Shown: positions 1 through 64,000 of the stretch, piece after piece
Position numbering within the stretch: the first letter of the stretch is position 1
Layout: each line of letters opens with the position of its first letter
Source: Actinokineospora auranticolor
GTDB lineage: Bacteria; Actinomycetota; Actinomycetes; Mycobacteriales; Pseudonocardiaceae
Length of the DNA stretch: 64,000 bases
Assembly (NCBI RefSeq): GCF_002934265.1
Contig: NZ_PTIX01000004.1
Coordinates: 372,001-436,000, forward strand
Direction of reading: 5' to 3'
Translations under genes and position numbers: made by a program
Notes under the pieces: model-generated
What the model was told of the DNA's origin: nothing
Seen by the model: the letters and a program-made list of their open reading frames with translations, nothing else
Database searches by the model: none

Positions 1-1
1 C

Positions 2-409
2 TGGCACATCGAGCTGCCCGGGGTCGACCCGGACACGCTGAGTGTCGCCGTCGAGCGCCTGCTCGCCGAGGAGCACGTCGAGGTGGAGCGGCTGACCAAG
101 GACGGCAGACGGCTCATCGACGCCCGACCTGCGGTGATCCGCGCCGAGGTGACCGAATCCGGGGGCGACACCCCCGGTGTGGGGATCGACATGTCCTACC
201 CGGAGCGTTCGTGTGGGATACTGCGTGTGGTCGTCCGGCAGACAACACCGGCCGTGCGACCCGACGACGTGCTGAGCGCGCTCCGCGTGGTCGCCGCTCT
301 GGAACCGCCGGTGCCCGCGAAGGCGACACGGACGGCCCAGGGGCGGCTTGACGACGAAGGCGGTCTGTCCGATCCGTTGGCCCTCGACAGGCAAGCGGGC
401 CTCGGGTAG
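2..409 (+). CDS. DUF2344 (TIGR03936-type) protein, 3' end only
   Basis: The reading frame is open from base 2 and ends with TAG at 407-409, so only the last ~135 residues are present. The visible start WHIELPGVDPDTL and the long acidic/basic stretch after it resemble the C-terminal half of DUF2344 proteins, which in actinobacteria lie between a radical-SAM gene and rne. The neighbour rne starts 190 bp downstream on the same strand, which fits. The function of the family is not established; a link to tRNA or radical-SAM chemistry has been proposed only from gene neighbourhood. The call rests on context plus partial similarity. Confidence 0.6.
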   Translation, partial: WHIELPGVDPDTLSVAVERLLAEEHVEVERLTKDGRRLIDARPAVIRAEVTESGGDTPGVGIDMSYPERSCGILRVVVRQTTPAVRPDDVLSALRVVAALEPPVPAKATRTAQGRLDDEGGLSDPLALDRQAGLG

Positions 410-598
410 TCCATCGGGGAGACGGAGTCGCCTCAGCCGTGGTCGAACGACCTGCCGTCAGCCGGTTGCGGTCCCGATGACCACAGCCGCCAGCGGTGAT
501 GGGCGAGGATTCCCGCCGCCTTGCGCGGTGGAACAAGGACAACTAGGGCCCCTGAGCGGCCGCGTCTGGCACGACGCGCCCGGGGGCGGAGGAGCTAC

Positions 599-3394
599 AT
601 GTCGGACACGACTACCCCTGCCGGGGCCACCGGCGGGGCCGCCACCACACCCGTTGAGCAGGCGCTGGCGGAACTGCCCGCCAAGGTGCGCGTGCACGCG
701 CTGGCCAAGCTGCTGTCGGTGAGCAGCAAGGAGGTCATCGCCACCCTCGACCGGATCGGCGAGACGGTGCGCGGTGCGCAATCCAGCGTCAGCAAGGAGA
801 CGGCCGCGCTCGTCGTGCGCGCGCTGCTCGACGAGCCCGAGGTCGTCGAACCCGCGGCCGTCGAGCCCGAGGTCGTCGAGGACGAGCCCGAGGTGGTCGA
901 GGCCGCCCCGCGCCGGATCCCGCCCACGCCGGTGTTCGCCTCCGCGTCGCCGCTGTTCCTGCCCCCGGAGCCCGCCGCGTCCCGGCCCGCCCCGGTCCAG
1001 CCGGTCGCGGTGGTCGAGCCCGCGCCGGTCGAGGCGGAGGAGCCCCCGGTCGCCGATGAGGACGACGACGAGGACGGCGCCCACAGCAGGCGCCGCCGCC
1101 GCGGTCGCCGCGGTCGCGGTCGCGGCAAGGGCGCGGCCGACGAGGCGGGCGAGCCCGCCGAGGACGAGGCCAAGCCCGCCGCCGAGGCCGAGGAGCCCGA
1201 GGAGGAGCCGGAAGCCGAGACCGAGGCCGACGACGCGGGCGACGCGGGCAGCCGCCGCCGCAGGCGTCGCCGCCGCCGCAAGGGCGGCGGCGACGACGAC
1301 GGCGCGGACGCGGGCGACGACCCGCCGAACACCGTCGTGCACGTCCGCGAGGCCCGCGACGAGAAGGCCGAGGCCGCGTCGGCCCGCGACGAGGTGCGCA
1401 GCGTGCGCGGCTCGACCCGGCTGGAGGCCAAGCGCCAGCGCCGCCGCGACGGCCGGGAGGCGGGCCGCAGGCGCGCGCCGATCCTGTCGGAGGCCGAGTT
1501 CCTGGCCCGCCGCGAGGCCGTCGACCGCGCCATGGTGGTGCGCGAGCACGGCGACCGCACGCAGATCGCGGTCACGGAGGACGGCGTCCTCGTCGAGCAC
1601 TTCGTGACCTCGTCCGGCACCGGCTCGCTGGTCGGCAACGTCTACCTGGGCCGCGTGCAGAACGTGCTGCCCAGCATGGAAGCCGCGTTCGTCGACATCG
1701 GCCGCGGCCGCAACGCCGTGCTCTACGCCGGTGAGGTCGACTGGGACGCCGCCGGTCTGGAGGGCAAGGCCCGCAAGATCGAGCAGGCGCTGTCCACCGG
1801 AGACAGCGTCCTGGTGCAGGTCACCAAGGACCCGGTCGGGCACAAGGGCGCCCGGCTCACCACCCAGATCAGCCTCCCCGGCCGCTTCCTGGTCTACGTG
1901 CCCGGCGGCGGCGCGACCGGCATCTCCCGCAAGCTGCCGGAGAACGAGCGGCGCAGGCTCAAGGACCTGCTCAAGCGCATCGTCCCCGAGGACGCGGGTG
2001 TGATCATCCGCACGGCCTCGGAGGGCATCGCCGAGGCGGAGCTCGACCGCGACGTCCGCCGCCTGCAGGCGCAGTGGCAGGTCATCCGGGACAAGTCCGA
2101 CGGCACCAACGGCACCCGCCGGTCGAACGCCCCCGCGCTGCTCTACGAGGAGCCCGACCTGCTGGTCAAGGTCGTGCGCGACCTGTTCACCGAGGACTTC
2201 ACCTCGCTGGTGGTGCAGGGCGACCAGGCGTGGGAGACCATCGACGCCTACGTCCGCCACGTCGCCCCCGAGCTGCTGGAGCGGGTGCGCAGGCACGTCG
2301 GCACCAAGGACGTCTTCGCCGAGCACCGGGTCGACGAGCAGCTGCTCAAGGCGCTCGACCGCAAGGTCTGGCTGCCCTCCGGCGGCTACCTGGTGATCGA
2401 CCGCACCGAGGCGATGACGGTCATCGACGTCAACACCGGCAAGTTCACCGGCTCCGGGGGCAACCTCGAGGAGACGGTCACCCGCAACAACCTGGAGTCG
2501 GCCGAGGAGATCGTCCGCCAGCTGCGGCTGCGCGACATCGGAGGCATCATCGTGATCGACTTCATCGACATGGTGCTGGAGTCCAACCGGGACCTGGTGC
2601 TGCGCAGGCTCACCGAGTGCCTCGGCCGCGACCGCACCCGGCACCAGGTGGCCGAGGTCACCTCGCTCGGGCTCGTGCAGATGACCCGCAAGCGGGTCGG
2701 CACCGGGCTGCTGGAGGCGTTCAGCACCACCTGCGAGCACTGCAAGGGCCGCGGTGTGGTCGTCACCACCGAGCCGACGCTCAAGGCGCCCGCGGCCAAC
2801 GGCGGTGGTCAGCCGCAGCCCGAGAAGCCGCAGCAGCAACAGCAGCAGCAGGGCGGTGGCAGGCGCAACCGCAACCGCGGCAGCGACGAGCAGAAGACCC
2901 GCGAACCCGCCCGCGAGCAGGTCAAGGACGAGTCGGCCAAGGTCGCGGTCCGGGACATCGCCAAGGCCACCCGGCACGTCGCCGACGTCCCGGAGGTCTC
3001 GGGCAACGGCAACGGGCACGGCCCGCACCACACCGAGCACGCCGTCGCCGAGCCCGCCGCGCCGTTCAGCGCGGAGGACCTCTCCGAGAGCGTCGTGGCG
3101 GCCGACTCCGAGGTGCCTGAAGGCCGGGCGTCGCGCAGGCGCCGCACCAGCCGCCGCGCCCAGGGCGCGCCGTCCGGTGGCGCCGAGGCGCTGACCGTCG
3201 TGCGGGCCGAGGTGGAGCAGCGCGCGGCCGAGCCGCCGCTGGCCGCGTCGGCCGCGCAGGTCCGGTCGGCCTCGGAGCCCAGGTCGAGCGCGGGTGTCGA
3301 GCCGGTCGAGCCGGTCGTGCCCCGTCGGCGGACGCCCCGACGGGCCGCTTCCCGGCCCGCCGGACCGCCCGTGGACGCGACCAACGACAACTGA
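599..3394 (+). CDS. rne: Ribonuclease E/G
   Basis: Endoribonuclease of 931 residues that starts mRNA decay and processes rRNA. The ATG at 599 was chosen because GGAGGAG lies at 588-594; an upstream in-frame ATG at 521 has no such site. Residues ~1-290 are low complexity, with Glu/Asp stretches and Arg clusters such as SRRRRRRRRRRKGGG. An S1-like domain follows (~310-400, LVGNVYLGRVQNVLPSMEAA), then the DNase-I-like catalytic core with the two metal-binding Asp motifs VIDVNTGKF (~610) and IIVIDFIDM (~650), and a zinc-link CEHCKGRG (~710). The ~220-residue tail is basic and disordered. Acidic/basic arms flanking a central catalytic core are typical of actinobacterial RNase E, unlike the C-terminal scaffold of E. 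coli. Confidence 0.96.
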   Translation: MSDTTTPAGATGGAATTPVEQALAELPAKVRVHALAKLLSVSSKEVIATLDRIGETVRGAQSSVSKETAALVVRALLDEPEVVEPAAVEPEVVEDEPEVVEAAPRRIPPTPVFASASPLFLPPEPAASRPAPVQPVAVVEPAPVEAEEPPVADEDDDEDGAHSRRRRRGRRGRGRGKGAADEAGEPAEDEAKPAAEAEEPEEEPEAETEADDAGDAGSRRRRRRRRRKGGGDDDGADAGDDPPNTVVHVREARDEKAEAASARDEVRSVRGSTRLEAKRQRRRDGREAGRRRAPILSEAEFLARREAVDRAMVVREHGDRTQIAVTEDGVLVEHFVTSSGTGSLVGNVYLGRVQNVLPSMEAAFVDIGRGRNAVLYAGEVDWDAAGLEGKARKIEQALSTGDSVLVQVTKDPVGHKGARLTTQISLPGRFLVYVPGGGATGISRKLPENERRRLKDLLKRIVPEDAGVIIRTASEGIAEAELDRDVRRLQAQWQVIRDKSDGTNGTRRSNAPALLYEEPDLLVKVVRDLFTEDFTSLVVQGDQAWETIDAYVRHVAPELLERVRRHVGTKDVFAEHRVDEQLLKALDRKVWLPSGGYLVIDRTEAMTVIDVNTGKFTGSGGNLEETVTRNNLESAEEIVRQLRLRDIGGIIVIDFIDMVLESNRDLVLRRLTECLGRDRTRHQVAEVTSLGLVQMTRKRVGTGLLEAFSTTCEHCKGRGVVVTTEPTLKAPAANGGGQPQPEKPQQQQQQQGGGRRNRNRGSDEQKTREPAREQVKDESAKVAVRDIAKATRHVADVPEVSGNGNGHGPHHTEHAVAEPAAPFSAEDLSESVVAADSEVPEGRASRRRRTSRRAQGAPSGGAEALTVVRAEVEQRAAEPPLAASAAQVRSASEPRSSAGVEPVEPVVPRRRTPRRAASRPAGPPVDATNDN

Positions 3395-3440
3395 GGGGAC
3401 CCCGGTTTGACCGTGGATTCCACCGGCACGTAACCTGTTA

Positions 3441-3466
3441 CACGGCCCGCCCATCGGTGGGCTGTG
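3441..3466 (+). terminator. Strong hairpin between rne and rplU
   Basis: CACGGCCCGCC (3441-3451) pairs with GGTGGGCTGTG (3456-3466): an 11-bp stem with two G-U pairs and a 4-base CATC loop. It lies 47 bp after the rne stop and 111 bp before rplU. There is no T-run, as is common in high-GC actinobacteria. It may end rne transcription, or act as a leader structure for the L21/L27 mRNA; the sequence alone does not separate these. Confidence 0.55.
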
Positions 3467-3576
3467 TCGTGCCAAGCCCGGTCCGCCGAGGCGGTCCCCG
3501 CGCCAGTGGGGGGCTAAGCCTGCGGACCAGGGCTCGCAGGACCCCCACCGTCTAGTAGCAGGAGACTTCCGTCCCG

Positions 3577-3885
3577 ATGTACGCGATCGTCAAGACCGGC
3601 GGCAAGCAGTACAAGGTGGCTGTTGGCGACGTCGTCGAGGTCGAGAAGCTCGAGGGCGCGCCGGGCACCGAGCTGAGCCTCGCCGCGGTGCTCGTCGTCG
3701 ACGGCACCGACGTCACCTCGGACGCGGACGCCCTGGCGAAGGTCTCGGTGACCGGCAAGGTCGTCGAGCAGACCAAGGGCCCCAAGATCCGGATCCACAA
3801 GTTCAAGAACAAGACCGGGTACCACAAGCGACAGGGTCACCGTCAGAAGCTGACCCGCGTCGAGGTCACCGGCATCACCAAGTAG
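3577..3885 (+). CDS. rplU: 50S ribosomal protein L21
   Basis: Large-subunit ribosomal protein of 102 residues, the usual length. The N-terminus [18 protein letters not shown] and the C-terminal basic segment [19 protein letters not shown] are hallmarks of bL21, which binds 23S rRNA. The ATG is preceded by AGGAGA at about 3559. It is followed 15 bp later by rpmA, the standard L21-L27-Obg order. Confidence 0.99.
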
Positions 3886-3900
3886 AGGACCTGAGCAGCC

Positions 3901-4158
3901 ATGGCACACAAGAAAGGCGCGTCCAGCTCCCGCAACGGGCGCGACTCGAACGCCCAGTACCTCGGCGTGAAGCGCTACGGCGGCCAGGTCGTCAAGGCGG
4001 GCGAGATCCTGATCCGCCAGCGCGGCACCAAGTTCCACCCGGGTGTGGACGTGGGCCGCGGCAAGGACGACACCCTCTTCGCGCTCGCCGCCGGTGCGGT
4101 CCAGTTCGGCACCAAGCGCGGTCGCAAGACCGTCAACATCGTCCCGGTCGAGGCCTGA
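3901..4158 (+). CDS. rpmA: 50S ribosomal protein L27
   Basis: Ribosomal protein bL27, 85 residues. The N-terminus [19 protein letters not shown] begins directly with the mature-type sequence whose N-terminal tail reaches the peptidyl-transferase centre; there is no cleavable N-terminal extension of the kind found in Firmicutes. GAGG lies 10-13 bases before the ATG. The gene is co-oriented with rplU and very probably co-transcribed with it, and is closed by the large hairpin at 4186-4222. Confidence 0.99.
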
Positions 4159-4185
4159 TCGGCACCCGGGACAGCTAGATCCCGA

Positions 4186-4222
4186 CGAGGGGCGGGCCGG
4201 AGCGGATCCGGTTCGCCCCTCG
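4186..4222 (+). terminator. Terminator after rplU-rpmA
   Basis: The arm at 4186-4201 (CGAGGGGCGGGCCGGA) pairs along its full 16 bases with 4207-4222 (two G-U pairs) around a 5-base loop GCGGA, and is followed by TTCGCGTTTCG. It sits 27 bp after the rpmA stop and 44 bp before obgE. It probably reduces ribosomal-protein read-through into obgE. Confidence 0.75.
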
Positions 4223-4266
4223 TTCGCGTTTCGAGGCCGCACGGCCTCGGTGAAAGGAAGACACCC

Positions 4267-5745
4267 GTGTCCCGTTTCGTCGACCGAGTCGTCATCCACG
4301 CCGCCGCGGGCAGCGGCGGCAACGGGTGCGCGTCGGTGCACCGCGAGAAGTACAAGCCGCTCGGCGGCCCCGACGGCGGCAACGGCGGCAACGGCGGCGA
4401 CGTCATCCTCGTGGTCGACGGCAACGTGCACACGCTGCTGGACTTCCACTTCCACCCGCACGCGGGCGCGGCCAGCGGCAAGCAGGGCCAGGGCGCGAAC
4501 CGCGACGGCGCCATGGGCGAGGACCTGGAACTGCTCGTGCCCGACGGCACGGTCATCCTCGACGAGTCCGGTGCGGTCCTCGCCGACCTGGTCGGGCACG
4601 GCACCCGGTTCGTCGCCGCGCGCGGTGGCCGGGGCGGCCTGGGCAACGCGGCGCTGGCCTCGAAGGCGCGGCGGGCGCCCGGGTTCGCGCTGCTCGGCGA
4701 GCCGGGGGAAACCCGCGACCTGGTGCTGGAGCTGCGGTCGGTGGCCGACGCCGGGCTGCTGGGCTTCCCGTCGGCGGGCAAGTCCTCGCTGATCGCGGTG
4801 CTGTCCTCGGCCAAGCCGAAGATCGCCGACTACCCGTTCACCACCCTGGTGCCGAACCTCGGCGTGGTGACGGCGGGGGAGTCGGTGTACACGATGGCCG
4901 ACGTGCCCGGGCTGATCCCGGGCGCCAGCCAGGGCAAGGGGCTGGGGCTGGACTTCCTGCGGCACATCGAGCGGTGCTCGGTGCTGGTGCACGTGGTCGA
5001 CTGCGCGACCTATGAGCCGGGCCGCGACCCGGTGTCGGACATCGACGCGCTTGAGGAGGAGCTGGCCCGGTACACCCCCGCGCTCGGCGGCGACCTGGCC
5101 TCCCGGCCGCGCCTGGTGGTGCTGAACAAGGTCGACGTACCCGAGGCCCGCGACCTGGCGGAGATGGTGCGCGCCGAGATCGAGGCGCGCGGGCTGCCGG
5201 TGTTCGAGGTGTCGACGGTGACCCGGGCCGGGCTGCGCGAGCTGAGCTTCGCCCTGGCCAAGGTCATCGAGGAAGACCGCGCGAGCAGGCCTGCCCCCGA
5301 GGTGACCCGCGTCGTCCTGCGGCCGACCGCGGTGGACGACTCCGGCTTCACGGTCGAGCGCGACCCGGCGGACGAGGACGGCTTCATCGTCCGCGGCGAA
5401 CGCCCGGACCGCTGGATCCGCCAGACCGACTTCAACAACACCGAGGCCGTCGGCTACCTGGCCGACCGCCTGGCCCGCCTGGGCGTCGAGGAGGCCCTGG
5501 CCAAGCAGGGCGCCGTGCCCGGCTGCCCGGTGACCATCGGCGGCGTCACGTTCGACTGGGAGCCGTCGACCCCGGCGGGCATCGCGGTGATGATGCAGAC
5601 CCGGGGCAACGACCCCCGCCTCGACCGCAACGAGCGGATCGGCGCGTCCGAGCGCAAGGTCGCCAAGCTGTCCCGTCGCAAGCACGTCGACTACGGCGAC
5701 TACAGCGAGACCGGCATCGCCCACTACGACGACGATGACGAGTGA
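4267..5745 (+). CDS. obgE: GTPase Obg (CgtA)
   Basis: Essential ribosome-associated GTPase of 492 residues that works in 50S assembly and stress signalling. Domains in order: Gly-rich Obg fold (~1-158, e.g. [14 protein letters not shown]), G domain with P-loop GFPSAGKSS (~165), DVPG (~212) and NKVD (~286), then an OCT domain (~345-425), and a short Asp/Glu-rich tail. The OCT domain and acidic tail are normal for actinobacterial Obg. The GTG start has GAAAGGAAG just upstream and the sequence [20 protein letters not shown] matches the family N-terminus. Confidence 0.98.
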
Positions 5746-5963
5746 GCGAGCCCACGTCCGCCTGGTCGCCCGACCGGTGTTCGTAGTGGCCTGTCGTATC
5801 GTCACGGCGCTGAGGTCGTACGCCACCCGCTACCGGACCTCGCCCCGGTAAGACCAGGCCGTCGACCACGGCCCGCGTCGACGGTGCTGACTGCGCGCCG
5901 GTGGCTCGGCGAGGTCAGGTCGTTGTCGAGCAGGTTGGTCCCGTCTCGGAGGGGTGAGCTCGG

Positions 5964-7076
5964 ATGAGCACCCGTGCAGCTGTCGCCGACGCGCGGCTCG
6001 TGGTCGTCAAGGTCGGGTCGTCGTCGTTGACCACGGCCGAGGGCGGTCTCGACCCGGCGCGGTTGGACGACCTCGTCGACGCGATCGCGGGGCGGCGCGC
6101 GGCGGGCAGCCAGGTCGTCCTGGTGTCCTCCGGTGCCATCGCGGCCGGGTTGGCGCCGCTGGGCATCGCCCGGCGGCCGCGTGACCTGGCGACCCAGCAG
6201 GCGGCGGCGAGCGTGGGGCAGATCGTGCTGGGTCACGCGTACGTGGCCTCCTTCGCCCGCCACTCCCTGCGCGTCGGCCAGGTGCTGCTGACCGCCGACG
6301 ACGTCGTCCGCCGCTCCCACTACCGCAACGCCCAGCGGACCCTCACGCGCTTGCTGGCCCTCGGCGCGGTGCCCGTCGTCAACGAGAACGACACCGTGGC
6401 CACCGACGAGATCCGCTTCGGCGACAACGACCGCCTCGCGGCCCTGGTGGCCCACCTCATCGGCGCCGACGCCCTGGTCCTCCTGTCCGATGTGGACGCT
6501 CTCTACGACGGCGACCCGCGCCTGGGCCCGGCCCGGCGCATCACCGAGGTGGCAGGCGGGTCCGATGTGGAGGGTGTGCGCGCGGGCACGTCGGGCGCGT
6601 CCGGCCTGGGCACCGGCGGCATGGCCTCGAAACTCGCCGCCGCCCGCCTTGCCTCCGCCGCGGGCGTCCCAGTCCTGCTCGCCGCCGCGACGGACGCCGT
6701 GAACGCCCTCGGCCCCGCTGAGGTGGGCACCGCCTTCGCCACCGCGGGCCGCCGGCTGTCGTCCCGCCGCTTCTGGCTCGCCTACGCCGCGGACTCCACC
6801 GGCACCCTCACCCTCGACGACGGGGCCGTGGCCGCCGTCGTCCGCGACCGCCGCTCCCTCCTCGCCGCGGGCATCACCGCCACCACCGGCGACTTCGTGG
6901 CGGGAGACGTGGTCGAGCTGACCGACCAGTCAGGCAACGTCATTGCCCGCGGCATCACCAACTACGACGCCCCGGAACTCCCAGACCTGATCGGCCACCA
7001 ATCCCACACCCTCCCCACCAGCCGCCGCCGAGAGGTCATCCACGCCGACGACCTGGTCCCGCTCGCGCACCACTGA
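5964..7076 (+). CDS. proB: Glutamate 5-kinase
   Basis: Catalyses the ATP-dependent phosphorylation of glutamate, the first step of proline synthesis. The protein has 370 residues: an amino-acid-kinase domain ([11 protein letters not shown] at the start, [33 protein letters not shown]) and a C-terminal PUA domain (~280-360). The ATG at 5964 has GGAGGGG about 10 bases upstream. It follows obgE by ~220 bp, the usual actinobacterial order. proA, often next to proB, is not adjacent here; the following region holds no gene I can support. Confidence 0.97.
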
Positions 7077-7508
7077 CCAGCCGTCACCGAACTCCCCGGC
7101 GCGGGCATCGCCCTGGTCCTGTCCGAACGCCGAGACCATCCAGGGAACTGGCTACGCGGTCGACCAGGCTGGTCGCCGATTTGGTGGCCATGGCCAACTC
7201 CAGCAAGGAAAGCGCCACCGGCGAGGCCTTCCGGCCACCATCACCAAACGGCCTCAACGCGGCCATCCCGGTTGCGTGCACCGGACACGCCGACCAGCGC
7301 GCACGACCCGCACACCTCGCAGCACCATCGCGTCCGCGACCCCGCTCGCCCGTGGAGTCTTGCTCTGGTCGCCGCCTGTGAACCGTGGGTCGCGGGGAAC
7401 TCGGCGGGTAGTCGACTGAGCGCGCCGCCTGCCTGCTGAGCACCGCATGGCCCGCCTGCTATTCAGTTGTCGCGATCACGTTTTCTGCCGCCCTCGCAGA
7501 CCGCCCGC
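7077..7508. other. Gap with no recognisable gene
   Basis: This 430-bp stretch lies between the convergent ends of proB and the RecQ-like gene. Short open frames exist on both strands (for example 7181-7381 rightward), but their residue composition does not look like the confident genes around them and no family is recognisable. It may hold a decayed gene. I see no clear hairpin or repeat in it. Confidence 0.4.
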
Positions 7509-9602
7509 TCAGGTCGTCGTGGCCAGGGCGAATGGCAGCACCTCCTTCGCTCCCGCGTCGCGGAGTCGGGCCGCGGCGACGGTCATGGTCCAGCCCGTGT
7601 CGACGCGGTCGTCGATCAGCAGTACCGGCCCCGTCGCCGATCGCACCTGCTCCGCCACCTCCTCCGGCACCGCCAGCGACTTCCACAGCCACGACAGCCG
7701 CTGCGCGCTGTTCGCCTGTGGTGCCGAAGAGCGTGACTCCACCGTGCCCAGCCACGGCAGTCGCCCGATCGTCGCGATCCGCTCACCGAAGCTGCTCACC
7801 AGCCGAGGTCGCGTGGTCGACCCCACCGTCACCACCCCGGACGGCCGCTCGCTCCACCCCCACGTCGCCAGCACCTGCACGCAGGCGTTCACGACCTCCT
7901 CCGGCACGACCTCGTCCGGACCCGCGAACACCTCCCGCAACCGATTACCCCACCCGATGTCAGTCAACCGACCCAGGGCCCGACCGGGTTCCGCCGCCCG
8001 GTCCGCCGAGATCCGCCCCGACAGCGGCACCCCGAGCGCGGCCATCCCGGTCGGCCACTGCTTCTTCGGCGTGATCTCCACCCCTGGCCGCCGCAGCCGC
8101 TCCTCGGCCGCCGCCACCCCGGCCTCGGACACCTCCGCGCTCCACCGCTCACCCGTGCAGTTGTCGCACCGGCCGCACGGCGCCGCGTGGGGGTCGTCCA
8201 GCTGCCGCAGCAGGAACTCCATGCGGCACCCGGTGGTCTCCTGGTACTCCAGGATCGCCTGCTGCTCGGCCTGACGGGCCTGCGCGATCCGCCCGTAGCG
8301 CGCGCCGTCGTACTCCCACGGCGCCCCGGTCGACTCCCACCCGCCGCGCACCCGCCGGACCGCGCCGTCCACGTCGAGCACCTTCAACACCATCTCCAAC
8401 CTGCCCCGCGACAGGTCCACCAGCGGTTCCAACGCCTGCGTCGACAACGCCCGCCCCGCGTCCGCCAGCGCGGCCAAGACCTCCCGCACCGCCGGTTCGC
8501 GTGGGAACGCGAGGGAGGCGAAGTAGCTCCAGATGTCCTTGTCCTCGGTGCCCGGCAGCAACACCACATCCGCCCGGCGGACGCCGCGACCCGCGCGGCC
8601 GATCTGCTGGTAGTACGAGATGGGCGACTGCGGCGCGCCCACGTGCATGACGAAACCGAGGTCCGGCTTGTCGAATCCCATCCCGAGCGCGGAAGTCGCG
8701 ACCAGCGCTTTCACCCGATTCGCGAGCAGGTCGTCCTCGGCGCGCAACCGGTCGGCCTGCTCGGTGCGCCCCGTGTACGCCGCGACCGCGTACCCGCGGT
8801 CGCGCAGGAACGACGCGAGTTCCTCGGCGGCGGCCACGGTCAGGGTATAGATAATCCCCGATCCGGTGAACTTGTCGAGATTCTCGGCGAGCCAGGCCAA
8901 TCGCGCTTTGGCGGTCGGCAACCGCAGCACTCCCAGGCGCAGGCTTTCCCGGTCCAACGGCCCTCGCAGCACGAGTGCTTTCCCGGTCCCCAGGTCCAAT
9001 TGCTGGGAGACGTCGTGGACGACGCGGTCATTCGCGGTCGCCGTGGTGGCCAGTACCGGCACGTCTTCCGGCAATTCCCCGAGCAGCGTGCGCAGGCGGC
9101 GGTAATCGGGCCGGAAATCGTGTCCCCAGTCCGAGATGCAGTGCGCCTCGTCGACCACCAGCATCCCGGCCGACGCCGTCAACTGGGGCAGCACCGCGTC
9201 GCGGAAATCGGGGTTGTTCAGCCGCTCCGGACTGACCAGCAACACGTCGACCTCGCCGTCGGCGACGGCGTCGTGCACCCGGGTCCAGTCCTCGGGGTTC
9301 GACGAGTTGATCGTCGCCGCGCGCACGCCCGCCCGAGCCGCGGCCTCCACCTGGTTGCGCATAAGCGCGAGCAATGGCGAGACGATCACCGTCGGTCCCT
9401 CGCCGCGCGCCCGCAGCAGCGCGGTCGCGACGAAGTAGACCGCCGATTTGCCCCATCCCGTGCGCTGCACCACGAGGGCACGGCTGCGCCCGGAGACCAG
9501 TGCCCGGATCGCGGTCCACTGGTCGTCGCGCAGCCGCGCCTCGGGGCCTGCCAGGGCCCGCAGACGTTCCTCTGCCGAGTTCCGCAATGCCAAATCGTCC
9601 AC
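7509..9602 (-). CDS. RecQ-family DNA helicase with C-terminal phosphoribosyltransferase-like domain
   Basis: A 697-residue ATP-dependent 3'-5' helicase. Motif I is TGWGKSAVYF (~49), motif II DEAHC with SDWGHDFRPDYRRL, motif III ATTATA, and motif VI QQIGRAGRG. A zinc-binding segment follows (GCRMEFLLRQLDD, PCGRCDNC). The last ~160 residues are not RecQ HRDC: they contain VLLIDDRVDTGWTMT, which matches the PRPP-binding loop of type I phosphoribosyltransferases. The call for the helicase is firm; the role of the second domain (perhaps nucleotide sensing, or an ancestral ComF-like fold) is inference. The start is a GTG at 9602 without a clear ribosome site. The gene is alone, leftward, facing proB. 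Confidence 0.9.
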   Translation of the reverse strand: MDDLALRNSAEERLRALAGPEARLRDDQWTAIRALVSGRSRALVVQRTGWGKSAVYFVATALLRARGEGPTVIVSPLLALMRNQVEAAARAGVRAATINSSNPEDWTRVHDAVADGEVDVLLVSPERLNNPDFRDAVLPQLTASAGMLVVDEAHCISDWGHDFRPDYRRLRTLLGELPEDVPVLATTATANDRVVHDVSQQLDLGTGKALVLRGPLDRESLRLGVLRLPTAKARLAWLAENLDKFTGSGIIYTLTVAAAEELASFLRDRGYAVAAYTGRTEQADRLRAEDDLLANRVKALVATSALGMGFDKPDLGFVMHVGAPQSPISYYQQIGRAGRGVRRADVVLLPGTEDKDIWSYFASLAFPREPAVREVLAALADAGRALSTQALEPLVDLSRGRLEMVLKVLDVDGAVRRVRGGWESTGAPWEYDGARYGRIAQARQAEQQAILEYQETTGCRMEFLLRQLDDPHAAPCGRCDNCTGERWSAEVSEAGVAAAEERLRRPGVEITPKKQWPTGMAALGVPLSGRISADRAAEPGRALGRLTDIGWGNRLREVFAGPDEVVPEEVVNACVQVLATWGWSERPSGVVTVGSTTRPRLVSSFGERIATIGRLPWLGTVESRSSAPQANSAQRLSWLWKSLAVPEEVAEQVRSATGPVLLIDDRVDTGWTMTVAAARLRDAGAKEVLPFALATTT

Positions 9603-9653
9603 ACGACATGGATACCGCGCGTGGACGACAGCCGTCGACCCGCCACCCGGTGC

Positions 9654-9681
9654 TGTGGATGGATCCGGCCCATGTGGATAA
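9654..9681 (-). repeat. DnaA-box-like pair, copy A
   Basis: Read on the minus strand: TTATCCACA (9681-9673, the exact E. coli DnaA-box consensus), a 10-base spacer TGGGCCGGAT, then CCATCCACA (9662-9654). The same box-10-box layout recurs at 13879, 47926 and 63198, always between genes. It lies between the helicase gene and the terminator of the nitroreductase gene. Confidence 0.7.
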
Positions 9682-9683
9682 AA

Positions 9684-9722
9684 CCTGCCTCGCGCGAACG
9701 CGCACCATCCGCGCGAGGCAGG
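9684..9722 (-). terminator. Terminator of the nitroreductase gene
   Basis: A perfect 13-bp stem: CCTGCCTCGCGCG (9684-9696) with CGCGCGAGGCAGG (9710-9722) around a 13-base loop. It lies 58 bp past the stop of the leftward nitroreductase gene and is followed, in that direction, by TTTTATCC. The short T-run makes an intrinsic terminator likely. Confidence 0.8.
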
Positions 9723-9780
9723 ACCCCGGTTGCGGATACCGGGGTTCCGACGGGGGAGCGGTGGCTCCCCTGCCGGAGTC

Positions 9781-10467
9781 CTAGAAGGTCACCAGGACCT
9801 GGTCGAGGTCCTTGCGCACCAACCGTGGCACGGTGGCGTCGTCGGCCGGGTAACCGACCGGGATCACCGCGAACGCCTTCTCGTTGCGGGGGCGCTCCAA
9901 GACCTCGGAGAGGAACTTCATCGGGCTCGGGGTGTGCGTGAGCGCAGCCAACCCGGATAGGTGCAGCGCGGTCAAGAGCATGCCGACGGCGATACCGACC
10001 GATTCGTCGACGTAGTAGTGCTTGTGCTGCTCACCGTTGTCGTCGAGGTAGAACCGCTGTTCGAACACGACGATCAGGTAGGGAGCGTCCGTCAGGTGCG
10101 GCTTGTTGTGGTCCGTCCCTAGCGGTCGCAACGCCGACAGCCACTCGTCGCCGAGTCGGCCAGCGTAGGAGATCTGCTCCTCGTTCTCGGCTTCCGCGCG
10201 GATGCGGGCTCGGATGTCCGGGTCCTTGACCAGCACGAACGTCCACGGCTGCTGGTGAGCGCCGGACGGGGCAGTGGCCGCTACCGCTATCGCATCGATC
10301 ACGACCTGCTCGGGCACGGGGTCGGTCGAGAAGGCACGCACGGTGCGCCGCTGGTCCATCTTGGTGCGCAGCTCCGCTGCCGCCTGCAGCGACTCCTCGG
10401 CCGTCACCTTGGTGGGGCGGTACGGCACGGGGTCGTACGGCTGATCGTGGATCGGTATCCAAGCCAT
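9781..10467 (-). CDS. Nitroreductase-family (iodotyrosine-deiodinase-like) flavoprotein
   Basis: A predicted FMN-dependent oxidoreductase of 228 residues. The N-terminal basic motif QRRTVRAFSTDPVP with ATAPSGAHQQPWTF and the C-terminal VIPVGYPADDATVPRL are typical of the IYD/BluB-like branch of the nitroreductase fold. The substrate cannot be told from sequence. The ATG at 10467 was chosen because GGGAG lies about 11 bases upstream; a further ATG at 10506 is possible. It is transcribed away from nadD and ends at the strong hairpin at 9684-9722. Confidence 0.88.
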   Translation of the reverse strand: MAWIPIHDQPYDPVPYRPTKVTAEESLQAAAELRTKMDQRRTVRAFSTDPVPEQVVIDAIAVAATAPSGAHQQPWTFVLVKDPDIRARIRAEAENEEQISYAGRLGDEWLSALRPLGTDHNKPHLTDAPYLIVVFEQRFYLDDNGEQHKHYYVDESVGIAVGMLLTALHLSGLAALTHTPSPMKFLSEVLERPRNEKAFAVIPVGYPADDATVPRLVRKDLDQVLVTF

Positions 10468-10618
10468 GTCCGGCAGTCTCCCGGTCGAAAAGCCGCTGGT
10501 GGTCATACCGATCCGGTCATAGGACCCGGCTAATGACCCGAACGGTCGTGTCCGGAAGTCGTTCACGCGAGATGTCTCCCACACAACCACGCGTGTCAAC
10601 ACCCCGTAGGCTCGCCCT

Positions 10619-11209
10619 ATGGCGCGTCGGATAGGGATCATGGGCGGCACCTTCGACCCGGTGCACCATGGACACCTCGTAGCGGCCAGTGAGGTGCAGG
10701 CGCGCTTCGAACTCGACGAGGTCATCTTCGTGCCGACCGGCGTCCCGTGGCAGAAAGGTGGCCGGGAGGTAAGCGCGGCGGAAGACCGCTATCTGATGAC
10801 CGTAGTGGCCACGGCGTCCAATCCCCGCTTTTCCGTCAGCCGGGCGGACATAGACCGCGAAGGCGTTACGTACACGGTCGACACTCTGCGTGACCTGGGT
10901 ACCCGATATCCGGACGCCGATCTGTTCTTCATCACCGGCGCCGACGCCTTGGAACAGATCCTGTCCTGGCATCGCGCCGACGAACTGTTCACCCTCGCCC
11001 ACTTCGTGGGTGTCACCCGGCCGGGATACGACCTCGCCGCCACCCACCTGCCGTCCGGCAGCGTGAGCCTGGTCGAGGTGCCCGCGCTGGCCATCTCCTC
11101 CACCGACTGCCGCGCGCGCGTGGCCGCGGGTCAGCCGGTCTGGTACCTGGTCCCCGACGGTGTCGTGCAGTACATCTCCAAGAGGCGCCTGTACGCCGCC
11201 GAGGATTAA
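10619..11209 (+). CDS. nadD: Nicotinate-nucleotide adenylyltransferase
   Basis: Transfers AMP from ATP to nicotinate mononucleotide in NAD synthesis. The 196 residues begin [19 protein letters not shown], carrying the GTFDPxHxGH nucleotidyltransferase motif, and end with the [10 protein letters not shown] region corresponding to the ISSTxIR motif. Length is normal. It starts a block with rsfS and the phosphatase gene that is conserved in the same order in mycobacteria. Confidence 0.97.
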
Positions 11210-11270
11210 CCGGCGCGCGCATACCGGTACCCTCGAGTGGTTAGCCCTGGCGATACCAACGAGGAGTGAC

Positions 11271-11654
11271 GTGGCAGCGACGGACGTGGCACGCAACCTG
11301 GCCCTGGTCGCGGCCGCCGCGGCCGCCGACAAGAAGGCGGGAGACGTGATCGTGCTGGACGTCTCCGACCAACTCGTCATCACCGACTGCTTCGTGATCG
11401 CCTCCGCGGCGAACGAGCGGCAGGTCGGCGCGATCGTGGAGAGCGTCGAGGACCGGATGCGCGAGGCGGGGACCAAGCCGGTGCGCCGCGAGGGCGCCCG
11501 CGAGGGCCGCTGGGTGCTGCTGGACTTCGTCGACGTGGTGGTGCACATCCAGCACGCCGAGGAGCGCTCGTTCTACGGCCTGGAGCGGCTGTGGAAGGAC
11601 TGCCCGCGCATCGACTTCGTGGCGGACCATCCCGCCGACGAGGACGACGAGTGA
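11271..11654 (+). CDS. rsfS: Ribosomal silencing factor RsfS
   Basis: A 127-residue protein that binds L14 on the 50S subunit and blocks subunit joining under starvation. Recognised by DVIVLDVSDQLVITDCFVIAS, the REGAREGRWVLLDFVDVVVHI core and the HAEERSFYGLERLW end. The GTG at 11271 was chosen because GAGGAG sits 5 bases upstream; longer frames upstream lack a site. The stop overlaps the next start in a GTGA, so translation is probably coupled. Confidence 0.96.
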   Translation: MAATDVARNLALVAAAAAADKKAGDVIVLDVSDQLVITDCFVIASAANERQVGAIVESVEDRMREAGTKPVRREGAREGRWVLLDFVDVVVHIQHAEERSFYGLERLWKDCPRIDFVADHPADEDDE

Positions 11655-12265
11655 CCCTGCGCAGGCTGGTCCTGTGGCGCCACGGCGAGACCGACTACAA
11701 CGCCAGTGGCCGGATGCAGGGGCACATCGACTCGAACCTGACCGAGGTCGGCTGGAACCAGGCCAGGTTCGCGGTGCCCGCGCTGGCCAGGTTCGCTGCG
11801 GACCTCATCGTGGCCTCCGACCTGCGCCGGGCCACCGACACGGCCACGGTGTTCAGCGAGGCCACCGGGGTGCCGCTGCGGTTCGACAAGCGTTTGCGCG
11901 AGACCAACCTGGGGTCCTGGCAGGGCAAGACCGGTGCCGAGATCGACGCCGAGTGGCCGGGGGGGCGCGCGGAGTGGCAGACCGACGCCACGTGGACACC
12001 GCCTGGCGGTGAGTCGCGCGTGGAGGTCGCGGCCCGGGCGACCGAGGTCGTCGCGGGCCTCGACGAGGGTGTGGACGGGACGGCCGTGCTGTGCGCGCAC
12101 GGCGGCCTGATCACGGCGCTGACCGGCAGCCTCCTGGAGCTCCCGGTGGCCAACTGGTGGCAGCTCGGCGGCATCAGCAACTGCCACTGGACGGTGCTGG
12201 CGCGCCGGGAGACCAGCGGGCTCGCGTGGCGCCTGATCGCCTACAACGCGGGCATCACCGGCTAG
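11651..12265 (+). CDS. gpgP: Histidine phosphatase, GpgP-like (glucosyl-3-phosphoglycerate phosphatase)
   Basis: A 204-residue member of the histidine phosphatase superfamily. The phosphate-binding RHG motif is at the start (VLWRHGETDYNASGRMQGH) and the second catalytic His is in VLCAHGGLITAL. The position directly after nadD-rsfS matches Rv2419c of M. tuberculosis, known as GpgP, which removes phosphate from glucosyl-3-phosphoglycerate in methylglucose lipopolysaccharide synthesis. The substrate here is inferred from that synteny; a general phosphoglycerate-mutase-like phosphatase is the alternative. The GTG overlaps the rsfS stop. Confidence 0.85.
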   Translation: MTLRRLVLWRHGETDYNASGRMQGHIDSNLTEVGWNQARFAVPALARFAADLIVASDLRRATDTATVFSEATGVPLRFDKRLRETNLGSWQGKTGAEIDAEWPGGRAEWQTDATWTPPGGESRVEVAARATEVVAGLDEGVDGTAVLCAHGGLITALTGSLLELPVANWWQLGGISNCHWTVLARRETSGLAWRLIAYNAGITG

Positions 12266-12268
12266 CCG

Positions 12269-13006
12269 ATGGCGCCGACCGTCCTGCTGTTCGGCGACTC
12301 GCTGAGCTTCCACGGCCCCGACGGTCCCCATCCCTCCGACGACCCCCGGATCTGGCCGAACCTCGCGATGTCCGCTGTCGGCGGGCAGGTCGAGTTGTTC
12401 GCCGGTTTCGGTTGGACCGCGCGCGACGCCTACTGGTCGCTGGTGGGCGACCCGCGCGTGTGGACTGTCGTGCCGCATGTGGACATCCTTGTGCTCGCGG
12501 TGGGCGGCATGGATACGCTTCCCTCGCCGCTGCCGACCTACCTGCGCCTTGGTATCCGCTATCTGCGGCCGGACGGTCTGCGTCGGCGCGTGCGCGAGGC
12601 GTACCTTGCCGCGCAACCGTGGTTGGCCCGTGTGACCCGTGGGCGTCCGGTGGCGCTGTCCGCGCCTCTTAGCGTGCGCTACCTCAACGACATAGTCGTG
12701 GCAATCCGCGCACTACGGCCGGATTTGCCCGTAGTGGTCATGTTGCCTTCGGTGCACCGTGCTGCCGCGTACGGCAATGTGCACACGGGGCGTGAGCGCG
12801 CGGTGGCGATGGTGAGTGCTTGGGCGGCGCGCAGCGGGGTGAACGTCTTCGACGTCGCCGAGGTGGTGCGCGCGCACGTGCTCGGTGGCCACGGCAACCC
12901 GGACGGCATGCACTGGGGGTGGGACGGGCACCGGCTGGTCGGGGCCGCCATGGCCGACCTGCTGGTCCAGCGCGGCCTTGTAGTAGACCCGGCGGCGGAC
13001 AACTAG
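12269..13006 (+). CDS. SGNH/GDSL-type acyl-transferring protein, OctT-like
   Basis: 245 residues with an SGNH fold: nucleophile Ser in VLLFGDSLSFHG at the N-terminus, and the C-terminal Asp/His pair in NPDGMHWGWDGHRL. It starts 3 bp after gpgP. In M. tuberculosis the same slot is Rv2418c, described as OctT, an octanoyltransferase that acylates glucosylglycerate at the start of methylglucose lipopolysaccharide synthesis. Sequence, length and place agree, so I call it OctT-like; activity on this acceptor is inference. There is no signal peptide, so it acts in the cytoplasm. Confidence 0.8.
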   Translation: MAPTVLLFGDSLSFHGPDGPHPSDDPRIWPNLAMSAVGGQVELFAGFGWTARDAYWSLVGDPRVWTVVPHVDILVLAVGGMDTLPSPLPTYLRLGIRYLRPDGLRRRVREAYLAAQPWLARVTRGRPVALSAPLSVRYLNDIVVAIRALRPDLPVVVMLPSVHRAAAYGNVHTGRERAVAMVSAWAARSGVNVFDVAEVVRAHVLGGHGNPDGMHWGWDGHRLVGAAMADLLVQRGLVVDPAADN

Positions 13007-13017
13007 GCTTCTGCCAC

Positions 13018-13866
13018 GTGCCGATCGCTGTGGTTACCGACTCGACCGCCTACCTGCCGGAGGGCGTCGCCGACCGGCATGCGATCCGCGTCATCCCGCT
13101 GCTGGTCCGCGTGGACGGCAGAGAAGGGCGCGACGGCATCGACATGGGGCCTGTCCAACTGGCCCAGGCGCTCCAGGAGCGGCGGATGGTGACCACCTCG
13201 CGGCCCAACCCCGCCGAGTTCGCCGCGGCGTACCAGCGGACCCTCGACGGGGGCGCCGACGGGATCCTGTCCGTCCACCTGTCCCGCGACCTGTCCGGCA
13301 CCTGGGAGTCCGCGCGGCTCGCGGCCGAGGAGTGCGGGCCCGACCTGGTGCGCGTGGTCGATTCCCGGACCACCGGCATGGGACTGGGGTTCGCCGCGCT
13401 GCGCGCCGCCGCGGTGGCCGCCGCGGGTGCCGGGGGAGCGGAGGTCGAGGCCGCGGCGGTCCGGGCGGCGAGCACCACGACCAGCTTCTTCATGGTCGAG
13501 ACCCTGGAGTACCTGCGCCGAGGTGGCCGGATCGGTGCCGCGGCGGCCCTGCTGGGCACCGCGCTGGCGATGAAACCGATCCTGCACGTCCGGGATGGGC
13601 AGATCGTGCCGCTGGAGAAGGTGCGCACCACCGGGCGGGCGCTGGGGCGGCTCGTCGACCTGGCCGTGGGCGAGGCGGCGGGTGGACCGGTGGATCTCGC
13701 CGTGCACCACCTCGGTGCGCCGGAACGGGCAGCGGAACTCGCGGAACGGCTCACCGAGCGGGTTCCGGGGACGCGCGAGTGCGTGATCGCCGAGTTGGGT
13801 GCGGCAATTGGCGCACATACCGGGCCTGGCGTTCTTGGCGTCGTAGTGGCGCCAAAAACGCCGTAA
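13018..13866 (+). CDS. DegV family fatty-acid-binding protein
   Basis: 282 residues. The start PIAVVTDSTAYLP, the TSRPNPAEF motif, HLSRDLSGTWESAR and the C-terminal GAAIGAHTGPGVLGVV segment define the DegV fold, which binds a single fatty acid and can act with fatty-acid kinase. The GTG at 13018 was chosen since it directly begins the family pattern. It sits 12 bp after the OctT-like gene and corresponds to Rv2417c in the same order, so it belongs to the same transcription unit. Confidence 0.93.
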   Translation: MPIAVVTDSTAYLPEGVADRHAIRVIPLLVRVDGREGRDGIDMGPVQLAQALQERRMVTTSRPNPAEFAAAYQRTLDGGADGILSVHLSRDLSGTWESARLAAEECGPDLVRVVDSRTTGMGLGFAALRAAAVAAAGAGGAEVEAAAVRAASTTTSFFMVETLEYLRRGGRIGAAAALLGTALAMKPILHVRDGQIVPLEKVRTTGRALGRLVDLAVGEAAGGPVDLAVHHLGAPERAAELAERLTERVPGTRECVIAELGAAIGAHTGPGVLGVVVAPKTP

Positions 13867-13878
13867 GGTGGACCGGAT

Positions 13879-13906
13879 TTATCCACATAGGCCGAAGTTG
13901 TCCACA
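13879..13906 (+). repeat. DnaA-box-like pair, copy B
   Basis: TTATCCACA (13879-13887, exact E. coli DnaA box), a 10-base spacer TAGGCCGAAG, then TTGTCCACA (13898-13906, the Streptomyces DnaA-box form). It lies between degV and comEA, starting 13 bp after the degV stop. This is the best-matched of the four pairs in the window. Confidence 0.8.
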
Positions 13907-13957
13907 GGAATCCTGCTGCTTCCCCGGTTTCTTTGACCTGGCCCTAGCTTCGGTGTC

Positions 13958-14698
13958 ATGGCAGAGAAAAACCGCACCGATCAGATGGACGCCGTCCTCG
14001 CCCGCCTCGCCGCCGTCGCGGGCAGGCCCTGGGACCGAACCGAGGAAGAGCCGCCCACGCCCACTCCTGGGCGGCGTGGGCGAAGGCGGCGGCAGTCCGA
14101 CCCGCCGACAGCGGCGGACCACAGTGGACAAAACCGGCGCGCGCGGACGCCGATCACCCTGGTCCTGGGGATCATCGCCGCCGCCGTGGTGATCACCGGT
14201 GCCGTCGCCCTGTCGGACACGCCGACCAAGGAGGTGCCCCCGAACCTGGCCGCGGCGACCGTCGAGCAGCCGGTGCCCAGCGCGGTCCCGGTGACCGTCG
14301 ACGTCGTGGGCAAGGTCCACGAGCCCGGCCTGCGCACGTTGCCGGAGGGCTCCCGGGTCGACGACGCCCTGCGGGCCAGCGGCGGAGCACTGCCCGGGAC
14401 CGACCTCACGACACTGAACCTGGCCCGGAAACTCGTGGATGGGGAACAGCTCGCGGTCGGTGTCCCGGCACCGGTGGCGGAAGTCGTCGAAGCGAAGCCG
14501 GGCGGCGTCGTCAACCTCAACACCGCGTCCCTGCCCCTGCTCGACACCCTTCCCGGAGTCGGGTCGGTCACCGCCCAACGCATCCTCGACTGGCGGGCCG
14601 AACACGGCGGGTTCACCCGGGTGGAACAGCTGCGCGAGATCGAAGGCATCGGCGGGGCCAAGTTCGAGAAGCTTCGCCAACTGGTCACCGTCCGATGA
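13958..14698 (+). CDS. comEA: ComEA-like helix-hairpin-helix DNA-binding membrane protein
   Basis: 246 residues: a basic cytoplasmic N-terminus (~1-68), one membrane helix (~69-88, TLVLGIIAAAVVITGAVAL), a SLBB domain (~109-170, VTVDVVGKVHEPGLRTLPEG) and a C-terminal double HhH domain (NLNTASLPLLDTLPGVGS, IEGIGGAKFEKLRQLV). ComEA binds incoming double-stranded DNA outside the membrane in competent bacteria. With comEC downstream it gives the DNA-uptake core, but no pilus or comF genes are in the window. Natural competence is therefore not shown. Confidence 0.95.
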   Translation: MAEKNRTDQMDAVLARLAAVAGRPWDRTEEEPPTPTPGRRGRRRRQSDPPTAADHSGQNRRARTPITLVLGIIAAAVVITGAVALSDTPTKEVPPNLAAATVEQPVPSAVPVTVDVVGKVHEPGLRTLPEGSRVDDALRASGGALPGTDLTTLNLARKLVDGEQLAVGVPAPVAEVVEAKPGGVVNLNTASLPLLDTLPGVGSVTAQRILDWRAEHGGFTRVEQLREIEGIGGAKFEKLRQLVTVR

Positions 14699-14939
14699 CT
14701 CGCGGAACCGCAACCTCGACACTCCCGCGTGGGTGTCCGCCCACGGGCTCGCTCGGCCATCCCGATGCCCGCGCGGCCGGGTCGGACTGGCGTGCTTCTC
14801 GAGTACGTCCTGCCCAGGCTGGGTATTTGGCCGGCGGCGGGTATCTCGGCGCTCGCCATGAGCGGTGGGGCTCGGATGATCGTCGGAGCGACTGCGGGCT
14901 TTCGTACCAGCGTTCGGATGATCGGCGGGACGCGGTCCG

Positions 14940-17384
14940 ATGAGAGGCCGCCTGCCGGGGACGATTCGGCGGATCGCGCGACGGGCTCCGGGCTTTGGGG
15001 AGGCACGGCGCTGGGCCCGAGTGCGTTCGTCGGAGTCGGATGCCGAGGCGGTGAGGCCGGCGCACGACTACCGATTGCTGGGAGGCGCGGCCGTGGTGTT
15101 CACGGCAGCGCTGTCGGGATTGTTGGTGCACTGGATCGCGGCAGTCGTCGTCGGTGCCGTTGCGGTGCTTGCCGGGGTGTTGTTGGCGCGTCGTCGTGTG
15201 GAGCCGTTGCGGATCTCGGCCGGGTGGCCGCTGGTCGTGTGCGGGGTGTTGGCGGTGTGGCCGGTGGCCACGCGGATGGAGGCCGCTGCCAGCGACCCGC
15301 TGCGGGAGGCGGCCGCGGCCGGGGCGGAGGTCGAGTTGCGGTTGGAGGTGAGTGAACGACCGAGGCGGGTGCGGAGTACGGGGTTCGGTGCGACGCCGTC
15401 CGGGGTGCGGACTGTCGTTGTGGCGGCCAACTCCGGTGATAGCCGGGTGCTCGTACTGGCGCCGGTCGACCGGTGGGCGGATGTCCTTCCTGGACAGGAG
15501 GTCGTCGCCAAAGGCACGGTGGCGCCCGCGGAAACCGGCTCGCTGACCGTCGCGGTGCTGCGTGTTCGTGGACCGCCGCTGTGGGCCGGGGAGGCACCGG
15601 GATGGCAGCGGGCCGCGCGAGCGTTGCGGATCGGTCTGCGGGAGGCGTCCGGGGTGCTCGACGACGAGCAGGCGGGGTTGCTGCCCGCGCTGGTGGTCGG
15701 GGACACCGACGGGATGGTTTCCGCGGTCGAGGACGAGTTCAAGGCGAGCGGCATGACCCACCTGCTCGCGGTCAGCGGCGCGAACCTCGCGATCGTCTGC
15801 GTGGTGGTGCTGTACCTGCTGCGGCTGATGCAGGTGGGTCCACGCGGGTCGGCGGTCGGCGCCCTGGTGGCGTTGGTGGGATTCGTGGTGCTCGCCGGGC
15901 CGGAGCCGAGTGTGCTGCGTGCCGGCGTGATGGGTGCCGTTGGTCTCCTGGCGCTCGCGTTGGGGCGTGAGCGGTCCGCGATCCCCGCGTTGGCGGTGGC
16001 CGTGATCGGGCTCGTGGTCCACGACCCGGCGATGGCGGTCGACTTCGGGTTCGTGTTGTCCGTTCTGGCGACCGGTGCGCTGGTGCTGCTCGCACCGCGC
16101 TGGGTCGACGGGCTGGCGGCTCGACGGGTGCCGCGTGTCCTCGCCGAGGCGTTGGCGGTGCCCGCCGCCGCGCACCTCGCGACGGCACCGGTTGTCGCCG
16201 GGATGAGCGGTCAGGTGAGCCTCGTCGCGGTGGTGGCGAACCTGGTGGCGGCACCGGTGGTCGCGCCCGCGACAGTGCTCGGGTTGGTCGCCGCGTTGAT
16301 CGCTCCCTTGGCGCCGTGGGCCGCCGAGTGGGTGGTGCGGCTGGCGGGGCCGGAGGTCGACTGGCTCGTCCTCGTGGGCGGCACGGCCGCCTCGGTGCCC
16401 GGTGCCGTGCTCGACTGGCCGGGCGGCTGGTGGGGTGGGCTGCTGCTGGCGGCGGTGCTCGCCGGTCTGGTGTTGGCCATCCGACTGAGCCGGGTCCGGG
16501 TCGTGGTCGCCTTGGTGTTGGCCGGTGTGCTGCTGGTCTTGGTGCCTGTTCGGGTGTTGGCGCCGAGGTGGCCGCCCGCCGGCTGGGCGGCCGTGGCCTG
16601 CGACGTCGGCCAAGGCGACGCGCTGGTTCTGTCCACTGCGGACAGTGGGCGGGTGGTGCTGGTCGACACCGGGCCCGATCCGGTGCCGGTGCGGGACTGC
16701 CTGGACCGGTTGGCCGTCGACCGGGTGGCGTTGGTGGTGCTGAGCCACCTGCACGCCGATCACGTGGGCGGGCTGGCGGGTGTGCTCGCGACCCGGGCCG
16801 TCGGCGCGGTCGCCGTCGGGCCGGGGAGGTCGCCGGGGTGGGCTTGGCGGCAGGTTCGTCAGGAGGTGGCGGAAGCCGGGGTTCCACTGCTCCGGTTGAC
16901 GTCAGGGCAACGGATGGTGTGGCCCGGGCTGGTGCTGGACGTGCTGGCGCCGCCGGGCGGAGAGGAGGAAGGAGAGCGGGGCGCGGACGCGGCCCAGGAC
17001 GGAACGGCGATCAACAACCGGTCCGTGGTCCTGCGGGCCACGACCCGGGCGGGTCGGCTGCTGCTGACCGGCGACGTGGAGCTGGCGGCACAGGCGGACC
17101 TGCTGGCGGCGGGCGTGGATCTGACCGCCGACGTGGTCAAGGTGCCGCACCACGGCTCGCGGTACACGTCGCCGAGGTTCTTGGGCGCGGTTCGGGCGAC
17201 GGTGGCGTTGGTCAGTGTCGGAGCGGGCAACCGCTACGGCCACCCGAGCCCCCGGACCCTCGCCGCCGTCGGTCGGGGAACCCTGGTGGCCCGCACCGAC
17301 CACGACGGTGACAGCGCCATCACCGCTGCCGACGGCAAGCCGGTCCTGGTCACCCGGGGAAGCCCGCGCGGGCCACCCCGCTGA
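14940..17384 (+). CDS. comEC: ComEC/Rec2 DNA-uptake channel protein
   Basis: An 814-residue membrane protein. Hydrophobic segments begin at ~45 (LLGGAAVVFTAALSGLLVHW). The central competence domain contains GMTHLLAVSGANLAIVC and repeated helices to ~540. The C-terminal metallo-beta-lactamase domain (~545-814) has VACDVGQGDALVL, the metal motif SHLHADHVGG, and VVKVPHHGSRYTS. In competent species it carries single-stranded DNA across the membrane. The start is uncertain: ATG 14940 has only a weak ribosome site, and GTGs at 15021 and 15051 are possible. comEA ends 241 bp upstream. Confidence 0.93.
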   Translation: MRGRLPGTIRRIARRAPGFGEARRWARVRSSESDAEAVRPAHDYRLLGGAAVVFTAALSGLLVHWIAAVVVGAVAVLAGVLLARRRVEPLRISAGWPLVVCGVLAVWPVATRMEAAASDPLREAAAAGAEVELRLEVSERPRRVRSTGFGATPSGVRTVVVAANSGDSRVLVLAPVDRWADVLPGQEVVAKGTVAPAETGSLTVAVLRVRGPPLWAGEAPGWQRAARALRIGLREASGVLDDEQAGLLPALVVGDTDGMVSAVEDEFKASGMTHLLAVSGANLAIVCVVVLYLLRLMQVGPRGSAVGALVALVGFVVLAGPEPSVLRAGVMGAVGLLALALGRERSAIPALAVAVIGLVVHDPAMAVDFGFVLSVLATGALVLLAPRWVDGLAARRVPRVLAEALAVPAAAHLATAPVVAGMSGQVSLVAVVANLVAAPVVAPATVLGLVAALIAPLAPWAAEWVVRLAGPEVDWLVLVGGTAASVPGAVLDWPGGWWGGLLLAAVLAGLVLAIRLSRVRVVVALVLAGVLLVLVPVRVLAPRWPPAGWAAVACDVGQGDALVLSTADSGRVVLVDTGPDPVPVRDCLDRLAVDRVALVVLSHLHADHVGGLAGVLATRAVGAVAVGPGRSPGWAWRQVRQEVAEAGVPLLRLTSGQRMVWPGLVLDVLAPPGGEEEGERGADAAQDGTAINNRSVVLRATTRAGRLLLTGDVELAAQADLLAAGVDLTADVVKVPHHGSRYTSPRFLGAVRATVALVSVGAGNRYGHPSPRTLAAVGRGTLVARTDHDGDSAITAADGKPVLVTRGSPRGPPR

Positions 17385-17512
17385 TGGCCGCTGTCGTTGC
17401 GCCCCAACACAAACGCCCCGACCGGGTGGTCGAGGCGTGGGGTGGGGCTGTCCGTGGTTGGGCGGGTGTGGAGCACCCGCCCAACCTGCGGAAGCAGTCC
17501 GGTTCCGGGCGC

Positions 17513-18778
17513 TCAGCCGCGGTTGAGGACCTCGCGGACGGCGGCGGCCGACGGGGGGATGGTGGCGCGGGGGCCGATGTGGTCCTGGACGGCGTCCAGG
17601 GTCTTGAGGCCGTCACCGGTGATGAGGAGGACGGTCTCGGCGTCGGGGTCGAGCTGGCCGGTCTCGATCAGCTTCTTGGCCGTGGCCACGGTGACGCCAC
17701 CGGCGGTCTCGGCGAAGATGCCCTCGGTGCGGGCCAGCAGGCGGATGCCCTCGACGACCTCGGCGTCGGTGACGTCCTCGACCGCGCCGTTGGTGCGGCG
17801 GACCGAGTCGAGCACGTACGGGCCGTCGGCGGGGGCGCCGATCGCCAGGGAGCGGGCGATGGTGTCCGGCTTGACCGGGCGGATCACGTCCTCGCCCGAC
17901 TTGAACGCCGCCGCGACCGGGGAGCAGCCGGTGGCCTGCGCGCCGAACACCCGGTACGGGGTCGGCTCGACCAGGCCGAGCTCGCCCAGCTCGCGGAAGG
18001 CCTTGTCGACCTTGGTGAGCTGGGAGCCGGAGGCGACCGGGACCACGACCTGGCCCGGCAGCCGCCAGCCCAGCTGCTCGGCGACCTCGTAGCCCAGCGT
18101 CTTGGAGCCCTCGGCGTAGTAGGGGCGGACGTTGACGTTGACGAACGCCCAGTCCTCGTGCTCGGCGGCCAGCTCGGTGGCCAGGCGGTTGACGTCGTCG
18201 TAGTTGCCGTCGACGGCGATCAGGGCGCCGTCGTAGACCGCGGTGGTGAGGATCTTCGCGCGCTCCAGCGACGACGGGATCAGCACGACCGACTCCCAGC
18301 CCGCGCGGGCGGCCGCGGCGGCCACGGCGTTGGCGAGGTTGCCGGTGGACGGGCAGGCCAGCACGGTGAAACCGAGCTGGCGGGCGGCGGCGAGCGCGAC
18401 GGCGACGACGCGGTCCTTGAACGAGTGGGTGGGGTTGCCGGTGTCGTCCTTGACCCACAGCGACCGCACGCCCAGCGCGGCGGCCAGCCGGTCGGCCTTC
18501 ACCAGCCGGGTCAGGCCCGGGTCGGTGTTGGGGTAGGAGTCGACGTCGGCGGGCACCGGGAGCAGGTTCCGGTACCGCCAGATCGACTTGGGGCCCGCTT
18601 CGATGTCCGCGCGAGTGATGGTGCCGAACTCGTAGGCGACCTCGAGCGGGCCGAAACACTCCGCGCAGGCGAACTCGGCGGCGAGCGGGATCCGGTGGCC
18701 GCACTCACGACAGGACAGGGCGCGCGCGGGGCCCAAGTCGAGGGGCGTGGTGGTCTGGACGTCGACAGACGATGTCAT
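17513..18778 (-). CDS. thrC: Threonine synthase (PLP-dependent)
   Basis: Converts O-phosphohomoserine to threonine. The 421 residues begin with a zinc-ribbon-like segment (CRECGH, ACAECFGPLE), then the fold-type II PLP core with Lys in TGNPTHSFKDRVV (~120) and the Ser/Gly loop ACPSTGNLANAV. The ATG at 18778 has GAGGAG 10 bases upstream and was preferred to the ATG at 18796, which overlaps that site. The gene is preceded by a SAM-I riboswitch whose closing helix contains the ribosome site, so it is probably translated only at low SAM. It faces comEC tail to tail. Confidence 0.94.
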   Translation of the reverse strand: MTSSVDVQTTTPLDLGPARALSCRECGHRIPLAAEFACAECFGPLEVAYEFGTITRADIEAGPKSIWRYRNLLPVPADVDSYPNTDPGLTRLVKADRLAAALGVRSLWVKDDTGNPTHSFKDRVVAVALAAARQLGFTVLACPSTGNLANAVAAAAARAGWESVVLIPSSLERAKILTTAVYDGALIAVDGNYDDVNRLATELAAEHEDWAFVNVNVRPYYAEGSKTLGYEVAEQLGWRLPGQVVVPVASGSQLTKVDKAFRELGELGLVEPTPYRVFGAQATGCSPVAAAFKSGEDVIRPVKPDTIARSLAIGAPADGPYVLDSVRRTNGAVEDVTDAEVVEGIRLLARTEGIFAETAGGVTVATAKKLIETGQLDPDAETVLLITGDGLKTLDAVQDHIGPRATIPPSAAAVREVLNRG

Positions 18779-18791
18779 CGCGAGGCATCTC

Positions 18792-18919
18792 CTCATCTAT
18801 CCCGCGTGGCGGGTCGGAATTAGCACCGTGGTCGTCCGCCTCCTCGCGATGAGGAAGTGACGCGTACGCCGGTTGCCGGGGCTTCTTCGGGCCGATTCCC
18901 TCTGCCCCTCTGGATGAGC
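18792..18919 (-). promoter_or_regulatory. SAM-I (S-box) riboswitch upstream of thrC
   Basis: Read on the minus strand from 18919: GCTCATCCAGAGGGGCAGAG, then GGGAATCGGCCCGAAGAAGC, CCCCGGCAACC, a variable stem, CGGTGCTAATTCCGACC and GGGATAGATGAG. These match the conserved S-box blocks (AGAG-GG-GAGGGA, GGCCC, CCCGGCAACC, GGTGCTAATTCC, GATGAG). The P1 helix pairs GCTCATC at the 5' end with GATGAG(G) at 18792-18797, and that strand overlaps the thrC ribosome site GAGGAG. SAM binding should therefore hide the site and lower translation. The identification is strong; the mode of control is inference. Confidence 0.95.
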
Positions 18920-19060
18920 GGTATTCAGTTGTCGCCGCGGCGCATGTGCGCTCCCGCAGACGTGACGGCAACGGTACGGCACGACCTGCCCGGTCGGCCA
19001 CCCCCGGGGGTCCCGCGTGCCCCGGCGCCGGTGTCGGTCGGGCGTGGGAGGATCGCGGCC

Positions 19061-20038
19061 GTGAACTCGCCCGCAGTCACCCCACCCCCGCTGCAACTCG
19101 TGCTGGGCGAAGAGGAACTGCTCGTCGAGCGAGCGATCCGGACCGTGCTCGACACGGCCCGGTTGGCCGACCCGTCCGCCGACCTCACCCGGATGCGGGT
19201 GGCTGATCTCACAGCCCCCGAGCTGGCCGAGCTGGTGAGCCCGTCGCTGTTCGCCGAGGGGCGGGTGATCGTCCTCGACACCGCGCACGAGGCCACCCAG
19301 GACATCGCGGCGCTGGTGATCTCGTACACCAAGGCGCCCGCCGAGGGCATCGTGCTCGCGGTCGTGCACAACGGCGGCGGGCGCAAGGCGGGCAAGGACA
19401 TCGTGGCCGCCATGAAGAAGGCGGGCGCGGTGGTCACCGAGTGCCCGAAGATCACCAAGGCGGCCGAGCGGGAAGCGTTCGTCCGCAACGAGATCCGGCA
19501 CGCGGGCGGCAAGACCGACCCGGCCGCCGTCGCCGCGCTGATCGACTCGGTCGGCTCGGACCTGCGCGAGTTGGCCGCCGCCGCGGCGCAGCTGGTCGCG
19601 GACGCGGCCGGAGCGGTGACGGAAGAGGCGGTGCGCCGCTACCACCGCGGCCGAGCCGACGTGACCGGCTTCGCGGTGGCGGAGAAGGCCGTCACCGGCG
19701 ACGTCGCGGGCGCCCTGGAGGCACTGCGCTGGGCCATGCAGCTCGGCGTCCCGCACGTCCTGGTCGCCGACGCCCTGGCCGACGCCGTCCGCACCGTCGC
19801 CCGCGTCTCGGGCGCGGGCCGCGCCGACCCGTTCCGCCTGGCGGGCGAACTGGGCATGCCCGCGTGGAAGGTGAAGAAGGCCCTGGCCCAGGCCCGCGGC
19901 TGGAAAGCGGCGGGCCTGGCCGACGCGATGATGGCGGTGGCCGAGGTGAACGCGGACGTCAAGGGCGCGGCGGTAGACGCGGACTACGCCCTGGAGCGCG
20001 CCGTCCTGCGCCTTGGCCGCGCTCACCGTCGCGACTGA
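19061..20038 (+). CDS. holA: DNA polymerase III delta subunit
   Basis: Clamp-loader subunit of 325 residues that opens the beta sliding clamp. The N-terminus LQLVLGEEELLVERAI and the middle and C-terminal helices (VGSDLRELAAAAAQLV, LGMPAWKVKKALAQAR) are typical of HolA. GGGAGG precedes the GTG at 19061 by 9 bases. The order comEA-comEC-holA-rpsT is conserved in actinobacteria. The last ~25 codons plus the downstream hairpin are repeated in tandem after the stop (see the repeat entry), which is unusual. Confidence 0.95.
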   Translation: MNSPAVTPPPLQLVLGEEELLVERAIRTVLDTARLADPSADLTRMRVADLTAPELAELVSPSLFAEGRVIVLDTAHEATQDIAALVISYTKAPAEGIVLAVVHNGGGRKAGKDIVAAMKKAGAVVTECPKITKAAEREAFVRNEIRHAGGKTDPAAVAALIDSVGSDLRELAAAAAQLVADAAGAVTEEAVRRYHRGRADVTGFAVAEKAVTGDVAGALEALRWAMQLGVPHVLVADALADAVRTVARVSGAGRADPFRLAGELGMPAWKVKKALAQARGWKAAGLADAMMAVAEVNADVKGAAVDADYALERAVLRLGRAHRRD

Positions 20039-20602
20039 GCGTCCCGAGACCTGGGCGGTGACCCCAGGTTGCCCAGCCGTGGTGGCGGTGGCCCTGGGGG
20101 TCGAGGGCGTGGTGATCGACGTGGAATACGCCCTGGAGCGCGCCGTTCTGCGCCTCGGTCGCGCCTACCGTCGCGACTGAGCGCCCGAAACCTGGTCGGT
20201 GACCCCAGGTTGCCCGGCCGTGGTGGCGGTGGCTGGGAGTCGAGGGCGCGGCGGTAGACGCGGACTACGCCCTGGAGCGCGCCGTCCTGCGCCTTGGCCG
20301 CGCTCACCGTCGCGACTGAGCGTCCCGAGACCTGGGCGGTGCCCCCTGGTTGCCCGGCCGTGGTGGCGGTGGTCGTGGGAGTCGAGGGCGTGGTGATCGA
20401 TGTGGACTACGTGCTGGAAGGCGCGGTCCTGCGCCTTGGCCGCGCTCGCCGTCGCGACTGAGCGTCCCGAGACCTGGGTGCCAGGTTGCCGGAGAAGCAT
20501 CCGGCAACGGTGGGCGGGGGAGGCAGGGGCATAGGTGCCGCTGTGTGTTGCGTGCTGGAGCACGCCGTCCGGTGCCTCGGCCGCGCCCACCGCTGCGACT
20601 GA
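19958..20602 (+). repeat. Tandem array of the holA 3' end (~141-bp unit)
   Basis: The last ~80 bases of holA, coding for DYALERAVLRLGRAHRRD and the stop, reappear four more times. The TGA codons end at 20038, 20180, 20319, 20461 and 20602, spaced 142, 139, 142 and 141 bases. Each unit also carries a small ACCTGGG...CCCAGGT hairpin just after the stop (for example 20049-20069). Copies 0 and 2 are identical over 99 bases (19962-20060 and 20243-20341), while copies 1 and 3 share other differences, giving a 281-bp higher-order period. The fifth copy is degenerate. No copy joins a longer gene. Confidence 0.93.
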
Positions 20603-20607
20603 CCACG

Positions 20608-20629
20608 CCTCGCGCGGGTTTGGGCGAGG
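20608..20629. terminator. Hairpin after the holA array
   Basis: CCTCGC (20608-20613) pairs with GCGAGG (20624-20629) around a 10-base loop and is followed by GGTTCTTCTG. It lies 6 bases after the last array stop and between the convergent holA and thioesterase genes, so it could end transcription from the left. Confidence 0.5.
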
Positions 20630-20735
20630 GGTTCTTCTGTTTGGCCGCGCTGGTGTCAGGAAACGCGCCGGACGCAGTTGGGTTGGTGCGAGCGGCAAGC
20701 GTGCTTCGACCTGGGAGCGTCGGGTGCGGCGCGAA

Positions 20736-21251
20736 TCAGGTCAGGTGGGCGGTGCGGCTGGCGAGGATCTCGTCGCGGCGGGTCAGGCGGTGGTGCCTGC
20801 GGATCTCGGCTTCGCGGTTGCGGCGCTCGTCCTCCGGCGTCTCCGCGGTGACGCCCGGTACCGCTCGCGGTTGGCCGTCCTCGTCGACCGCCACGAAGAC
20901 CAGGTAGGCCGTGGCCACCCTGGTCGGGGGCACGCCCGCCCGGTCCCACGGCTCGGCCAGCACCCGGACCCCGACCTCCATCGAGGACCGGCCCGCCCAG
21001 TTCACCTGGGCGTGCGCGTGCACCAGGTCACCGACGCGCACCGGGTGCAGGAAGGTCATGCCGTCCATGGCCGCGGTCACCGCCGGGCCGCCGGAGTGGC
21101 GCTGGGCGACCGCGCCCGCGACGTCGTCGACCAGCTTCATGATGACTCCGCCGTGGACGGTGCCGAGGAGGTTGGTGTCCACAGCGGTCATGATGTGCGA
21201 CAGCGAGGTTCGCGCCGCCGAGGTGGGCTTGGGGTGCAGCACCGGTTCCAT
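20736..21251 (-). CDS. Acyl-CoA thioesterase, hot-dog fold
   Basis: 171 residues with a single hot-dog domain of the YciA/cytosolic acyl-CoA hydrolase type: TNLLGTVHGGVIMKLVDDVAG, the DGMTFLHPVRVGDLVHAHAQV strand, and VATAYLVFVAVDEDG. It is expected to hydrolyse acyl-CoA to fatty acid and CoA; chain preference is unknown. The ATG at 21251 begins the family pattern. It is leftward, downstream of rpsT by ~90 bp. Confidence 0.88.
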   Translation of the reverse strand: MEPVLHPKPTSAARTSLSHIMTAVDTNLLGTVHGGVIMKLVDDVAGAVAQRHSGGPAVTAAMDGMTFLHPVRVGDLVHAHAQVNWAGRSSMEVGVRVLAEPWDRAGVPPTRVATAYLVFVAVDEDGQPRAVPGVTAETPEDERRNREAEIRRHHRLTRRDEILASRTAHLT

Positions 21252-21342
21252 GTCCGCAGTCTGGCCCAGAGACGACAGCGGCGCCGCCCTCGACGAGGGC
21301 GGCGCCGCTGTGAAACCCGACTCAGGCGGGCTTGAGCAGGAC

Positions 21343-21606
21343 TCAGGCGAGCTTGTTCGCCCGCTGCGCCATGGCCGACTTCTTGTTGGCGGCCTGGTTC
21401 GGGTGGATGACACCCTTGCCCGCGGCCTTGTCCAGCTTGCGGCTGGCGTCGGCCAGCAGCTCCTGGGCCTTGGCCTTGTCGCCCGCCTCGGCGGCTTCGC
21501 GGAACTTGCGGATCGCGGTCTTCACCGAGGACTTGACGGACTTGTTGCGCAGCCGCGCCTTCTCGTTCGTCTTGATCCGCTTCAACTGGGACTTGATGTT
21601 CGCCAT
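21343..21606 (-). CDS. rpsT: 30S ribosomal protein S20
   Basis: 87 residues, the normal length. [20 protein letters not shown], a Lys/Arg-rich helix bundle and the end [20 protein letters not shown] identify bS20, which binds 16S rRNA. GAGGAG lies 8 bases before the ATG at 21606. rpsT next to holA and lepA, on the opposite strand, is the usual actinobacterial layout. Confidence 0.99.
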
Positions 21607-21734
21607 GCGTGTCTCCTCGGAGCCGTACCGGATGTCCGCGCCGCGACCTGGGGGTTCACACCTCCCGTGGCCCTGCCGAGCAGGTCTCCTCCATGGCGGA
21701 GTGCCGCACGGCGCGACGGACCAGGCTAACACCT

Positions 21735-21953
21735 CTATTCCTCGGACGAGTCCTCGGGACCTTCCTTGCGGGGCCTGCCCCGCCGGGTCGGGCCGCCCGC
21801 GCCGTCGGGCAGCCTGCCCGCCTCGGCCAGCGCCCGGCGCAGCATGAACTCGATCTGCGCGTTGGTGCTGCGGAGTTCGTCGTTCGCCCACCGCGCGACC
21901 GCGTCGTGGATGACGGGGTCGAGCCGCAGGAGGACCTTCTTGCGCTCGACCAT
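21735..21953 (-). CDS. Small ribbon-helix-helix-like DNA-binding protein
   Basis: 72 residues. The first half ([20 protein letters not shown], then a helix ending [11 protein letters not shown]) has the pattern of a ribbon-helix-helix regulator: a basic beta strand followed by two helices. The tail is Pro/Arg/Glu-rich. The ATG overlaps the stop of the upstream SPFH gene in an ATGA, so the two are translationally coupled. The likely target is the 16-bp palindrome before the SPFH gene. DNA binding is inferred from the fold pattern. Confidence 0.75.
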
Positions 21954-22903
21954 CAGTGGTAGAGCGACCCGGTGTTGACGACGGGCTGGGCCTCGCGGTC
22001 GCTGCACAGCACCACCAGCAGGTTGCTCACCATCGCCGCCTTGCGCTCCTCGTCCAGTTCGACCACCTCGTGCTCGGCGAGCCGGTCCAGCGCCGCCTCG
22101 ACCATGCCGACCGCGCCGTCCACGATCCGCTGCCGGGCCGCCACCACCGCGCCCGCCTGCTGCCTGCGCAGCATGGCCCCCGCGATCTCCGGCGCGTACG
22201 CCAGGTGCGTGATCCGCGACTCGATGACGCCGACCCCCGCCGCCTCGACCCGGGCCGCGATCTCCGCCGACAGCCGCTGGGTGATCTCGTCGGCGTTGTC
22301 CCGCAGGGAGAGCGTGCCCTCCGCGTCGTGGGCGTCGTACGGGTAGGTCGTGGCGATGTGCCGCACCGCCGTCTCGGTCTGGATGGCGACGAACGCGATG
22401 AAGTCGTCCACCTCGAACACCGCGCGGGCGGTGTCCTGGACCTGCCACACCACCACCGCGGCGATCTCGATCGGGTTGCCGTCGGCGTCGTTGACCTTCA
22501 TCACGGCGGTCTCGTGGTTGCGGATCCGGGTCGACACCTTCCGCCGCGTGGTGAACGGGTTGACCCAGCGCAGGCCGTCGAGCCGCACGGTGCCCACGTA
22601 GCGGCCGAGGAACTGCACGACCTGGGCCTCGCCGGGGGAGACCATGGTCAGCCCGCCCATGGTGATCGCGGCGGCGAGGAACACCAGGCCGCCGAACACG
22701 ATCGCGGTGACGGCCAGGCCGTGGCCGATCGACAGTTCGTCGGCCAGCCCCGCGATACCCACACCGACCAGGCCCAGCGCCGCGAGGGCGAGGGCCAGGG
22801 CGGCGACGGCGATGGGGATGCCCGCGGCGCCGAAGGCGGGCTTCTCGCGGACGTGCGGTGGGGGCAGCAGGGGGTGTTCGAAACTGGCGGGCGTGGTGCT
22901 CAT
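21953..22903 (-). CDS. SPFH/Band-7 (stomatin-like) membrane protein
   Basis: 316 residues. Two membrane helices near the N-terminus (~28-52 and ~61-84) are followed by an SPFH domain ([38 protein letters not shown]) and a C-terminal coiled/helical part with [20 protein letters not shown]. Such proteins form oligomeric cages on membrane microdomains. GGAGG precedes the ATG by 6 bases. It shares an operon with the small ribbon-helix-helix gene, and a perfect palindrome overlaps the expected promoter. The physiological role is unknown. Confidence 0.92.
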
Positions 22904-22932
22904 GGCGACCTCCGGGCTAGCTCGCTTCTAGC

Positions 22933-22948
22933 AAAGTGATATCACTTT
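22933..22948. promoter_or_regulatory. 16-bp perfect palindrome, probable operator of the SPFH operon
   Basis: AAAGTGATATCACTTT is a perfect 16-base inverted repeat, strikingly AT-rich for this genome, located 30-45 bases before the SPFH start. It also lies 50 bases before the rightward gene at 22998, so it could control both. The ribbon-helix-helix protein of the same operon is the natural candidate to bind it. Confidence 0.7.
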
Positions 22949-22997
22949 TTCGCCGAGTTCGCCACTACCGCTGAGCCGGGTAGGACACGGCGGTAGC

Positions 22998-23492
22998 TTG
23001 ATCGCCGTGCACGGGGTGATCGCGTGGTGCGGCTTCTTCGGTGCCTGGCTGCTCTTCGCCGGGCCCGTCTACCAGGCCGCGTTGGAGCTGCACGAGCAGG
23101 ACATCGAGGAAGAGCAGCTCGCTGCGGCCCGGGAGGGCGTGCGGATCAGGCCCATCTCACCGTGGTGGTGGCTGCTGCCGCCGGTGCGTTACTGGCTGGG
23201 CAGGCGGCGGGCCAGGGAGTACCGCGAGGCCATGCTCCGGGCGCTGGCCGACGAGCACCTGAACTCGCTGGTCAGGTTCCTGGACAAGGCCAACGGCTGG
23301 CTGCTCGTCGCGCTCGGAGGTCTCCTCATCGCCGCCAAGGAGACCGGGGAGCTGGTGGAGTACCACCACTGGCCGACGGTGCTGTTCTGGGTGCTGCTGG
23401 TCGTGATGGCCGCGCTCTGCGCCCTCTACACCGTGGCGCGCATGCGGCGCAGCCACGACATCCTGACGACGCGGGATCAGCGCCAGCCGTAG
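22998..23492 (+). CDS. Small membrane protein of unknown function
   Basis: 164 residues. Hydrophobic segments lie at ~5-25 (GVIAWCGFFGAWLLFAGPVY), ~100-113 (WLLVALGGLLIAA) and ~126-146 (LFWVLLVVMAALCALYTV), with a charged cytoplasmic-looking loop between the first two. I do not recognise the family. The start may be TTG 22998 or GTG 23007; neither has a clear ribosome site. It is divergent from the SPFH operon across the palindrome and its 3' end overlaps the convergent PemK-like gene by 16 bases. Confidence 0.7.
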   Translation: MIAVHGVIAWCGFFGAWLLFAGPVYQAALELHEQDIEEEQLAAAREGVRIRPISPWWWLLPPVRYWLGRRRAREYREAMLRALADEHLNSLVRFLDKANGWLLVALGGLLIAAKETGELVEYHHWPTVLFWVLLVVMAALCALYTVARMRRSHDILTTRDQRQP

Positions 23493-23914
23493 CGGTCCCG
23501 CAGCGCGTCGGCGACCAGGACGAAGCGGTCCTCCTCCAGCACCGACCCCTCGCGCCGGATGTCGTGCTCACCCAGCTCGAAGAGCCGGTCCATGCGCAGG
23601 TAGGACACCCGGCCGTCGCGGTCCCACCGGCCGGAGCCCAGCTCCAGCCAGTCGTCGCGGGCGTGCTCGTGCGGCTGCCTGCTGGAGAGCATCAACGCGC
23701 GCAGCGTCGGCCCACTACGTCCCACTACGAGCAGCGGTCGGTCCTTACCGCGCTCCGGGTCGTCCTCATACGGCACCCAAGCCCAGACGATCTCCCCCGG
23801 GTCCGCGTCGCCGTCGAGGTCCGGGGCGTAGACCACGTGCTCGGGACGGTCGCTGGTCGGCACCTGCCATACCGCGCCGCGGGCGGGCTTGGGGTCGTCA
23901 GACGAGTTGTGCAC
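23477..23914 (-). CDS. PemK/MazF-type endoribonuclease toxin homologue
   Basis: 145 residues. The pattern GEIVWAWVPYEDDPERGKDR with PLLVVGR matches the beta-barrel core of the PemK/MazF superfamily (GDIVWVxxxxxxGxEQxxxRPxLVV). MazF proteins cut mRNA at short sites. No partner antitoxin is next to it: the neighbours are a membrane protein and a VOC protein. It may be a stand-alone member with a different job, as is common for this actinobacterial subgroup. RNase activity is inference. Confidence 0.75.
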   Translation of the reverse strand: MHNSSDDPKPARGAVWQVPTSDRPEHVVYAPDLDGDADPGEIVWAWVPYEDDPERGKDRPLLVVGRSGPTLRALMLSSRQPHEHARDDWLELGSGRWDRDGRVSYLRMDRLFELGEHDIRREGSVLEEDRFVLVADALRDRYGWR

Positions 23915-23964
23915 GAAGTGGGAGGGTAGTCGCGGTCGGCGCTGCTCGAAGGTAGGACAGTGGG

Positions 23965-24348
23965 GTGGAGTTCCTGAGCAGCCGAGTCATCATCCACCCG
24001 AGTGACCGCGAGCGTTCCCTGGTGTTCTACCGGGACAAGCTGGGTCTGGCGGTCTTCCGGGAGTTCCCCGGCGGGACGGTGTTCTTCCTGGGTGGCGGCT
24101 ACCTGGAGCTGTCCGGCCGGGGTGCGGGCGGCGCCGGGCCCGACGTCGCGCTCTGGTTGCAGGTGCGCGACCTCGCCGCCACCGCCGCCGAACTCGTCGA
24201 CCGCGGTGTCGCCCTGGACCGCGAGCCCCGGCTGGAGCCGTGGGGGCTGCGGGAGGCGTGGCTGTCGGACCCCGACGGCGTGCGGATCGCGCTGGTCGAG
24301 GTGCCCGCGGCGCACCCCATGCGGCTCGACTCGCGGCCACCCGCCTAG
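23965..24348 (+). CDS. VOC-superfamily (glyoxalase/dioxygenase-like) protein
   Basis: 127 residues forming one vicinal-oxygen-chelate module: SRVIIHPSDRERSLVFYRDK, LGLAVFREFPGGTVFFLGGG, and the ending SDPDGVRIALVEVP. Members include glyoxalases, dioxygenases and resistance proteins; the substrate is not evident. The GTG start has AGGACAG upstream. Its stop overlaps the stop of the convergent ArsR gene in a CTAG. Confidence 0.85.
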   Translation: MEFLSSRVIIHPSDRERSLVFYRDKLGLAVFREFPGGTVFFLGGGYLELSGRGAGGAGPDVALWLQVRDLAATAAELVDRGVALDREPRLEPWGLREAWLSDPDGVRIALVEVPAAHPMRLDSRPPA

Positions 24349-24650
24349 TCCATCGCGTCCAGGTGCTGCTCGAGCCGGTCCAGCCGGTCCGACCAGAGCG
24401 CCCGGTAGGGCGTGAGCCAGGTGTCGATCTCCGCCAGCGGTTCGGCGCGCAGCTCGTACCAGCGCCGCTGCGCGTCCCGGCGCACGCGCACCAGCCCGGC
24501 CTCGCGCAGCACCTTCAGGTGCTTGGACGTCCCCGGCTGGGTGAGACCCAGTTCGGCCACCAGCTCGCCCACCGATCGTGGCTGCTCACGCAGCAGGTCG
24601 AGGATCCGCCGCCGGGTCGGCTCGGCCAGCACGGTGAAGGTGGTCGCCAC
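24345..24650 (-). CDS. ArsR-family winged-helix transcriptional regulator
   Basis: 101 residues. [20 protein letters not shown], the recognition helix [20 protein letters not shown] and the wing [14 protein letters not shown] define the ArsR/SmtB fold. No metal-binding Cys cluster is visible (the typical CVC of helix 3 is absent), so it probably belongs to the non-metal group that often controls a neighbouring gene. The GTG at 24650 begins the family pattern; a GTG at 24659 is possible. Confidence 0.88.
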
Positions 24651-24763
24651 GCGTCGAACATTACCGACGGGGCATATACAAGGGCAATCCCGACACCCGA
24701 ACCGCCCCGACACCGGGTGGCCATGGGACGATGGGGTTACCCCTGACCATGCGAGGACCCTCA

Positions 24764-26611
<1,848 letters not shown>

Positions 26612-26632
26612 GTCCGGTCCGGCGGTTCGCCG

Positions 26633-27031
26633 CTACGGGAGCCGGTAGTCCAGCGACCAGGTGTGGTCGTCGCCGGTCTTGGTGATCTCCAAGGTGCCGG
26701 TGAGGCCCACCAGGTCGCCGGTGCCGGTGTTGGGCACGACGACGATGTCCAGCGAGCCCTCGTCGCCGTTAGCGGTCGCGTGGTGCTGGAGCACGAAGCT
26801 GCCCTTGCGGCCGTGCAGCGTGCCGTGGACGCGCTCGAACGCCACGTAGGCGGCGGTGCCGGTGGCGGGCACGACGGCGCTGGTCATGTGCACCTCGCTG
26901 GTGCCGACCAGGTCGCCGTCGAACACCTTGCGGATCACCGTGTGCCCCAGCTCGACACCTTCGTGCTGGTCGTACGGGGTTTCCGGCTCCCACTGGTCCA
27001 CGATGAACGTTCCCTGAGCCCGCTCGCCCAC
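26633..27031 (-). CDS. DUF3224 family protein
   Basis: 132 residues with the beta-barrel pattern of DUF3224: GTFIVDQWEPETPYDQHEGV, GTSEVHMTSAVVPATGTAAY, VAFERVHGTLHGRKGSF and the end GTLEITKTGDDHTWSLDYRL. The role of the family is unknown; the fold resembles lipocalin-like barrels. A GGGAGG sits 6 bases before the GTG at 27031. It converges on lepA with a 21-bp gap. Confidence 0.88.
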   Translation of the reverse strand: MGERAQGTFIVDQWEPETPYDQHEGVELGHTVIRKVFDGDLVGTSEVHMTSAVVPATGTAAYVAFERVHGTLHGRKGSFVLQHHATANGDEGSLDIVVVPNTGTGDLVGLTGTLEITKTGDDHTWSLDYRLP

Positions 27032-27067
27032 GCTGTGCCTCCCGATGGCAACACTCGAATACCCGCC

Positions 27068-27086
27068 TGTGGACAACTTCCGACGA
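27068..27086 (-). repeat. Degenerate half of the DnaA-box-like pair
   Basis: On the minus strand TTGTCCACA (27076-27068) is preceded by the spacer-like TCGTCGGAAG (27086-27077), which matches 7 of 10 bases of the spacer in copy B. The other box is not recognisable. It lies in the divergent gap between the DUF3224 and YjbR-like genes. Confidence 0.45.
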
Positions 27087-27145
27087 ATGTCGTCCCGATG
27101 CGCGATTCTGTCCTCGACGGCACCGGAGCGGAAGAGGAGGAACCC

Positions 27146-27520
27146 GTGAACGACGACCCGTTGACCCGGTTGCGGGAGCTGTGCATGGCCATGCCCGAGG
27201 CCACCGAGCGGATCAGCCACGGCGCGCCGACGTGGTTCGTCCGCGACAAGAAGGTCTTCGTGATGTTCCAGGACAACCACCACGGCGACAACCGCACCGG
27301 GTTCTGGTGCGCGGCACCGCCGGGGGCGCAGGAGGAGCTGGTGGGGGAGGACCCGGAGCGGTTCTACCGACCGCCGTACGTCGGACACCGGGGGTGGTTA
27401 GGCGTGCGGCTCGACGTGTCGCCGGACTGGGCGGAGATCGCGGAGATCGTCGACCAGTCCTACCGACTCGTCGCCGCGAAGCGCCTCATCGCCGAACTCG
27501 ACGCGCGGACGGGTGGGTGA
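27146..27520 (+). CDS. MmcQ/YjbR-family protein
   Basis: 124 residues. The pattern LCMAMPEATERISHGAPTWF, then FVRDKKVFVMFQDNHHGD and the end WLGVRLDVSPDWAEIAEIVD is that of the MmcQ/YjbR family, which has a CyaY-like alpha/beta fold and possible DNA-binding ability. The specific role is unknown. GAGGAGG lies 6 bases before the GTG at 27146. Confidence 0.88.
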   Translation: MNDDPLTRLRELCMAMPEATERISHGAPTWFVRDKKVFVMFQDNHHGDNRTGFWCAAPPGAQEELVGEDPERFYRPPYVGHRGWLGVRLDVSPDWAEIAEIVDQSYRLVAAKRLIAELDARTGG

Positions 27521-28202
27521 GTCATCGGTCGAAGGCCTCGCGAGTCGCTCGCGGATCCGACGGATCGAGGTCAGGCGCGCCGTCGAGTTTCAGCAGGAGG
27601 TGACGGCCAGGGCCGTGGACCGGCCGGTTCACATCGGGGCGCGCGTCCTGTGTAGCCGGTTGCCACGAGATCGAGGTGGTCGCTGCTTCGGGAGTGGGTC
27701 GTGGCCGGAGGTGGCATGGCCGAGGTCATGGGACCTGCCAGGCGCGCGCCGGTGGATTCTGCGATGGCGATGGCTCGGCGACTGGGACGGTCGGTGCCGC
27801 GTTCATGGGCATGGGACCGACCGGGCGCGTCGATGGGGCTCTGCCTGGGCGAAGGCAGAGGCGCGTGACGAGGCCGGGTAGTGCCGGCAGCGTGTCCGGG
27901 GATGGTCTGTGACGGTCTGGTGTGAGTCTCGTCGTTTGCCCCACCGAGGGCGCCGTGTGCGGTCGGCGTTGAGTTCGCGGTGGTGACGGCGGACGGTCGG
28001 GTGCGGGTTCGGCGTGGTGCGTCGCCTGGTGTGGTTCGACGTGCTCCGCGCTGAGTGGGGTGGTTGGACCTTGAGGAATTCGGATATGGAGGGAGGAATC
28101 GGGCCGAGGGATCACGGTTCGGGCTTGGCGGGCGACTGGTGGGGTGAGCCGGGTCGGTCGCGGGGTGAGTTGGTGGCGCGGGTGTGCAACCGGTGGTGCG
28201 GG
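27521..28202. other. 680-bp region without a supportable gene
   Basis: Open frames exist here on both strands but they are rich in Arg, Pro and His with no recognisable domain and no ribosome sites at their starts. The base composition is less codon-biased than in neighbouring genes. A loose internal duplication is visible around CATGGGAC (27728 and 27809 vicinity). I see no clear promoter or terminator. Confidence 0.5.
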
Positions 28203-28661
28203 TCAGGCGTCCGAGGTGGCGTGTGGATCCGGGGTGGCCAGGCTCGCGAGGTAGGCGAGGGCGTGCGCGTACTTGGCGCGCAGGCGTTCGCGGGTGGGCT
28301 CGTCCAGTGTGGCCAGCCGGGCGGGGGAGGAGTTGTCGGCGATGTCGGCGTGCTTGACCCGCAGGGCCATCGGGTTCGCGGCGACGCGGGTCAGGTAGTC
28401 CTGTTGGGACTCGTCGGGGTGCTTGCTGATGGCCTCGACGGCGAGGACCACCTCCGGCGGGCACCCGGCGGCGGTGAGGTCGTCGGCGGTCACCGCGGTG
28501 TCCTCGATGACGTCGTGCAGCACCGCCGTCATCCGGTCGTGGTCGCCGTCCAGGGTGGACATGACCCGGAGCGGGTGTTCGATGTAGGGCCGCCCGGCCT
28601 TGTCGAGCTGGCCCTCGTGGGCGTCTCGGGCTATGCGAACCGCGTCCTCAAGGGTGAACAT
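28203..28661 (-). CDS. Mesh1-like small alarmone hydrolase (HD domain)
   Basis: 152 residues, a single HD domain. It carries the set of residues seen in RelA/SpoT hydrolase domains: IARDAHEGQLDKAGRPYIEH (metal His), LHDVIEDTAVT (HD and ED), and VKHADIADNSS (Asp and Asn). There is no synthetase or regulatory domain, so it resembles stand-alone Mesh1-type hydrolases that remove pyrophosphate from (p)ppGpp. Other nucleotide substrates are possible. It is leftward and alone, beside the gene-poor stretch. Confidence 0.8.
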   Translation of the reverse strand: MFTLEDAVRIARDAHEGQLDKAGRPYIEHPLRVMSTLDGDHDRMTAVLHDVIEDTAVTADDLTAAGCPPEVVLAVEAISKHPDESQQDYLTRVAANPMALRVKHADIADNSSPARLATLDEPTRERLRAKYAHALAYLASLATPDPHATSDA

Positions 28662-28756
28662 GCGGGGAATGTAACCGGTGGTCGACGGAGCGCACGTCGA
28701 TCACGTCGTTGTGGTGGACATGGAGCGCGCGGTGCGCGTGTGCGGAGGAGTGGGTG

Positions 28757-29638
28757 ATGGACGAACCTTGGGGACTGTCCGGCCCGGAGTTCTTGGGTGC
28801 CTACTGGGTGGCGGTCGCCGCCGCGTTCGCCCTCACCGTCCTCGTGGCGGTGGTGTCGCGCATGCGCGGTGGGCAGGCGGCGGGCGACCACGGCCGGCTG
28901 GACAACTACGAGCTGGCCATGCTCGCGGGCGGCCCGACCCGGGTCGAGGACACCGCGTTCGCGGGGCTGGTCTCGCGCGGCGCGGTCCGGGTCAGCCGGT
29001 CCGGTGTGGCCACTCCCACCCGCGCGGGCACCCCGGCCGACCCGGTGCAGGACCACGTCCTGCGCAAGCTCGGCTCCTCGCACCGGGTCACCTCGCGCGG
29101 CACGCTGGGCATCCGGGGCAGTGAGCTGGGCGACCGCATCGCGGCGGGGCTGGTCGAGCGCGGCTACCTGACCTCGGGGCGCAAGGGCGGCTTCCGGCGG
29201 GTGCACCTGCTCTTCCTGGTGATCTTCATCGTCGGGGTCGTCCGGCTGGTGAACGGCATCTCGCTGGAGCGCCCGGTGGGCAACCTGGCGCTGTCGTTAC
29301 CCGCGACCCTCGTGGTCTGGCTCATCGCCCGCCTGTTCCTGGGCAGCGCCCGCCAGCGCGCCACCCGCTACGGCACGGCCGCGCTCCGCCGGGCCCGCGG
29401 TGAGGTGCCCCGGGGCGTGATGGGGGTCGGCGCGCTGGCGCCGGTCGCCCTGTACGGCCTGGTCGCCTACCCGGACGAGGACCTGGGCGCGATCTTCACC
29501 CAGCACGTCCCGCAGTCGAGCACGTCCTCCAGCGGCGACTCCGGCAGCAGCAGTTGCAGCAGTGGGAGCAGTTGCAGCAGCGGCAGCAGCTGTGGCGGTG
29601 GCAGCAGCTGCGGTGGCGGCGGTGGGTGCGGCGGCTGA
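28757..29638 (+). CDS. TIGR04222-domain membrane protein with Cys/Ser/Gly-rich tail
   Basis: 293 residues. One membrane helix near the N-terminus (~15-35), a soluble segment beginning LDNYELAMLAGGPTRVEDTA that marks the TIGR04222 group, then more helices (~150-170, ~178-197, ~220-235). The last ~40 residues are a low-complexity run of Ser, Gly and eight Cys, ending GGGSSCGGGGGCGG. TIGR04222 proteins commonly end this way; the role is unknown. Start: ATG 28757, with GGAGGAG about 6 bases upstream. Confidence 0.85.
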   Translation: MDEPWGLSGPEFLGAYWVAVAAAFALTVLVAVVSRMRGGQAAGDHGRLDNYELAMLAGGPTRVEDTAFAGLVSRGAVRVSRSGVATPTRAGTPADPVQDHVLRKLGSSHRVTSRGTLGIRGSELGDRIAAGLVERGYLTSGRKGGFRRVHLLFLVIFIVGVVRLVNGISLERPVGNLALSLPATLVVWLIARLFLGSARQRATRYGTAALRRARGEVPRGVMGVGALAPVALYGLVAYPDEDLGAIFTQHVPQSSTSSSGDSGSSSCSSGSSCSSGSSCGGGSSCGGGGGCGG

Positions 29639-29727
29639 TCGCGCTTGGCCGATTCCCGGTGGTCCAAGCCGTTGGTCCTTGATCCAGTCCGGTGTCGGGT
29701 GGGGTGTCGCGGCGGTACGGTTTGGGC

Positions 29728-30780
29728 GTGCTGACTGACACCGCGGTTCCGATTGTTGTCGCGCCGATGGCGGGCGGGATCAGCTCACCCGCCTTGGTGG
29801 CCGGGGCGGTGGACGCGGGCGCGTTCGCCTTCCTGCCCGCGGGCTACCTGAGCGCGGACGCGCTCCGCGGGCAGATCGAGCAGACGCGGGGATTGGTCGG
29901 CAAACCGTTCGGGGTCAACATCTTCGTGCCGAACTCGAAGTCCTCTGCGGACACAGCGGGGTATCGACAATCCCTGTCCGGCGAGGAGGAGCGGTACGGC
30001 GTCGCGGCGGGCGAGGCCGGGTGGGATGACGACGACTACGCGGCCAAGATCGACGCCGTGGTCGACCTCCGCGTGCCGGTCGTGTCCTTCACCTTCGGCC
30101 TGCCCGGGGTCGAGGACGTCCGGCGGCTCAAGGAGAACGGGACGCAGGTGGTCGTCACCGTCACCACCCCGGCGGAGGCCGAGGCCGCGGCGGAGCGGGG
30201 CGCCGACGTCCTGTGCGTCCAAGGCGCGGCCGCCGGTGGACACCGCGGGGTCTTCGAGGACAACTCCGCCCTTCCCGGCGGCGGGCCCCTCTACGACCTG
30301 CTGCCCGCCCTCCGGCTGATCGGCGCGCGAACAGGCCTGCCGCTCGTCGCCGCCGGTGGACTGTCGCACGGTGGTGACGTGGCGGCGGTGCTGGCGGCGG
30401 GGGCGGTCGCGGCCCAGCTGGGCACGGCCTTCTTGCGGTGTACGGAAGCGGGCACCTCCGCCGTGCACCGGGACCTGATCGCCGACGGCACCCGCGAGAC
30501 CACCCTGACCAGATCCTTCACCGGCCGCCCCGCGCGAGGACTGGTCAACCGCTTCATCGCCGAACACGCCGACGCCCCCAGCGCCTACCCGGACCTGCAC
30601 CACGTCACCAAACCCCTGCGCGCCGCCGCCCTCCGCGCGGGCGACCCGGAAGCCATGTCGTTGTGGATGGGCCAGGCCTACTCCCGCGCCGAGGAAGCCC
30701 CCGTCGCGGCGGTACTCCACATGCTCATGGCCCAGGCCCGCACCGCCGCCGCTGCCCTGACGGGTCGCTTGGGCATCTAG
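29728..30780 (+). CDS. Nitronate monooxygenase family flavoprotein
   Basis: 350 residues with an FMN-binding TIM barrel: PIVVAPMAGGISSPALVAG at the start, VSFTFGLPGVEDVRRL, the QGAAAGGHRG motif (conserved His region), LVAAGGLSHGGDVAAVLAAG and GTAFLRCTEAGTS. Members oxidise alkyl nitronates such as propionate 3-nitronate; some act as enoyl reductases. The GTG at 29728 directly begins the family pattern. It is a single gene following the TIGR04222 gene by 89 bp. Confidence 0.9.
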   Translation: MLTDTAVPIVVAPMAGGISSPALVAGAVDAGAFAFLPAGYLSADALRGQIEQTRGLVGKPFGVNIFVPNSKSSADTAGYRQSLSGEEERYGVAAGEAGWDDDDYAAKIDAVVDLRVPVVSFTFGLPGVEDVRRLKENGTQVVVTVTTPAEAEAAAERGADVLCVQGAAAGGHRGVFEDNSALPGGGPLYDLLPALRLIGARTGLPLVAAGGLSHGGDVAAVLAAGAVAAQLGTAFLRCTEAGTSAVHRDLIADGTRETTLTRSFTGRPARGLVNRFIAEHADAPSAYPDLHHVTKPLRAAALRAGDPEAMSLWMGQAYSRAEEAPVAAVLHMLMAQARTAAAALTGRLGI

Positions 30781-30970
30781 CGCTCGCCTCGTCTCGGACA
30801 TCGCCTCCCGCGCCAAAGCCGCCTGATTCATCGTCGATGAGTTTGCGTGTGCCCGACCTGGGTGACGCCTGGGAGTCGTCGAGGGTGGGAGGGTGGGTTG
30901 TGCCCTCGGCCACAGGGTGGGTGGGGGCGGGGTGGGGTTACTTTACTTTGGAGTAGGTAGGGAGGTCGCG

Positions 30971-32005
30971 GTGGCGGGGTGGGCGGGGGTGCGTGGGGCG
31001 GTGGCCAACGTGGCTGAGCGGGTGTTGGTGGGCGGGTTGGCCGATCACCGGCCCATGCCCCGGACGGTCATCGCCGAGGGGCGGACCCGGGCTGTCTACC
31101 GCTACCACTCCGACCTGGCCGGTGCGGCGCCGGTGTTGCTCGTGCCGCCGCTGGCTGTGGGTGGGGCGTGTTTCGATCTTCGCCGGGGGTGCAGCCTGGT
31201 CGAGCACCTGGTGAACGGTGGGCGTTCGGTCTATTCGGTGGAGTACGGCGAGGTCGGCTTCGACGAGCGGCGGCTCGGGCTGGAGCACTGGATCGACAAC
31301 GTCATCCCCGCGGCCGTCGACGCCGTGCACCGGGACGCGGACCGTCGCCCCGTCCACCTGGTGGGGTGGTGTCTGGGCGGGATTCTGGCGGCGTTGACCA
31401 TCGCGCGCGACCGGGGGCTCCCGGTCGCGTCCCTGACGGTGATCGCGAGTCCGTTCGATTTCCGGGCCATACCGCTGATCGCGCCACTACGACCCCTCGA
31501 CACCCTCACCGGCAACCGACTCTTCCCCGCCTTCTACCGGACCCTCGGCGCCATCCCCGCCCCGGTCGTCAAGCGCGTCTTCCAGGTGTCGGCGCTCGAC
31601 AAGCACCTCACCAAACCCTTTGCCATCGCCCGGAATCTCGGTGATCGGGACTACCTCGCCCAGGTCGAGGCCGTCGACCGGTTCGCCGCAGGCATGCTCG
31701 CGTACCCCGGTCGCGCGGTCGGCCAGATCTACCACAAGTTCTACCGCGCCAACGCCCTCGCCGAAGGCGTCGTCACCGTGGCGGGTAGGCGGATCGAGCT
31801 GGCCCGCGTCGACCGGCCCGTCCTCGTGGTCGCCGGGCGCGACGACACCATCGCGCCACCCAAGGCGGTGCGCAAGCTCGTCGACCACGTGGCGGATGCC
31901 AGGTTCGCGGTCGCCGGGGGTGGGCACCTGGGCGTCTTGACCGGGCGCGGGGCGCGCCACGAGACCTGGCAGATGATCGACGCGTTCCACCGCGCTCAGG
32001 CGTAG
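30971..32005 (+). CDS. PHA-synthase-like alpha/beta hydrolase (PhaC family)
   Basis: 344 residues. The lipase-like box GWCLGG carries the putative nucleophile Cys, in the form typical of polyhydroxyalkanoate synthases (GxCxG). The acid is in VVAGRDDTIAPPKAV and the His in AGGGHLGVL; FDLRRGCSLVEHLV is also a PhaC signature. Whether it polymerises hydroxyacyl-CoA is unknown: no phaA/phaB or phasin gene lies near, so another acyl transfer or hydrolysis is possible. GGGAGG lies 6 bases before the GTG at 30971. Its 3' end overlaps the convergent barstar gene by 10 bases. Confidence 0.82.
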   Translation: MAGWAGVRGAVANVAERVLVGGLADHRPMPRTVIAEGRTRAVYRYHSDLAGAAPVLLVPPLAVGGACFDLRRGCSLVEHLVNGGRSVYSVEYGEVGFDERRLGLEHWIDNVIPAAVDAVHRDADRRPVHLVGWCLGGILAALTIARDRGLPVASLTVIASPFDFRAIPLIAPLRPLDTLTGNRLFPAFYRTLGAIPAPVVKRVFQVSALDKHLTKPFAIARNLGDRDYLAQVEAVDRFAAGMLAYPGRAVGQIYHKFYRANALAEGVVTVAGRRIELARVDRPVLVVAGRDDTIAPPKAVRKLVDHVADARFAVAGGGHLGVLTGRGARHETWQMIDAFHRAQA

Positions 32006-32277
32006 GTCACCGAGAACCGGCCGGAGCCCGCCGCCGCGTCCGCCAGCACCTGGCGCACCGCGTCGTGGGCGTCCGCGTCGGTCTCCGCCAAGACCTCGGG
32101 GTGGCGCCACTCCAGCACGACGTCCCCGGCGGGCAGCCACGACAGGTCGATGAGGCAGTCGTGGAGCGCGTCCAGGTTGTGGCCGAACCAATCCGGGAAG
32201 GACAGGGCGTTCGCGATGGCGGCCAGCGCGTCGTCCCGGGTGCGGACCCGGGTGCCGTCGACGGAGTAGGTGCTCAT
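31996..32277 (-). CDS. Barstar-like RNase inhibitor
   Basis: 93 residues. VRTRDDALAAIANALSFPDW with FGHNLDALHDCLIDLSWLP matches the barstar core (conserved FPxxFGxNxDAL.DxL). Barstar blocks barnase-type ribonucleases. No barnase gene is in the window, so the partner is unknown. It is the last gene of a three-gene leftward set joined by two ATGA overlaps with two tiny membrane proteins. Confidence 0.88.
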   Translation of the reverse strand: MSTYSVDGTRVRTRDDALAAIANALSFPDWFGHNLDALHDCLIDLSWLPAGDVVLEWRHPEVLAETDADAHDAVRQVLADAAAGSGRFSVTYA

Positions 32278-32408
32278 CGGACCTGGACCAGGGCGGGCGC
32301 GGACCGGGGGCCGGGCGGGTCGTCGTCGGAGCCGCGCAGGAGCCAGCCCACCAGGACCAGGATGACCAGGCCGACCAGGGCGACGGTGATGCGTCCGCGC
32401 GAGCCCAT
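32274..32408 (-). CDS. Very small single-span membrane protein
   Basis: 44 residues: MGSRGR, a hydrophobic segment ITVALVGLVILVLVGWLL, then a short acidic/Pro tail. No family is recognised. It is supported by tight packing: its ATG overlaps the stop of the preceding gene (ATGA at 32405-32408) and its own stop overlaps the barstar start. Confidence 0.6.
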   Translation of the reverse strand: MGSRGRITVALVGLVILVLVGWLLRGSDDDPPGPRSAPALVQVR

Positions 32409-32611
32409 CAGGACTCGGTCTCCGGGCGCGAACCCAGCGGTGTCTCGTCGCGGGACGTGCCGAAGCGGGCCGACGCGTAGTCCACCACCCGGTCGATCGC
32501 CCACGCCACCACCACGCACAGCGGCAGCAGGATCGCCATCACCAGGGTGAACTGCAGCGGGAACGAGAGCTGGATCAGCCACAGCTCCACGTCGTTCCAC
32601 CACTCGGACAC
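32408..32611 (-). CDS. Small membrane protein, first gene of the barstar operon
   Basis: 67 residues with one clear membrane helix (LQFTLVMAILLPLCVVVAWA) and a soluble, charged C-terminus ending DETPLGSRPETES. The GTG at 32611 starts the hydrophilic VSEWWNDVEL. No family recognised. It is the first gene of a leftward set of three with overlapping starts and stops, and is divergent from the MDR gene with ~90 bp between them. Confidence 0.65.
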   Translation of the reverse strand: MSEWWNDVELWLIQLSFPLQFTLVMAILLPLCVVVAWAIDRVVDYASARFGTSRDETPLGSRPETES

Positions 32612-32702
32612 ACCACCGAGCCTAGCCCGCCGCGCCCGCCCCGGCCGCAACCTGGGTCACCTTTGTGGGGCGGGACGCGACCCGCGTCACTATGTTCGAC
32701 CC

Positions 32703-33668
32703 ATGTTCGCCGTCTACGCCTCCGCGCCCAGCCCCGAAGACCCCCTGGCGTCGCTGATCGTCGGCGAACGCCCGGAACCCGAGGTGCCGGATGGCTTCGT
32801 CGCGGTGTCCGTGCGCGCGGCCAGCCTCAACATGCACGACCTGTGGACGTTGCGCGGGGTCGGCATCAAGGCCGAGCAGTTCCCCATGACCCTCGGCTGC
32901 GACGGCGCGGGCGTGCTGGCCGACGGCACCGAGGTGGTCCTGCACTCGGTCATCGGCGACCCGGCCTGGATCGGTGACGAGACACTGGACCCCAAGCGCA
33001 CCCTGCTCACCGAGAAGTACCAGGGCACCTTCGCCGACACCGTCGTCGTCCCGGCCCGCAACGCGCTGCCCAAGCCCGCCGGACTGACCTTCGCCGAGGC
33101 GGCCTGCATGGGCACGGCCTGGTTGACGGCCTACCGCATGCTGTTCGTCAAATCCGGTCTGCGCCCCGGTCAGACCATGCTGGTGCAGGGCGCGTCCGGT
33201 GGCGTCGCCACCGCGTTGATCGCCCTGGGGCGGGCCGCGGGGCTGCGGGTCTGGGTGACCGGTCGCACCGAGCGCAAGCGCGCGCTGGCACTGGAACTCG
33301 GCGCCCACGAGTCCTTCGAGTCCGGCACCCGGCTCCCCGAGCGGGTGGACGGCGTCTTCGAGACCGTCGGCGACGCCACCTGGTCGCACTCCATGCGCGC
33401 GCTCAAGCCCGGCGGCGTCATCGTCGTCTCCGGCGCCACCAGCGGCCCCAACCCCGGCGCCGACCTGCAACGCCTCTTCTTCCTCCAACTGCGCGTCGTC
33501 GGCTCCACCATGGGCACCCGCGATGAGCTGGCCGACCTGCTCCGCTTCTGCGAGACCGCCGGGATCCGCCCCCGCATCGGCGCCGAACTCCCGATGGACC
33601 AAGCGCGCGAGGGCTTCGCGCAGATACTGGCGGGTGAGACCGCGGGCAAGATCGTCTTCACCCGCTAG
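32703..33668 (+). CDS. Zinc-binding dehydrogenase / quinone oxidoreductase (MDR) family
   Basis: 321 residues of the medium-chain dehydrogenase fold. The N-terminal catalytic domain has VRAASLNMHDLWTLRG and LGCDGAGVLADGTEV; the NAD(P)-binding fold has MLVQGASGGVATALIALGRA. The structural-zinc Cys cluster is absent, so it is probably a zinc-free NADPH quinone- or enoyl-reductase. The substrate is unknown. The ATG at 32703 begins the usual pattern. Its 3' end overlaps the convergent XRE gene by 11 bases. Confidence 0.88.
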   Translation: MFAVYASAPSPEDPLASLIVGERPEPEVPDGFVAVSVRAASLNMHDLWTLRGVGIKAEQFPMTLGCDGAGVLADGTEVVLHSVIGDPAWIGDETLDPKRTLLTEKYQGTFADTVVVPARNALPKPAGLTFAEAACMGTAWLTAYRMLFVKSGLRPGQTMLVQGASGGVATALIALGRAAGLRVWVTGRTERKRALALELGAHESFESGTRLPERVDGVFETVGDATWSHSMRALKPGGVIVVSGATSGPNPGADLQRLFFLQLRVVGSTMGTRDELADLLRFCETAGIRPRIGAELPMDQAREGFAQILAGETAGKIVFTR

Positions 33669-33873
33669 CCGCGCCGCCCGTCCGGTCGGGGTGGAAGATC
33701 TCCTCGATCGTCAGGCCGAAGACGTCGGCGATGGTGAACGCCAGCGGCAGGCTGGGGTCGTACCGCTCGGTCTCGATGGCGTTGATCGCCTGCCGGGAGA
33801 CCTGGCACCGGTCGGCCAGGTCGGCCTGGCTCCACCGGCGGGCTGCGCGCAGTTCGCGTAGCCGGTTCTTCAC
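33658..33873 (-). CDS. XRE-family HTH regulator, short type
   Basis: 71 residues, essentially one helix-turn-helix: NRLRELRAARRWSQADLADR, then CQVSRQAINAIETERYDPSL and a C-terminal FGLTIEEIFHPD. This short YozG-like form usually pairs with a small membrane protein, which is the gene directly upstream here (13-bp gap). It is a good candidate to bind the palindrome at 34320-34339. Confidence 0.92.
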   Translation of the reverse strand: MKNRLRELRAARRWSQADLADRCQVSRQAINAIETERYDPSLPLAFTIADVFGLTIEEIFHPDRTGGAASG

Positions 33874-33886
33874 GGGTGTTCGCCCT

Positions 33887-34291
33887 TCAGCGGTGGAAGC
33901 GGGTGCGCAGGTCCGCGATCGTCAGCCAGACCACCATGCCGCCGATCAGGATCAGCTGGGCGACCTGGCGGAGTTCGACGACGCCCGCGGCGTCGAGCAT
34001 GGTAGCCACCTGCAGCGCCACCAGGACCGCGGCGAACGCGATCGCCATGCTCTCCAACTGGACCCGGCGCAGGTACTCGTCCGCGCGCCGGAACGCCCGT
34101 AACAGCACCCAGGCCACCGCCAGCGAGAACGCGGTGGTGGCCGCGATCCACCAGGCCTTCTGCGCGCTGCCCGGGTCGGGGTCGCTGCCCAGCGCCAAGG
34201 CGACCAGGCCCAGGGCGGACACGGGTATGCCATCGATCAGCACGGCGCGGCGGGCCGCGCGTGTCACCTGGTCTTGCCGCTCGTTCGCCAT
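33887..34291 (-). CDS. Small multi-pass membrane protein paired with the XRE regulator
   Basis: 134 residues with about four hydrophobic segments: VSALGLVALALGS, AATTAFSLAVAWVLLRAF, SMAIAFAAVLVALQVATML and LILIGGMVVWLTI, between charged loops (RRADEYLRRVQLE). No function is known. It is first in a two-gene leftward operon with the XRE gene. The ATG at 34291 was chosen as it begins the hydrophilic MANERQDQVTRAARRA; a longer start at 34342 would overlap the divergent lipase gene. Confidence 0.8.
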   Translation of the reverse strand: MANERQDQVTRAARRAVLIDGIPVSALGLVALALGSDPDPGSAQKAWWIAATTAFSLAVAWVLLRAFRRADEYLRRVQLESMAIAFAAVLVALQVATMLDAAGVVELRQVAQLILIGGMVVWLTIADLRTRFHR

Positions 34292-34319
34292 GCGCCGAAG
34301 GTAAGACGACCCTTCCATA

Positions 34320-34339
34320 AAGTCAAGCACACTTGTCTT
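34320..34339. promoter_or_regulatory. 20-bp imperfect palindrome between the XRE operon and the lipase gene
   Basis: AAGTCAAG (34320-34327), CACA, CTTGTCTT (34332-34339): an inverted repeat with one mismatch. It lies 29-48 bases before the leftward membrane-protein start and just before the rightward lipase gene. On the minus strand it contains TTGACT, which could be the -35 of the leftward promoter. The XRE protein is the likely binder; this is inference. Confidence 0.55.
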
Positions 34340-34340
34340 C

Positions 34341-35531
34341 ATGGAAAGTCTCCCTTACATTTCGATCATGTCGAGACGACTCCTGAGCCGCCGGTCGCTG
34401 CTGGCCACCGCCGCCGCGTCCGCCCTCGCCTCCGTGCCGTTGGCCGCCGTGGCGTCCGCGCAGCCGCGCCCCGACGCTCCGGCGCGCCTCACCCTGCCCG
34501 CGCCAACGGGTCCGCATCCGCTGGGCACGGTCTCGTCGCACCTGGTCGACCGGTCGCGTGTGGACCCATGGCAGGGGACCGGCTCGGTTCGGGAACTCAT
34601 GGTTCAGCTCTGGTACCCGGCACTCACCACGCACGGACGCCCGACCGCGCCATGGATGTCACCCGGCACCACCGCCGTTTTCGAGCGGGAGCAAGGCATC
34701 CCGCCCGGCGCGCTGTTGTTGCCCACTACGCACGCGCACCTATCCGCGCCGGTGAACCGAGGTCGGTGCGGGAGACCGGTCGTGCTGTACTCGCCGGGTC
34801 TGCGCAGCGACCGCAGCCTCGGCACCGCGCTGATCGAAGAACTGGTCAGCCACGGCTACGTCGTAGTGGCCATCGACCACACCTATGACGCCGACGCGGT
34901 CGAGTTCCCCGGCGGCCGGGTGGAAACCTTCGCCATCACCGGCGACATCGACGACGCCCTGGTCGCCAAGGCCCTCGCCGTGCGCACCGCGGACACCCGA
35001 TTCGTGCTGGACCAACTCGCCGCGCTCAACACCGGGCGCCTCGCAGGCGCGTTCGACCTGTCCCGCGTCGGCATGTTCGGCCACTCCCTCGGCGGCGCCA
35101 CGGCCGCAGCGACGATCCGCGCCGACCGACGCCTACGCGCGGGCGCCAACCTGGACGGCAGCCTCCTGGCACCCGTCACCGCGGGCACCGATCGCCCGTT
35201 CCTGCTCTTCGGCAGCGATCCCGGCCCCGGCGGGGAAGACCCGAGCTGGGACCAGTTCTGGGACAGCCAGCACGGCTGGAAACGGGAGTTGGCCCTCGCC
35301 GGGTCCACCCACATCTCGTTCACCGACCTGGAAACGCTGTTCCCCCAGGCCGCGCCCATCCTCGGCCTGACGCCCGAGCAGGTGGCGCGAGCGATCGGCA
35401 CACTCGAACCGCATCGCGCCATCCACGCGCAGCGGGACTACCTGCGCGCGTTCTTCGACCTCCACCTGCGCGGGGTCGACCACCGCCTGTTCCAGCGGCC
35501 CCGCTACCCGCAGGTCCGGTTCGTCCGCTGA
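34341..35531 (+). CDS. Secreted lipase / platelet-activating-factor acetylhydrolase-like hydrolase (Tat signal)
   Basis: Up to 396 residues. The N-terminus has a twin-arginine signal (SRRLLSRRSLLATAAASALA, with VASA before the likely cut), so export is by Tat. The catalytic triad of the PAF-AH/Streptomyces lipase family is visible: Ser in GMFGHSLGGATAA, Asp in GANLDGSLL, His in AGSTHISFTDLE. It should hydrolyse short acyl esters or lipids outside the cell. Two ATGs are possible, 34341 and 34371; the second would leave the palindrome at 34320-34339 in a normal operator position. Confidence 0.85.
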   Translation: MESLPYISIMSRRLLSRRSLLATAAASALASVPLAAVASAQPRPDAPARLTLPAPTGPHPLGTVSSHLVDRSRVDPWQGTGSVRELMVQLWYPALTTHGRPTAPWMSPGTTAVFEREQGIPPGALLLPTTHAHLSAPVNRGRCGRPVVLYSPGLRSDRSLGTALIEELVSHGYVVVAIDHTYDADAVEFPGGRVETFAITGDIDDALVAKALAVRTADTRFVLDQLAALNTGRLAGAFDLSRVGMFGHSLGGATAAATIRADRRLRAGANLDGSLLAPVTAGTDRPFLLFGSDPGPGGEDPSWDQFWDSQHGWKRELALAGSTHISFTDLETLFPQAAPILGLTPEQVARAIGTLEPHRAIHAQRDYLRAFFDLHLRGVDHRLFQRPRYPQVRFVR

Positions 35532-35532
35532 G

Positions 35533-36309
35533 TCAGTCCTTGGCGGGAACCCAGTTGGGCTTGCGCTTCTGCGTGAAGGCGGTGATGCCCTCCTGCCCCT
35601 CCTCGGACGCGAAGAAGCCCGCCGACAACGACAGCATCTCGGCGAAGTCGGCGGACATGTCGTCCGGGCGGGGGCGGCGGAGCATGTCCTTGGTGGCGGC
35701 CAACGCCTTGGGGCCGCCCAAGGTCAGCATGGCGGTGTAGCGGGAGACCTCGGCGTCCAGGCTCTCGGCGGGGACGGCCGAGTTGATCAGGCCGATCTGG
35801 ACCGCGCGGGCCGCGGAGAACTGCTCGCCCGTCAGGAACAACTCGTGCGCGGCGCGGGGGAGCAGGCGGGGCAGGACGGTGACCGAGATGATCGCCGGGA
35901 CCACGCCGATGCGGACCTCGGTGAACGCGAACGTCGCCGTGTCCACCGCGACCGCGATGTCCGCCGCCGCGACGATGCCCACGCCGCCCGCGCGGGCCGG
36001 GCCCGCGAGCTTGGCGACGACGGGCTTGGGGCTGGTCCAGAGCTGCTCGAGGATCGCCGGGAACTCGTTGACGCCCTGGGCGGACGAGGACGCCCCGCCC
36101 GCTTCCTTCAAGTCCATGCCCGCGCAGAAAACCGTGCCGGTGTGGTCGAGGACGAGCACCCGGACGGTGTCGTCGGCGAGCGCGGTAGACAGGTGGTCGC
36201 GCAGTTCGGCGCGTAGTTGCGCGGACAGCGCGTTGCGGTTGTGCGGCGAATCCAGCGTGATCCGCGCGACCCCTGCCTCGACCGCGTAGTGCACCAGCTC
36301 GTCAGCCAT
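35533..36309 (-). CDS. Enoyl-CoA hydratase/isomerase family protein
   Basis: 258 residues of the crotonase fold. The oxyanion-hole region is FCAGMDLKEAGG, followed by PKPVVAKLAGPARAGGVGIV and DTATFAFTEVRIGVVPAIIS. A Glu in the second signature is visible (FTEVRIG), but the first catalytic Glu is replaced (AGPARAGGVG, where many hydratases have G..aGGG), so the reaction may not be simple hydration. It is leftward, one base beyond the convergent lipase stop. Pathway unknown. Confidence 0.87.
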   Translation of the reverse strand: MADELVHYAVEAGVARITLDSPHNRNALSAQLRAELRDHLSTALADDTVRVLVLDHTGTVFCAGMDLKEAGGASSSAQGVNEFPAILEQLWTSPKPVVAKLAGPARAGGVGIVAAADIAVAVDTATFAFTEVRIGVVPAIISVTVLPRLLPRAAHELFLTGEQFSAARAVQIGLINSAVPAESLDAEVSRYTAMLTLGGPKALAATKDMLRRPRPDDMSADFAEMLSLSAGFFASEEGQEGITAFTQKRKPNWVPAKD

Positions 36310-36331
36310 GGACCTCACCCTAGTGGGAGGG

Positions 36332-36886
36332 TCAGTGGTGGTACTGGTGCACGACCGCGTGACCCTTGCCGCGACCGATGAGCCACTTGTTCACCGGCAC
36401 GGTCAGCACGAACGCCACGGCCAGCGACAGCGCCAGCGCGACCCAGAACAGCCAGTTGCCCAGACCCGCGTCCATCGCCCCCGGCACGGTGACCATCACC
36501 GTGTTGTCCAGGATCTCCATGACCGTGATCGACACCGTGTCGGCGGCCAGCGCCACGCCCAGGGCCTGGCGGAACGGGACGCCCGCGCGCAGCACGGGGC
36601 TGATCGTGAGGCTGTAGCCGAAGACGAACGCCAGGGCGATCGACAGCACCACGGTCGGCAGGTTCGACCAGCCCAGCGCGGTACCGATGATCATGCCCAG
36701 CACCTCGCCGATGGCGCACCCGGTGAGGCAGTGCAGCGTGGCGCTCGCCGCCTGCCGCCACGGCGACCGGGCGCCGTGCCCGTGGTGGGCGTGTTCCCCG
36801 ACGTCCCGGTGGGGTGCTTGGTGGGCCGAGTGGTCCTCGGCGGCGCGGGTCTCGGGGTGCGCGTGGTGGTGGGGTCCGTGTTCCAT
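36332..36886 (-). CDS. His-rich DUF4396 membrane protein, probably copper-linked
   Basis: 184 residues. The first ~45 are unusually rich in His (MEHGPHHHAHPE, HQAPH, EHAHHGHG), suggesting metal binding. Membrane segments follow (TGCAIGEVLGMIIGTALGW, LSIALAFVFGYSLTI, LFWVALALSLAVAFVLTV), and it ends HAVVHQYHH. This matches DUF4396. A perfect CsoR-type palindrome sits just before the start (36896-36914). Role in metal homeostasis is inferred from these two signals; the transported ion, if any, is unknown. Confidence 0.82.
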   Translation of the reverse strand: MEHGPHHHAHPETRAAEDHSAHQAPHRDVGEHAHHGHGARSPWRQAASATLHCLTGCAIGEVLGMIIGTALGWSNLPTVVLSIALAFVFGYSLTISPVLRAGVPFRQALGVALAADTVSITVMEILDNTVMVTVPGAMDAGLGNWLFWVALALSLAVAFVLTVPVNKWLIGRGKGHAVVHQYHH

Positions 36887-36895
36887 GGCGATGAC

Positions 36896-36914
36896 TATAC
36901 CCCCTGGGGGTATA
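36896..36914. promoter_or_regulatory. CsoR-like operator before the DUF4396 gene
   Basis: TATACCCCCTGGGGGTATA is a perfect palindrome with 9-base arms around a central T. Arms of the form TAnACCCC/GGGGTnTA are typical of sites bound by CsoR/RcnR-family copper or metal sensors. It ends 10 bases before the DUF4396 start, where bound repressor would block transcription. No csoR gene lies in the window. Confidence 0.75.
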
Positions 36915-36918
36915 AAAA

Positions 36919-36947
36919 CCGCAGGGCGCTCGGCGGGCGCCCTGCGG
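36919..36947 (-). terminator. Terminator of the secreted-protein gene
   Basis: A perfect 11-bp stem: CCGCAGGGCGC (36919-36929) with GCGCCCTGCGG (36937-36947) around TCGGCGG, followed in the leftward direction by TTTTTATA. It is the clearest classical intrinsic terminator of the window, 18 bp past the stop of the leftward gene at 36965, and sits right next to the CsoR-like operator. Confidence 0.9.
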
Positions 36948-36964
36948 TCTCGGTCACACGGGGG

Positions 36965-37588
36965 CTACACCACGGTCGTTGTCGTGAGGACCGGGTTCGG
37001 GTCCGGGTAGCAGGACGCGGGCACGTTCACGTCCAAGAGGATCACCCGCACCACGGCCGTCGCGGTCAGGCCGGGGTTGCCGTAGCCGGAGCCGTAGAGG
37101 GTCGTCTCGACCGTCCCCGGCGACCCGGCGGTCAGGTTCAGGGTGATGGCGGGCAGTTCGAACGACGCCCCGCCGTTGACGGGACCGGTGGCGGTGAGGG
37201 TGACGACGCCGCCCGCCTGGCTCAGCGCGGTCGCGCCCACCCCGGAGCCGCCGGAGAGCGACCCGGAGACGTAGGTCGAGTTCGCCGGGACCGGCACCTT
37301 GAACGTCAGGTTCTGCACGCGGCGCAGCGCGTAGGTGCCCACGGTGGCGGGCACGCTCGCCGCCGCCGGGTCGATCGTCACGCTGAACGCGCTGCCCGCC
37401 GACACGCTCGCGGGCGCGCTGACGTCGGCGGGCTGGGTGAGGGTGAAGTCGTACGTCGAGCCGAGTGCGGAGGCCTGGCAAGCGAAGTTGATGCCGACCG
37501 GCACGGCCGCCGCCACCGGGGCGAGGGCCAGGGCGGGCACGGCGACGAGAGCGGCGATGGTCATGGTGCGACGCGGGGTGCGCTTCAT
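36965..37588 (-). CDS. Secreted beta-rich protein of unknown function
   Basis: 207 residues. A Sec signal peptide is clear: basic MKRTPRRT, a hydrophobic stretch (MTIAALVAVPALALAPVA) and a cut after AAA-VPVG. The mature part is Ala/Thr/Val-rich with two Cys (NFACQAS near the start and ASCYPDPNP near the end), fitting a disulfide-closed beta-sandwich. I do not recognise a named family with certainty. GAGGTG lies 6 bases before the ATG at 37588. A single gene between strong hairpins. Confidence 0.75.
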   Translation of the reverse strand: MKRTPRRTMTIAALVAVPALALAPVAAAVPVGINFACQASALGSTYDFTLTQPADVSAPASVSAGSAFSVTIDPAAASVPATVGTYALRRVQNLTFKVPVPANSTYVSGSLSGGSGVGATALSQAGGVVTLTATGPVNGGASFELPAITLNLTAGSPGTVETTLYGSGYGNPGLTATAVVRVILLDVNVPASCYPDPNPVLTTTTVV

Positions 37589-37620
37589 CGGGTTCACCTC
37601 GACTGGGCTGTTAGGAGAAA

Positions 37621-37670
37621 CGGGTTCGGCCGCGCGGCGCGCCCATCGTTGCGCCGCGCGGCCGAATCCG
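37621..37670 (-). terminator. Large hairpin before the secreted-protein gene
   Basis: The arms 37621-37640 and 37651-37670 pair over 20 bases with one mismatch around GCCCATCGTT; leftward it is followed by TTTCTCCTA. It could finish transcription arriving from the sulfur operon, or be a 5' structure of the secreted-protein mRNA. Confidence 0.7.
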
Positions 37671-37692
37671 TCAAACATTCACCCAGTGGGTC

Positions 37693-37722
37693 GGTGTCGC
37701 GGTGCTATTCGACCGCGACACC
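37693..37722 (-). terminator. Second hairpin downstream of the sulfur operon
   Basis: GGTGTCGCGGT (37693-37703) pairs perfectly with ACCGCGACACC (37712-37722) around GCTATTCG. It lies 142 bp past the sirohydrochlorin chelatase stop, upstream of the larger hairpin, so the sulfur operon has a double stop-type structure after it. Confidence 0.6.
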
Positions 37723-37863
37723 CCGGTTAATGGCCCGGCCCGTGTAGGCGACGGTCCGCGCCTGCTCGCCGCCGCGGCACACCCACACGGTCCAGCGGGA
37801 ACCCGCGCAGCGCGACCGGACCGGCCGTGCGGGTGGTTTCGAACCGGTCCCTAACGCAGCGGC

Positions 37864-38589
37864 TCAGGCCGACCGCAGCGCGGCGGCCCGCACCTGGTCG
37901 TAGCGGTCCAGCACGACCTCCGCCACGGTTGTGCCGAGCGGGGCGGCCACCACCGCGGCACCGGCCAGTTTCCGCACCCGGTCCGGCAGCAGACCGGGGG
38001 CCAGGAAGTACGACGCCACCGCGATCCGCCGCGCGCCGCGCGCCCGTAGTGCGGCCACCGCGGACGGCACGTCGGGTTCCGCCGTCGACGCGAACGCCGC
38101 CCGCACCCCGCGCCACCCGAGGGTCGACGACCAGCGCTCCGCGATCTCGGCCACTACGGCGTTGGCGGGCGCGTGCGACGAGCCGGTCGCCGCGAGCACG
38201 ACCCCGACCTCGCGGTCACCCGGCTCCACGCCGACTTCGGCAAGCCGCCGCAGGGCGGCCTCTTCCAGCTTCCGGTCCGGTCCCAGGACATCGGTGACCG
38301 TTGTGGACAGCCGAGGTAGCCGCGCGCGGGCCTCGTCCAAGAGCGCCGGTAGGTCTACCCGCGCGTGGTAGGCCCGTCCGAGCAAGAGGGGCGCTACTAC
38401 GACTTCGCGGTGGCCTTCACGGTGCAAACCGGACAACACGTCGAACACCCGTGGCGCGGACAGGTCCAGGAAAGCGGCCCGCACGTCCAAACCGGGCCGC
38501 CGCGCACGGACAGCCGAGACCAGTTCGGCCACCGTGGCGGCCGAACGCGGGTCGCGGCTGCCGTGCGCGACAGCGACAAGGGGAACCAC
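37864..38589 (-). CDS. Sirohydrochlorin chelatase (CbiX/SirB-like)
   Basis: 241 residues with two CbiX half-domains: the start PLVAVAHGSRDPRSAATV carries the metal-binding His (AHGSRDP), and a second half is seen from VGVVLAATGSSHAPANAV. It inserts Fe or Co into sirohydrochlorin; in this operon, which encodes siroheme-dependent sulfite reductase, iron for siroheme is the likely metal. It is the last gene of the leftward sulfur operon, abutting the permease gene. Confidence 0.9.
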   Translation of the reverse strand: MVPLVAVAHGSRDPRSAATVAELVSAVRARRPGLDVRAAFLDLSAPRVFDVLSGLHREGHREVVVAPLLLGRAYHARVDLPALLDEARARLPRLSTTVTDVLGPDRKLEEAALRRLAEVGVEPGDREVGVVLAATGSSHAPANAVVAEIAERWSSTLGWRGVRAAFASTAEPDVPSAVAALRARGARRIAVASYFLAPGLLPDRVRKLAGAAVVAAPLGTTVAEVVLDRYDQVRAAALRSA

Positions 38590-39528
38590 CTACACGGCCC
38601 CAGTCAGGCCCCGTGCGCGCAGCACGGTCCGCTCCAACGGGCGGAACACGGCCAGTTCGATGCCCACGCCCACCAGGAAGATCAGGAAGATGCCCGCCAG
38701 CACCATCGACATGTCCGACAGCTGCATGCCGTTGTGCAGGTACTGGCCGAGGCCGAAGCCGAGCTGCGGGGACGTGGCGATCAACTCGGCGGCCATCAGC
38801 GACCGCCAGGAGAACGCCCACCCCTGCTTGAGCCCGGCCAGGTACCCGGGCAGCGCGGCGGGCAACAGGATGTACCGCGCCGAGTCGAGCCTGCCCGCGC
38901 CCAGCACCTTGCCCACCCGGGGGAGGATCGGCGGGATCTGGTCGATGCCCGACACCAGGCCGCTGGCGATCGAGGGGACCGCGCCCAGCAGCACCACGGT
39001 GTAGATCGCGCCGTCGGTCAGGCCGAACCACAGCACCGCGGCGGGCACCCAGGCCACCGACGGCAGGCTCTGCAGGCCCGAGATCAGCGGACCGAACGCC
39101 GCGCGGATCAGCGGCACCTTGGCCAGCACCAGACCCAGCGGCGTGGCCACCGCGACCGAGATCAGGAACCCGATGACCGCGCGGTGCACCGAGACCCAGA
39201 GGAACTCCCAGACGTCGCCGTTGCGCACGACCTTCCAGATCTGCGCCCACACGTCCTGCGGCGCGGGCAGCTGGAACTCCGGCCACAACGCCAGCGACCA
39301 CAGGACCTGCCAGAGGATCACCGTCAGGATGATGGCGACGATCGGGGAGACGACCGCGCGGACCAGGTTGCGCCGACCGCCCGAGCCGGACGGCGGCGTG
39401 TCCAGCGCGTCCAGCCCGGCCTCGACGGCTGAGGAGTCAGCCACCTGCTGGGGGTGTTCCGCGACACCGTTGCGCTCCGGGCCGTGACCCGGTGCGGCGG
39501 CACCGTCGTCGAGGACCTCACGCGGCAT
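38590..39528 (-). CDS. ABC transporter permease, sulfonate/sulfate-type
   Basis: 312 residues. After a hydrophilic N-terminal extension (~55 residues) there are about six membrane helices (IVAIILTVILWQVLWSLALW, AVIGFLISVAVATPLGLVLA, LAGIFLIFLVGVGIELAVF). The EAA-type loop for the ATPase reads AELIATSPQLGFGLGQYL. It resembles SsuC/NrtB permeases. Its start overlaps the ATPase stop by 11 bases. No cysT/cysW genes are present, so this may be the sulfur importer of the operon; the substrate is inferred. Confidence 0.9.
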   Translation of the reverse strand: MPREVLDDGAAAPGHGPERNGVAEHPQQVADSSAVEAGLDALDTPPSGSGGRRNLVRAVVSPIVAIILTVILWQVLWSLALWPEFQLPAPQDVWAQIWKVVRNGDVWEFLWVSVHRAVIGFLISVAVATPLGLVLAKVPLIRAAFGPLISGLQSLPSVAWVPAAVLWFGLTDGAIYTVVLLGAVPSIASGLVSGIDQIPPILPRVGKVLGAGRLDSARYILLPAALPGYLAGLKQGWAFSWRSLMAAELIATSPQLGFGLGQYLHNGMQLSDMSMVLAGIFLIFLVGVGIELAVFRPLERTVLRARGLTGAV

Positions 39529-40294
39529 GGCTGCTGATCACCTCGCGGAGCCGAGCGTTGATCCGGTCCACCGCATCCAACTCGTCCGAGCCGGTGAGCC
39601 CGTCGACGTCCCACTCCTGCACGACCCGGCCCGGCTTGGACGACAGCAGCACGACCCGTTGCCCCAGCCGCACGGCCTCGCGCACGTCGTGGGTCACGAA
39701 CACCACGGCCGTGCCGGTGGCCTGCCACACGCGCAGCAGCTCACCCTGGAGCACGTCGCGGGTGATCGCGTCGAGCGCGGAGAACGGCTCGTCCATCAGC
39801 AGCAGCGACGCGGCCTCGCCGCGGTTGCCGTCCAACGCGGACGCCAGCGCGCGGGCCAGCGCGACTCGTTGCCGCATGCCACCCGACAGCTCGTGCGGTC
39901 GCTTGTTGCCCACGTCGCCGAGGCGCACCAGGTCCAGCAGCTCGCGGGTGCGCGCCTCGCGCTGCGACTTGCCGACCCTGGCGAGCCGCAGCGGCAGCTC
40001 CACGTTGCGCGCGGCGGTCAGCCACGGCATCAGCGCGGCCTCTTGGAACATCACCGCCGGGCGGGTCGTGGACAGCTCGATCTCCCCCGAGGTGGGGGCG
40101 TCGAGCCCGGCGATCAGGTTGAGCACGGTGGTCTTGCCGCAGCCGGACGCGCCGAGGAGGCAGACGAACTCGCCTGGCGCGACCCTCAGATCGATCCCGT
40201 CGAGGGCGGTGACGGCGCGAGTTCCGCTGCCGAAGGTCTTCCGGACACCGTCGAGCCGCACGGCGGTCTCGGTGGCCTCAAGGGTGGCGGTCAT
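39518..40294 (-). CDS. ABC transporter ATPase, SsuB/NrtD-like
   Basis: 258 residues with Walker A LLGASGCGKTTVLNL, Q-loop VMFQEAALMPWLTA, signature LSGGMRQRVALARALA, Walker B LLLMDEPFSALDA and the switch His in VFVTHDVREAV. This is the subclass powering nitrate, sulfonate and taurine importers. It pairs with the permease and binding protein on either side. The ATG at 40294 begins the family pattern, 32 bp after the lipoprotein gene. Confidence 0.95.
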   Translation of the reverse strand: MTATLEATETAVRLDGVRKTFGSGTRAVTALDGIDLRVAPGEFVCLLGASGCGKTTVLNLIAGLDAPTSGEIELSTTRPAVMFQEAALMPWLTAARNVELPLRLARVGKSQREARTRELLDLVRLGDVGNKRPHELSGGMRQRVALARALASALDGNRGEAASLLLMDEPFSALDAITRDVLQGELLRVWQATGTAVVFVTHDVREAVRLGQRVVLLSSKPGRVVQEWDVDGLTGSDELDAVDRINARLREVISSHAA

Positions 40295-40326
40295 GGGTAT
40301 CGCCTGCCTTCCTCGGCTCGTCTCCG

Positions 40327-41406
40327 CTACTTCTTGTCCAGGCCCGCCGCGTCGACCTCGGGCTTGCCCGCGGCCTTGAGCACGGCGTTGAGGTTGGTCA
40401 CGTCGACGAACCCGGCGAGGTTGGTCTCCTTGTCCGCGACCTTGGCGGTGACCGCGTCCTTGGAGAGCTGCGGGAAGGTGGCGGCCAGCGGGTCGGTGTC
40501 CAGCGAGATGGAGGTGAACGCGCGGTCGATCGTCTTCTGCGCCAGCGCCTTGCCGGTCAGCGCCTCCAGCTGCTTGTTCACCGCGGCCTTCGCGTCGGCC
40601 TCGTTGGCCTTGGCGTAGTCGTTGGCGGCCAGCAGCCCGCGCAGCAGCGCCTGCACGGTCTGCGGGTGGTCCTGGAGGAACTGGGTGCGGACCAAGAGGA
40701 CGGTGGTCGGGAACTTCCCATCCTTCCACAGTTCCTTCTCGTCGAGGAAGACCTTGGCGCCCGCTTCCAGCACCAACCGCGACGACCACGGCTCGGGCAG
40801 CCACGCGGCCTGCACCTCGCCCTTCTTGAACGCGTCGAGGGTCTGCGCGTTCTCCCGGTTGGTGACCGTCACCTTGCCGAGCAGACCCTTGTCCGCCAGC
40901 CACTTCTTCAGCGACACGTCCTGGGTGTTGCCCAGCGCGGGCGTCACCACGACCTTGCCGACGAGGTCCTCGGGCTTGGTGATCTCCGCCGTGGTCACCA
41001 GCTGCGCGCCCCCGGACGTGCCACCGGCGACCAGCCGGACGGCCTCACCCTTGGACTTGGCGAAGGCGTTGATCGCCGGGCCGGAGCCGATGAAGCCCGC
41101 GTCCAGCGAACCGCCGAGGAACGCGCCCACCTCGGTCGGGCCGTCGTTGAACTTGGTCGGCACCAGCTTGGTGTTGCCCAGTTCCTTGGCGAAGAACCCC
41201 TTCTCCAGCCCGATCAGCGCCGAGGTGTGGGTGACGTTCGGGAAGTAGCCCAGGCGCAGCTCGGCGGCGGGGCCCTTGTCTGTGCTCTGCCCCGGGGCAG
41301 GCGCCGGGGTGCTGGGCTCGGCGGCGCGCGAGCAGGCCGAGGCCAGCAGGGAGACGGCGATGACGCCTGCGGCTAAGACACGGGACGTTCGGAGCGTGCG
41401 CTTCAC
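40327..41406 (-). CDS. ABC transporter substrate-binding lipoprotein, SsuA/NMT1-like
   Basis: 359 residues. The signal peptide ends in a lipobox LLASAC, so it is anchored to the outer face of the membrane. The mature protein has LRLGYFPNVTHTSALIGLEK, LDAGFIGSGPAINAFAKSKG and VQAAWLPEPWSSRLV, the NMT1/SsuA-type fold that binds sulfonates, nitrate, taurine or sulfate. Place in the cys operon favours a sulfur compound. Confidence 0.92.
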   Translation of the reverse strand: MKRTLRTSRVLAAGVIAVSLLASACSRAAEPSTPAPAPGQSTDKGPAAELRLGYFPNVTHTSALIGLEKGFFAKELGNTKLVPTKFNDGPTEVGAFLGGSLDAGFIGSGPAINAFAKSKGEAVRLVAGGTSGGAQLVTTAEITKPEDLVGKVVVTPALGNTQDVSLKKWLADKGLLGKVTVTNRENAQTLDAFKKGEVQAAWLPEPWSSRLVLEAGAKVFLDEKELWKDGKFPTTVLLVRTQFLQDHPQTVQALLRGLLAANDYAKANEADAKAAVNKQLEALTGKALAQKTIDRAFTSISLDTDPLAATFPQLSKDAVTAKVADKETNLAGFVDVTNLNAVLKAAGKPEVDAAGLDKK

Positions 41407-41444
41407 GACAAGGGCCTTTCCTAAGGGGTTCTACTGGGGGTAGA

Positions 41445-42782
41445 TCAAGGACCGGGGGACACGAGGTCCCCGGACTCGGCGTCGACGTCGCCGCCGAGGC
41501 TGTTCGGGTCCACTTCCAGGGCCTGCAGCCCGGCACCGACCAGACCGGCCGCGAGGGTGGCGCCATCCCCCGCGTCGATCACCAGGAAGGCACCGTTGCG
41601 CCGGTTGACGGCGTAGTCGTCCACCGGCAACGGCTCGGCCGTGCGCACCCGCACCCGGCCGATCTCGTTGAGGTCCAGGGTCTGGGGGTTGGGCACCGAG
41701 GCGAGCTTCTGCTCGTCGAAGCGGGCGCTCAGCTCGGTGACCACGGCCTGCACGGTGCGGGCACCGTGCTTGACCAGCACGCGCGCGCCGGGGCGCAGCG
41801 GCTTGTCCGAGAGCCACGCCACGGTCGCGTCGAACTCGTCGACCGGCGCGGGGGCCTCGGACACCGTGGCGATCAGGTCGCCGCGGGTGATGTCGATCTC
41901 GTCGTCGAGCAGGAGGGTGACCGAGCGGCCCGCCTCCGCCTCGGCGAGCTCGCCGTCGGGGGTGTCGATCCGGGACACCGTCGTGCGCCTGCCGGAGGGC
42001 AGCACCACGACCTCGTCGCCGGGGCGGACCGTGCCCGCCGCCACCTGGCCCGCGTAGCCGCGGTAGTCGGTGTGCTCGGCGGTGTTGGTGCGGATGACGT
42101 ACTGCACCGGGAACCGGAACGGCGCGTCGTGCGGGTCGGGCTCGACCGGCACCGTCTCCAGGTGCTCCAGCAGCGTCGGGCCGACGTACCACGGGGTGCG
42201 CGCGGAACGGTCCACCACGTTGTCGCCCACGAGCGCGGAGACCGGGATGGACAGCACGGAGCCGACCGGGTAGCCCAGCGCGGTGGCGTGGTCGGTGAAC
42301 TCCTTCGCGATCACCTCGAAGGTGGCCTCGTCGTAGTTCGCCAGGTCGATCTTGTTGACCGCCAGCACCAGCCGCGGCACGCCGAGCAGGGCCAGCACCG
42401 CGGCGTGGCGGCGGGTCTGCTCCAGCACGCCCTTGCGCGCGTCGACCAGCAGCACCGCCAGTTGCGCCGTGGACGCCCCGGTGACGGTGTTGCGGGTGTA
42501 CTGCACGTGGCCGGGGGTGTCGGCGAGCACGAACGAGCGCTTAGGCGTGGCGAAGTAGCGGTAGGCCACATCGATGGTGATGCCCTGCTCGCGCTCGGAG
42601 CGCAGCCCGTCGACCAGCAGCGACAGATCCGGAGTGGACAGTCCCTTGTCCACGCTCGCGCGGTGGACCGCGTCGAGGGTGTCGGCGAGCACGGACTTGG
42701 TGTCGTAGAGCAGCCTGCCGACGAGCGTGGACTTGCCGTCGTCGACGCTGCCCGCTGTGGCCAGTCGCAACAAATCGGACAT
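41445..42782 (-). CDS. cysN: Sulfate adenylyltransferase subunit 1 (GTPase)
   Basis: 445 residues. With CysD it makes adenosine 5'-phosphosulfate (APS) from sulfate and ATP, using GTP hydrolysis. G motifs: GSVDDGKSTLVGRLLY, DTPGHVQYTRNTVTGA, AVNKIDL. The ATG overlaps the cysD stop (ATGA), so both subunits are made together. No APS-kinase domain is fused to the C-terminus. Confidence 0.97.
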   Translation of the reverse strand: MSDLLRLATAGSVDDGKSTLVGRLLYDTKSVLADTLDAVHRASVDKGLSTPDLSLLVDGLRSEREQGITIDVAYRYFATPKRSFVLADTPGHVQYTRNTVTGASTAQLAVLLVDARKGVLEQTRRHAAVLALLGVPRLVLAVNKIDLANYDEATFEVIAKEFTDHATALGYPVGSVLSIPVSALVGDNVVDRSARTPWYVGPTLLEHLETVPVEPDPHDAPFRFPVQYVIRTNTAEHTDYRGYAGQVAAGTVRPGDEVVVLPSGRRTTVSRIDTPDGELAEAEAGRSVTLLLDDEIDITRGDLIATVSEAPAPVDEFDATVAWLSDKPLRPGARVLVKHGARTVQAVVTELSARFDEQKLASVPNPQTLDLNEIGRVRVRTAEPLPVDDYAVNRRNGAFLVIDAGDGATLAAGLVGAGLQALEVDPNSLGGDVDAESGDLVSPGP

Positions 42783-43729
42783 CAGAAGTAGCCCTCCCGC
42801 TTGCGGTCTTCCATGGCGGCCTCGGACAGCCGGTCGTCCGCGCGGGTCGCGCCGCGCTCGGTCAGCCTGCTCGCCGACACCTCGGCGATGACCTCGTCCA
42901 GATCGGCCGCTTCGGACAGCACGGCACCGGTGCACGATCCGTCCCCGACTGTCCGGTATCGGACAGTCAGTTCCTGCACCGGCTCATCCGCGCGCGGACC
43001 GAACCAGGGACCTGCCGTCAGCCACATACCGTCGCGCTGGAACACCTCACGGGTGTGCGCGAAGTAGATGGACGGCAGTTCGATCGCCTCGCGCTGGATG
43101 TAGCGCCAGACGTCCAGTTCGGTCCAGTTGGACAGCGGGAACACACGAACGTGTTCGCCGGAGCGGTGCCTGCCGTTATAGAGGTTCCACAATTCGGGAC
43201 GCTGACGACGCGGCTCCCACTGACCGAAGGAATTGCGTAGGCTGAAAATTCTTTCTTTCGCGCGGGCCCGCTCCTCATCGCGGCGCCCGCCACCGAAGAC
43301 GGCGTCGAACTTGTTGCCCGTGATGGAATCCAGGAGGGGGACGGTCTGAAGAGGATTTCGCGTTCCGTCCGCCCGCTCCTCCAGCCTTCCGTCATCGATG
43401 TAGTCCTGGACGCTCGCCACGACCAGGCGGAGGCCGTAGCGCTCCACCGTGCGGTCGCGGAACTCGATGACCTCGTCGAGGTTGTGCCCGGTATCGACGT
43501 GCAGTAGCGGAAATGGGACAGGTGCGGGCCAGAACGCCTTGACCGCCAAATGAAGCAGTACAGTGGAGTCCTTGCCGCCGGAGAACAGGATTACCGGTCG
43601 GTCGAACTCCCCTGCCACCTCACGGAAGATGTGGATAGCCTCGGACTCCAGGCGCGCCAACGCGTCCAGTGGTTCGGTACCCACTGGACGCGGAGTGGAC
43701 TGTCGCACGGACTCGGTTGTCTCAGTCAT
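42782..43729 (-). CDS. cysD: Sulfate adenylyltransferase subunit 2
   Basis: 315 residues, an adenine-nucleotide alpha-hydrolase fold. PVILFSGGKDSTVLLHLAVK is the PP-loop, followed by PFPLLHVDTGHNLDEVIEFR and FGGGRRDEERARAKERIFSL. It catalyses APS formation in complex with CysN. The start at 43729 lies 10 bp after the cysH stop. Confidence 0.97.
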   Translation of the reverse strand: MTETTESVRQSTPRPVGTEPLDALARLESEAIHIFREVAGEFDRPVILFSGGKDSTVLLHLAVKAFWPAPVPFPLLHVDTGHNLDEVIEFRDRTVERYGLRLVVASVQDYIDDGRLEERADGTRNPLQTVPLLDSITGNKFDAVFGGGRRDEERARAKERIFSLRNSFGQWEPRRQRPELWNLYNGRHRSGEHVRVFPLSNWTELDVWRYIQREAIELPSIYFAHTREVFQRDGMWLTAGPWFGPRADEPVQELTVRYRTVGDGSCTGAVLSEAADLDEVIAEVSASRLTERGATRADDRLSEAAMEDRKREGYF

Positions 43730-43739
43730 GAATTCGTCC

Positions 43740-44426
43740 CTACCCGTGCAATCCGCACTCGGTCTTGGCCTGCCCGGCCCAGCGGCCGCTGCGGGCGTCC
43801 TGGCCCGGCAGCGGCTTCGCGGTGCACGGCGCGCAGCCGATCGACGGATAACCCTCCTGCACCAACGGGTTCTCCAAGATCCCGTGGTCGGCGATGTACC
43901 GGTTGAACTCGTCGTCGGACCACGCCGCGATCGGGTTGACCTTCACCAGCCCGTTGCGGTCGTCCCACTGCACGATGGGGGTGTTGGCGCGCGTGGGCGC
44001 GTCGACCCGGCGCACACCCGTGACCCACGCGTCGTAGCGCGCCAGGGTGTCCCGCAGCGGCACCACCTTGCGCAGGAAGCAGCACTTCGTCTGGTCCGTC
44101 TGGTTCAGCAGCCCGAACTCGGCCTCCTGGTCGGCCACCGACTGCGCGGCCTCCGCGTTGACGATCCGCACCTCCGGGTAGACCACGGCGACCGCGTCGC
44201 GCGTGCCGATGGTCTCCGCGAAGTGGTAGCCGGTCTCCAGGAAGAGCACGTCGATCTCGCGCCTGGCCTGGTACGCCAGGTCGATGAGCACCGCGTCCTG
44301 CATGTTCGACGCGACGATGAAGCGGTCGCCGAAGGTCTCGGCGGTCCAGGCCAGCGCCTCCGCCGCGGTGGCTTCCGCCAGCTCGTGCTCGGCTCTCGTC
44401 GCTAACTCCTGGTACGTGGTCGTCAC
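43740..44426 (-). CDS. cysH: APS reductase (assimilatory, iron-sulfur type)
   Basis: 228 residues. The [4Fe-4S] ligands are present as KCCFLRK and CAPC (PSIGCAPCTAKP), with the catalytic Cys in the ending ECGLHG. This CC...CxxC pattern marks enzymes that reduce APS directly, not PAPS. This explains why no cysC (APS kinase) lies between cysH and cysD, as it does in Streptomyces. The GTG at 44426 has GGGGAGG upstream and overlaps the stop of the zinc-ribbon gene (GTGA). Confidence 0.95.
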   Translation of the reverse strand: MTTTYQELATRAEHELAEATAAEALAWTAETFGDRFIVASNMQDAVLIDLAYQARREIDVLFLETGYHFAETIGTRDAVAVVYPEVRIVNAEAAQSVADQEAEFGLLNQTDQTKCCFLRKVVPLRDTLARYDAWVTGVRRVDAPTRANTPIVQWDDRNGLVKVNPIAAWSDDEFNRYIADHGILENPLVQEGYPSIGCAPCTAKPLPGQDARSGRWAGQAKTECGLHG

Positions 44427-44581
44427 TGTGCCGCCTCCCCGGAGAGATTCAGTCCGATGAACTTGACCGTGAAGACCCGGCGGCACGCGGTGCACAGCCA
44501 GGCCGCGTGCGGCTCCTCCTGCGGACGCAGGTCCTCGTCACCGCAGTACGGGCAGTAGAACGGGGTCGCTCGCTCGCTCAT
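44423..44581 (-). CDS. 52-residue zinc-ribbon protein of the cys operon
   Basis: A tiny gene that is easily missed. The protein has two CxxC pairs (FYCPYCGDED and WLCTACRRVFTV) spaced as in a zinc ribbon. The stop overlaps the cysH start in a GTGA and its start is 37 bp after the sulfite reductase stop, so it is an integral operon member. Small genes hold the same slot in other actinobacterial cys operons. Function unknown; a metal or redox adaptor is possible. Confidence 0.85.
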   Translation of the reverse strand: MSERATPFYCPYCGDEDLRPQEEPHAAWLCTACRRVFTVKFIGLNLSGEAAQ

Positions 44582-44618
44582 TCCGCCTCCCGCCCTGGGA
44601 AAGTTCCCACCGGCGCGC

Positions 44619-46307
44619 TCATCGCAGGTCGTTCTCGTCGGCGCGGAGCACCCACTGGGCGAACCGCTCGTCCGCCGCGCGCTGGGCCACGTAGTGGCGC
44701 ACGACCCGCTCGACGTACTCCGGCAGCTCGTCCGCGGTGACCTTGTGGCCGCGCAGCTTGCGGCCGAAGCCCGCGTCGAGGCCGAGGCCGCCGCCGAGGT
44801 GCACCTGGAAGCCCTCGACCTGGTTGCCCGCGTCGTCGGTGACGATCTGGCCCTTGAGCCCGATGTCGGCGGTCTGGATGCGGGCGCAGGAGTTCGGGCA
44901 GCCGTTGATGTGCACGGTGATCGGCGCCGTGATGCCGTCGGTGATGTCCTTGAGCCGGGTCTCCAGCTTGTCGACCAGGTCGACCGCGCGGCCCTTGGTC
45001 TCGACGATGGCCAGCTTGCAGAACTCGATGCCGGTGCAGGCCATGACCCCGCGCCGCCACGGCGACGGCTTGCTGTGCAGACCCAGCTTCACCAGGTCGG
45101 CCTGCAGCGCGGGCACCTCGGACTCGGGCACGTCCAGCACGACGAGCTTCTGCTGCGGGGTGAACCGCACCCGGTTCGAGCCCGCGCGCTCGGCGGCCTT
45201 GGCCACCTCGACCAGCGTCGACCCGGACACCCGGCCCGCGATCGGCGCGGCGCCGACGTAGAACTTGCCGTCCCGCTGCCGGTGCGCGCCGACGTGGTCG
45301 TACGGCACGGCCGGGACCTCGGGCGCCGGGCCGTCGAGCATCGCGCGCTTGAGGTACTCGGTCTCCATGACCTCGCGGAACTTCGCCGGACCCCAGTCCT
45401 TCACCAGGAACTTGATCCGGGCGCGGTGCCGCAGGCGGCGGTAGCCGTAGTCGCGGAAGACGCTGATGACCGCCTCCCACACGTCGGCGACCTCGTCGAG
45501 CGGCACCCACGCGCCCAGCCGCTGGCCGATCATCGGGTTGGTCGACAGGCCGCCGCCGACCCACACGTCGAAGCCGGGACCGTGCTCGGGGTGGTTGACG
45601 CCGACGAACGCCACGTCGTGGATCTCGTGCGCCACGTCCGGCAGGCCCGACACCGCGGTCTTGAACTTGCGCGGCAGGTTCGAGAACGACGGGTTGCCGA
45701 TGTAGCGGCGCTTGATCTCGTCGATCGCCGGGGTGCCGTCGATGACCTCGTCCACGGCGATGCCCGCCACCGGCGAACCCAGGATGACGCGCGGGCTGTC
45801 GCCGCAGGCCTCCATGGTGGTCATGCCCGCGCCCTCGAGCTTGGCCCACACGGCGGGCATGTCCTCGACCCGGATCCAGTGGTACTGGATGTTCTGCCGG
45901 TCGGTGATGTCGGCGGTGTCGCGCGCGTAGGTCTGCGACACCTCGCCGAGCACGGTGAGCTGCTCGGTCGTCACCGCGCCGCCGTCGGTGCGCACGCGGA
46001 GCATGAAGAACTCGTCGTCGAGCTCCTCCGGCTCCAGCGTCGCGGTGCGGCCGCCGTCGATCCCCGGCTTGCGCTGGGTGTAGAGGCCGTACCAGCGGAA
46101 CCGGCCGCGCAGGTCACCCGGGTCGATGCTGTCGAAACCGCCATGCGCGTAGATGTTCTCGATGCGCGCGCGCACGTTGAGCGGGTTGTCGTCCTTCTTC
46201 GACCGCTCGTTCGGATTCAGCGGCTCTCGGTAGCCGAGCGCCCATTGGCCCTCGCCCTTGCGCGCGCGTGCGGCGGGACGGGCGGGTGGGGGTGTGGTGG
46301 GAGACAC
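44619..46307 (-). CDS. sir: Ferredoxin-dependent sulfite reductase (siroheme/[4Fe-4S])
   Basis: 562 residues with the two-repeat nitrite/sulfite reductase fold. The cluster/siroheme ligands are ACTGIEFCKLAIVETK and HINGCPNSCARIQ. The substrate-site region includes YTQRKPGIDGG and VSQTYARDTADITDRQNIQY. It reduces sulfite to sulfide with six electrons from ferredoxin. First enzyme gene of the operon, after the leader peptide, which starts 118 bp upstream. The GTG at 46307 begins a Pro/Ala-rich N-terminus. Confidence 0.96.
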   Translation of the reverse strand: MSPTTPPPARPAARARKGEGQWALGYREPLNPNERSKKDDNPLNVRARIENIYAHGGFDSIDPGDLRGRFRWYGLYTQRKPGIDGGRTATLEPEELDDEFFMLRVRTDGGAVTTEQLTVLGEVSQTYARDTADITDRQNIQYHWIRVEDMPAVWAKLEGAGMTTMEACGDSPRVILGSPVAGIAVDEVIDGTPAIDEIKRRYIGNPSFSNLPRKFKTAVSGLPDVAHEIHDVAFVGVNHPEHGPGFDVWVGGGLSTNPMIGQRLGAWVPLDEVADVWEAVISVFRDYGYRRLRHRARIKFLVKDWGPAKFREVMETEYLKRAMLDGPAPEVPAVPYDHVGAHRQRDGKFYVGAAPIAGRVSGSTLVEVAKAAERAGSNRVRFTPQQKLVVLDVPESEVPALQADLVKLGLHSKPSPWRRGVMACTGIEFCKLAIVETKGRAVDLVDKLETRLKDITDGITAPITVHINGCPNSCARIQTADIGLKGQIVTDDAGNQVEGFQVHLGGGLGLDAGFGRKLRGHKVTADELPEYVERVVRHYVAQRAADERFAQWVLRADENDLR

Positions 46308-46424
46308 CGGTGGTTCCTCCGGGGCCGGGGCGCTCGCGCGCTCCGCAGGGACCCCGGGCGGCGTTGCGGGGGATCACTCAGCGGCGCGCCCGACGCCTGC
46401 TGAATGCGAATGAGGCGCGACGGG

Positions 46425-46511
46425 TCAGCTGGGCTGACGGCACATCGCGCTGGACACGCGCCGAAAATCCACGTGGCGGCGGGCCACCAGGAAGACTTCG
46501 GTCGCGGACAT
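46425..46511 (-). CDS. Cysteine-type leader peptide of the sulfur operon
   Basis: 28 residues: MSATEVFLVARRHVDFRRVS then SAMCRQPS. The core RRHVDxxRVxSAxC is shared by short leader peptides upstream of cys genes in many actinobacteria. It is believed to let ribosome progress at the Cys codon report cysteine supply and tune downstream expression. The ATG at 46511 lacks a strong ribosome site, so it may be translated from a short or leaderless mRNA. Confidence 0.82.
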   Translation of the reverse strand: MSATEVFLVARRHVDFRRVSSAMCRQPS

Positions 46512-46653
46512 GGGCTCAGCGTGCCATGCGTCCACGGTATGGTCCACCGTCAACCGGATGCTGGGACGAGGCTCACTGAGCTTGCGTTGAGCCGCGCTTG
46601 AGTGCGCCGTTACTGGTTGTCGGGCTGTTCCGGGCACCTGGGAGGATGGGCGG

Positions 46654-47868
46654 GTGGCCGCAGCTTTCCCCGAGGGTGAACCCGCTCCGCCCGACGGCGC
46701 ACTGCCCGCGCGGTCGCTCGCCGGAGTGGGCACGCGGCCGTTCGGCGTCTACGTGCACGTCCCGTTCTGCGCGACCCGCTGCGGGTACTGCGACTTCAAC
46801 ACCTACACCGCGGGCGAACTGGGCACCTCCGCCTCCCCGTCCTCCTGGCTGGAAGGTCTACGGCGCGAGCTGGACTTGGCCGCCCGGGTCCTGGGTGACC
46901 CGCCCGCGGCCGAGACGGTGTTCGTCGGCGGCGGCACCCCGTCCCTTCTGGGCGCGGACGGTCTCACCGCCGTGCTGGACTCGGTACGCGGCGTGTTCGG
47001 CCTGGCACCGGGCGCGGAGGTGACGACGGAGTCCAACCCCGAATCGACCTCCCCGGAGTTCTTCGACGGCCTCGCCGCCACCGGGTACACGCGCGTGTCG
47101 CTGGGCATGCAGTCGGCCGCGCGGCACGTGCTCGCGGTGCTCGACCGCACCCACACCCCGGGCCGCGCGGTTGCGGCGGCCCGGGAGGCGCGGGCGGCGG
47201 GACTCGCGCACGTGAACCTCGACCTCATCTACGGGACGCCGGGGGAGCGGCCCGAGGACCTGGCGGCCTCGCTCGACGCGGTGCTGGAAGCCGGGGTCGA
47301 CCACGTGTCGGCGTACGCGCTGATCGTCGAGGAGGGCACGGCGCTGGCCCGGCGGGTGCGTCGGGGGGAGCTGCCCATGCCGGAGGACGACGTGCTGGCC
47401 GACCGGTACGAGCAGGTCGACGCGGCGCTGACCGCGGCCGGGCTGGACTGGTACGAGGTGTCGAACTGGGCGGCGTCGGCGGCGGCCCGGTGCAGGCACA
47501 ACCTGGGGTACTGGCTGGGCGGGGACTGGTGGGGGGCGGGTCCGGGGGCGCACAGCCACGTGGGCGGGGTGCGCTGGTGGAACGTCAAACACCCGGCCCG
47601 CTACGCCGACCTGCTGGCGGAGGGACTCTCACCCGCGTTCGGTCGTGAGGTGCTGACCCCGGAGGACCAGCGGGTGGAACGGATCCTGCTGGAGCTGCGG
47701 CTGGCCGGGGGACTGCCGGTCGACGCCTTGACCGACTCCGGTCGAGCCGAGGCGGGGGCCGCCGCCGCTGACGGCCTGCTGGACGACTCGGCCCTGGCCG
47801 CGGGCCGCTGCGTGCTGACCCCGCGCGGCCGACTCCTCGCCGACGCCGTCGTCCGCCGCCTCACCTGA
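46654..47868 (+). CDS. hemW: Radical-SAM heme chaperone HemW (coproporphyrinogen III oxidase-like)
   Basis: 404 residues. The radical-SAM cluster motif is in VHVPFCATRCGYCDFNTYT (CxxxCxxC with an extra CxF), followed by VFVGGGTPSLL and LGMQSAARHVLAVLDRTHTP; the HemN C-terminal domain is at ~290-400. HemW delivers heme in several bacteria; this group lacks the features of true oxygen-independent HemN. GGGAGG lies 10 bases before the GTG at 46654. It is divergent from the sulfur operon. Confidence 0.94.
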   Translation: MAAAFPEGEPAPPDGALPARSLAGVGTRPFGVYVHVPFCATRCGYCDFNTYTAGELGTSASPSSWLEGLRRELDLAARVLGDPPAAETVFVGGGTPSLLGADGLTAVLDSVRGVFGLAPGAEVTTESNPESTSPEFFDGLAATGYTRVSLGMQSAARHVLAVLDRTHTPGRAVAAAREARAAGLAHVNLDLIYGTPGERPEDLAASLDAVLEAGVDHVSAYALIVEEGTALARRVRRGELPMPEDDVLADRYEQVDAALTAAGLDWYEVSNWAASAAARCRHNLGYWLGGDWWGAGPGAHSHVGGVRWWNVKHPARYADLLAEGLSPAFGREVLTPEDQRVERILLELRLAGGLPVDALTDSGRAEAGAAAADGLLDDSALAAGRCVLTPRGRLLADAVVRRLT

Positions 47869-47925
47869 CCTGTGGGCGCGACTCGGCGCCCACCGCCGCG
47901 CCGGTGTGGATCGTGCTCGGCGGAG

Positions 47926-47953
47926 TTGTCCACATGCGCCGAGGTTGCCCACC
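47926..47953 (+). repeat. DnaA-box-like pair, copy C
   Basis: TTGTCCACA (47926-47934), spacer TGCGCCGAGG, then TTGCCCACC (47945-47953). It lies 57 bp after the hemW stop. GTGGATCGTGCTCGG precedes it (from ~47906) and GACCACTC follows, both shared with copy D at 63198, so the homologous unit is longer than the pair. Confidence 0.75.
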
Positions 47954-47995
47954 GGCCACGGCGACCACTCTTCCGCGAGCCCGAACCCCGATGGC

Positions 47996-48678
47996 GGCTT
48001 ATTCACGACCCATGCTGACCGCCCGAAGTGAGATGGCGGCGGCCCGTTTGAGAGAGTTCAGTTGCCGCACCTAGTTCTCAAACAAACGGACCGCCTTTAT
48101 GTATCAAACCGCCGATCTCGCTCGGGGTCGCATCGAGGAATTATGCTCTCTCGCTCATTGTGCGACCGGAGGGTCGGTTCGTCGGTGGCCACCAATTGTG
48201 GGGTTGTATCGCTCGGTGGTGGTGACGTTGGCGCTGCTGCCGTGCTGGTCATGGGCCTCGCGCCCGGAGTTGTCCTCGGGGAACACCGCACGACCGGGCT
48301 CAACGTCCAGGTCGTGTGCACGCTGGCGGGCGACTGAGATGGGTATCCGATCCCATGTCGGGATCTCGGAACGACATCGTCGGCCTGAAGGCCTCACGAA
48401 CTCTCGACGGTCGCGACCCCAGTACCTGACTCGGCCACAAGGGCTACATCGACAGCGGCATCCTGACCCCCATCAGGAAACCTCGAAACAGGAAGCAGTC
48501 CGACCGAGAAAGAGAGTTCAACCGATACCACAACTCCATCCGAGTCGTGGTCGAACGCACTGTTGCCCAACTCAAGACCCGGCGCGTTCTCCACACCGAC
48601 TATCGACGCCCTGTCGACACCTTCACCGAGACCATCTCTGCGGTCGTCAGCCTCTATTCCTATGCCGCTGAATAAGCC
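47996..48678 (+). mobile_element. Remnant of an IS5-family insertion sequence
   Basis: The ends are inverted repeats: GGCTTATTCA at 47996-48005 and TGAATAAGCC at 48669-48678. Between them is a broken transposase gene. At 683 bp it is shorter than a complete element of this type (usually near 900 bp), so an internal deletion is likely. The sequence is less GC-rich than its surroundings. It sits inside a copy of the DnaA-pair/stem-loop repeat unit. No clear target-site duplication was seen. Confidence 0.85.
48099..48675 (+). pseudogene. DDE transposase (DDE_Tnp_4, IS5 type), inactivated
   Basis: The start MYQTADLARGRIEELCSLAH runs in frame to about 48240 (RSVVVTLALL). After that the frame shifts to EHRTTGLNVQVVCTLAGD with a stop at ~48337, and then to GHKGYIDSGILTPIRKPR and VVERTVAQLKTRRVLHTDYR, ending with TAA at 48673-48675. 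These blocks match the order of an IS5-type transposase. The HTH and first catalytic Asp region seem deleted, and at least two frameshifts separate the parts. It cannot make an active enzyme. Confidence 0.88.
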
Positions 48679-48683
48679 TCATA

Positions 48684-48732
48684 GGCTTGAAATTAGGGCT
48701 TCCCCTATAGCGGGGGACCCCTGCGCGGGCGT
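48684..48732 (+). repeat. Stem-loop repeat, copy 1
   Basis: GGCTTGAAATTAGGGCTTCC begins a ~48-bp element whose arms AGGGCTTCCCC and GGGGGACCCCT can pair around TATAGC, ending CGCGGGCG. A second copy is at 63267. It lies just right of the IS remnant; the DnaA-box pair that adjoins the other copy lies left of it. Confidence 0.8.
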
Positions 48733-48754
48733 GCGGAGGGGCTTGGCGGGAGGT

Positions 48755-49378
48755 CTAGGTCGCCGTCTGCTCGGCGTCGCCGCGCAAGCCGGTGATCATG
48801 CGGATGAGGACGTCGCGGTACTCGGCGCGGAGGCGGGTCTGGTCGGTCGGGGCGGCCTCGGCCAGGCCGTGCCCGGCGGCGCCGATCGCGCTGAAGGCTA
48901 CGTCCGCCAGGGACCTCAGCGGCATCGGCGCCAGCAGGCCGTCCGCCAGCATCTCGCCGAGGATCAGCGTGATCGTCCCGTACGCGTACTTCTGCTCCGT
49001 CTGGTGCCACCCGTGCCACCCCATCGCGATCGGTCCCTCCCGCCACACGACCCGGCTGTAGACCGGGTCGAGGCACTGGTCGAGGAACGCGTCGAGGGCG
49101 GCCATCGCGCCTGCCCAGCGGTCCGGGGCGGCGCGGTAGGCCGAGCCGATCCGCTCGGTCGACTGGCCCTCCAGCACCTCGAGCACCGCCTCGAACAAGG
49201 CCTTCTTGCTGCTGAAGTGGTGGTAGACCGCGCCGCGGGTGGCCTGGATGTCGGCGGCGACGTCCTCCAGCCCGGTCGCCGCGTAGCCGTCGGTGGCGAA
49301 GCGCCGGGTGGCCGCAGCGATCAGCGCCGCCCGGGTCGCTTCCGAGTACTGCTCCCGGCGGCTTTTCACGACTGGCAC
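48755..49378 (-). CDS. TetR-family transcriptional repressor
   Basis: About 208 residues from GTG 49378 (GTG 49369 is also possible). The N-terminal HTH reads ALIAAATRRFATDGYAATGL and GAVYHHFSSKKALFEAVLEV; the C-terminal ligand domain is TetR_C-like. It is divergent from the P450 gene and lies next to an inverted repeat at 49411, so it most likely represses itself and the P450. The inducer is unknown. Confidence 0.93.
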   Translation of the reverse strand: MPVVKSRREQYSEATRAALIAAATRRFATDGYAATGLEDVAADIQATRGAVYHHFSSKKALFEAVLEVLEGQSTERIGSAYRAAPDRWAGAMAALDAFLDQCLDPVYSRVVWREGPIAMGWHGWHQTEQKYAYGTITLILGEMLADGLLAPMPLRSLADVAFSAIGAAGHGLAEAAPTDQTRLRAEYRDVLIRMITGLRGDAEQTAT

Positions 49379-49410
49379 CGGGCAGACCTTACTGGCATAC
49401 ACTGCGTATG

Positions 49411-49426
49411 TAACCAACGCTGGTTA
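49411..49426. promoter_or_regulatory. Probable TetR operator between tetR and the P450 gene
   Basis: TAACCA-ACGC-TGGTTA is a perfect inverted repeat, framed further out by CTGCGTA (49402-49408) and TACGCAG (49434-49440). It is in the 75-bp divergent promoter gap, 28 bases before the P450 start. It is a strong candidate for the repressor binding site. Confidence 0.8.
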
Positions 49427-49453
49427 TGTAAACTACGCAGAGTAGGTGACCTT

Positions 49454-50662
49454 GTGACGGTAGCACCGTTCAACCCGTTCGCTCCCGGCTTCACCGAGAA
49501 CCCCTACCCCGAGTACGCCCGCCTGCGCGCCGAGGCCCCCGTGCACGAGCACCCGCTCGGGTTCTGGATCGTGAGCGCCTACGCCGAGGTCAACGCCCTC
49601 TTGCGCGCGGGGCTCTCGGTAGAGAACCGCCACCTCGCCCCGCACCCGGCCCGTGACGCGATCCGGGAGGCCGTGGGGGACCGCGACCTGCGCGGCGGCG
49701 GCCTGTCCATGCTCGACCGCGACGCCCCCGACCACACCCGGCTGCGCCGCCTGGTCACCAAGGTCTTCACCCCGCGCGCGGTGGCCGCGCTGGAACCGGA
49801 CGTCACCGGCATCGTCGACGCCGCGCTCGACCGGCTGGCCGCGGCGGGCGGCGGCGGCGACCTGGTCGACGAACTCGCCTTCCCGCTGCCCTTCACCGTG
49901 ATCAACCGGATGCTGGGCATGCCGCCGGGCGAGGCCGACCGGGTCCGCGACCTGACCGGGCTGCTGGTCCGTTCGTTGGAACCGCTGCCCGACCCGGAGC
50001 ACGCCATCCGCGTCTACGCGGCCGACCAGGAACTGTCCGCCATGGTCGCCGAGGTCATCGAGCACAAGCGCGCCAACCCGGCCGACGACCTGCTGACCGC
50101 GCTGATCCGCGCCGAGGAGGACGGCGACGTGCTCAGCGACGACGAGCTGGTCTCCCAGGTCGTGCTGCTCTACGTGGCCGGGCACGAGACCACGGTCAAC
50201 CTGATCTCCAACGGCGTCGTCGCCCTGCTGCGCCACCCCGACCAGCTGGCCGCCCTGCGCGCCGACCCGGCGCTGATCGGCAACGCCGTCGAGGAACTGC
50301 TGCGCTACGACAGCCCGGTGCAGCTGAGCAGGCGCATCACCACCGCGCCGTTCGCCGTCGGCGGCACGGAGATCCCGGCGGGCACCTTCGTCCTGGCCAA
50401 CCTCGCCGGGGCCAACACCGACGAGCTGTTCTGGGGCCCCGACGCCGCCGACCTGCGGCTCGACCGCGAGAACGCCCGCCACCACGTCTCCTTCGGCGCG
50501 GGCCCGCACCACTGCCTGGGCGCCGCGCTCGCCCGCCTCGAGGGCCGCGTCGCCATCGGCAGGCTCGTCGAGCGCTTCCCGGACCTGGCCCTCGCCGGTG
50601 ACGTGACCTGGAACGGCCGCATCAACCTGCGCGGCGCGGCGAAGGTCCCGGTCTCGGTGTGA
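49454..50662 (+). CDS. Cytochrome P450
   Basis: 402 residues, class I bacterial type, cytoplasmic. The I-helix oxygen motif is AGHETTV (~241), the ExxR pair is EELLRY (~280), and the heme Cys loop is FGAGPHHCLGAALARLE (~346). It needs ferredoxin and reductase, neither of which is in the window. The substrate is unknown; regulation by the divergent TetR gene suggests a response to a small foreign molecule. The GTG at 49454 begins VTVAPFNPFAPGF. Confidence 0.96.
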   Translation: MTVAPFNPFAPGFTENPYPEYARLRAEAPVHEHPLGFWIVSAYAEVNALLRAGLSVENRHLAPHPARDAIREAVGDRDLRGGGLSMLDRDAPDHTRLRRLVTKVFTPRAVAALEPDVTGIVDAALDRLAAAGGGGDLVDELAFPLPFTVINRMLGMPPGEADRVRDLTGLLVRSLEPLPDPEHAIRVYAADQELSAMVAEVIEHKRANPADDLLTALIRAEEDGDVLSDDELVSQVVLLYVAGHETTVNLISNGVVALLRHPDQLAALRADPALIGNAVEELLRYDSPVQLSRRITTAPFAVGGTEIPAGTFVLANLAGANTDELFWGPDAADLRLDRENARHHVSFGAGPHHCLGAALARLEGRVAIGRLVERFPDLALAGDVTWNGRINLRGAAKVPVSV

Positions 50663-50705
50663 CCCGGACGCGGGCGCCACTCGGGGGAGCGGCGCCCGCA
50701 CCGGT

Positions 50706-50850
50706 CAGCGCCGCGTCAGCGCTGCCGACCCGCTCGGTGATCAACCGGTGGGTTGCGGGGGGCATGCCGTTGACGCAGTGGTCCCGCGGTTCCCGCACGC
50801 CGGGCAGGCCGCGCAGGTACGCGCGGGTCTGCTCCAGATCGGCGTGCGAC
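50706..50850 (-). pseudogene. Possible remnant of a CDF-type cation efflux gene
   Basis: In one leftward frame the text ADLEQTRAYLRGLPGVREPR followed by DHCVNGMPP recalls the C-terminal cytoplasmic domain of cation-diffusion-facilitator proteins (R.xLxxLPGVxEVHDLHIW). Only ~48 codons are preserved; a stop lies just upstream and there is no start. It occupies the gap between the P450 and nucleotidyltransferase genes. Low confidence. Confidence 0.3.
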
Positions 50851-50980
50851 GGCGCCGACCTCGATGGAGGCGGGAATCACCTCCGCACGCGCACACCCGG
50901 CCACGCGGTCGAGCACCGGTCCAACCTTCCCACCCGATATCCGCTGGCCACGGCACCCGGCCCGTCGCGATCATCCCCGC

Positions 50981-51523
50981 GTGGACCTCCAACTCGCGGC
51001 CATCGCCGAAGTCGTGGCGCTCGCCGACCGCATCGGTGTCGACGTGTGGTTGCGCGGCGGCTGGGCCATGGACTTCTTCCTCGGCCGCGTCACCCGCCCG
51101 CACGTCGACGTCGACTGGTTCGTCCACGTCGACCAGGCACCCCGGCTCGTCGACGCCCTGCTCGCCGCGGGCCACTCCCGGCTGGTCAGCGGCGTCCCCG
51201 AGGCGCAGGCCGACCTCGCCCGCGACGGGGTCGAGCACGGCGTCGCCTACTTCGGCACCGATCCGACCGGTGCCCCGGTCGTCCCGGCAGGCCCGTACGC
51301 GGGCGAGCGGTGGCCCGCCGACCTGCTCGACGGCCCGCGCGCCACGCTCGGTGGGGTTACCGCCCGGGTGGTCCACCCCCGGGCGCAGGTCGAGATCAAG
51401 CGGATGATGCCCGTCTGGGTCCCCGGCCTGCGGAGGCGCCCGAAGGACGCCGGGGACATCGCGCTGCTCCTCGCCGCGCTCGATGGGGGAGTTCGGGACT
51501 TTCGGCCCCACTTGACCGAGTGA
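50981..51523 (+). CDS. Aminoglycoside-type nucleotidyltransferase (LinB/ANT(2'')-like)
   Basis: 180 residues. WLRGGWAMDFFLGRVTRPHV with DVDWFVHV is the nucleotidyltransferase core (GG-W-D, then DxDxx) seen in LinB and ANT(2'')-type enzymes. The later PRAQVEIKRMMPVWVPGLRR and KDAGDIALLLAAL fit the family end. Homologues adenylylate lincosamides or aminoglycosides; many chromosomal members have unknown substrates. Resistance is not shown. The GTG at 50981 was chosen because it begins the conserved part; a longer frame to 50864 is open. Confidence 0.78.
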   Translation: MDLQLAAIAEVVALADRIGVDVWLRGGWAMDFFLGRVTRPHVDVDWFVHVDQAPRLVDALLAAGHSRLVSGVPEAQADLARDGVEHGVAYFGTDPTGAPVVPAGPYAGERWPADLLDGPRATLGGVTARVVHPRAQVEIKRMMPVWVPGLRRRPKDAGDIALLLAALDGGVRDFRPHLTE

Positions 51524-51605
51524 CCGTATCTGGTACGGCCGACGCACCTCTTCTTGGCAGCGCCCGCGTGCCCGGGCGCGACCGCCGACCCGAGGAGTGA
51601 CCGCG

Positions 51606-51878
51606 ATGCTCGTCACCATGCGAGAGGTCCGCCAACGGCTGACCGGCGCCGACGTCGACTTCGACGCGGCGACCGAACTGGGCCCCGACGCGCTGCCGCA
51701 CCTGGCCGAGCTGGCCACCACCGACGACACTGTGCTCGCCTGCAAGGCGATCTACCTGGCCAGCCGCATCGGTGGGTCCGGCGGCACCGAGATCATCACC
51801 CGGGCGGCGGGCCACGACGACCCGATCGTGCGCATCGCGGCGTCCGCGGCGCTGCGCAACCTGGAGCACGCCCGCTGA
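51606..51878 (+). CDS. Short HEAT-like repeat protein
   Basis: 90 residues, mostly helical. [20 protein letters not shown] with [20 protein letters not shown] and [20 protein letters not shown] looks like two to three HEAT/PBS-lyase-like repeats. GAGGAG lies 8 bases before the ATG at 51606. No function known; it stands before hrcA, about 100 bp upstream, but is not an obvious member of that operon. Confidence 0.7.
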
Positions 51879-51982
51879 GCCGTCCGCACCGCAGGCCGAC
51901 CAACCGGGGTAAACCGACCGACCGGCTCCGCGCCGCCCTCCGTAAACTTGTTCGCGGGGCTCGTGGACGAGGGAGGTGGCCC

Positions 51983-53005
51983 GTGGTCAGTTCGGACGAA
52001 CGCCGGTTCGAGGTGCTGCGCGCGATCGTCGCCGACTACGTCAGCAACCACGAGCCCGTGGCGTCCAAGGCGATCGTGGAGCGGCACAGCCTCGGCGTGT
52101 CCAGCGCGACCGTGCGCAACGACATGGCCTCGCTGGAGGAGGACGGCTACATCACCCAGCCGCACACCAGCGCGGGCCGCATCCCCACGGACAAGGGCTA
52201 CCGGCTCTTCGTCGACCGGCTCAGCGAGGTCAAGCCGCTGAGCACCGCCGAGCGCCGGGCCATCCAGAGCTTCCTCGACGGCGCCATCGACCTCGACGAC
52301 GTGATGCGCCGCAGCGTCCGGCTGCTCGCCCAGCTGACCCGCCAGGTGGCGGTGATCCAGTACCCGACGCTGACCACCTCGACCGTGCGCCACGTCGAAG
52401 TGGTCAGCATCACCCCCGCCCGGCTCATGCTGGTGCTGATCACCGACACCGGTCGGGTCGACCAGCGGATGGCCGACCTCGGCGACGTCATCACCGACGA
52501 ATCGGTCGCCCGGCTGCGCACCATGCTCAACTCGACGCTGTCGGGCAAGCGGCTCTCCGACGCCGCCGCCAGCGTCGCCGAACTGCCCGAGACCGCCCCC
52601 GCCGACCTGCGCGAGGTCATGACCCGGCTGGCCACCGTGCTGGTCGAGTCCCTGGTCGAACACCCCGAGGAGCGGCTGGTGCTCGGCGGCACCGCCAACC
52701 TCACCCGCAGCGCCGCGGACTTCCCGCACTCGCTGCGCCAGGTGCTGGAGGCGCTCGAGGAGCAGGTCGTGGTGCTCAAGCTGCTCGCCGCGACCGCGGA
52801 CCCCGGCATGATCTCGGTGCGCATCGGCGAGGAGAACGAGGCCGAGGAGATGCGCAGCACCTCGGTCGTTTCCATCGGCTACGGCACCCGCGCCGCCCTC
52901 CTCGGGGGCATGGGCGTGGTCGGCCCCACCCGGATGGACTACCCCACCAACATCGCCGCGGTACGCGCGGTGGCGAACTACGTCGGCGAGATCCTCGGTC
53001 GATAA
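51983..53005 (+). CDS. hrcA: Heat-inducible transcription repressor HrcA
   Basis: 340 residues. The winged helix lies at the N-terminus ([54 protein letters not shown]), followed by a GAF-like domain and the ending [20 protein letters not shown]. HrcA represses groES/groEL-type genes by binding CIRCE. GGGAGG precedes the GTG by 6 bases. I find no CIRCE before this gene. dnaJ follows 63 bp downstream, the standard pair. Confidence 0.98.
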
Positions 53006-53068
53006 AGCTGGCCGAGCGAAGGCAACAACGCGTCCCCGGGTCCGCCCGGGGCAGGAGGACTGGACACG

Positions 53069-54223
53069 GTGGCGAGGGACTACTACGGCACTCTCGGGGT
53101 GCGGCAGGACGCGAGCGCTGAGGACATCAAGCGCGCCTACCGCAAGCTCGCGCGCGAACTGCACCCGGACGTGAACCCGGACGAGGCGGCGCAAGCCCGG
53201 TTCCGCGAGGTCACCGCGGCCTACGAGGTCCTGTCCGACCCGCAGAAGCGCAAGATCGTGGACATGGGCGGCGACCCGCTGGGCAACGCGGGCGGCGGCG
53301 GGGGCGGTCGCGACCCGTTCGGCGGCTTCGGCCTCGGCGACATCATGGACGCCTTCTTCGGCGCCGCGGCGGGCGGCGGCGGGCGCGGCCCGCGCAGCCG
53401 CGTGCAGCCCGGCTCCGACGCGCTGCTGCGCATCCAGATGACCCTGGAGGAGTGCGCCACCGGCGTCAGCCGCGACATCGCGGTCGAGACCGCGATCCTC
53501 TGCGACGTCTGCCGCGGCAACGGCTGCGCCGCGGGCACCTCCCCGATCACCTGCGACACCTGCGGCGGACGCGGCGAGGTCCAATCCGTGCAGCGGTCGT
53601 TCCTCGGCCAGGTCGTCACCGCCCGCGCCTGCGCGGTCTGCCGCGGCCTCGGCGAGGTCATCCCCGACCCCTGCCACCAGTGCGCGGGCGAGGGCCGGGT
53701 GCGCGCCCGGCGCACCATCACCGCCAAGATCCCGCCCGGCGTCGCCGACGGCATGCGCGTGCGCCTCTCCGGCCAGGGCGAGGTCGGCGCGGGCGGCGGC
53801 CCCGCCGGTGACCTGTACGTCGAGGTCGAGGAACTGCAGCACGCCACCTTCGAACGCGAAGGCGCCGACCTGCACTGCACCCTGCGGATCCCGATGACCA
53901 CCGCCGCGCTCGGCGCCGTCGTACCGCTGGAAACCCTCGACGGCACCGTCGAACTGGAACTGGAACCCGGCACCCAGCCCGAGACCCAACTGGTCATGTC
54001 CGGCCGCGGCCTGCCCCGGCTGCGCTCCACCGGCCGCGTCGACGGGCGCGGCGACCTGCACGTGCACGTCGAGGTCGAGGTCCCGACCCGGCTCGACGCC
54101 CGGCAGACCGAACTGCTGCGCGAACTCGCCACCCTGCGCGGCGAAGAGGAGCACACCCTGGCCAGCGCGAACGGTCGCGCGGGCGGGCTGTTCTCCCGGC
54201 TGCGCTCCCGCCACACCCGATGA
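53069..54223 (+). CDS. dnaJ2: Chaperone DnaJ (DnaJ2 type)
   Basis: 384 residues. J domain with the HPD motif ([20 protein letters not shown]), a Gly/Phe-rich linker (~75-105, [13 protein letters not shown]), a zinc-finger region with four CxxCxGxG-type motifs ([33 protein letters not shown]) and the C-terminal substrate domain. It stimulates DnaK ATPase. This is the hrcA-linked copy; dnaK-linked dnaJ1 is elsewhere. Its stop overlaps rsmE in an ATGA. Confidence 0.97.
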
Positions 54224-54954
54224 CCCTGGCGCTGTTCCTGGTCGACGCGCTGCCCCCGGGCCCGGCGTTCACCCTGGACGGGCCCGAGGGCAGGCACGCG
54301 GCGGCCGTCCGCAGGCTGCGCGCGGGCGAGGAACTGCTGGTCTCCGACGGCCGCGGCGCCGTGGCCCGGTGCGCCGTGGTCGCGGCGGGCAAGGACAGCC
54401 TCGACCTGACGGTCGCCGAACGGTGGGACGAACCACCGCCGCGGCCCCGGGTGGTCGTCGTCCAGGCACTGGTCAAGGGAGACCGCGGCGAACTCGCGGT
54501 CGAACTGGCCACCGAGGCGGGCGCCGACGTGATCGTGCCGTGGCGCGCCGCCCGGTGCGTGGCCCGCTGGGACGACGGCCCGCGCGGCGAGAAAGCCCTG
54601 GCGAAATGGCGTGCGACCGCACGTGAAGCCGCCAAGCAGGCCCGCCGCGCCTGGGTCCCCGAGGTACCCGAACCGGTCGGGTTGGCCGAACTGGCCGAAC
54701 TGGTCCGCGCGAGCGAGTTGGGCGTGGTGTTGGAGGCCGATCGGGCCACCCGGTTGGCCGAACTGGCGCTACCCGAATCGGGTGATCTTGTCCTCGTCGT
54801 CGGCCCCGAAGGCGGCGTGGCACCCGAAGAGATCCAAGCCCTTGAACAGGCGGGAGGGCGAGCGGTACGGCTCGGACCCACCGTTCTGCGCACCTCCACC
54901 GCCGCGGCGGTCGCACTGGGCGCCCTAGGTGCCCTAACCGCCCGCTGGCGCTGA
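54220..54954 (+). CDS. rsmE: 16S rRNA m3U1498 methyltransferase
   Basis: 244 residues with an N-terminal PUA-like part and a C-terminal SPOUT (alpha/beta knot) domain: [50 protein letters not shown] and [20 protein letters not shown]. It methylates U1498 of 16S rRNA using SAM. The ATG overlaps the dnaJ2 stop, so the two are translated in coupling. Confidence 0.96.
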
Positions 54955-55021
54955 GTCCGTGCAGGGTTTACCCTTTATCCGCAAAGCGTTTCAGTTATCG
55001 CGAAGCGCATTCGCCTGACTA

Positions 55022-55101
55022 CCGCCGGACACCTCCCCCCTCGGTCCGGCGGCGCCGCGCGGGGCGGTGGAGCGACCCCCAGGCTTCACCGCCCGCGCGG
55101 C
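55022..55101 (+). ncRNA. Candidate twin-hairpin RNA with C-rich loops (6C-like)
   Basis: Two strong hairpins in a row. First: CCGCCGGAC (55022-55030) with GTCCGGCGG (55044-55052) around ACCTCCCCCCTCG, which has six Cs. Second: the arm 55054-55069 with 55087-55101 (15 pairs, one bulge) around a loop with ACCCCCA. Two C-rich loops on adjacent stems are the defining picture of the actinobacterial 6C RNA. The second loop has five Cs and the gene context differs from that known for 6C, so this is a candidate only. The strand is inferred from the C-rich loops. Confidence 0.35.
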
Positions 55102-55151
55102 TTCCTCGGCGACTTCGGTGAGCACACCTTCGCCTTTAGCCGCGCCCAATA

Positions 55152-55172
55152 TTGGGGGGCCGAGCCCCCCAA
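55152..55172. terminator. Bidirectional hairpin between rsmE and the HIT gene
   Basis: TTGGGGGGC (55152-55160), loop CGA, GCCCCCCAA (55164-55172), a perfect 9-bp stem. It lies between convergent genes and could serve either one. Confidence 0.65.
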
Positions 55173-55215
55173 ACCCCCCCACGGTGCGATGGGTGGCGGA
55201 ACCAGCGTGGTCCGG

Positions 55216-55290
55216 TCGCGGAGCGTGTGGGCGCGGAGCGTGTGGGCGCGGAACGCGTGGGCGCGGAACGCGTGGGCGCGGAACGTGTGG
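55216..55290. repeat. 15-bp tandem repeat, five copies
   Basis: Units of the form GCGCGGARCGYGTGG: five consecutive copies at 55216, 55231, 55246, 55261 and 55276, differing only at one or two positions. It lies in the gap between the hairpin and the HIT gene. The unit is a multiple of three, but I see no gene using it. Confidence 0.9.
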
Positions 55291-55318
55291 AGCGCGCGGA
55301 GCGCGTTGGGGGAGTGGG

Positions 55319-55660
55319 CTAGCGGCCGAAGGCTGTTAGTTGTTCGCCGCCTAGTACGTGTAGGTGGGCGTGGAAGACGGTTCGGCAGGCGTCGTCGCCG
55401 GTGTTGAAGACGAAGCGGTAGCCGGACTCCAGGATTCCCTCGGTTTTTGCTACTTCTGTGCCTGCGAGCAGGACCGATGCCAGTAGGTCGGGGTTGCCTG
55501 CCAGGTCTTTGGCGTCCTGGTGGTGTTCTCGGGGGACTACGAGGACGTGAACCTTGGCTTGCGGGTTGATGTCGTGGAAGGCGTAGACCGTGTCGTTCTC
55601 GTAGACGGGGGTGGACGGGATCTCCTTGGCCACGATCTTGCAGAAGAGGCAGTCGCTCAT
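55319..55660 (-). CDS. HIT-family (histidine triad) nucleotide-binding protein
   Basis: 113 residues. DCLFCKIVAKEIPSTPVYEN with DINPQAKVHVLVVPREHHQD and the triad VFHAHLHVLGGEQ identify an HINT-type nucleotide phosphoramidase. The ATG at 55660 begins MSDCLFCK. It is divergent from phoH across ~120 bp, a common actinobacterial arrangement. Confidence 0.96.
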   Translation of the reverse strand: MSDCLFCKIVAKEIPSTPVYENDTVYAFHDINPQAKVHVLVVPREHHQDAKDLAGNPDLLASVLLAGTEVAKTEGILESGYRFVFNTGDDACRTVFHAHLHVLGGEQLTAFGR

Positions 55661-55782
55661 GGGTCGCACCCTAGCGAGGAGTTGTGGCTTGGTTTCTCCG
55701 GTGCGTTGGGGGTGGTGGGAGGGCTAGCATCGAGGCGTACTGGTGGTGGAGCGCGGGGCGCAGAAGGTAGGGCCGAGAGCAC

Positions 55783-56838
<1,056 letters not shown>

Positions 56839-56884
56839 GGCGGCCCTGCGCGACGGTGCGGACGGTGTCGAGGACAATGGTCCG

Positions 56885-57424
56885 GTGAGTATCGAGATCG
56901 CCAACGAGTCGGGGGTGGCGGTCGACGAGGCGTCGATCGTCGCGGCGGCCCGGTTCGCGTTGGACCGGATGAACGTCAGCAAGCTCGCCGAGCTGTCCGT
57001 GCTGCTCGTCGAGCTGGACGTGATGGCCGACCTGCACGAGCGGTGGATGGACCTGCCCGGTCCCACCGACGTCATGGCTTTCCCCATGGACGAGCTCGAC
57101 TCCGCCCGCCGCCCCGACGCGTCGGAGTCCGGGCCCGCCCTGCTCGGCGACATCGTGCTCTGCCCGGCCTTCGCCAAGGACCAGGCGCGCACCGCCGGGC
57201 ACAGCCTGATCGACGAGCTGCACCTGCTGACCGTGCACGGCGTGCTGCACCTGCTCGGCTACGACCACGCCGAACCCGCCGAGGAACGCGAGATGTTCGC
57301 GTTGCAGAAGCGCATCCTCGCCGACTTCCGCACCGCCGCCGCCGACGCCAAGCGCCGCGCCGCGCAGCGCGTCGAGGACGACAAGCTGCTCGGCGCCGTC
57401 GGCCTCGCCGACCCCGAGGACTGA
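56885..57424 (+). CDS. ybeY: Endoribonuclease YbeY (rRNA maturation)
   Basis: 179 residues. The metal site HxxxHxxxxxH is visible in [16 protein letters not shown], and the core has LNxLxR-type features replaced by [20 protein letters not shown]. YbeY matures the 16S rRNA 3' end and takes part in 70S quality control. GTG at 56885; the following corC-like gene starts 6 bp after the stop. It has an Arg/Lys-rich extra tail ([12 protein letters not shown]). Confidence 0.96.
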
Positions 57425-57430
57425 CCCGCG

Positions 57431-58777
57431 GTGCCCGCGGACTCGGTCGGCCTGCTCGTCGTCGCCATCCTGCTCGTGCTCGCCGCCGGGGTCTTCGCCG
57501 CCGCCGACGCCTCGCTGTCGGCGGTGTCCAAGGCCCGCGTGGAAGGGCTCGTGCGCGCCGGGCGCACCGGGGCCAAGCAGCTGCTGGCCGTGGTCACCGA
57601 ACGACCCCGGCACATCAACCTGCTGCTCCTGCTGCGGCTGAGCTGCGAACTGGCCGCCACCGTGCTGGTCACCACCGTCTGCGCCCGCGCCATCGAACCC
57701 GGCTGGCTGGCCGGCTTGGTCGCCGCGCTGGGCATGATCGTGGTGTCGTACGTCCTCGTCGGCGTCGGACCGCGCACCATCGGCCGCCAGCACCCCTACG
57801 GCGTCGGCCTCATCGCCGCGGGCCCGGTGCGGGTGCTCGGCTCGGTGCTCGGCCCGCTGTCGCGGTTCCTGATCCTGGTCGGCAACGCCATCACCCCCGG
57901 CCGCGGCTTCCGCGAGGGCCCGTTCTCCTCCGAGGTCGAGCTGCGCGAGCTGGTCGACCTGGCGCAGGAGCGCGGCGTGGTCGACGCCGACGAGCGCGAG
58001 ATGATCCACTCGGTGTTCGAGCTGCGCGGCACCATCGCCCGCGAGGTCATGGTCCCGCGCACCGAGATGGTGTGGATCGAGCAGACCAAGTCCGTCCGCC
58101 AGGCCCTCGCGCTGTCCCTGCGCACCGGCTACACCCGCATCCCGGTGATCGGCGAGAGCGTCGACGACATCGTCGGCGTGGTCAACCTCAAGGACCTCGT
58201 GCGGTCCGGGCTCGACCGCGGCACCACCCCCACCTCGGTGGCCGTCGTGATGGTCGCCGCGGCGTTCGTGCCCGACACCAAGCGGCTCGACGACCTGCTG
58301 CGCGAGATGCAGGTGTCGAAGAACCACATCGCCATCGCCGTCGACGAGTACGGCGGCACCGCCGGGCTGCTCACCATCGAGGACATCCTCGAGGAGATCG
58401 TCGGCGAGATCACCGACGAGTCCGACACCGACGACCGACCCCCGGTCGAGCACCTCGACGACGGCGCCGTGCGGGTCAGCTCCCGGCTGCCGGTGGAGGA
58501 CCTCGGCGCGCTGTTCGGGCTCCAACTGGAGGGCCAGGACGTGGAGACCGTCGGCGGCCTGCTCGCCCAGCGGCTGGGACGTGTGCCACTGCCGGGTGCG
58601 GAAGCGGAGATCACCGGGCTACGGTTCCGGGCCGAGGGCGGCAAGGACAACCGCGGCCGGGTGCGCATCACCTCCGTGGTCGTGCGGCCCGTGGCGACCC
58701 CCGGGACCGACGGCGACGGGGAGGACGGCGAACGGGCCGTCGCGGAGCAGTGGGAGAGGAGCGGTGGGCGTGGCTGA
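57431..58777 (+). CDS. Hemolysin-family (CNNM/CorC-like) membrane protein
   Basis: 448 residues: a DUF21/CNNM membrane domain (~5-180, GLLVVAILLVLAAGVFAAA, ATVLVTTVCARAIE), two CBS domains (~200-325, MVPRTEMVWIEQTKS, NHIAIAVDEYGGTAGLLTIE) and a C-terminal CorC/HlyC domain (GALFGLQLEGQDVETVGGLL). Homologues act in Mg or Co homeostasis. The ending overlaps the next gene by 8 bases, so it forms one operon with ybeY. Confidence 0.93.
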   Translation: MPADSVGLLVVAILLVLAAGVFAAADASLSAVSKARVEGLVRAGRTGAKQLLAVVTERPRHINLLLLLRLSCELAATVLVTTVCARAIEPGWLAGLVAALGMIVVSYVLVGVGPRTIGRQHPYGVGLIAAGPVRVLGSVLGPLSRFLILVGNAITPGRGFREGPFSSEVELRELVDLAQERGVVDADEREMIHSVFELRGTIAREVMVPRTEMVWIEQTKSVRQALALSLRTGYTRIPVIGESVDDIVGVVNLKDLVRSGLDRGTTPTSVAVVMVAAAFVPDTKRLDDLLREMQVSKNHIAIAVDEYGGTAGLLTIEDILEEIVGEITDESDTDDRPPVEHLDDGAVRVSSRLPVEDLGALFGLQLEGQDVETVGGLLAQRLGRVPLPGAEAEITGLRFRAEGGKDNRGRVRITSVVVRPVATPGTDGDGEDGERAVAEQWERSGGRG

Positions 58778-59105
58778 GCTCGACCCGGAGGACGCGAAGA
58801 TCGTCACCCTGGCCCGGTCCAGCCGGGCGCGGACCGGGGCCGCCGAGGGCGCCGCCGTGCGCGACACCGACGGCCGCACCTACACCGCGGCCACCGTCGC
58901 GCTGCCGTCGCTCAAGCTGACCGCGTTGCAGGCCGCCGTGGCCGCCGCCGTGGCCAGCGGCGCCGAGGGGCTGGAGGCCGCCGCGGTCGTCACCGGCGCC
59001 GACGCCGTCGACGCCGACTCGCTGGCCGCCGTGCGCGACCTGACCGCCGACGCGCCCGTGCTGCGCGCGGACACCGCCGGAACCGTCGTCGACGTGCTCC
59101 GGTGA
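58770..59105 (+). CDS. Cytidine-deaminase-like protein lacking catalytic residues
   Basis: 111 residues. The order and length follow the cytidine deaminase fold (VRDTDGRTYTAATVALPSLK, LTALQAAVAAAVASGAEGLE). However, the CAE motif of true deaminases is replaced by LTALQAA and no PCxxC is present, so the zinc and catalytic Glu are missing. The slot between corC and era matches the Rv2365c position in mycobacteria. A structural or regulatory role is likely. GTG 58770 was chosen because AGGAG lies 8 bases upstream. Confidence 0.72.
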   Translation: MAELDPEDAKIVTLARSSRARTGAAEGAAVRDTDGRTYTAATVALPSLKLTALQAAVAAAVASGAEGLEAAAVVTGADAVDADSLAAVRDLTADAPVLRADTAGTVVDVLR

Positions 59106-59443
59106 GCCTGCGCGTCACCGTCTGCCGGGACTGCTGCTGCGGCACCGTCCGCAAGCACCCCACGGTCAACCACTACCGCCAGTTGAACCGCCTGCGCGAG
59201 ATCGCCGCCCGGCACGGCGGCACCGTCCGCGTGGCCGAGTGCCTGGACACCTGCGAGACCTCCAACGTGGTCGTCGTGCAGGCCAGGGGCGCCAAGCCGG
59301 TGTACCTGGGTTTCGTGCTCGACGACGCCGTCGTGGACGACATCGACGCCTGGCTGACCGCCGGTGGACCGGGCGTCGCACCGCTGCCGGAGACCCTCGA
59401 ACTGAACCGCGTGCAAGCACCGGGGACGGCCGGGAGACAATGA
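59102..59443 (+). CDS. Thioredoxin-like (2Fe-2S) ferredoxin
   Basis: 113 residues. The start VTVCRDCCCGTVRKHP gives three or four closely spaced Cys and VAECLDTCETSNVVVV gives two more, in the pattern of the thioredoxin-like [2Fe-2S] ferredoxins. It should bind one [2Fe-2S] cluster for electron transfer; the partner is unknown. Its GTG overlaps the preceding stop in a GTGA. Confidence 0.8.
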   Translation: MSLRVTVCRDCCCGTVRKHPTVNHYRQLNRLREIAARHGGTVRVAECLDTCETSNVVVVQARGAKPVYLGFVLDDAVVDDIDAWLTAGGPGVAPLPETLELNRVQAPGTAGRQ

Positions 59444-59447
59444 GCCG

Positions 59448-60356
59448 GTGAGCAGCTCCACCGATGGCCACCGTTCCGGGTTCGCCTGCTTCGTCGGCAG
59501 GCCCAACGCGGGCAAGTCCACGCTCACCAACGCGCTCGTGGGCAGCAAGGTCGCCATCACCTCGAACAAACCGCAAACCACCCGACACGCGATCCGCGGC
59601 ATCGTGCACCGCGACGACGCCCAACTGGTGATCGTCGACACCCCGGGCCTGCACCGCCCCCGCACGCTGCTGGGCCAACGCCTCAACGACATCGTCCGGG
59701 AGACGTGGTCGGAGGTCGACGTGGTCGGCCTCTGCGTGCCCGCCGACCAGAAGGTCGGGCCCGGCGACCGGTTCATCGCCGCCGAGCTGGCCAAGGTCGC
59801 CAAGCGCACCCCGGTCATCGGCATCGTCACCAAGACCGACCTGGTAGGGCCCGAGCAGGTGGCCGAGCAGCTCGTGGCGCTGCAGGACGTCATGGAGTTC
59901 GCCGAGCTGGTGCCGGTGTCGGCCGTCGACGGGTTCCAGGTGTCGACCCTGGCCGACCTGCTGGTCACCCGGCTGCCCGAGGGCCCGCAGCTCTACCCGG
60001 GCGGCGAGCTGACCGACGAGCCCGAGGCCACCCTGGTCGCCGAGCTGGTCCGCGAGGCCGCGCTGGAGGGCGTGCGCGACGAGCTGCCGCACTCCATCGC
60101 GGTCACCATCGAGGAGATGAACCCGCGCGAGGGCCGCGACGACATGATCGACGTCTACGCGGTGCTGTACGTGGAGCGGCCCAGCCAGAAGGGCATCGTG
60201 CTCGGGCACCGGGGCGAGCGGCTCAAGCAGGTCGGCTCCGCGGCGCGCAAGCAGATCGAGGGGCTGCTCGGCAGCCGCGTGTACCTCGACCTGCACGTGA
60301 AGGTCGCCAAGGACTGGCAGCGCGACCCCAAGCAGCTGCGCCGGCTCGGCTTCTGA
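59448..60356 (+). CDS. era: GTPase Era
   Basis: 302 residues. G domain with FVGRPNAGKSTLTNALVG, DTPGLHRPRT and VTKTDLVG, then a KH domain (~215-295, GIVLGHRGERLKQVGSAARK). Era assembles the 30S subunit near the 16S rRNA 3' end, which fits its neighbours ybeY and recO. It starts 4 bp after the ferredoxin gene stop. Confidence 0.98.
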   Translation: MSSSTDGHRSGFACFVGRPNAGKSTLTNALVGSKVAITSNKPQTTRHAIRGIVHRDDAQLVIVDTPGLHRPRTLLGQRLNDIVRETWSEVDVVGLCVPADQKVGPGDRFIAAELAKVAKRTPVIGIVTKTDLVGPEQVAEQLVALQDVMEFAELVPVSAVDGFQVSTLADLLVTRLPEGPQLYPGGELTDEPEATLVAELVREAALEGVRDELPHSIAVTIEEMNPREGRDDMIDVYAVLYVERPSQKGIVLGHRGERLKQVGSAARKQIEGLLGSRVYLDLHVKVAKDWQRDPKQLRRLGF

Positions 60357-60383
60357 GCACCCGTGTCGTGGGACAATGCGCGG

Positions 60384-61151
60384 ATGAGCCTGTACCGCGA
60401 CACCGGTGTCGTGCTGCGCGTGCAGAAGCTCGGTGAGGCCGACCGGATCATCACCCTGATCACCCAGAAGCACGGCAAGGTCCGCGCGGTGGCCAAGGGG
60501 GTGCGCCGCACGACCTCGCGGCTCGGTGCCCGGGTGGAGCCGTTCGCGCACGTCGACGTGCAGTTCTACACCGGGCGCACGCTTGACGTGATCACCCAGG
60601 TGCAGACGCTGGACGCGTTCGGCGCGGGCATCGTGGGCGACTACCAGCGCTACACCGCGGGCTGCGCGATCCTGGAGACCGCGGACCGGATGTCCGCCGA
60701 AGAGGGCGAACCCGTCCTCCGGCTCTACCTGCTCGTGGCGGGCGCGCTGCGCGCCTTGGCGGACGGGGAGCGCGACGCGTCCCTCGTGCTCGACGCGTTC
60801 CTCTTGCGCGCGTTGGCTTTCGCGGGTTGGTCACCGGCTCTTACCGAATGCGCGCGGTGTGGCGATCCAGGACCCCACCGCGCGTTCAACGTCCACGCGG
60901 GTGGGTCGGTGTGCCTGCGGTGCAAGCCACCTGGGTCGGCGAGTCCGCCGTACGAGGTCTTGCACCTGATGGACTCGTTGGCGAATGGTCGGTGGGACAG
61001 CGCGGAACGCGCGACCGACTCGACCCGGCGCGAGGCCAGCGGGTTGGTGGCGGCGCTGCTGCAGTGGCACCTGGAACGCCAACTGCGATCGCTTCCCCTG
61101 GTCGAGCGACGCCCGTTCGTGGGACGCCAGTCGGCCGGCGAAGCCGAGTAG
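60384..61151 (+). CDS. recO: DNA repair protein RecO
   Basis: 255 residues. An N-terminal OB-fold (LYRDTGVVLRVQKLGEADRI, KVRAVAKGVRRTTSRLGARV) is followed by a helical domain and a zinc finger (ECARCGDPGPH, VCLRCKPPG). RecO loads RecA with RecR in recombination repair. The ATG at 60384 starts MSLYRDTGVV. It lies 27 bp after era in the conserved era-recO-uppS order. Confidence 0.97.
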   Translation: MSLYRDTGVVLRVQKLGEADRIITLITQKHGKVRAVAKGVRRTTSRLGARVEPFAHVDVQFYTGRTLDVITQVQTLDAFGAGIVGDYQRYTAGCAILETADRMSAEEGEPVLRLYLLVAGALRALADGERDASLVLDAFLLRALAFAGWSPALTECARCGDPGPHRAFNVHAGGSVCLRCKPPGSASPPYEVLHLMDSLANGRWDSAERATDSTRREASGLVAALLQWHLERQLRSLPLVERRPFVGRQSAGEAE

Positions 61152-61248
61152 TCACCGTTGCCCTGGTGGGACGGCGATTTCGGGGGGCGGCGGTCGGGTT
61201 AGTAGTGTCGTCGAGTCTTAGGTCCCCGGTGTGTGAAGGAGTTGTGCG

Positions 61249-62100
61249 GTGCTGCGTAGGCGGCGGACCCAAAGCAGGCGTGACGCCGGGCGGCCGATCT
61301 CACCCCCGGAACCGCACCCCTCCGGTGCCCGTCCACCCGCGATCCCGCGGGAACTGGTGCCCCAGCACGTCGCCATCGTCATGGATGGCAACGGCCGGTG
61401 GGCCAACCAGCGCGGTCTGACCAGGGTCGAGGGCCACAAGCGCGGCGAGGCCCAGGTCGTCGAGGCGGCCCGCGGCTGCATCGAGATCGGCGTGAAGTGG
61501 CTGTCGCTGTACGCCTTCTCCACGGAGAACTGGCGGCGCAGCCCCGAGGAAGTCCGCTTCCTGATGAACTTCTCCCGCGACGTCATCCGCCACCGCACGG
61601 TCGAGCTGGACGAGCTGGGCGTGCGCATGCACTGGGCGGGCCGCCGCCCCAAGCTCTGGCGCAGCGTGATCAGCGAGCTGGAGGTGGCCGAGCAGATCAC
61701 CAAGGACAACGACCTGCTGCACCTGGCCCTGTGCGTCAACTACGGCGGCCGCGCCGAGATCGGCGACGCCGCCCGCGAGATCGCCCGGCTGGCCGCCGCG
61801 GGCAAGATCAACCCGGAGAAGGTCGACGAGCGCACGCTGGCCCGGCACATGTACCACCCCGAGATGCCGGACGTGGACCTGTTCATCCGTCCGTCGGGGG
61901 AGCAGCGCACGTCCAACTTCCTGCTGTGGCAGTCGGCCTACGCCGAGCTGGTGTTCCAGGACCACCTGTGGCCCGACTTCGACCGGGTCCACCTGTGGGA
62001 GGCCATCGAGACCTACGCCCGCCGCGACCGCCGCTTCGGCAAGGCGGCGGACTCCGCGGACGTGGCCGCCCGCCTCAAGGACGAGGAGAACGACGAATGA
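61249..62100 (+). CDS. uppS: Isoprenyl (undecaprenyl-type) diphosphate synthase
   Basis: 283 residues of the cis-prenyltransferase family: [20 protein letters not shown] (metal Asp and P-loop-like), [13 protein letters not shown] and [20 protein letters not shown]. It makes the polyprenyl carrier lipid for cell-wall synthesis; chain length is not predictable. The GTG has GGAG upstream. Its stop overlaps the following gene in an ATGA. Confidence 0.97.
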
Positions 62101-62507
62101 CCGTCGAGCACGCGCTGCTCACCAAGGCCCGCGAGGCCCTGGAGTCCTTCCACGACGTCGCGGTCGACACCGACGGCGCCCTGACCTTCCGCCACGCGGA
62201 CGTCCCCTGCGCCGTGCAGGCGATGGAGTTGGTGGAGGGCCTCACCGTCCTCACCCTGACGTGCGTGGTCGCGTGGGACCTGCCCGAGGACCCGTCCCTG
62301 GCCGTCTCCGCCGCCGAGCGCGCGGGGCAGGGCCTGTTCGGCACGCTGGGCGTCGTCCACACCGAACGCGGGATGGACGTGACCCTCCGCTACACCTTCC
62401 CGGCCGACGGCCTCACCGCCGCCGCCCTGGGCACCCTGCTCATGCTCGTGGTCTCCACCGCGTCCCAACTCCGCACGGAACTCCTGGGCCAACCAACCGC
62501 CACCTAA
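62097..62507 (+). CDS. Conserved-looking protein after uppS, YbjN-like
   Basis: 136 residues. It starts [20 protein letters not shown] and continues with alternating beta and hydrophobic segments ([32 protein letters not shown]). The pattern recalls YbjN/type-III-chaperone-like proteins, but I cannot assign a family. Translation is coupled to uppS by the ATGA overlap. No motifs with a catalytic look. Confidence 0.7.
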
Positions 62508-62660
62508 GCCTCCTCGCACGACCTGCCTGCTGGGTGACTCCTTCGACCGCGTCACGATCGACCCCGACAACCATCCGCGCACCAGGCCGAACGGGCGTCC
62601 ACCAGCGCCTCTGACCACGTCGTGTGGAAACTGTCCGACCCGCATCGACCCGGTCCACCC

Positions 62661-63060
62661 AAGCCGTTCCGCCACATCGTCCCGGCCAGCCCGGGGCTGG
62701 GCTGTGGCAATCGGCATTGGTCACCGCCTGCGCGGGCGAGATCCGCCGCGGCCGCTTGGCCGCTGGGCTCTCGCACCTGCTCTGGTGGGCCGGGACCCAA
62801 GCCGTTCCGTGGCATTGCCTCGGCCGCCCCGGGGCAGTGCTGTGGCAATCGGCATTGCTCGCCGCCTGCGCGGGCGAGATCCGCCGCGGCCGCTTGGCCG
62901 CTGGGCTCTCGCACCCGCTCTGGCGAGCCGGGACCCAAGCCGTTTCGCCGCATCGCCTCGGCCGGCCCGGGGCGGTGCTGTGGCAAGCGGCATTGGTCGC
63001 CGCCCGCCCGAGATCGCCGCTACCGCATCGGCCCCTGGGCTCCGCCTCCGCTCTGGCGGG
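62661..63060. repeat. 138-bp tandem repeat, about three copies
   Basis: Units begin AAGCCGTT at 62661, 62799 and 62937 (exactly 138 apart). The first two are nearly identical over the part GGCATTG...GCCTGCGCGGGCGAGATC...CTGGGCTCTCGCACC; the third has decayed after ~70 bases and fades near 63060. The length is a multiple of three, so open frames appear in several phases, but none has a start, ribosome site or family match. Confidence 0.88.
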
Positions 63061-63197
63061 CCGGTTGCCGTACTGCCGCTGCCGAGGGACTTGGTCTTGC
63101 GATTCGCGCACTCCGCGCGTCAGATCGAGCGGGCGGTCTCCCACCGGCTCCTCCGAACCCCCGTTGTGGATCTTGCTCGGCTCGCCGGGGAGCGGAC

Positions 63198-63225
63198 TTG
63201 TCCACATAGGCCGGAGTTGTCCACC
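63198..63225 (+). repeat. DnaA-box-like pair, copy D
   Basis: TTGTCCACA (63198-63206), spacer TAGGCCGGAG, then TTGTCCACC (63217-63225). TTGTGGATCTTGCTCGG precedes it at ~63172 and GACCACTC follows, both shared with copy C. The stem-loop repeat copy 2 starts 42 bases after it. Confidence 0.78.
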
Positions 63226-63266
63226 GGTTCGGCCTGACCACTCCCGTGCGCCCGCCCTCACTTCTA

Positions 63267-63312
63267 CGCTTGAAATTAGGGGTTCCCCCAGGGAGGGGAC
63301 CCCTCGCGGGCG
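63267..63312 (+). repeat. Stem-loop repeat, copy 2
   Basis: CGCTTGAAATTAGGGGTTCC begins the element; AGGGGTTCCCC can pair with GGGGACCCCT around CAGGGA, and it ends CGCGGGCG. It matches copy 1 at 48684 at most positions. Here it follows the DnaA-box pair directly, showing the undisturbed unit. The 380 bp after it up to the permease start contain nothing else I can support. Confidence 0.8.
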
Positions 63313-63695
63313 TTGGAGCATGATCGAATTCGCGGTGCCGCGCCGCGTCTGTCGTGCTGCGGCGACCCGAAGAACGGGACGGGGGCGAGGTCGGTGTGGG
63401 CGGAGACGGTGGGGGCGGGTTCGCGCCACCTCTGTGCGATCCAGGTTGGCGGACCCTTGTCCGAGTGCCCCTTCGGGCAGTGTGGGCTTGATCGGATTGG
63501 GGACGCTCCGTCACGGCTGGCCGAAGGGGTGCTGGTCGGGTCGGACGTTCCCACGTGTGGGGCGAAGTCGCTGGCAAACATCGGTGAACAAAGTTCAAGG
63601 GGCGGGTCCCGCGCGGGTTGGCGGGCTGGCATCATTCGCGGCGTGAGGTATTGGAGCATGCGCGCACAGTCACCAGTTTCCCGGCCGAGGTCGGT

Positions 63696-64000
63696 GTGAG
63701 CGCGCCGCCGGAAGCGCCGGTCGAGGTCGCCGAGCCCGCCGCGGCGCGGAAGTGGCGGATCACCTCGCTGGAGGTGCTGTGCGCCCTCCTGGTCGTCGCG
63801 CTGCTCCTGCAGGGACGGTTGACGTCGTGGTTGGACGTGCCCCGGCTGCGGACCGCGTCGACGATCTTCGTCGCGGTGTGCGTGCAGGCGCTGCCGTTCC
63901 TCGTGCTCGGTGTGCTCATCAGCGGTGCCATCGCGGCGTTCGTGCCCGGCTCGGTGCTCAACCGGCTGCTGCCCAAGAAGCAGGCGATAGCCGTACCCGT
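63696..64000 (+). CDS. Permease (YraQ/UPF0718-like), 5' end only
   Basis: The GTG at 63696 starts a frame open to the window end (about 101 codons visible). It has a hydrophilic N-terminus, a membrane segment VLCALLVVALLLQG, and the pair ALPFLVLGVLISGAIAAFVP with SVLNRLLPKKQAIAVPV, typical of the YraQ/DUF318 permeases. In actinobacteria such genes often accompany a TIGR03943 gene and can be metal-related. Nothing in the 380 bp upstream looks like a Zur site. Confidence 0.78.
   Translation, partial: MSAPPEAPVEVAEPAAARKWRITSLEVLCALLVVALLLQGRLTSWLDVPRLRTASTIFVAVCVQALPFLVLGVLISGAIAAFVPGSVLNRLLPKKQAIAVP

What the first reader, a model, noticed from the sequence alone, without database searches (positions are those of the whole stretch)
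9654..63225. Four intergenic pairs of DnaA-box-like 9-mers, always 10 bp apart
At 9654-9681 (minus), 13879-13906, 47926-47953 and 63198-63225 there are two 9-mers in direct order with a start-to-start distance of exactly 19. The first box is always a perfect TTATCCACA or TTGTCCACA; the second is perfect once and degenerate in the others. The spacer is conserved too (TRNGCCGRNK). A degenerate half copy is at 27068-27086. All lie between genes, none near an obvious origin. They could titrate DnaA like datA or DARS sites, or be a repetitive element that happens to carry the box.
Basis: partly seen in the sequence, partly recalled or inferred. Interest (0 to 1): 0.72.

Follow-up and report, generated by a model that had tools for sequence, protein, structure and literature searches.

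The report
DnaA-box switches before DNA-uptake genes
The paired DnaA-box-like sequences look like precisely placed promoter switches in front of the genes with which actinomycete bacteria take up and recombine foreign DNA, which would give the first handle on how that process is controlled in this large group.

Summary
The four pairs are real. The home genome (8.43 Mb) holds 38 such pairs within 3 mismatches; the reversed pattern gives 0. They sit like upstream activator sites: in the window one pair precedes comEA and one a RecQ-type helicase, box 2 ending 51 nt before the start codon. In relatives, 30 of 30 comEA loci examined carry the box in the gene's sense and 2 of 30 in antisense; in named actinomycetes 66 and 5 of 79; upstream of yraN-comM 27 and 0 of 30. 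In other family members the pair precedes recA, a Tad-pilus operon, CpaB and M23 peptidases. In the home genome 16 of 38 pairs precede no gene but a short GC-rich transcript start. I read the pair as the operator of an actinomycete competence regulon; a 2026 paper on Micrococcus luteus calls the regulatory cascade unidentified (PMC12849477, passages). Operator role: about 0.9 (inferred from position and conservation, no experiment). Reader: DnaA most likely (about 0.6), since the letters equal the DnaA box; but the 10-bp gap differs from the 2-3 bp that E. coli DnaA prefers (PMC11317965). Titration site or generic repeat: unlikely.

The parts
9654..9681 (-). box pair TTATCCACA-N10-CCATCCACA upstream of a RecQ-type helicase gene
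   Evidence: box 2 ends 51 nt before the GTG (L028)
9609..9614 (-). possible -10 hexamer TATCCA (not TANNNT)
   Evidence: read
7509..9602 (-). RecQ-family helicase gene with a phosphoribosyltransferase-like C-terminus (the latter by eye)
   Evidence: TIGR00614 above its cut-off; DEAD, Helicase_C, RecQ_Zn_bind
13879..13906 (+). box pair TTATCCACA-N10-TTGTCCACA upstream of comEA, both boxes perfect
   Evidence: start codon 51 nt after box 2
13945..13950 (+). -10 hexamer TAGCTT, 38 nt after box 2
   Evidence: L002
13958..14698 (+). comEA
   Evidence: SLBB and HHH_3; TIGR00426 just above its cut-off
14940..17384 (+). comEC
   Evidence: Pfam Competence and Lactamase_B
47926..47953 (+). degenerate pair TTGTCCACA-N10-TTGCCCACC beside IS-like remnants; no TANNNT at 34-42 nt and no gene at the usual distance, probably decayed
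   Evidence: L003
63198..63225 (+). box pair TTGTCCACA-N10-TTGTCCACC of a gene-less type-A element
   Evidence: L004
63265..63270 (+). -10 hexamer TACGCT, 39 nt after box 2
   Evidence: L004
63278..63304 (+). type-A hairpin sequence AGGGGTTCCCC...GGGGACCCCT at the expected transcript start
   Evidence: 19 matches in the genome; alignment of 17; fold of a type-A sequence
27068..27076 (-). single box TTGTCCACA followed by G; no second box; not counted as a member

Best explanation
The pair is an upstream activator operator for the competence (DNA uptake and recombination) genes of actinomycetes. Shown in sequence: a strongly conserved TTGTCCACAG (third base freer) lies in sense 50-54 nt before the start codon of comEA, usually with a weaker copy 18-19 nt further upstream; a TANNNT -10 lies 38-41 nt after box 2 and a TTGACA-like -35 is generally missing; the same site precedes yraN-comM, recA, a Tad-pilus operon, cpaB, M23 peptidases and helicases in one or another genome. 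Inferred: transcription starts at or next to the start codon (leaderless); a protein bound at about -52 to -80 helps RNA polymerase use a promoter without a -35, so that the set comes on together. Inferred and less sure: that protein is DnaA, so that DNA uptake follows how much active DnaA is not engaged at oriC. In some genomes the same switch also drives many short transcripts that start with a GC-rich, partly hairpin-forming stretch, whose role I do not know.
For: comEA: sense box in 30 of 30 order-level loci, antisense in 2 of 30; class level 23 and 2 of 30 (each set is the 30 best loci of 61 and 98 genomes searched, home genome included). Named actinomycetes: 66 sense and 5 antisense of 79 (80 loci, one dropped at a contig edge); a box ends 49-55 nt before an in-frame start in 50 of 79, against 0-8 of 79 in the windows 19-25, 29-35, 39-45, 59-65, 79-85, and 34 of 79 at 69-75, where the upstream box lies. 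-10 TANNNT 38-41 nt after box 2 in 30 of 30, TTGACA-like -35 in 1 of 30. yraN: 27 sense, 0 antisense of 30. Control family DUF222: 3 sense, 4 antisense of 30 (two of the three at 50-52 nt). recA, three comEA, two yraN, two M23, two DUF4192 and three proteins without a family among 13 pairs with a start 50-52 nt after box 2 (25 pairs examined; families). Tad operon behind a pair in G073. For DnaA: letters, oriC flanks and third-base use, one DnaA per genome (home genome and 28 of 29), and DnaA is a known transcription factor, e.g. it activates sda in B. subtilis (PMC4447404, passages).
Against: No binding, expression or transcript-start data. E. coli DnaA binds pairs 2-3 bp apart and an inserted base pair hurts (PMC11317965, passages); here the usual gap is 10, and oriC boxes of 29 relatives show same-strand distances of 12, 20, 22 and 43 but none of 18 or 19. 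The G after box 2 is stricter in comEA promoters (25 of 28 order level) than in oriC (30 of 50). In mycobacteria DnaA mapping gave five regions, comEA not among those named in the passages I saw (PMC7738170); the box is mostly not at the usual place in the five Mycobacterium/Mycolicibacter comEA loci, so this is weak evidence either way. The gap differs between lineages (7, 8, 9, 10), which fits a changing regulator better than conserved DnaA. 14 of 38 home-genome sites fit neither class. recA and Tad were not located in the home genome.
Confidence: 0.58

Rival explanations
1. Same operator and regulon, but read by a dedicated competence regulator whose site resembles the DnaA box, perhaps an HTH_17 (excisionase-family) protein like Mlut_14660, whose mutation derepresses com genes in M. 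luteus.
For: Gap of 10 instead of 2-3; gap drifts by lineage; M. luteus mutants in HTH_17-type genes and ClpXP alter com expression (PMC8467076, passages); direct repeats suit a head-to-tail binder (recalled from BldC).
Against: The 9-mer and its base preferences equal the DnaA box, a coincidence for an unrelated protein. No HTH_17 gene was seen beside cpaB in the home genome (L026); I did not search for such genes elsewhere.
Confidence: 0.32
2. A spreading repeat (MITE-like) that carries a promoter and a hairpin; the gene-linked cases are chance or capture.
For: 16 of 38 home sites precede a stereotyped gene-less start; copy number differs widely between species; IS-like genes lie beside some copies (L014, L021, L022; by eye); some copies stand about 190 bp apart in tandem in G016 and G028.
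Against: Among 16 hairpin elements box 2 is 0.96 identical, spacer 0.57, middle 0.49-0.53, flanks 0.29-0.34; comEA and yraN keep the box while transcript starts differ between genera.
Confidence: 0.05
3. DnaA-titration sites like datA or DnaA-box clusters, without a role in transcription.
For: Many perfect boxes outside oriC in some genomes (38 home, 42 in G016 by another pattern, 68 in G151).
Against: Fixed strand and fixed distance to start codons and -10 elements; many genomes have few or no pairs.
Confidence: 0.03

Closest known systems
DnaA as transcription factor (E. coli double DnaA boxes; B. subtilis sda)
   Same: 9-mer TTRTCCACA, pairs in direct order, placed upstream of genes
   Different: Gap of 10 (8-9 in others) instead of 2-3; targets are DNA-uptake genes; reader not shown
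Competence-regulon operators (ComK box, CIN-box of SigX/ComX, CRP-S; recalled)
   Same: One short site shared by comEA/EC, DNA-processing, recA and pilus genes
   Different: Different letters; actinomycetes lack those regulators in the M. luteus case (PMC12849477, passages); site equals the DnaA box
PafBC / RecA-NDp DNA-damage promoters
   Same: TANNNT -10 and recA as target; recA of G151 and 6 of 9 gene-less sites checked there read GTCRGTG-N8-TANNNT downstream of the pair
   Different: The pair lies further upstream and precedes promoters without that element too; the motif letters are recalled (the paper opened names the motif but not its letters)
datA / DARS / DnaA-box clusters
   Same: DnaA boxes outside oriC
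   Different: Two boxes tied to a promoter and a gene start rather than a cluster

Membership tests
DnaA-regulated promoters | DnaA box letters upstream of the gene | tested here: met
DnaA-regulated promoters | pair gap of 2-3 bp as in E. coli | tested here: not met
   95 of 150 listed pairs have a gap of 10, 7 of 150 a gap of 3, 1 of 150 a gap of 2 (listing incomplete)
DnaA-regulated promoters | DnaA binds and alters transcription | not testable with these tools
   needs footprint, ChIP-seq or reporter
Competence-regulon operator | shared by several independent competence loci | tested here: met
   comEA, yraN-comM, Tad operon, recA, cpaB
Competence-regulon operator | needed for induction of those genes | not testable with these tools
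   no expression data
PafBC promoters | RecA-NDp element at the promoter | tested here: not met
   motif (recalled) seen in G151 recA and 6 of 9 gene-less sites; by eye it is not shared by the 30 order-level comEA promoters
Repeat / MITE | whole unit copied, so that spacer and flanks are as alike as the boxes | tested here: not met
datA-like titration site | no constraint on distance and strand relative to genes | tested here: not met

The most novel reading that the evidence does not exclude
DnaA itself is the master activator of competence across the class Actinomycetes: when not engaged at oriC it turns on the Tad pilus, ComEA/EC, ComM and RecA, and in some species also dozens of tiny structured RNAs from promoters of the same design, so that DNA uptake becomes a response to replication state.
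Probability: 0.38. Interest if true: 0.93.

Novelty: new variant of a known kind. Interest (0 to 1): 0.8.

Why it matters
How actinomycetes regulate natural competence is open: a January 2026 M. luteus paper says that the upstream signals and regulatory cascade remain to be identified (PMC12849477, passages incl. abstract). A 10-mer at a fixed place before comEA in most of the actinomycete loci examined can be mutated, used as bait for its protein, and used to list the regulon in other genomes. If DnaA reads it, replication control and DNA uptake are one circuit. My ten paper searches (open-access library without preprints, only listed rows seen) showed no report of this box before competence genes.

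Tried and rejected
DUF222/13E12 genes as members (a lead from memory): 0 in the home genome; upstream of 30 relatives (the loci kept from 66 of 81 genomes with a match) the box is no more frequent in sense than in antisense (3 against 4). Two of the three sense cases do lie at 50-52 nt, so single copies may be members; as a family it served as control.

A second DnaA-like protein as reader: one Bac_DnaA_C match in the home genome and in 28 of 29 others; G238 has two.

Known RNA family for the transcript starts: no Rfam match at E up to 1 in 14 loci (the other loci were not scanned). Hairpin as a general feature: of six sequences folded, two do better than most shuffles (10 and 11 of 200 shuffles as good), four do not (82, 116, 150 and 181 of 200); so I call them GC-rich conserved starts, type A alone a hairpin. 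Covariation of type A was not counted: in the alignment of 17 (L043 and L050 left out of the 19) the stem hardly varies.

oriC comparison as a decider between DnaA and another reader: flanks and third base agree, distances do not; undecided.
Full report
Observation. The four pairs are present as described. The doubly perfect pair does not arise in 100 shuffles of the window. In the home genome (8.43 Mb, 61 contigs) the relaxed pattern occurs 6 times, and 38 times within 3 mismatches, with 0 matches for the reversed pattern.

Anatomy. All 38 home sites were lined up. 24 of 38 have TANNNT starting 36-40 nt after box 2. In 8 of 38 a coding frame (70 aa or more, GC3 0.84 or more) starts 40-65 nt after box 2, and each of the 8 offers a start at 50-52: comEA, a RecQ-type helicase and an Lhr-type helicase (families); an MBL-fold protein, an ABC transporter, dapA and an S9-type peptidase (by eye); and L029, without a family. 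16 of 38 precede no gene but a stereotyped GC-rich start (6 type A, 10 type B by short letter matches). 14 fit neither class; they include yraN-comM (L245, start codon further off), CpaB/SAF (L026), Tex (L017), a response regulator by eye (L006) and sites beside IS-like sequence (L003, L014, L021, by eye). In two same-genus genomes five gene-less elements show TTGACA between box 2 and the -10 (G009: L058, L068, L077, L083; G011: L078; by eye), which supports reading the downstream part as a promoter.

Boxes against flanks. 19 type-A hairpins were found by the hairpin alone; 18 could be parsed (L043 dropped by the pattern), and 16 of 18 have box 2 (8 of 9 or better) 54-57 nt upstream of a fixed hairpin point. 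Mean pairwise identity among the 16: box 2 0.96, box 1 0.54, spacer 0.57, middle 0.49-0.53, flanks 0.29-0.34.

Gene conservation. comEA was found in 59 of 61 relatives; of the 30 loci kept, 30 carry a sense box and 2 an antisense one. Box 2 (6 of 9 or better) ends 50-54 nt before an in-frame ATG or GTG in 30 of 30; TANNNT lies 38-41 nt after it in 30 of 30, and a TTGACA-like hexamer (5 of 6) in the -35 zone in 1 of 30. At class level comEA was found in 92 of 98 genomes; of the 30 loci kept, 23 have a sense box and 2 an antisense one; for the class profile I used 18 of the 30 and dropped 12. An independent set of 80 named loci (441 relatives found, best 80 kept) covers Streptomyces, Micromonospora, Salinispora, Nocardioides, Actinomadura, Kitasatospora, Pseudonocardia, Saccharothrix and others; one was dropped at a contig edge; 66 of 79 have a sense box and 5 of 79 an antisense one; 50 of 79 have a box ending 49-55 nt before an in-frame start, against 0-8 in five other windows and 34 at 69-75, the place of the upstream box. 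The home genome is in the order and class sets. yraN: found in 60 of 61, 27 of 30 sense, 0 of 30 antisense. DUF222, a control family: 3 and 4 of 30.

Other targets. I fetched 40 stretches from four family members (G151, G073, G131, G104), chosen from the places listed; they hold 45 pairs with gap 10. For 22 of these stretches (25 pairs) I looked for the next gene: 13 of 25 have a start 50-52 nt after box 2. Pfam supports among the 13: recA; three ComEA (SLBB plus HhH); two yraN (UPF0102); two M23 peptidases; two DUF4192; three have no family. At other distances: yraN (L164), CpaB/SAF (L170), a PD-(D/E)XK nuclease (L163), a polyprenyl synthase (L174). In G073 a pair precedes an Ssd/CpaE gene (TIGR03815) followed by T2SSE, two T2SSF, TadE and Tad genes, i.e. 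a Tad-pilus operon. Two tad loci are essential for transformation in M. luteus (stated in a passage of PMC12849477). comM (Mg-chelatase-type) follows yraN in the home genome; dprA, which commonly follows (recalled), lies outside what I fetched. recA and Tad were not located in the home genome. Gene-less starts of two kinds: 15 pairs in G151 and one in G131; of nine such G151 sites checked, six read GTCRGTG-N8-TANNNT, as does recA, the PafBC-type element (letters recalled).

Spacing. In 120 family genomes, exact pairs with a gap of 2-32 occur in 106; the reversed pattern gives 0 in all. Of 150 listed places (the list is incomplete): gap 10 in 95, 8 in 9, 9 in 8, 3 in 7, 12 and 21 in 5 each, 7, 11 and 13 in 3 each, and 12 places with other gaps. 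10 and 21 differ by about one helical turn. Lineages with 7 or 8 (G003; G114, G136) have few listed sites each.

Who reads it. For DnaA: TTGTCCACA is listed as the high-affinity box of S. coelicolor and M. tuberculosis (PMC4285127, passages); oriC boxes of 29 genomes (164 of 8 of 9 or better) favour G before (71%) and after (57%) the box; third-base use is similar (oriC 32 G, 9 A, 6 C, 3 T; named comEA set 22 G, 21 A, 6 C, 4 T). Against: E. coli DnaA wants 2-3 bp between boxes (PMC11317965, passages), and the matching 12-nt distance is present in oriC here (8 cases; 20 nt 13 cases) while 18-19 is absent. Mycobacterial DnaA mapping gave five regions (PMC7738170, passages). I put the operator claim near 0.9 and DnaA as reader near 0.6 given the operator; the stated confidence is for both together.

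Mechanism proposed. A protein bound at the pair (centre near -65 if transcription starts at the start codon) touches RNA polymerase on a promoter without a -35, and the competence set is switched on together. If the protein is DnaA, the switch follows how much active DnaA is left over from oriC. Placement is shown; binding, activation, transcript starts and timing are inferred.

Limits.

Noticed in passing
L323:7071-9479 (G073): An MrfA-type DEAD helicase gene (DEAD, MZB, WHD_HRQ1) lies next to, and opposite to, the Tad-pilus operon that the pair precedes.
   Followed up: no
L152 and L148, L151, L155, L157, L162 (G151): recA and six gene-less sites combine the pair with a PafBC-like element GTCRGTG-N8-TANNNT, which would join the box pair to the DNA-damage response.
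   Followed up: partly
G016 and G028, e.g. G016:C14:82683 and 82876, C15:68709 and 68901; G028:C1:551561 and 551749: Box pairs occur in tandem about 190 bp apart; in the home genome two stand 129 bp apart (C2:465854 and 465983).
   Followed up: no
L003, L004, L016, L021 upstream of box 1; L251, L255, L257-L259 downstream: A GATCTTG-like motif recurs about 30-40 nt before box 1 in the home genome and after gene-less starts in G005 (by eye).
   Followed up: no
window 7509-9602: RecQ-family helicase whose C-terminus looks like a ComF-type phosphoribosyltransferase by eye; only weak phosphoribosyl family hits.
   Followed up: partly
L171, L172, L153, L029: Proteins without Pfam or NCBIfam match recur behind the pair in G073, G151 and the home genome; they look like AbiEi/DUF559-type proteins by eye.
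   Followed up: partly
window 48062-48671: IS-like remnant beside the degenerate pair at 47926 (by eye).
   Followed up: no
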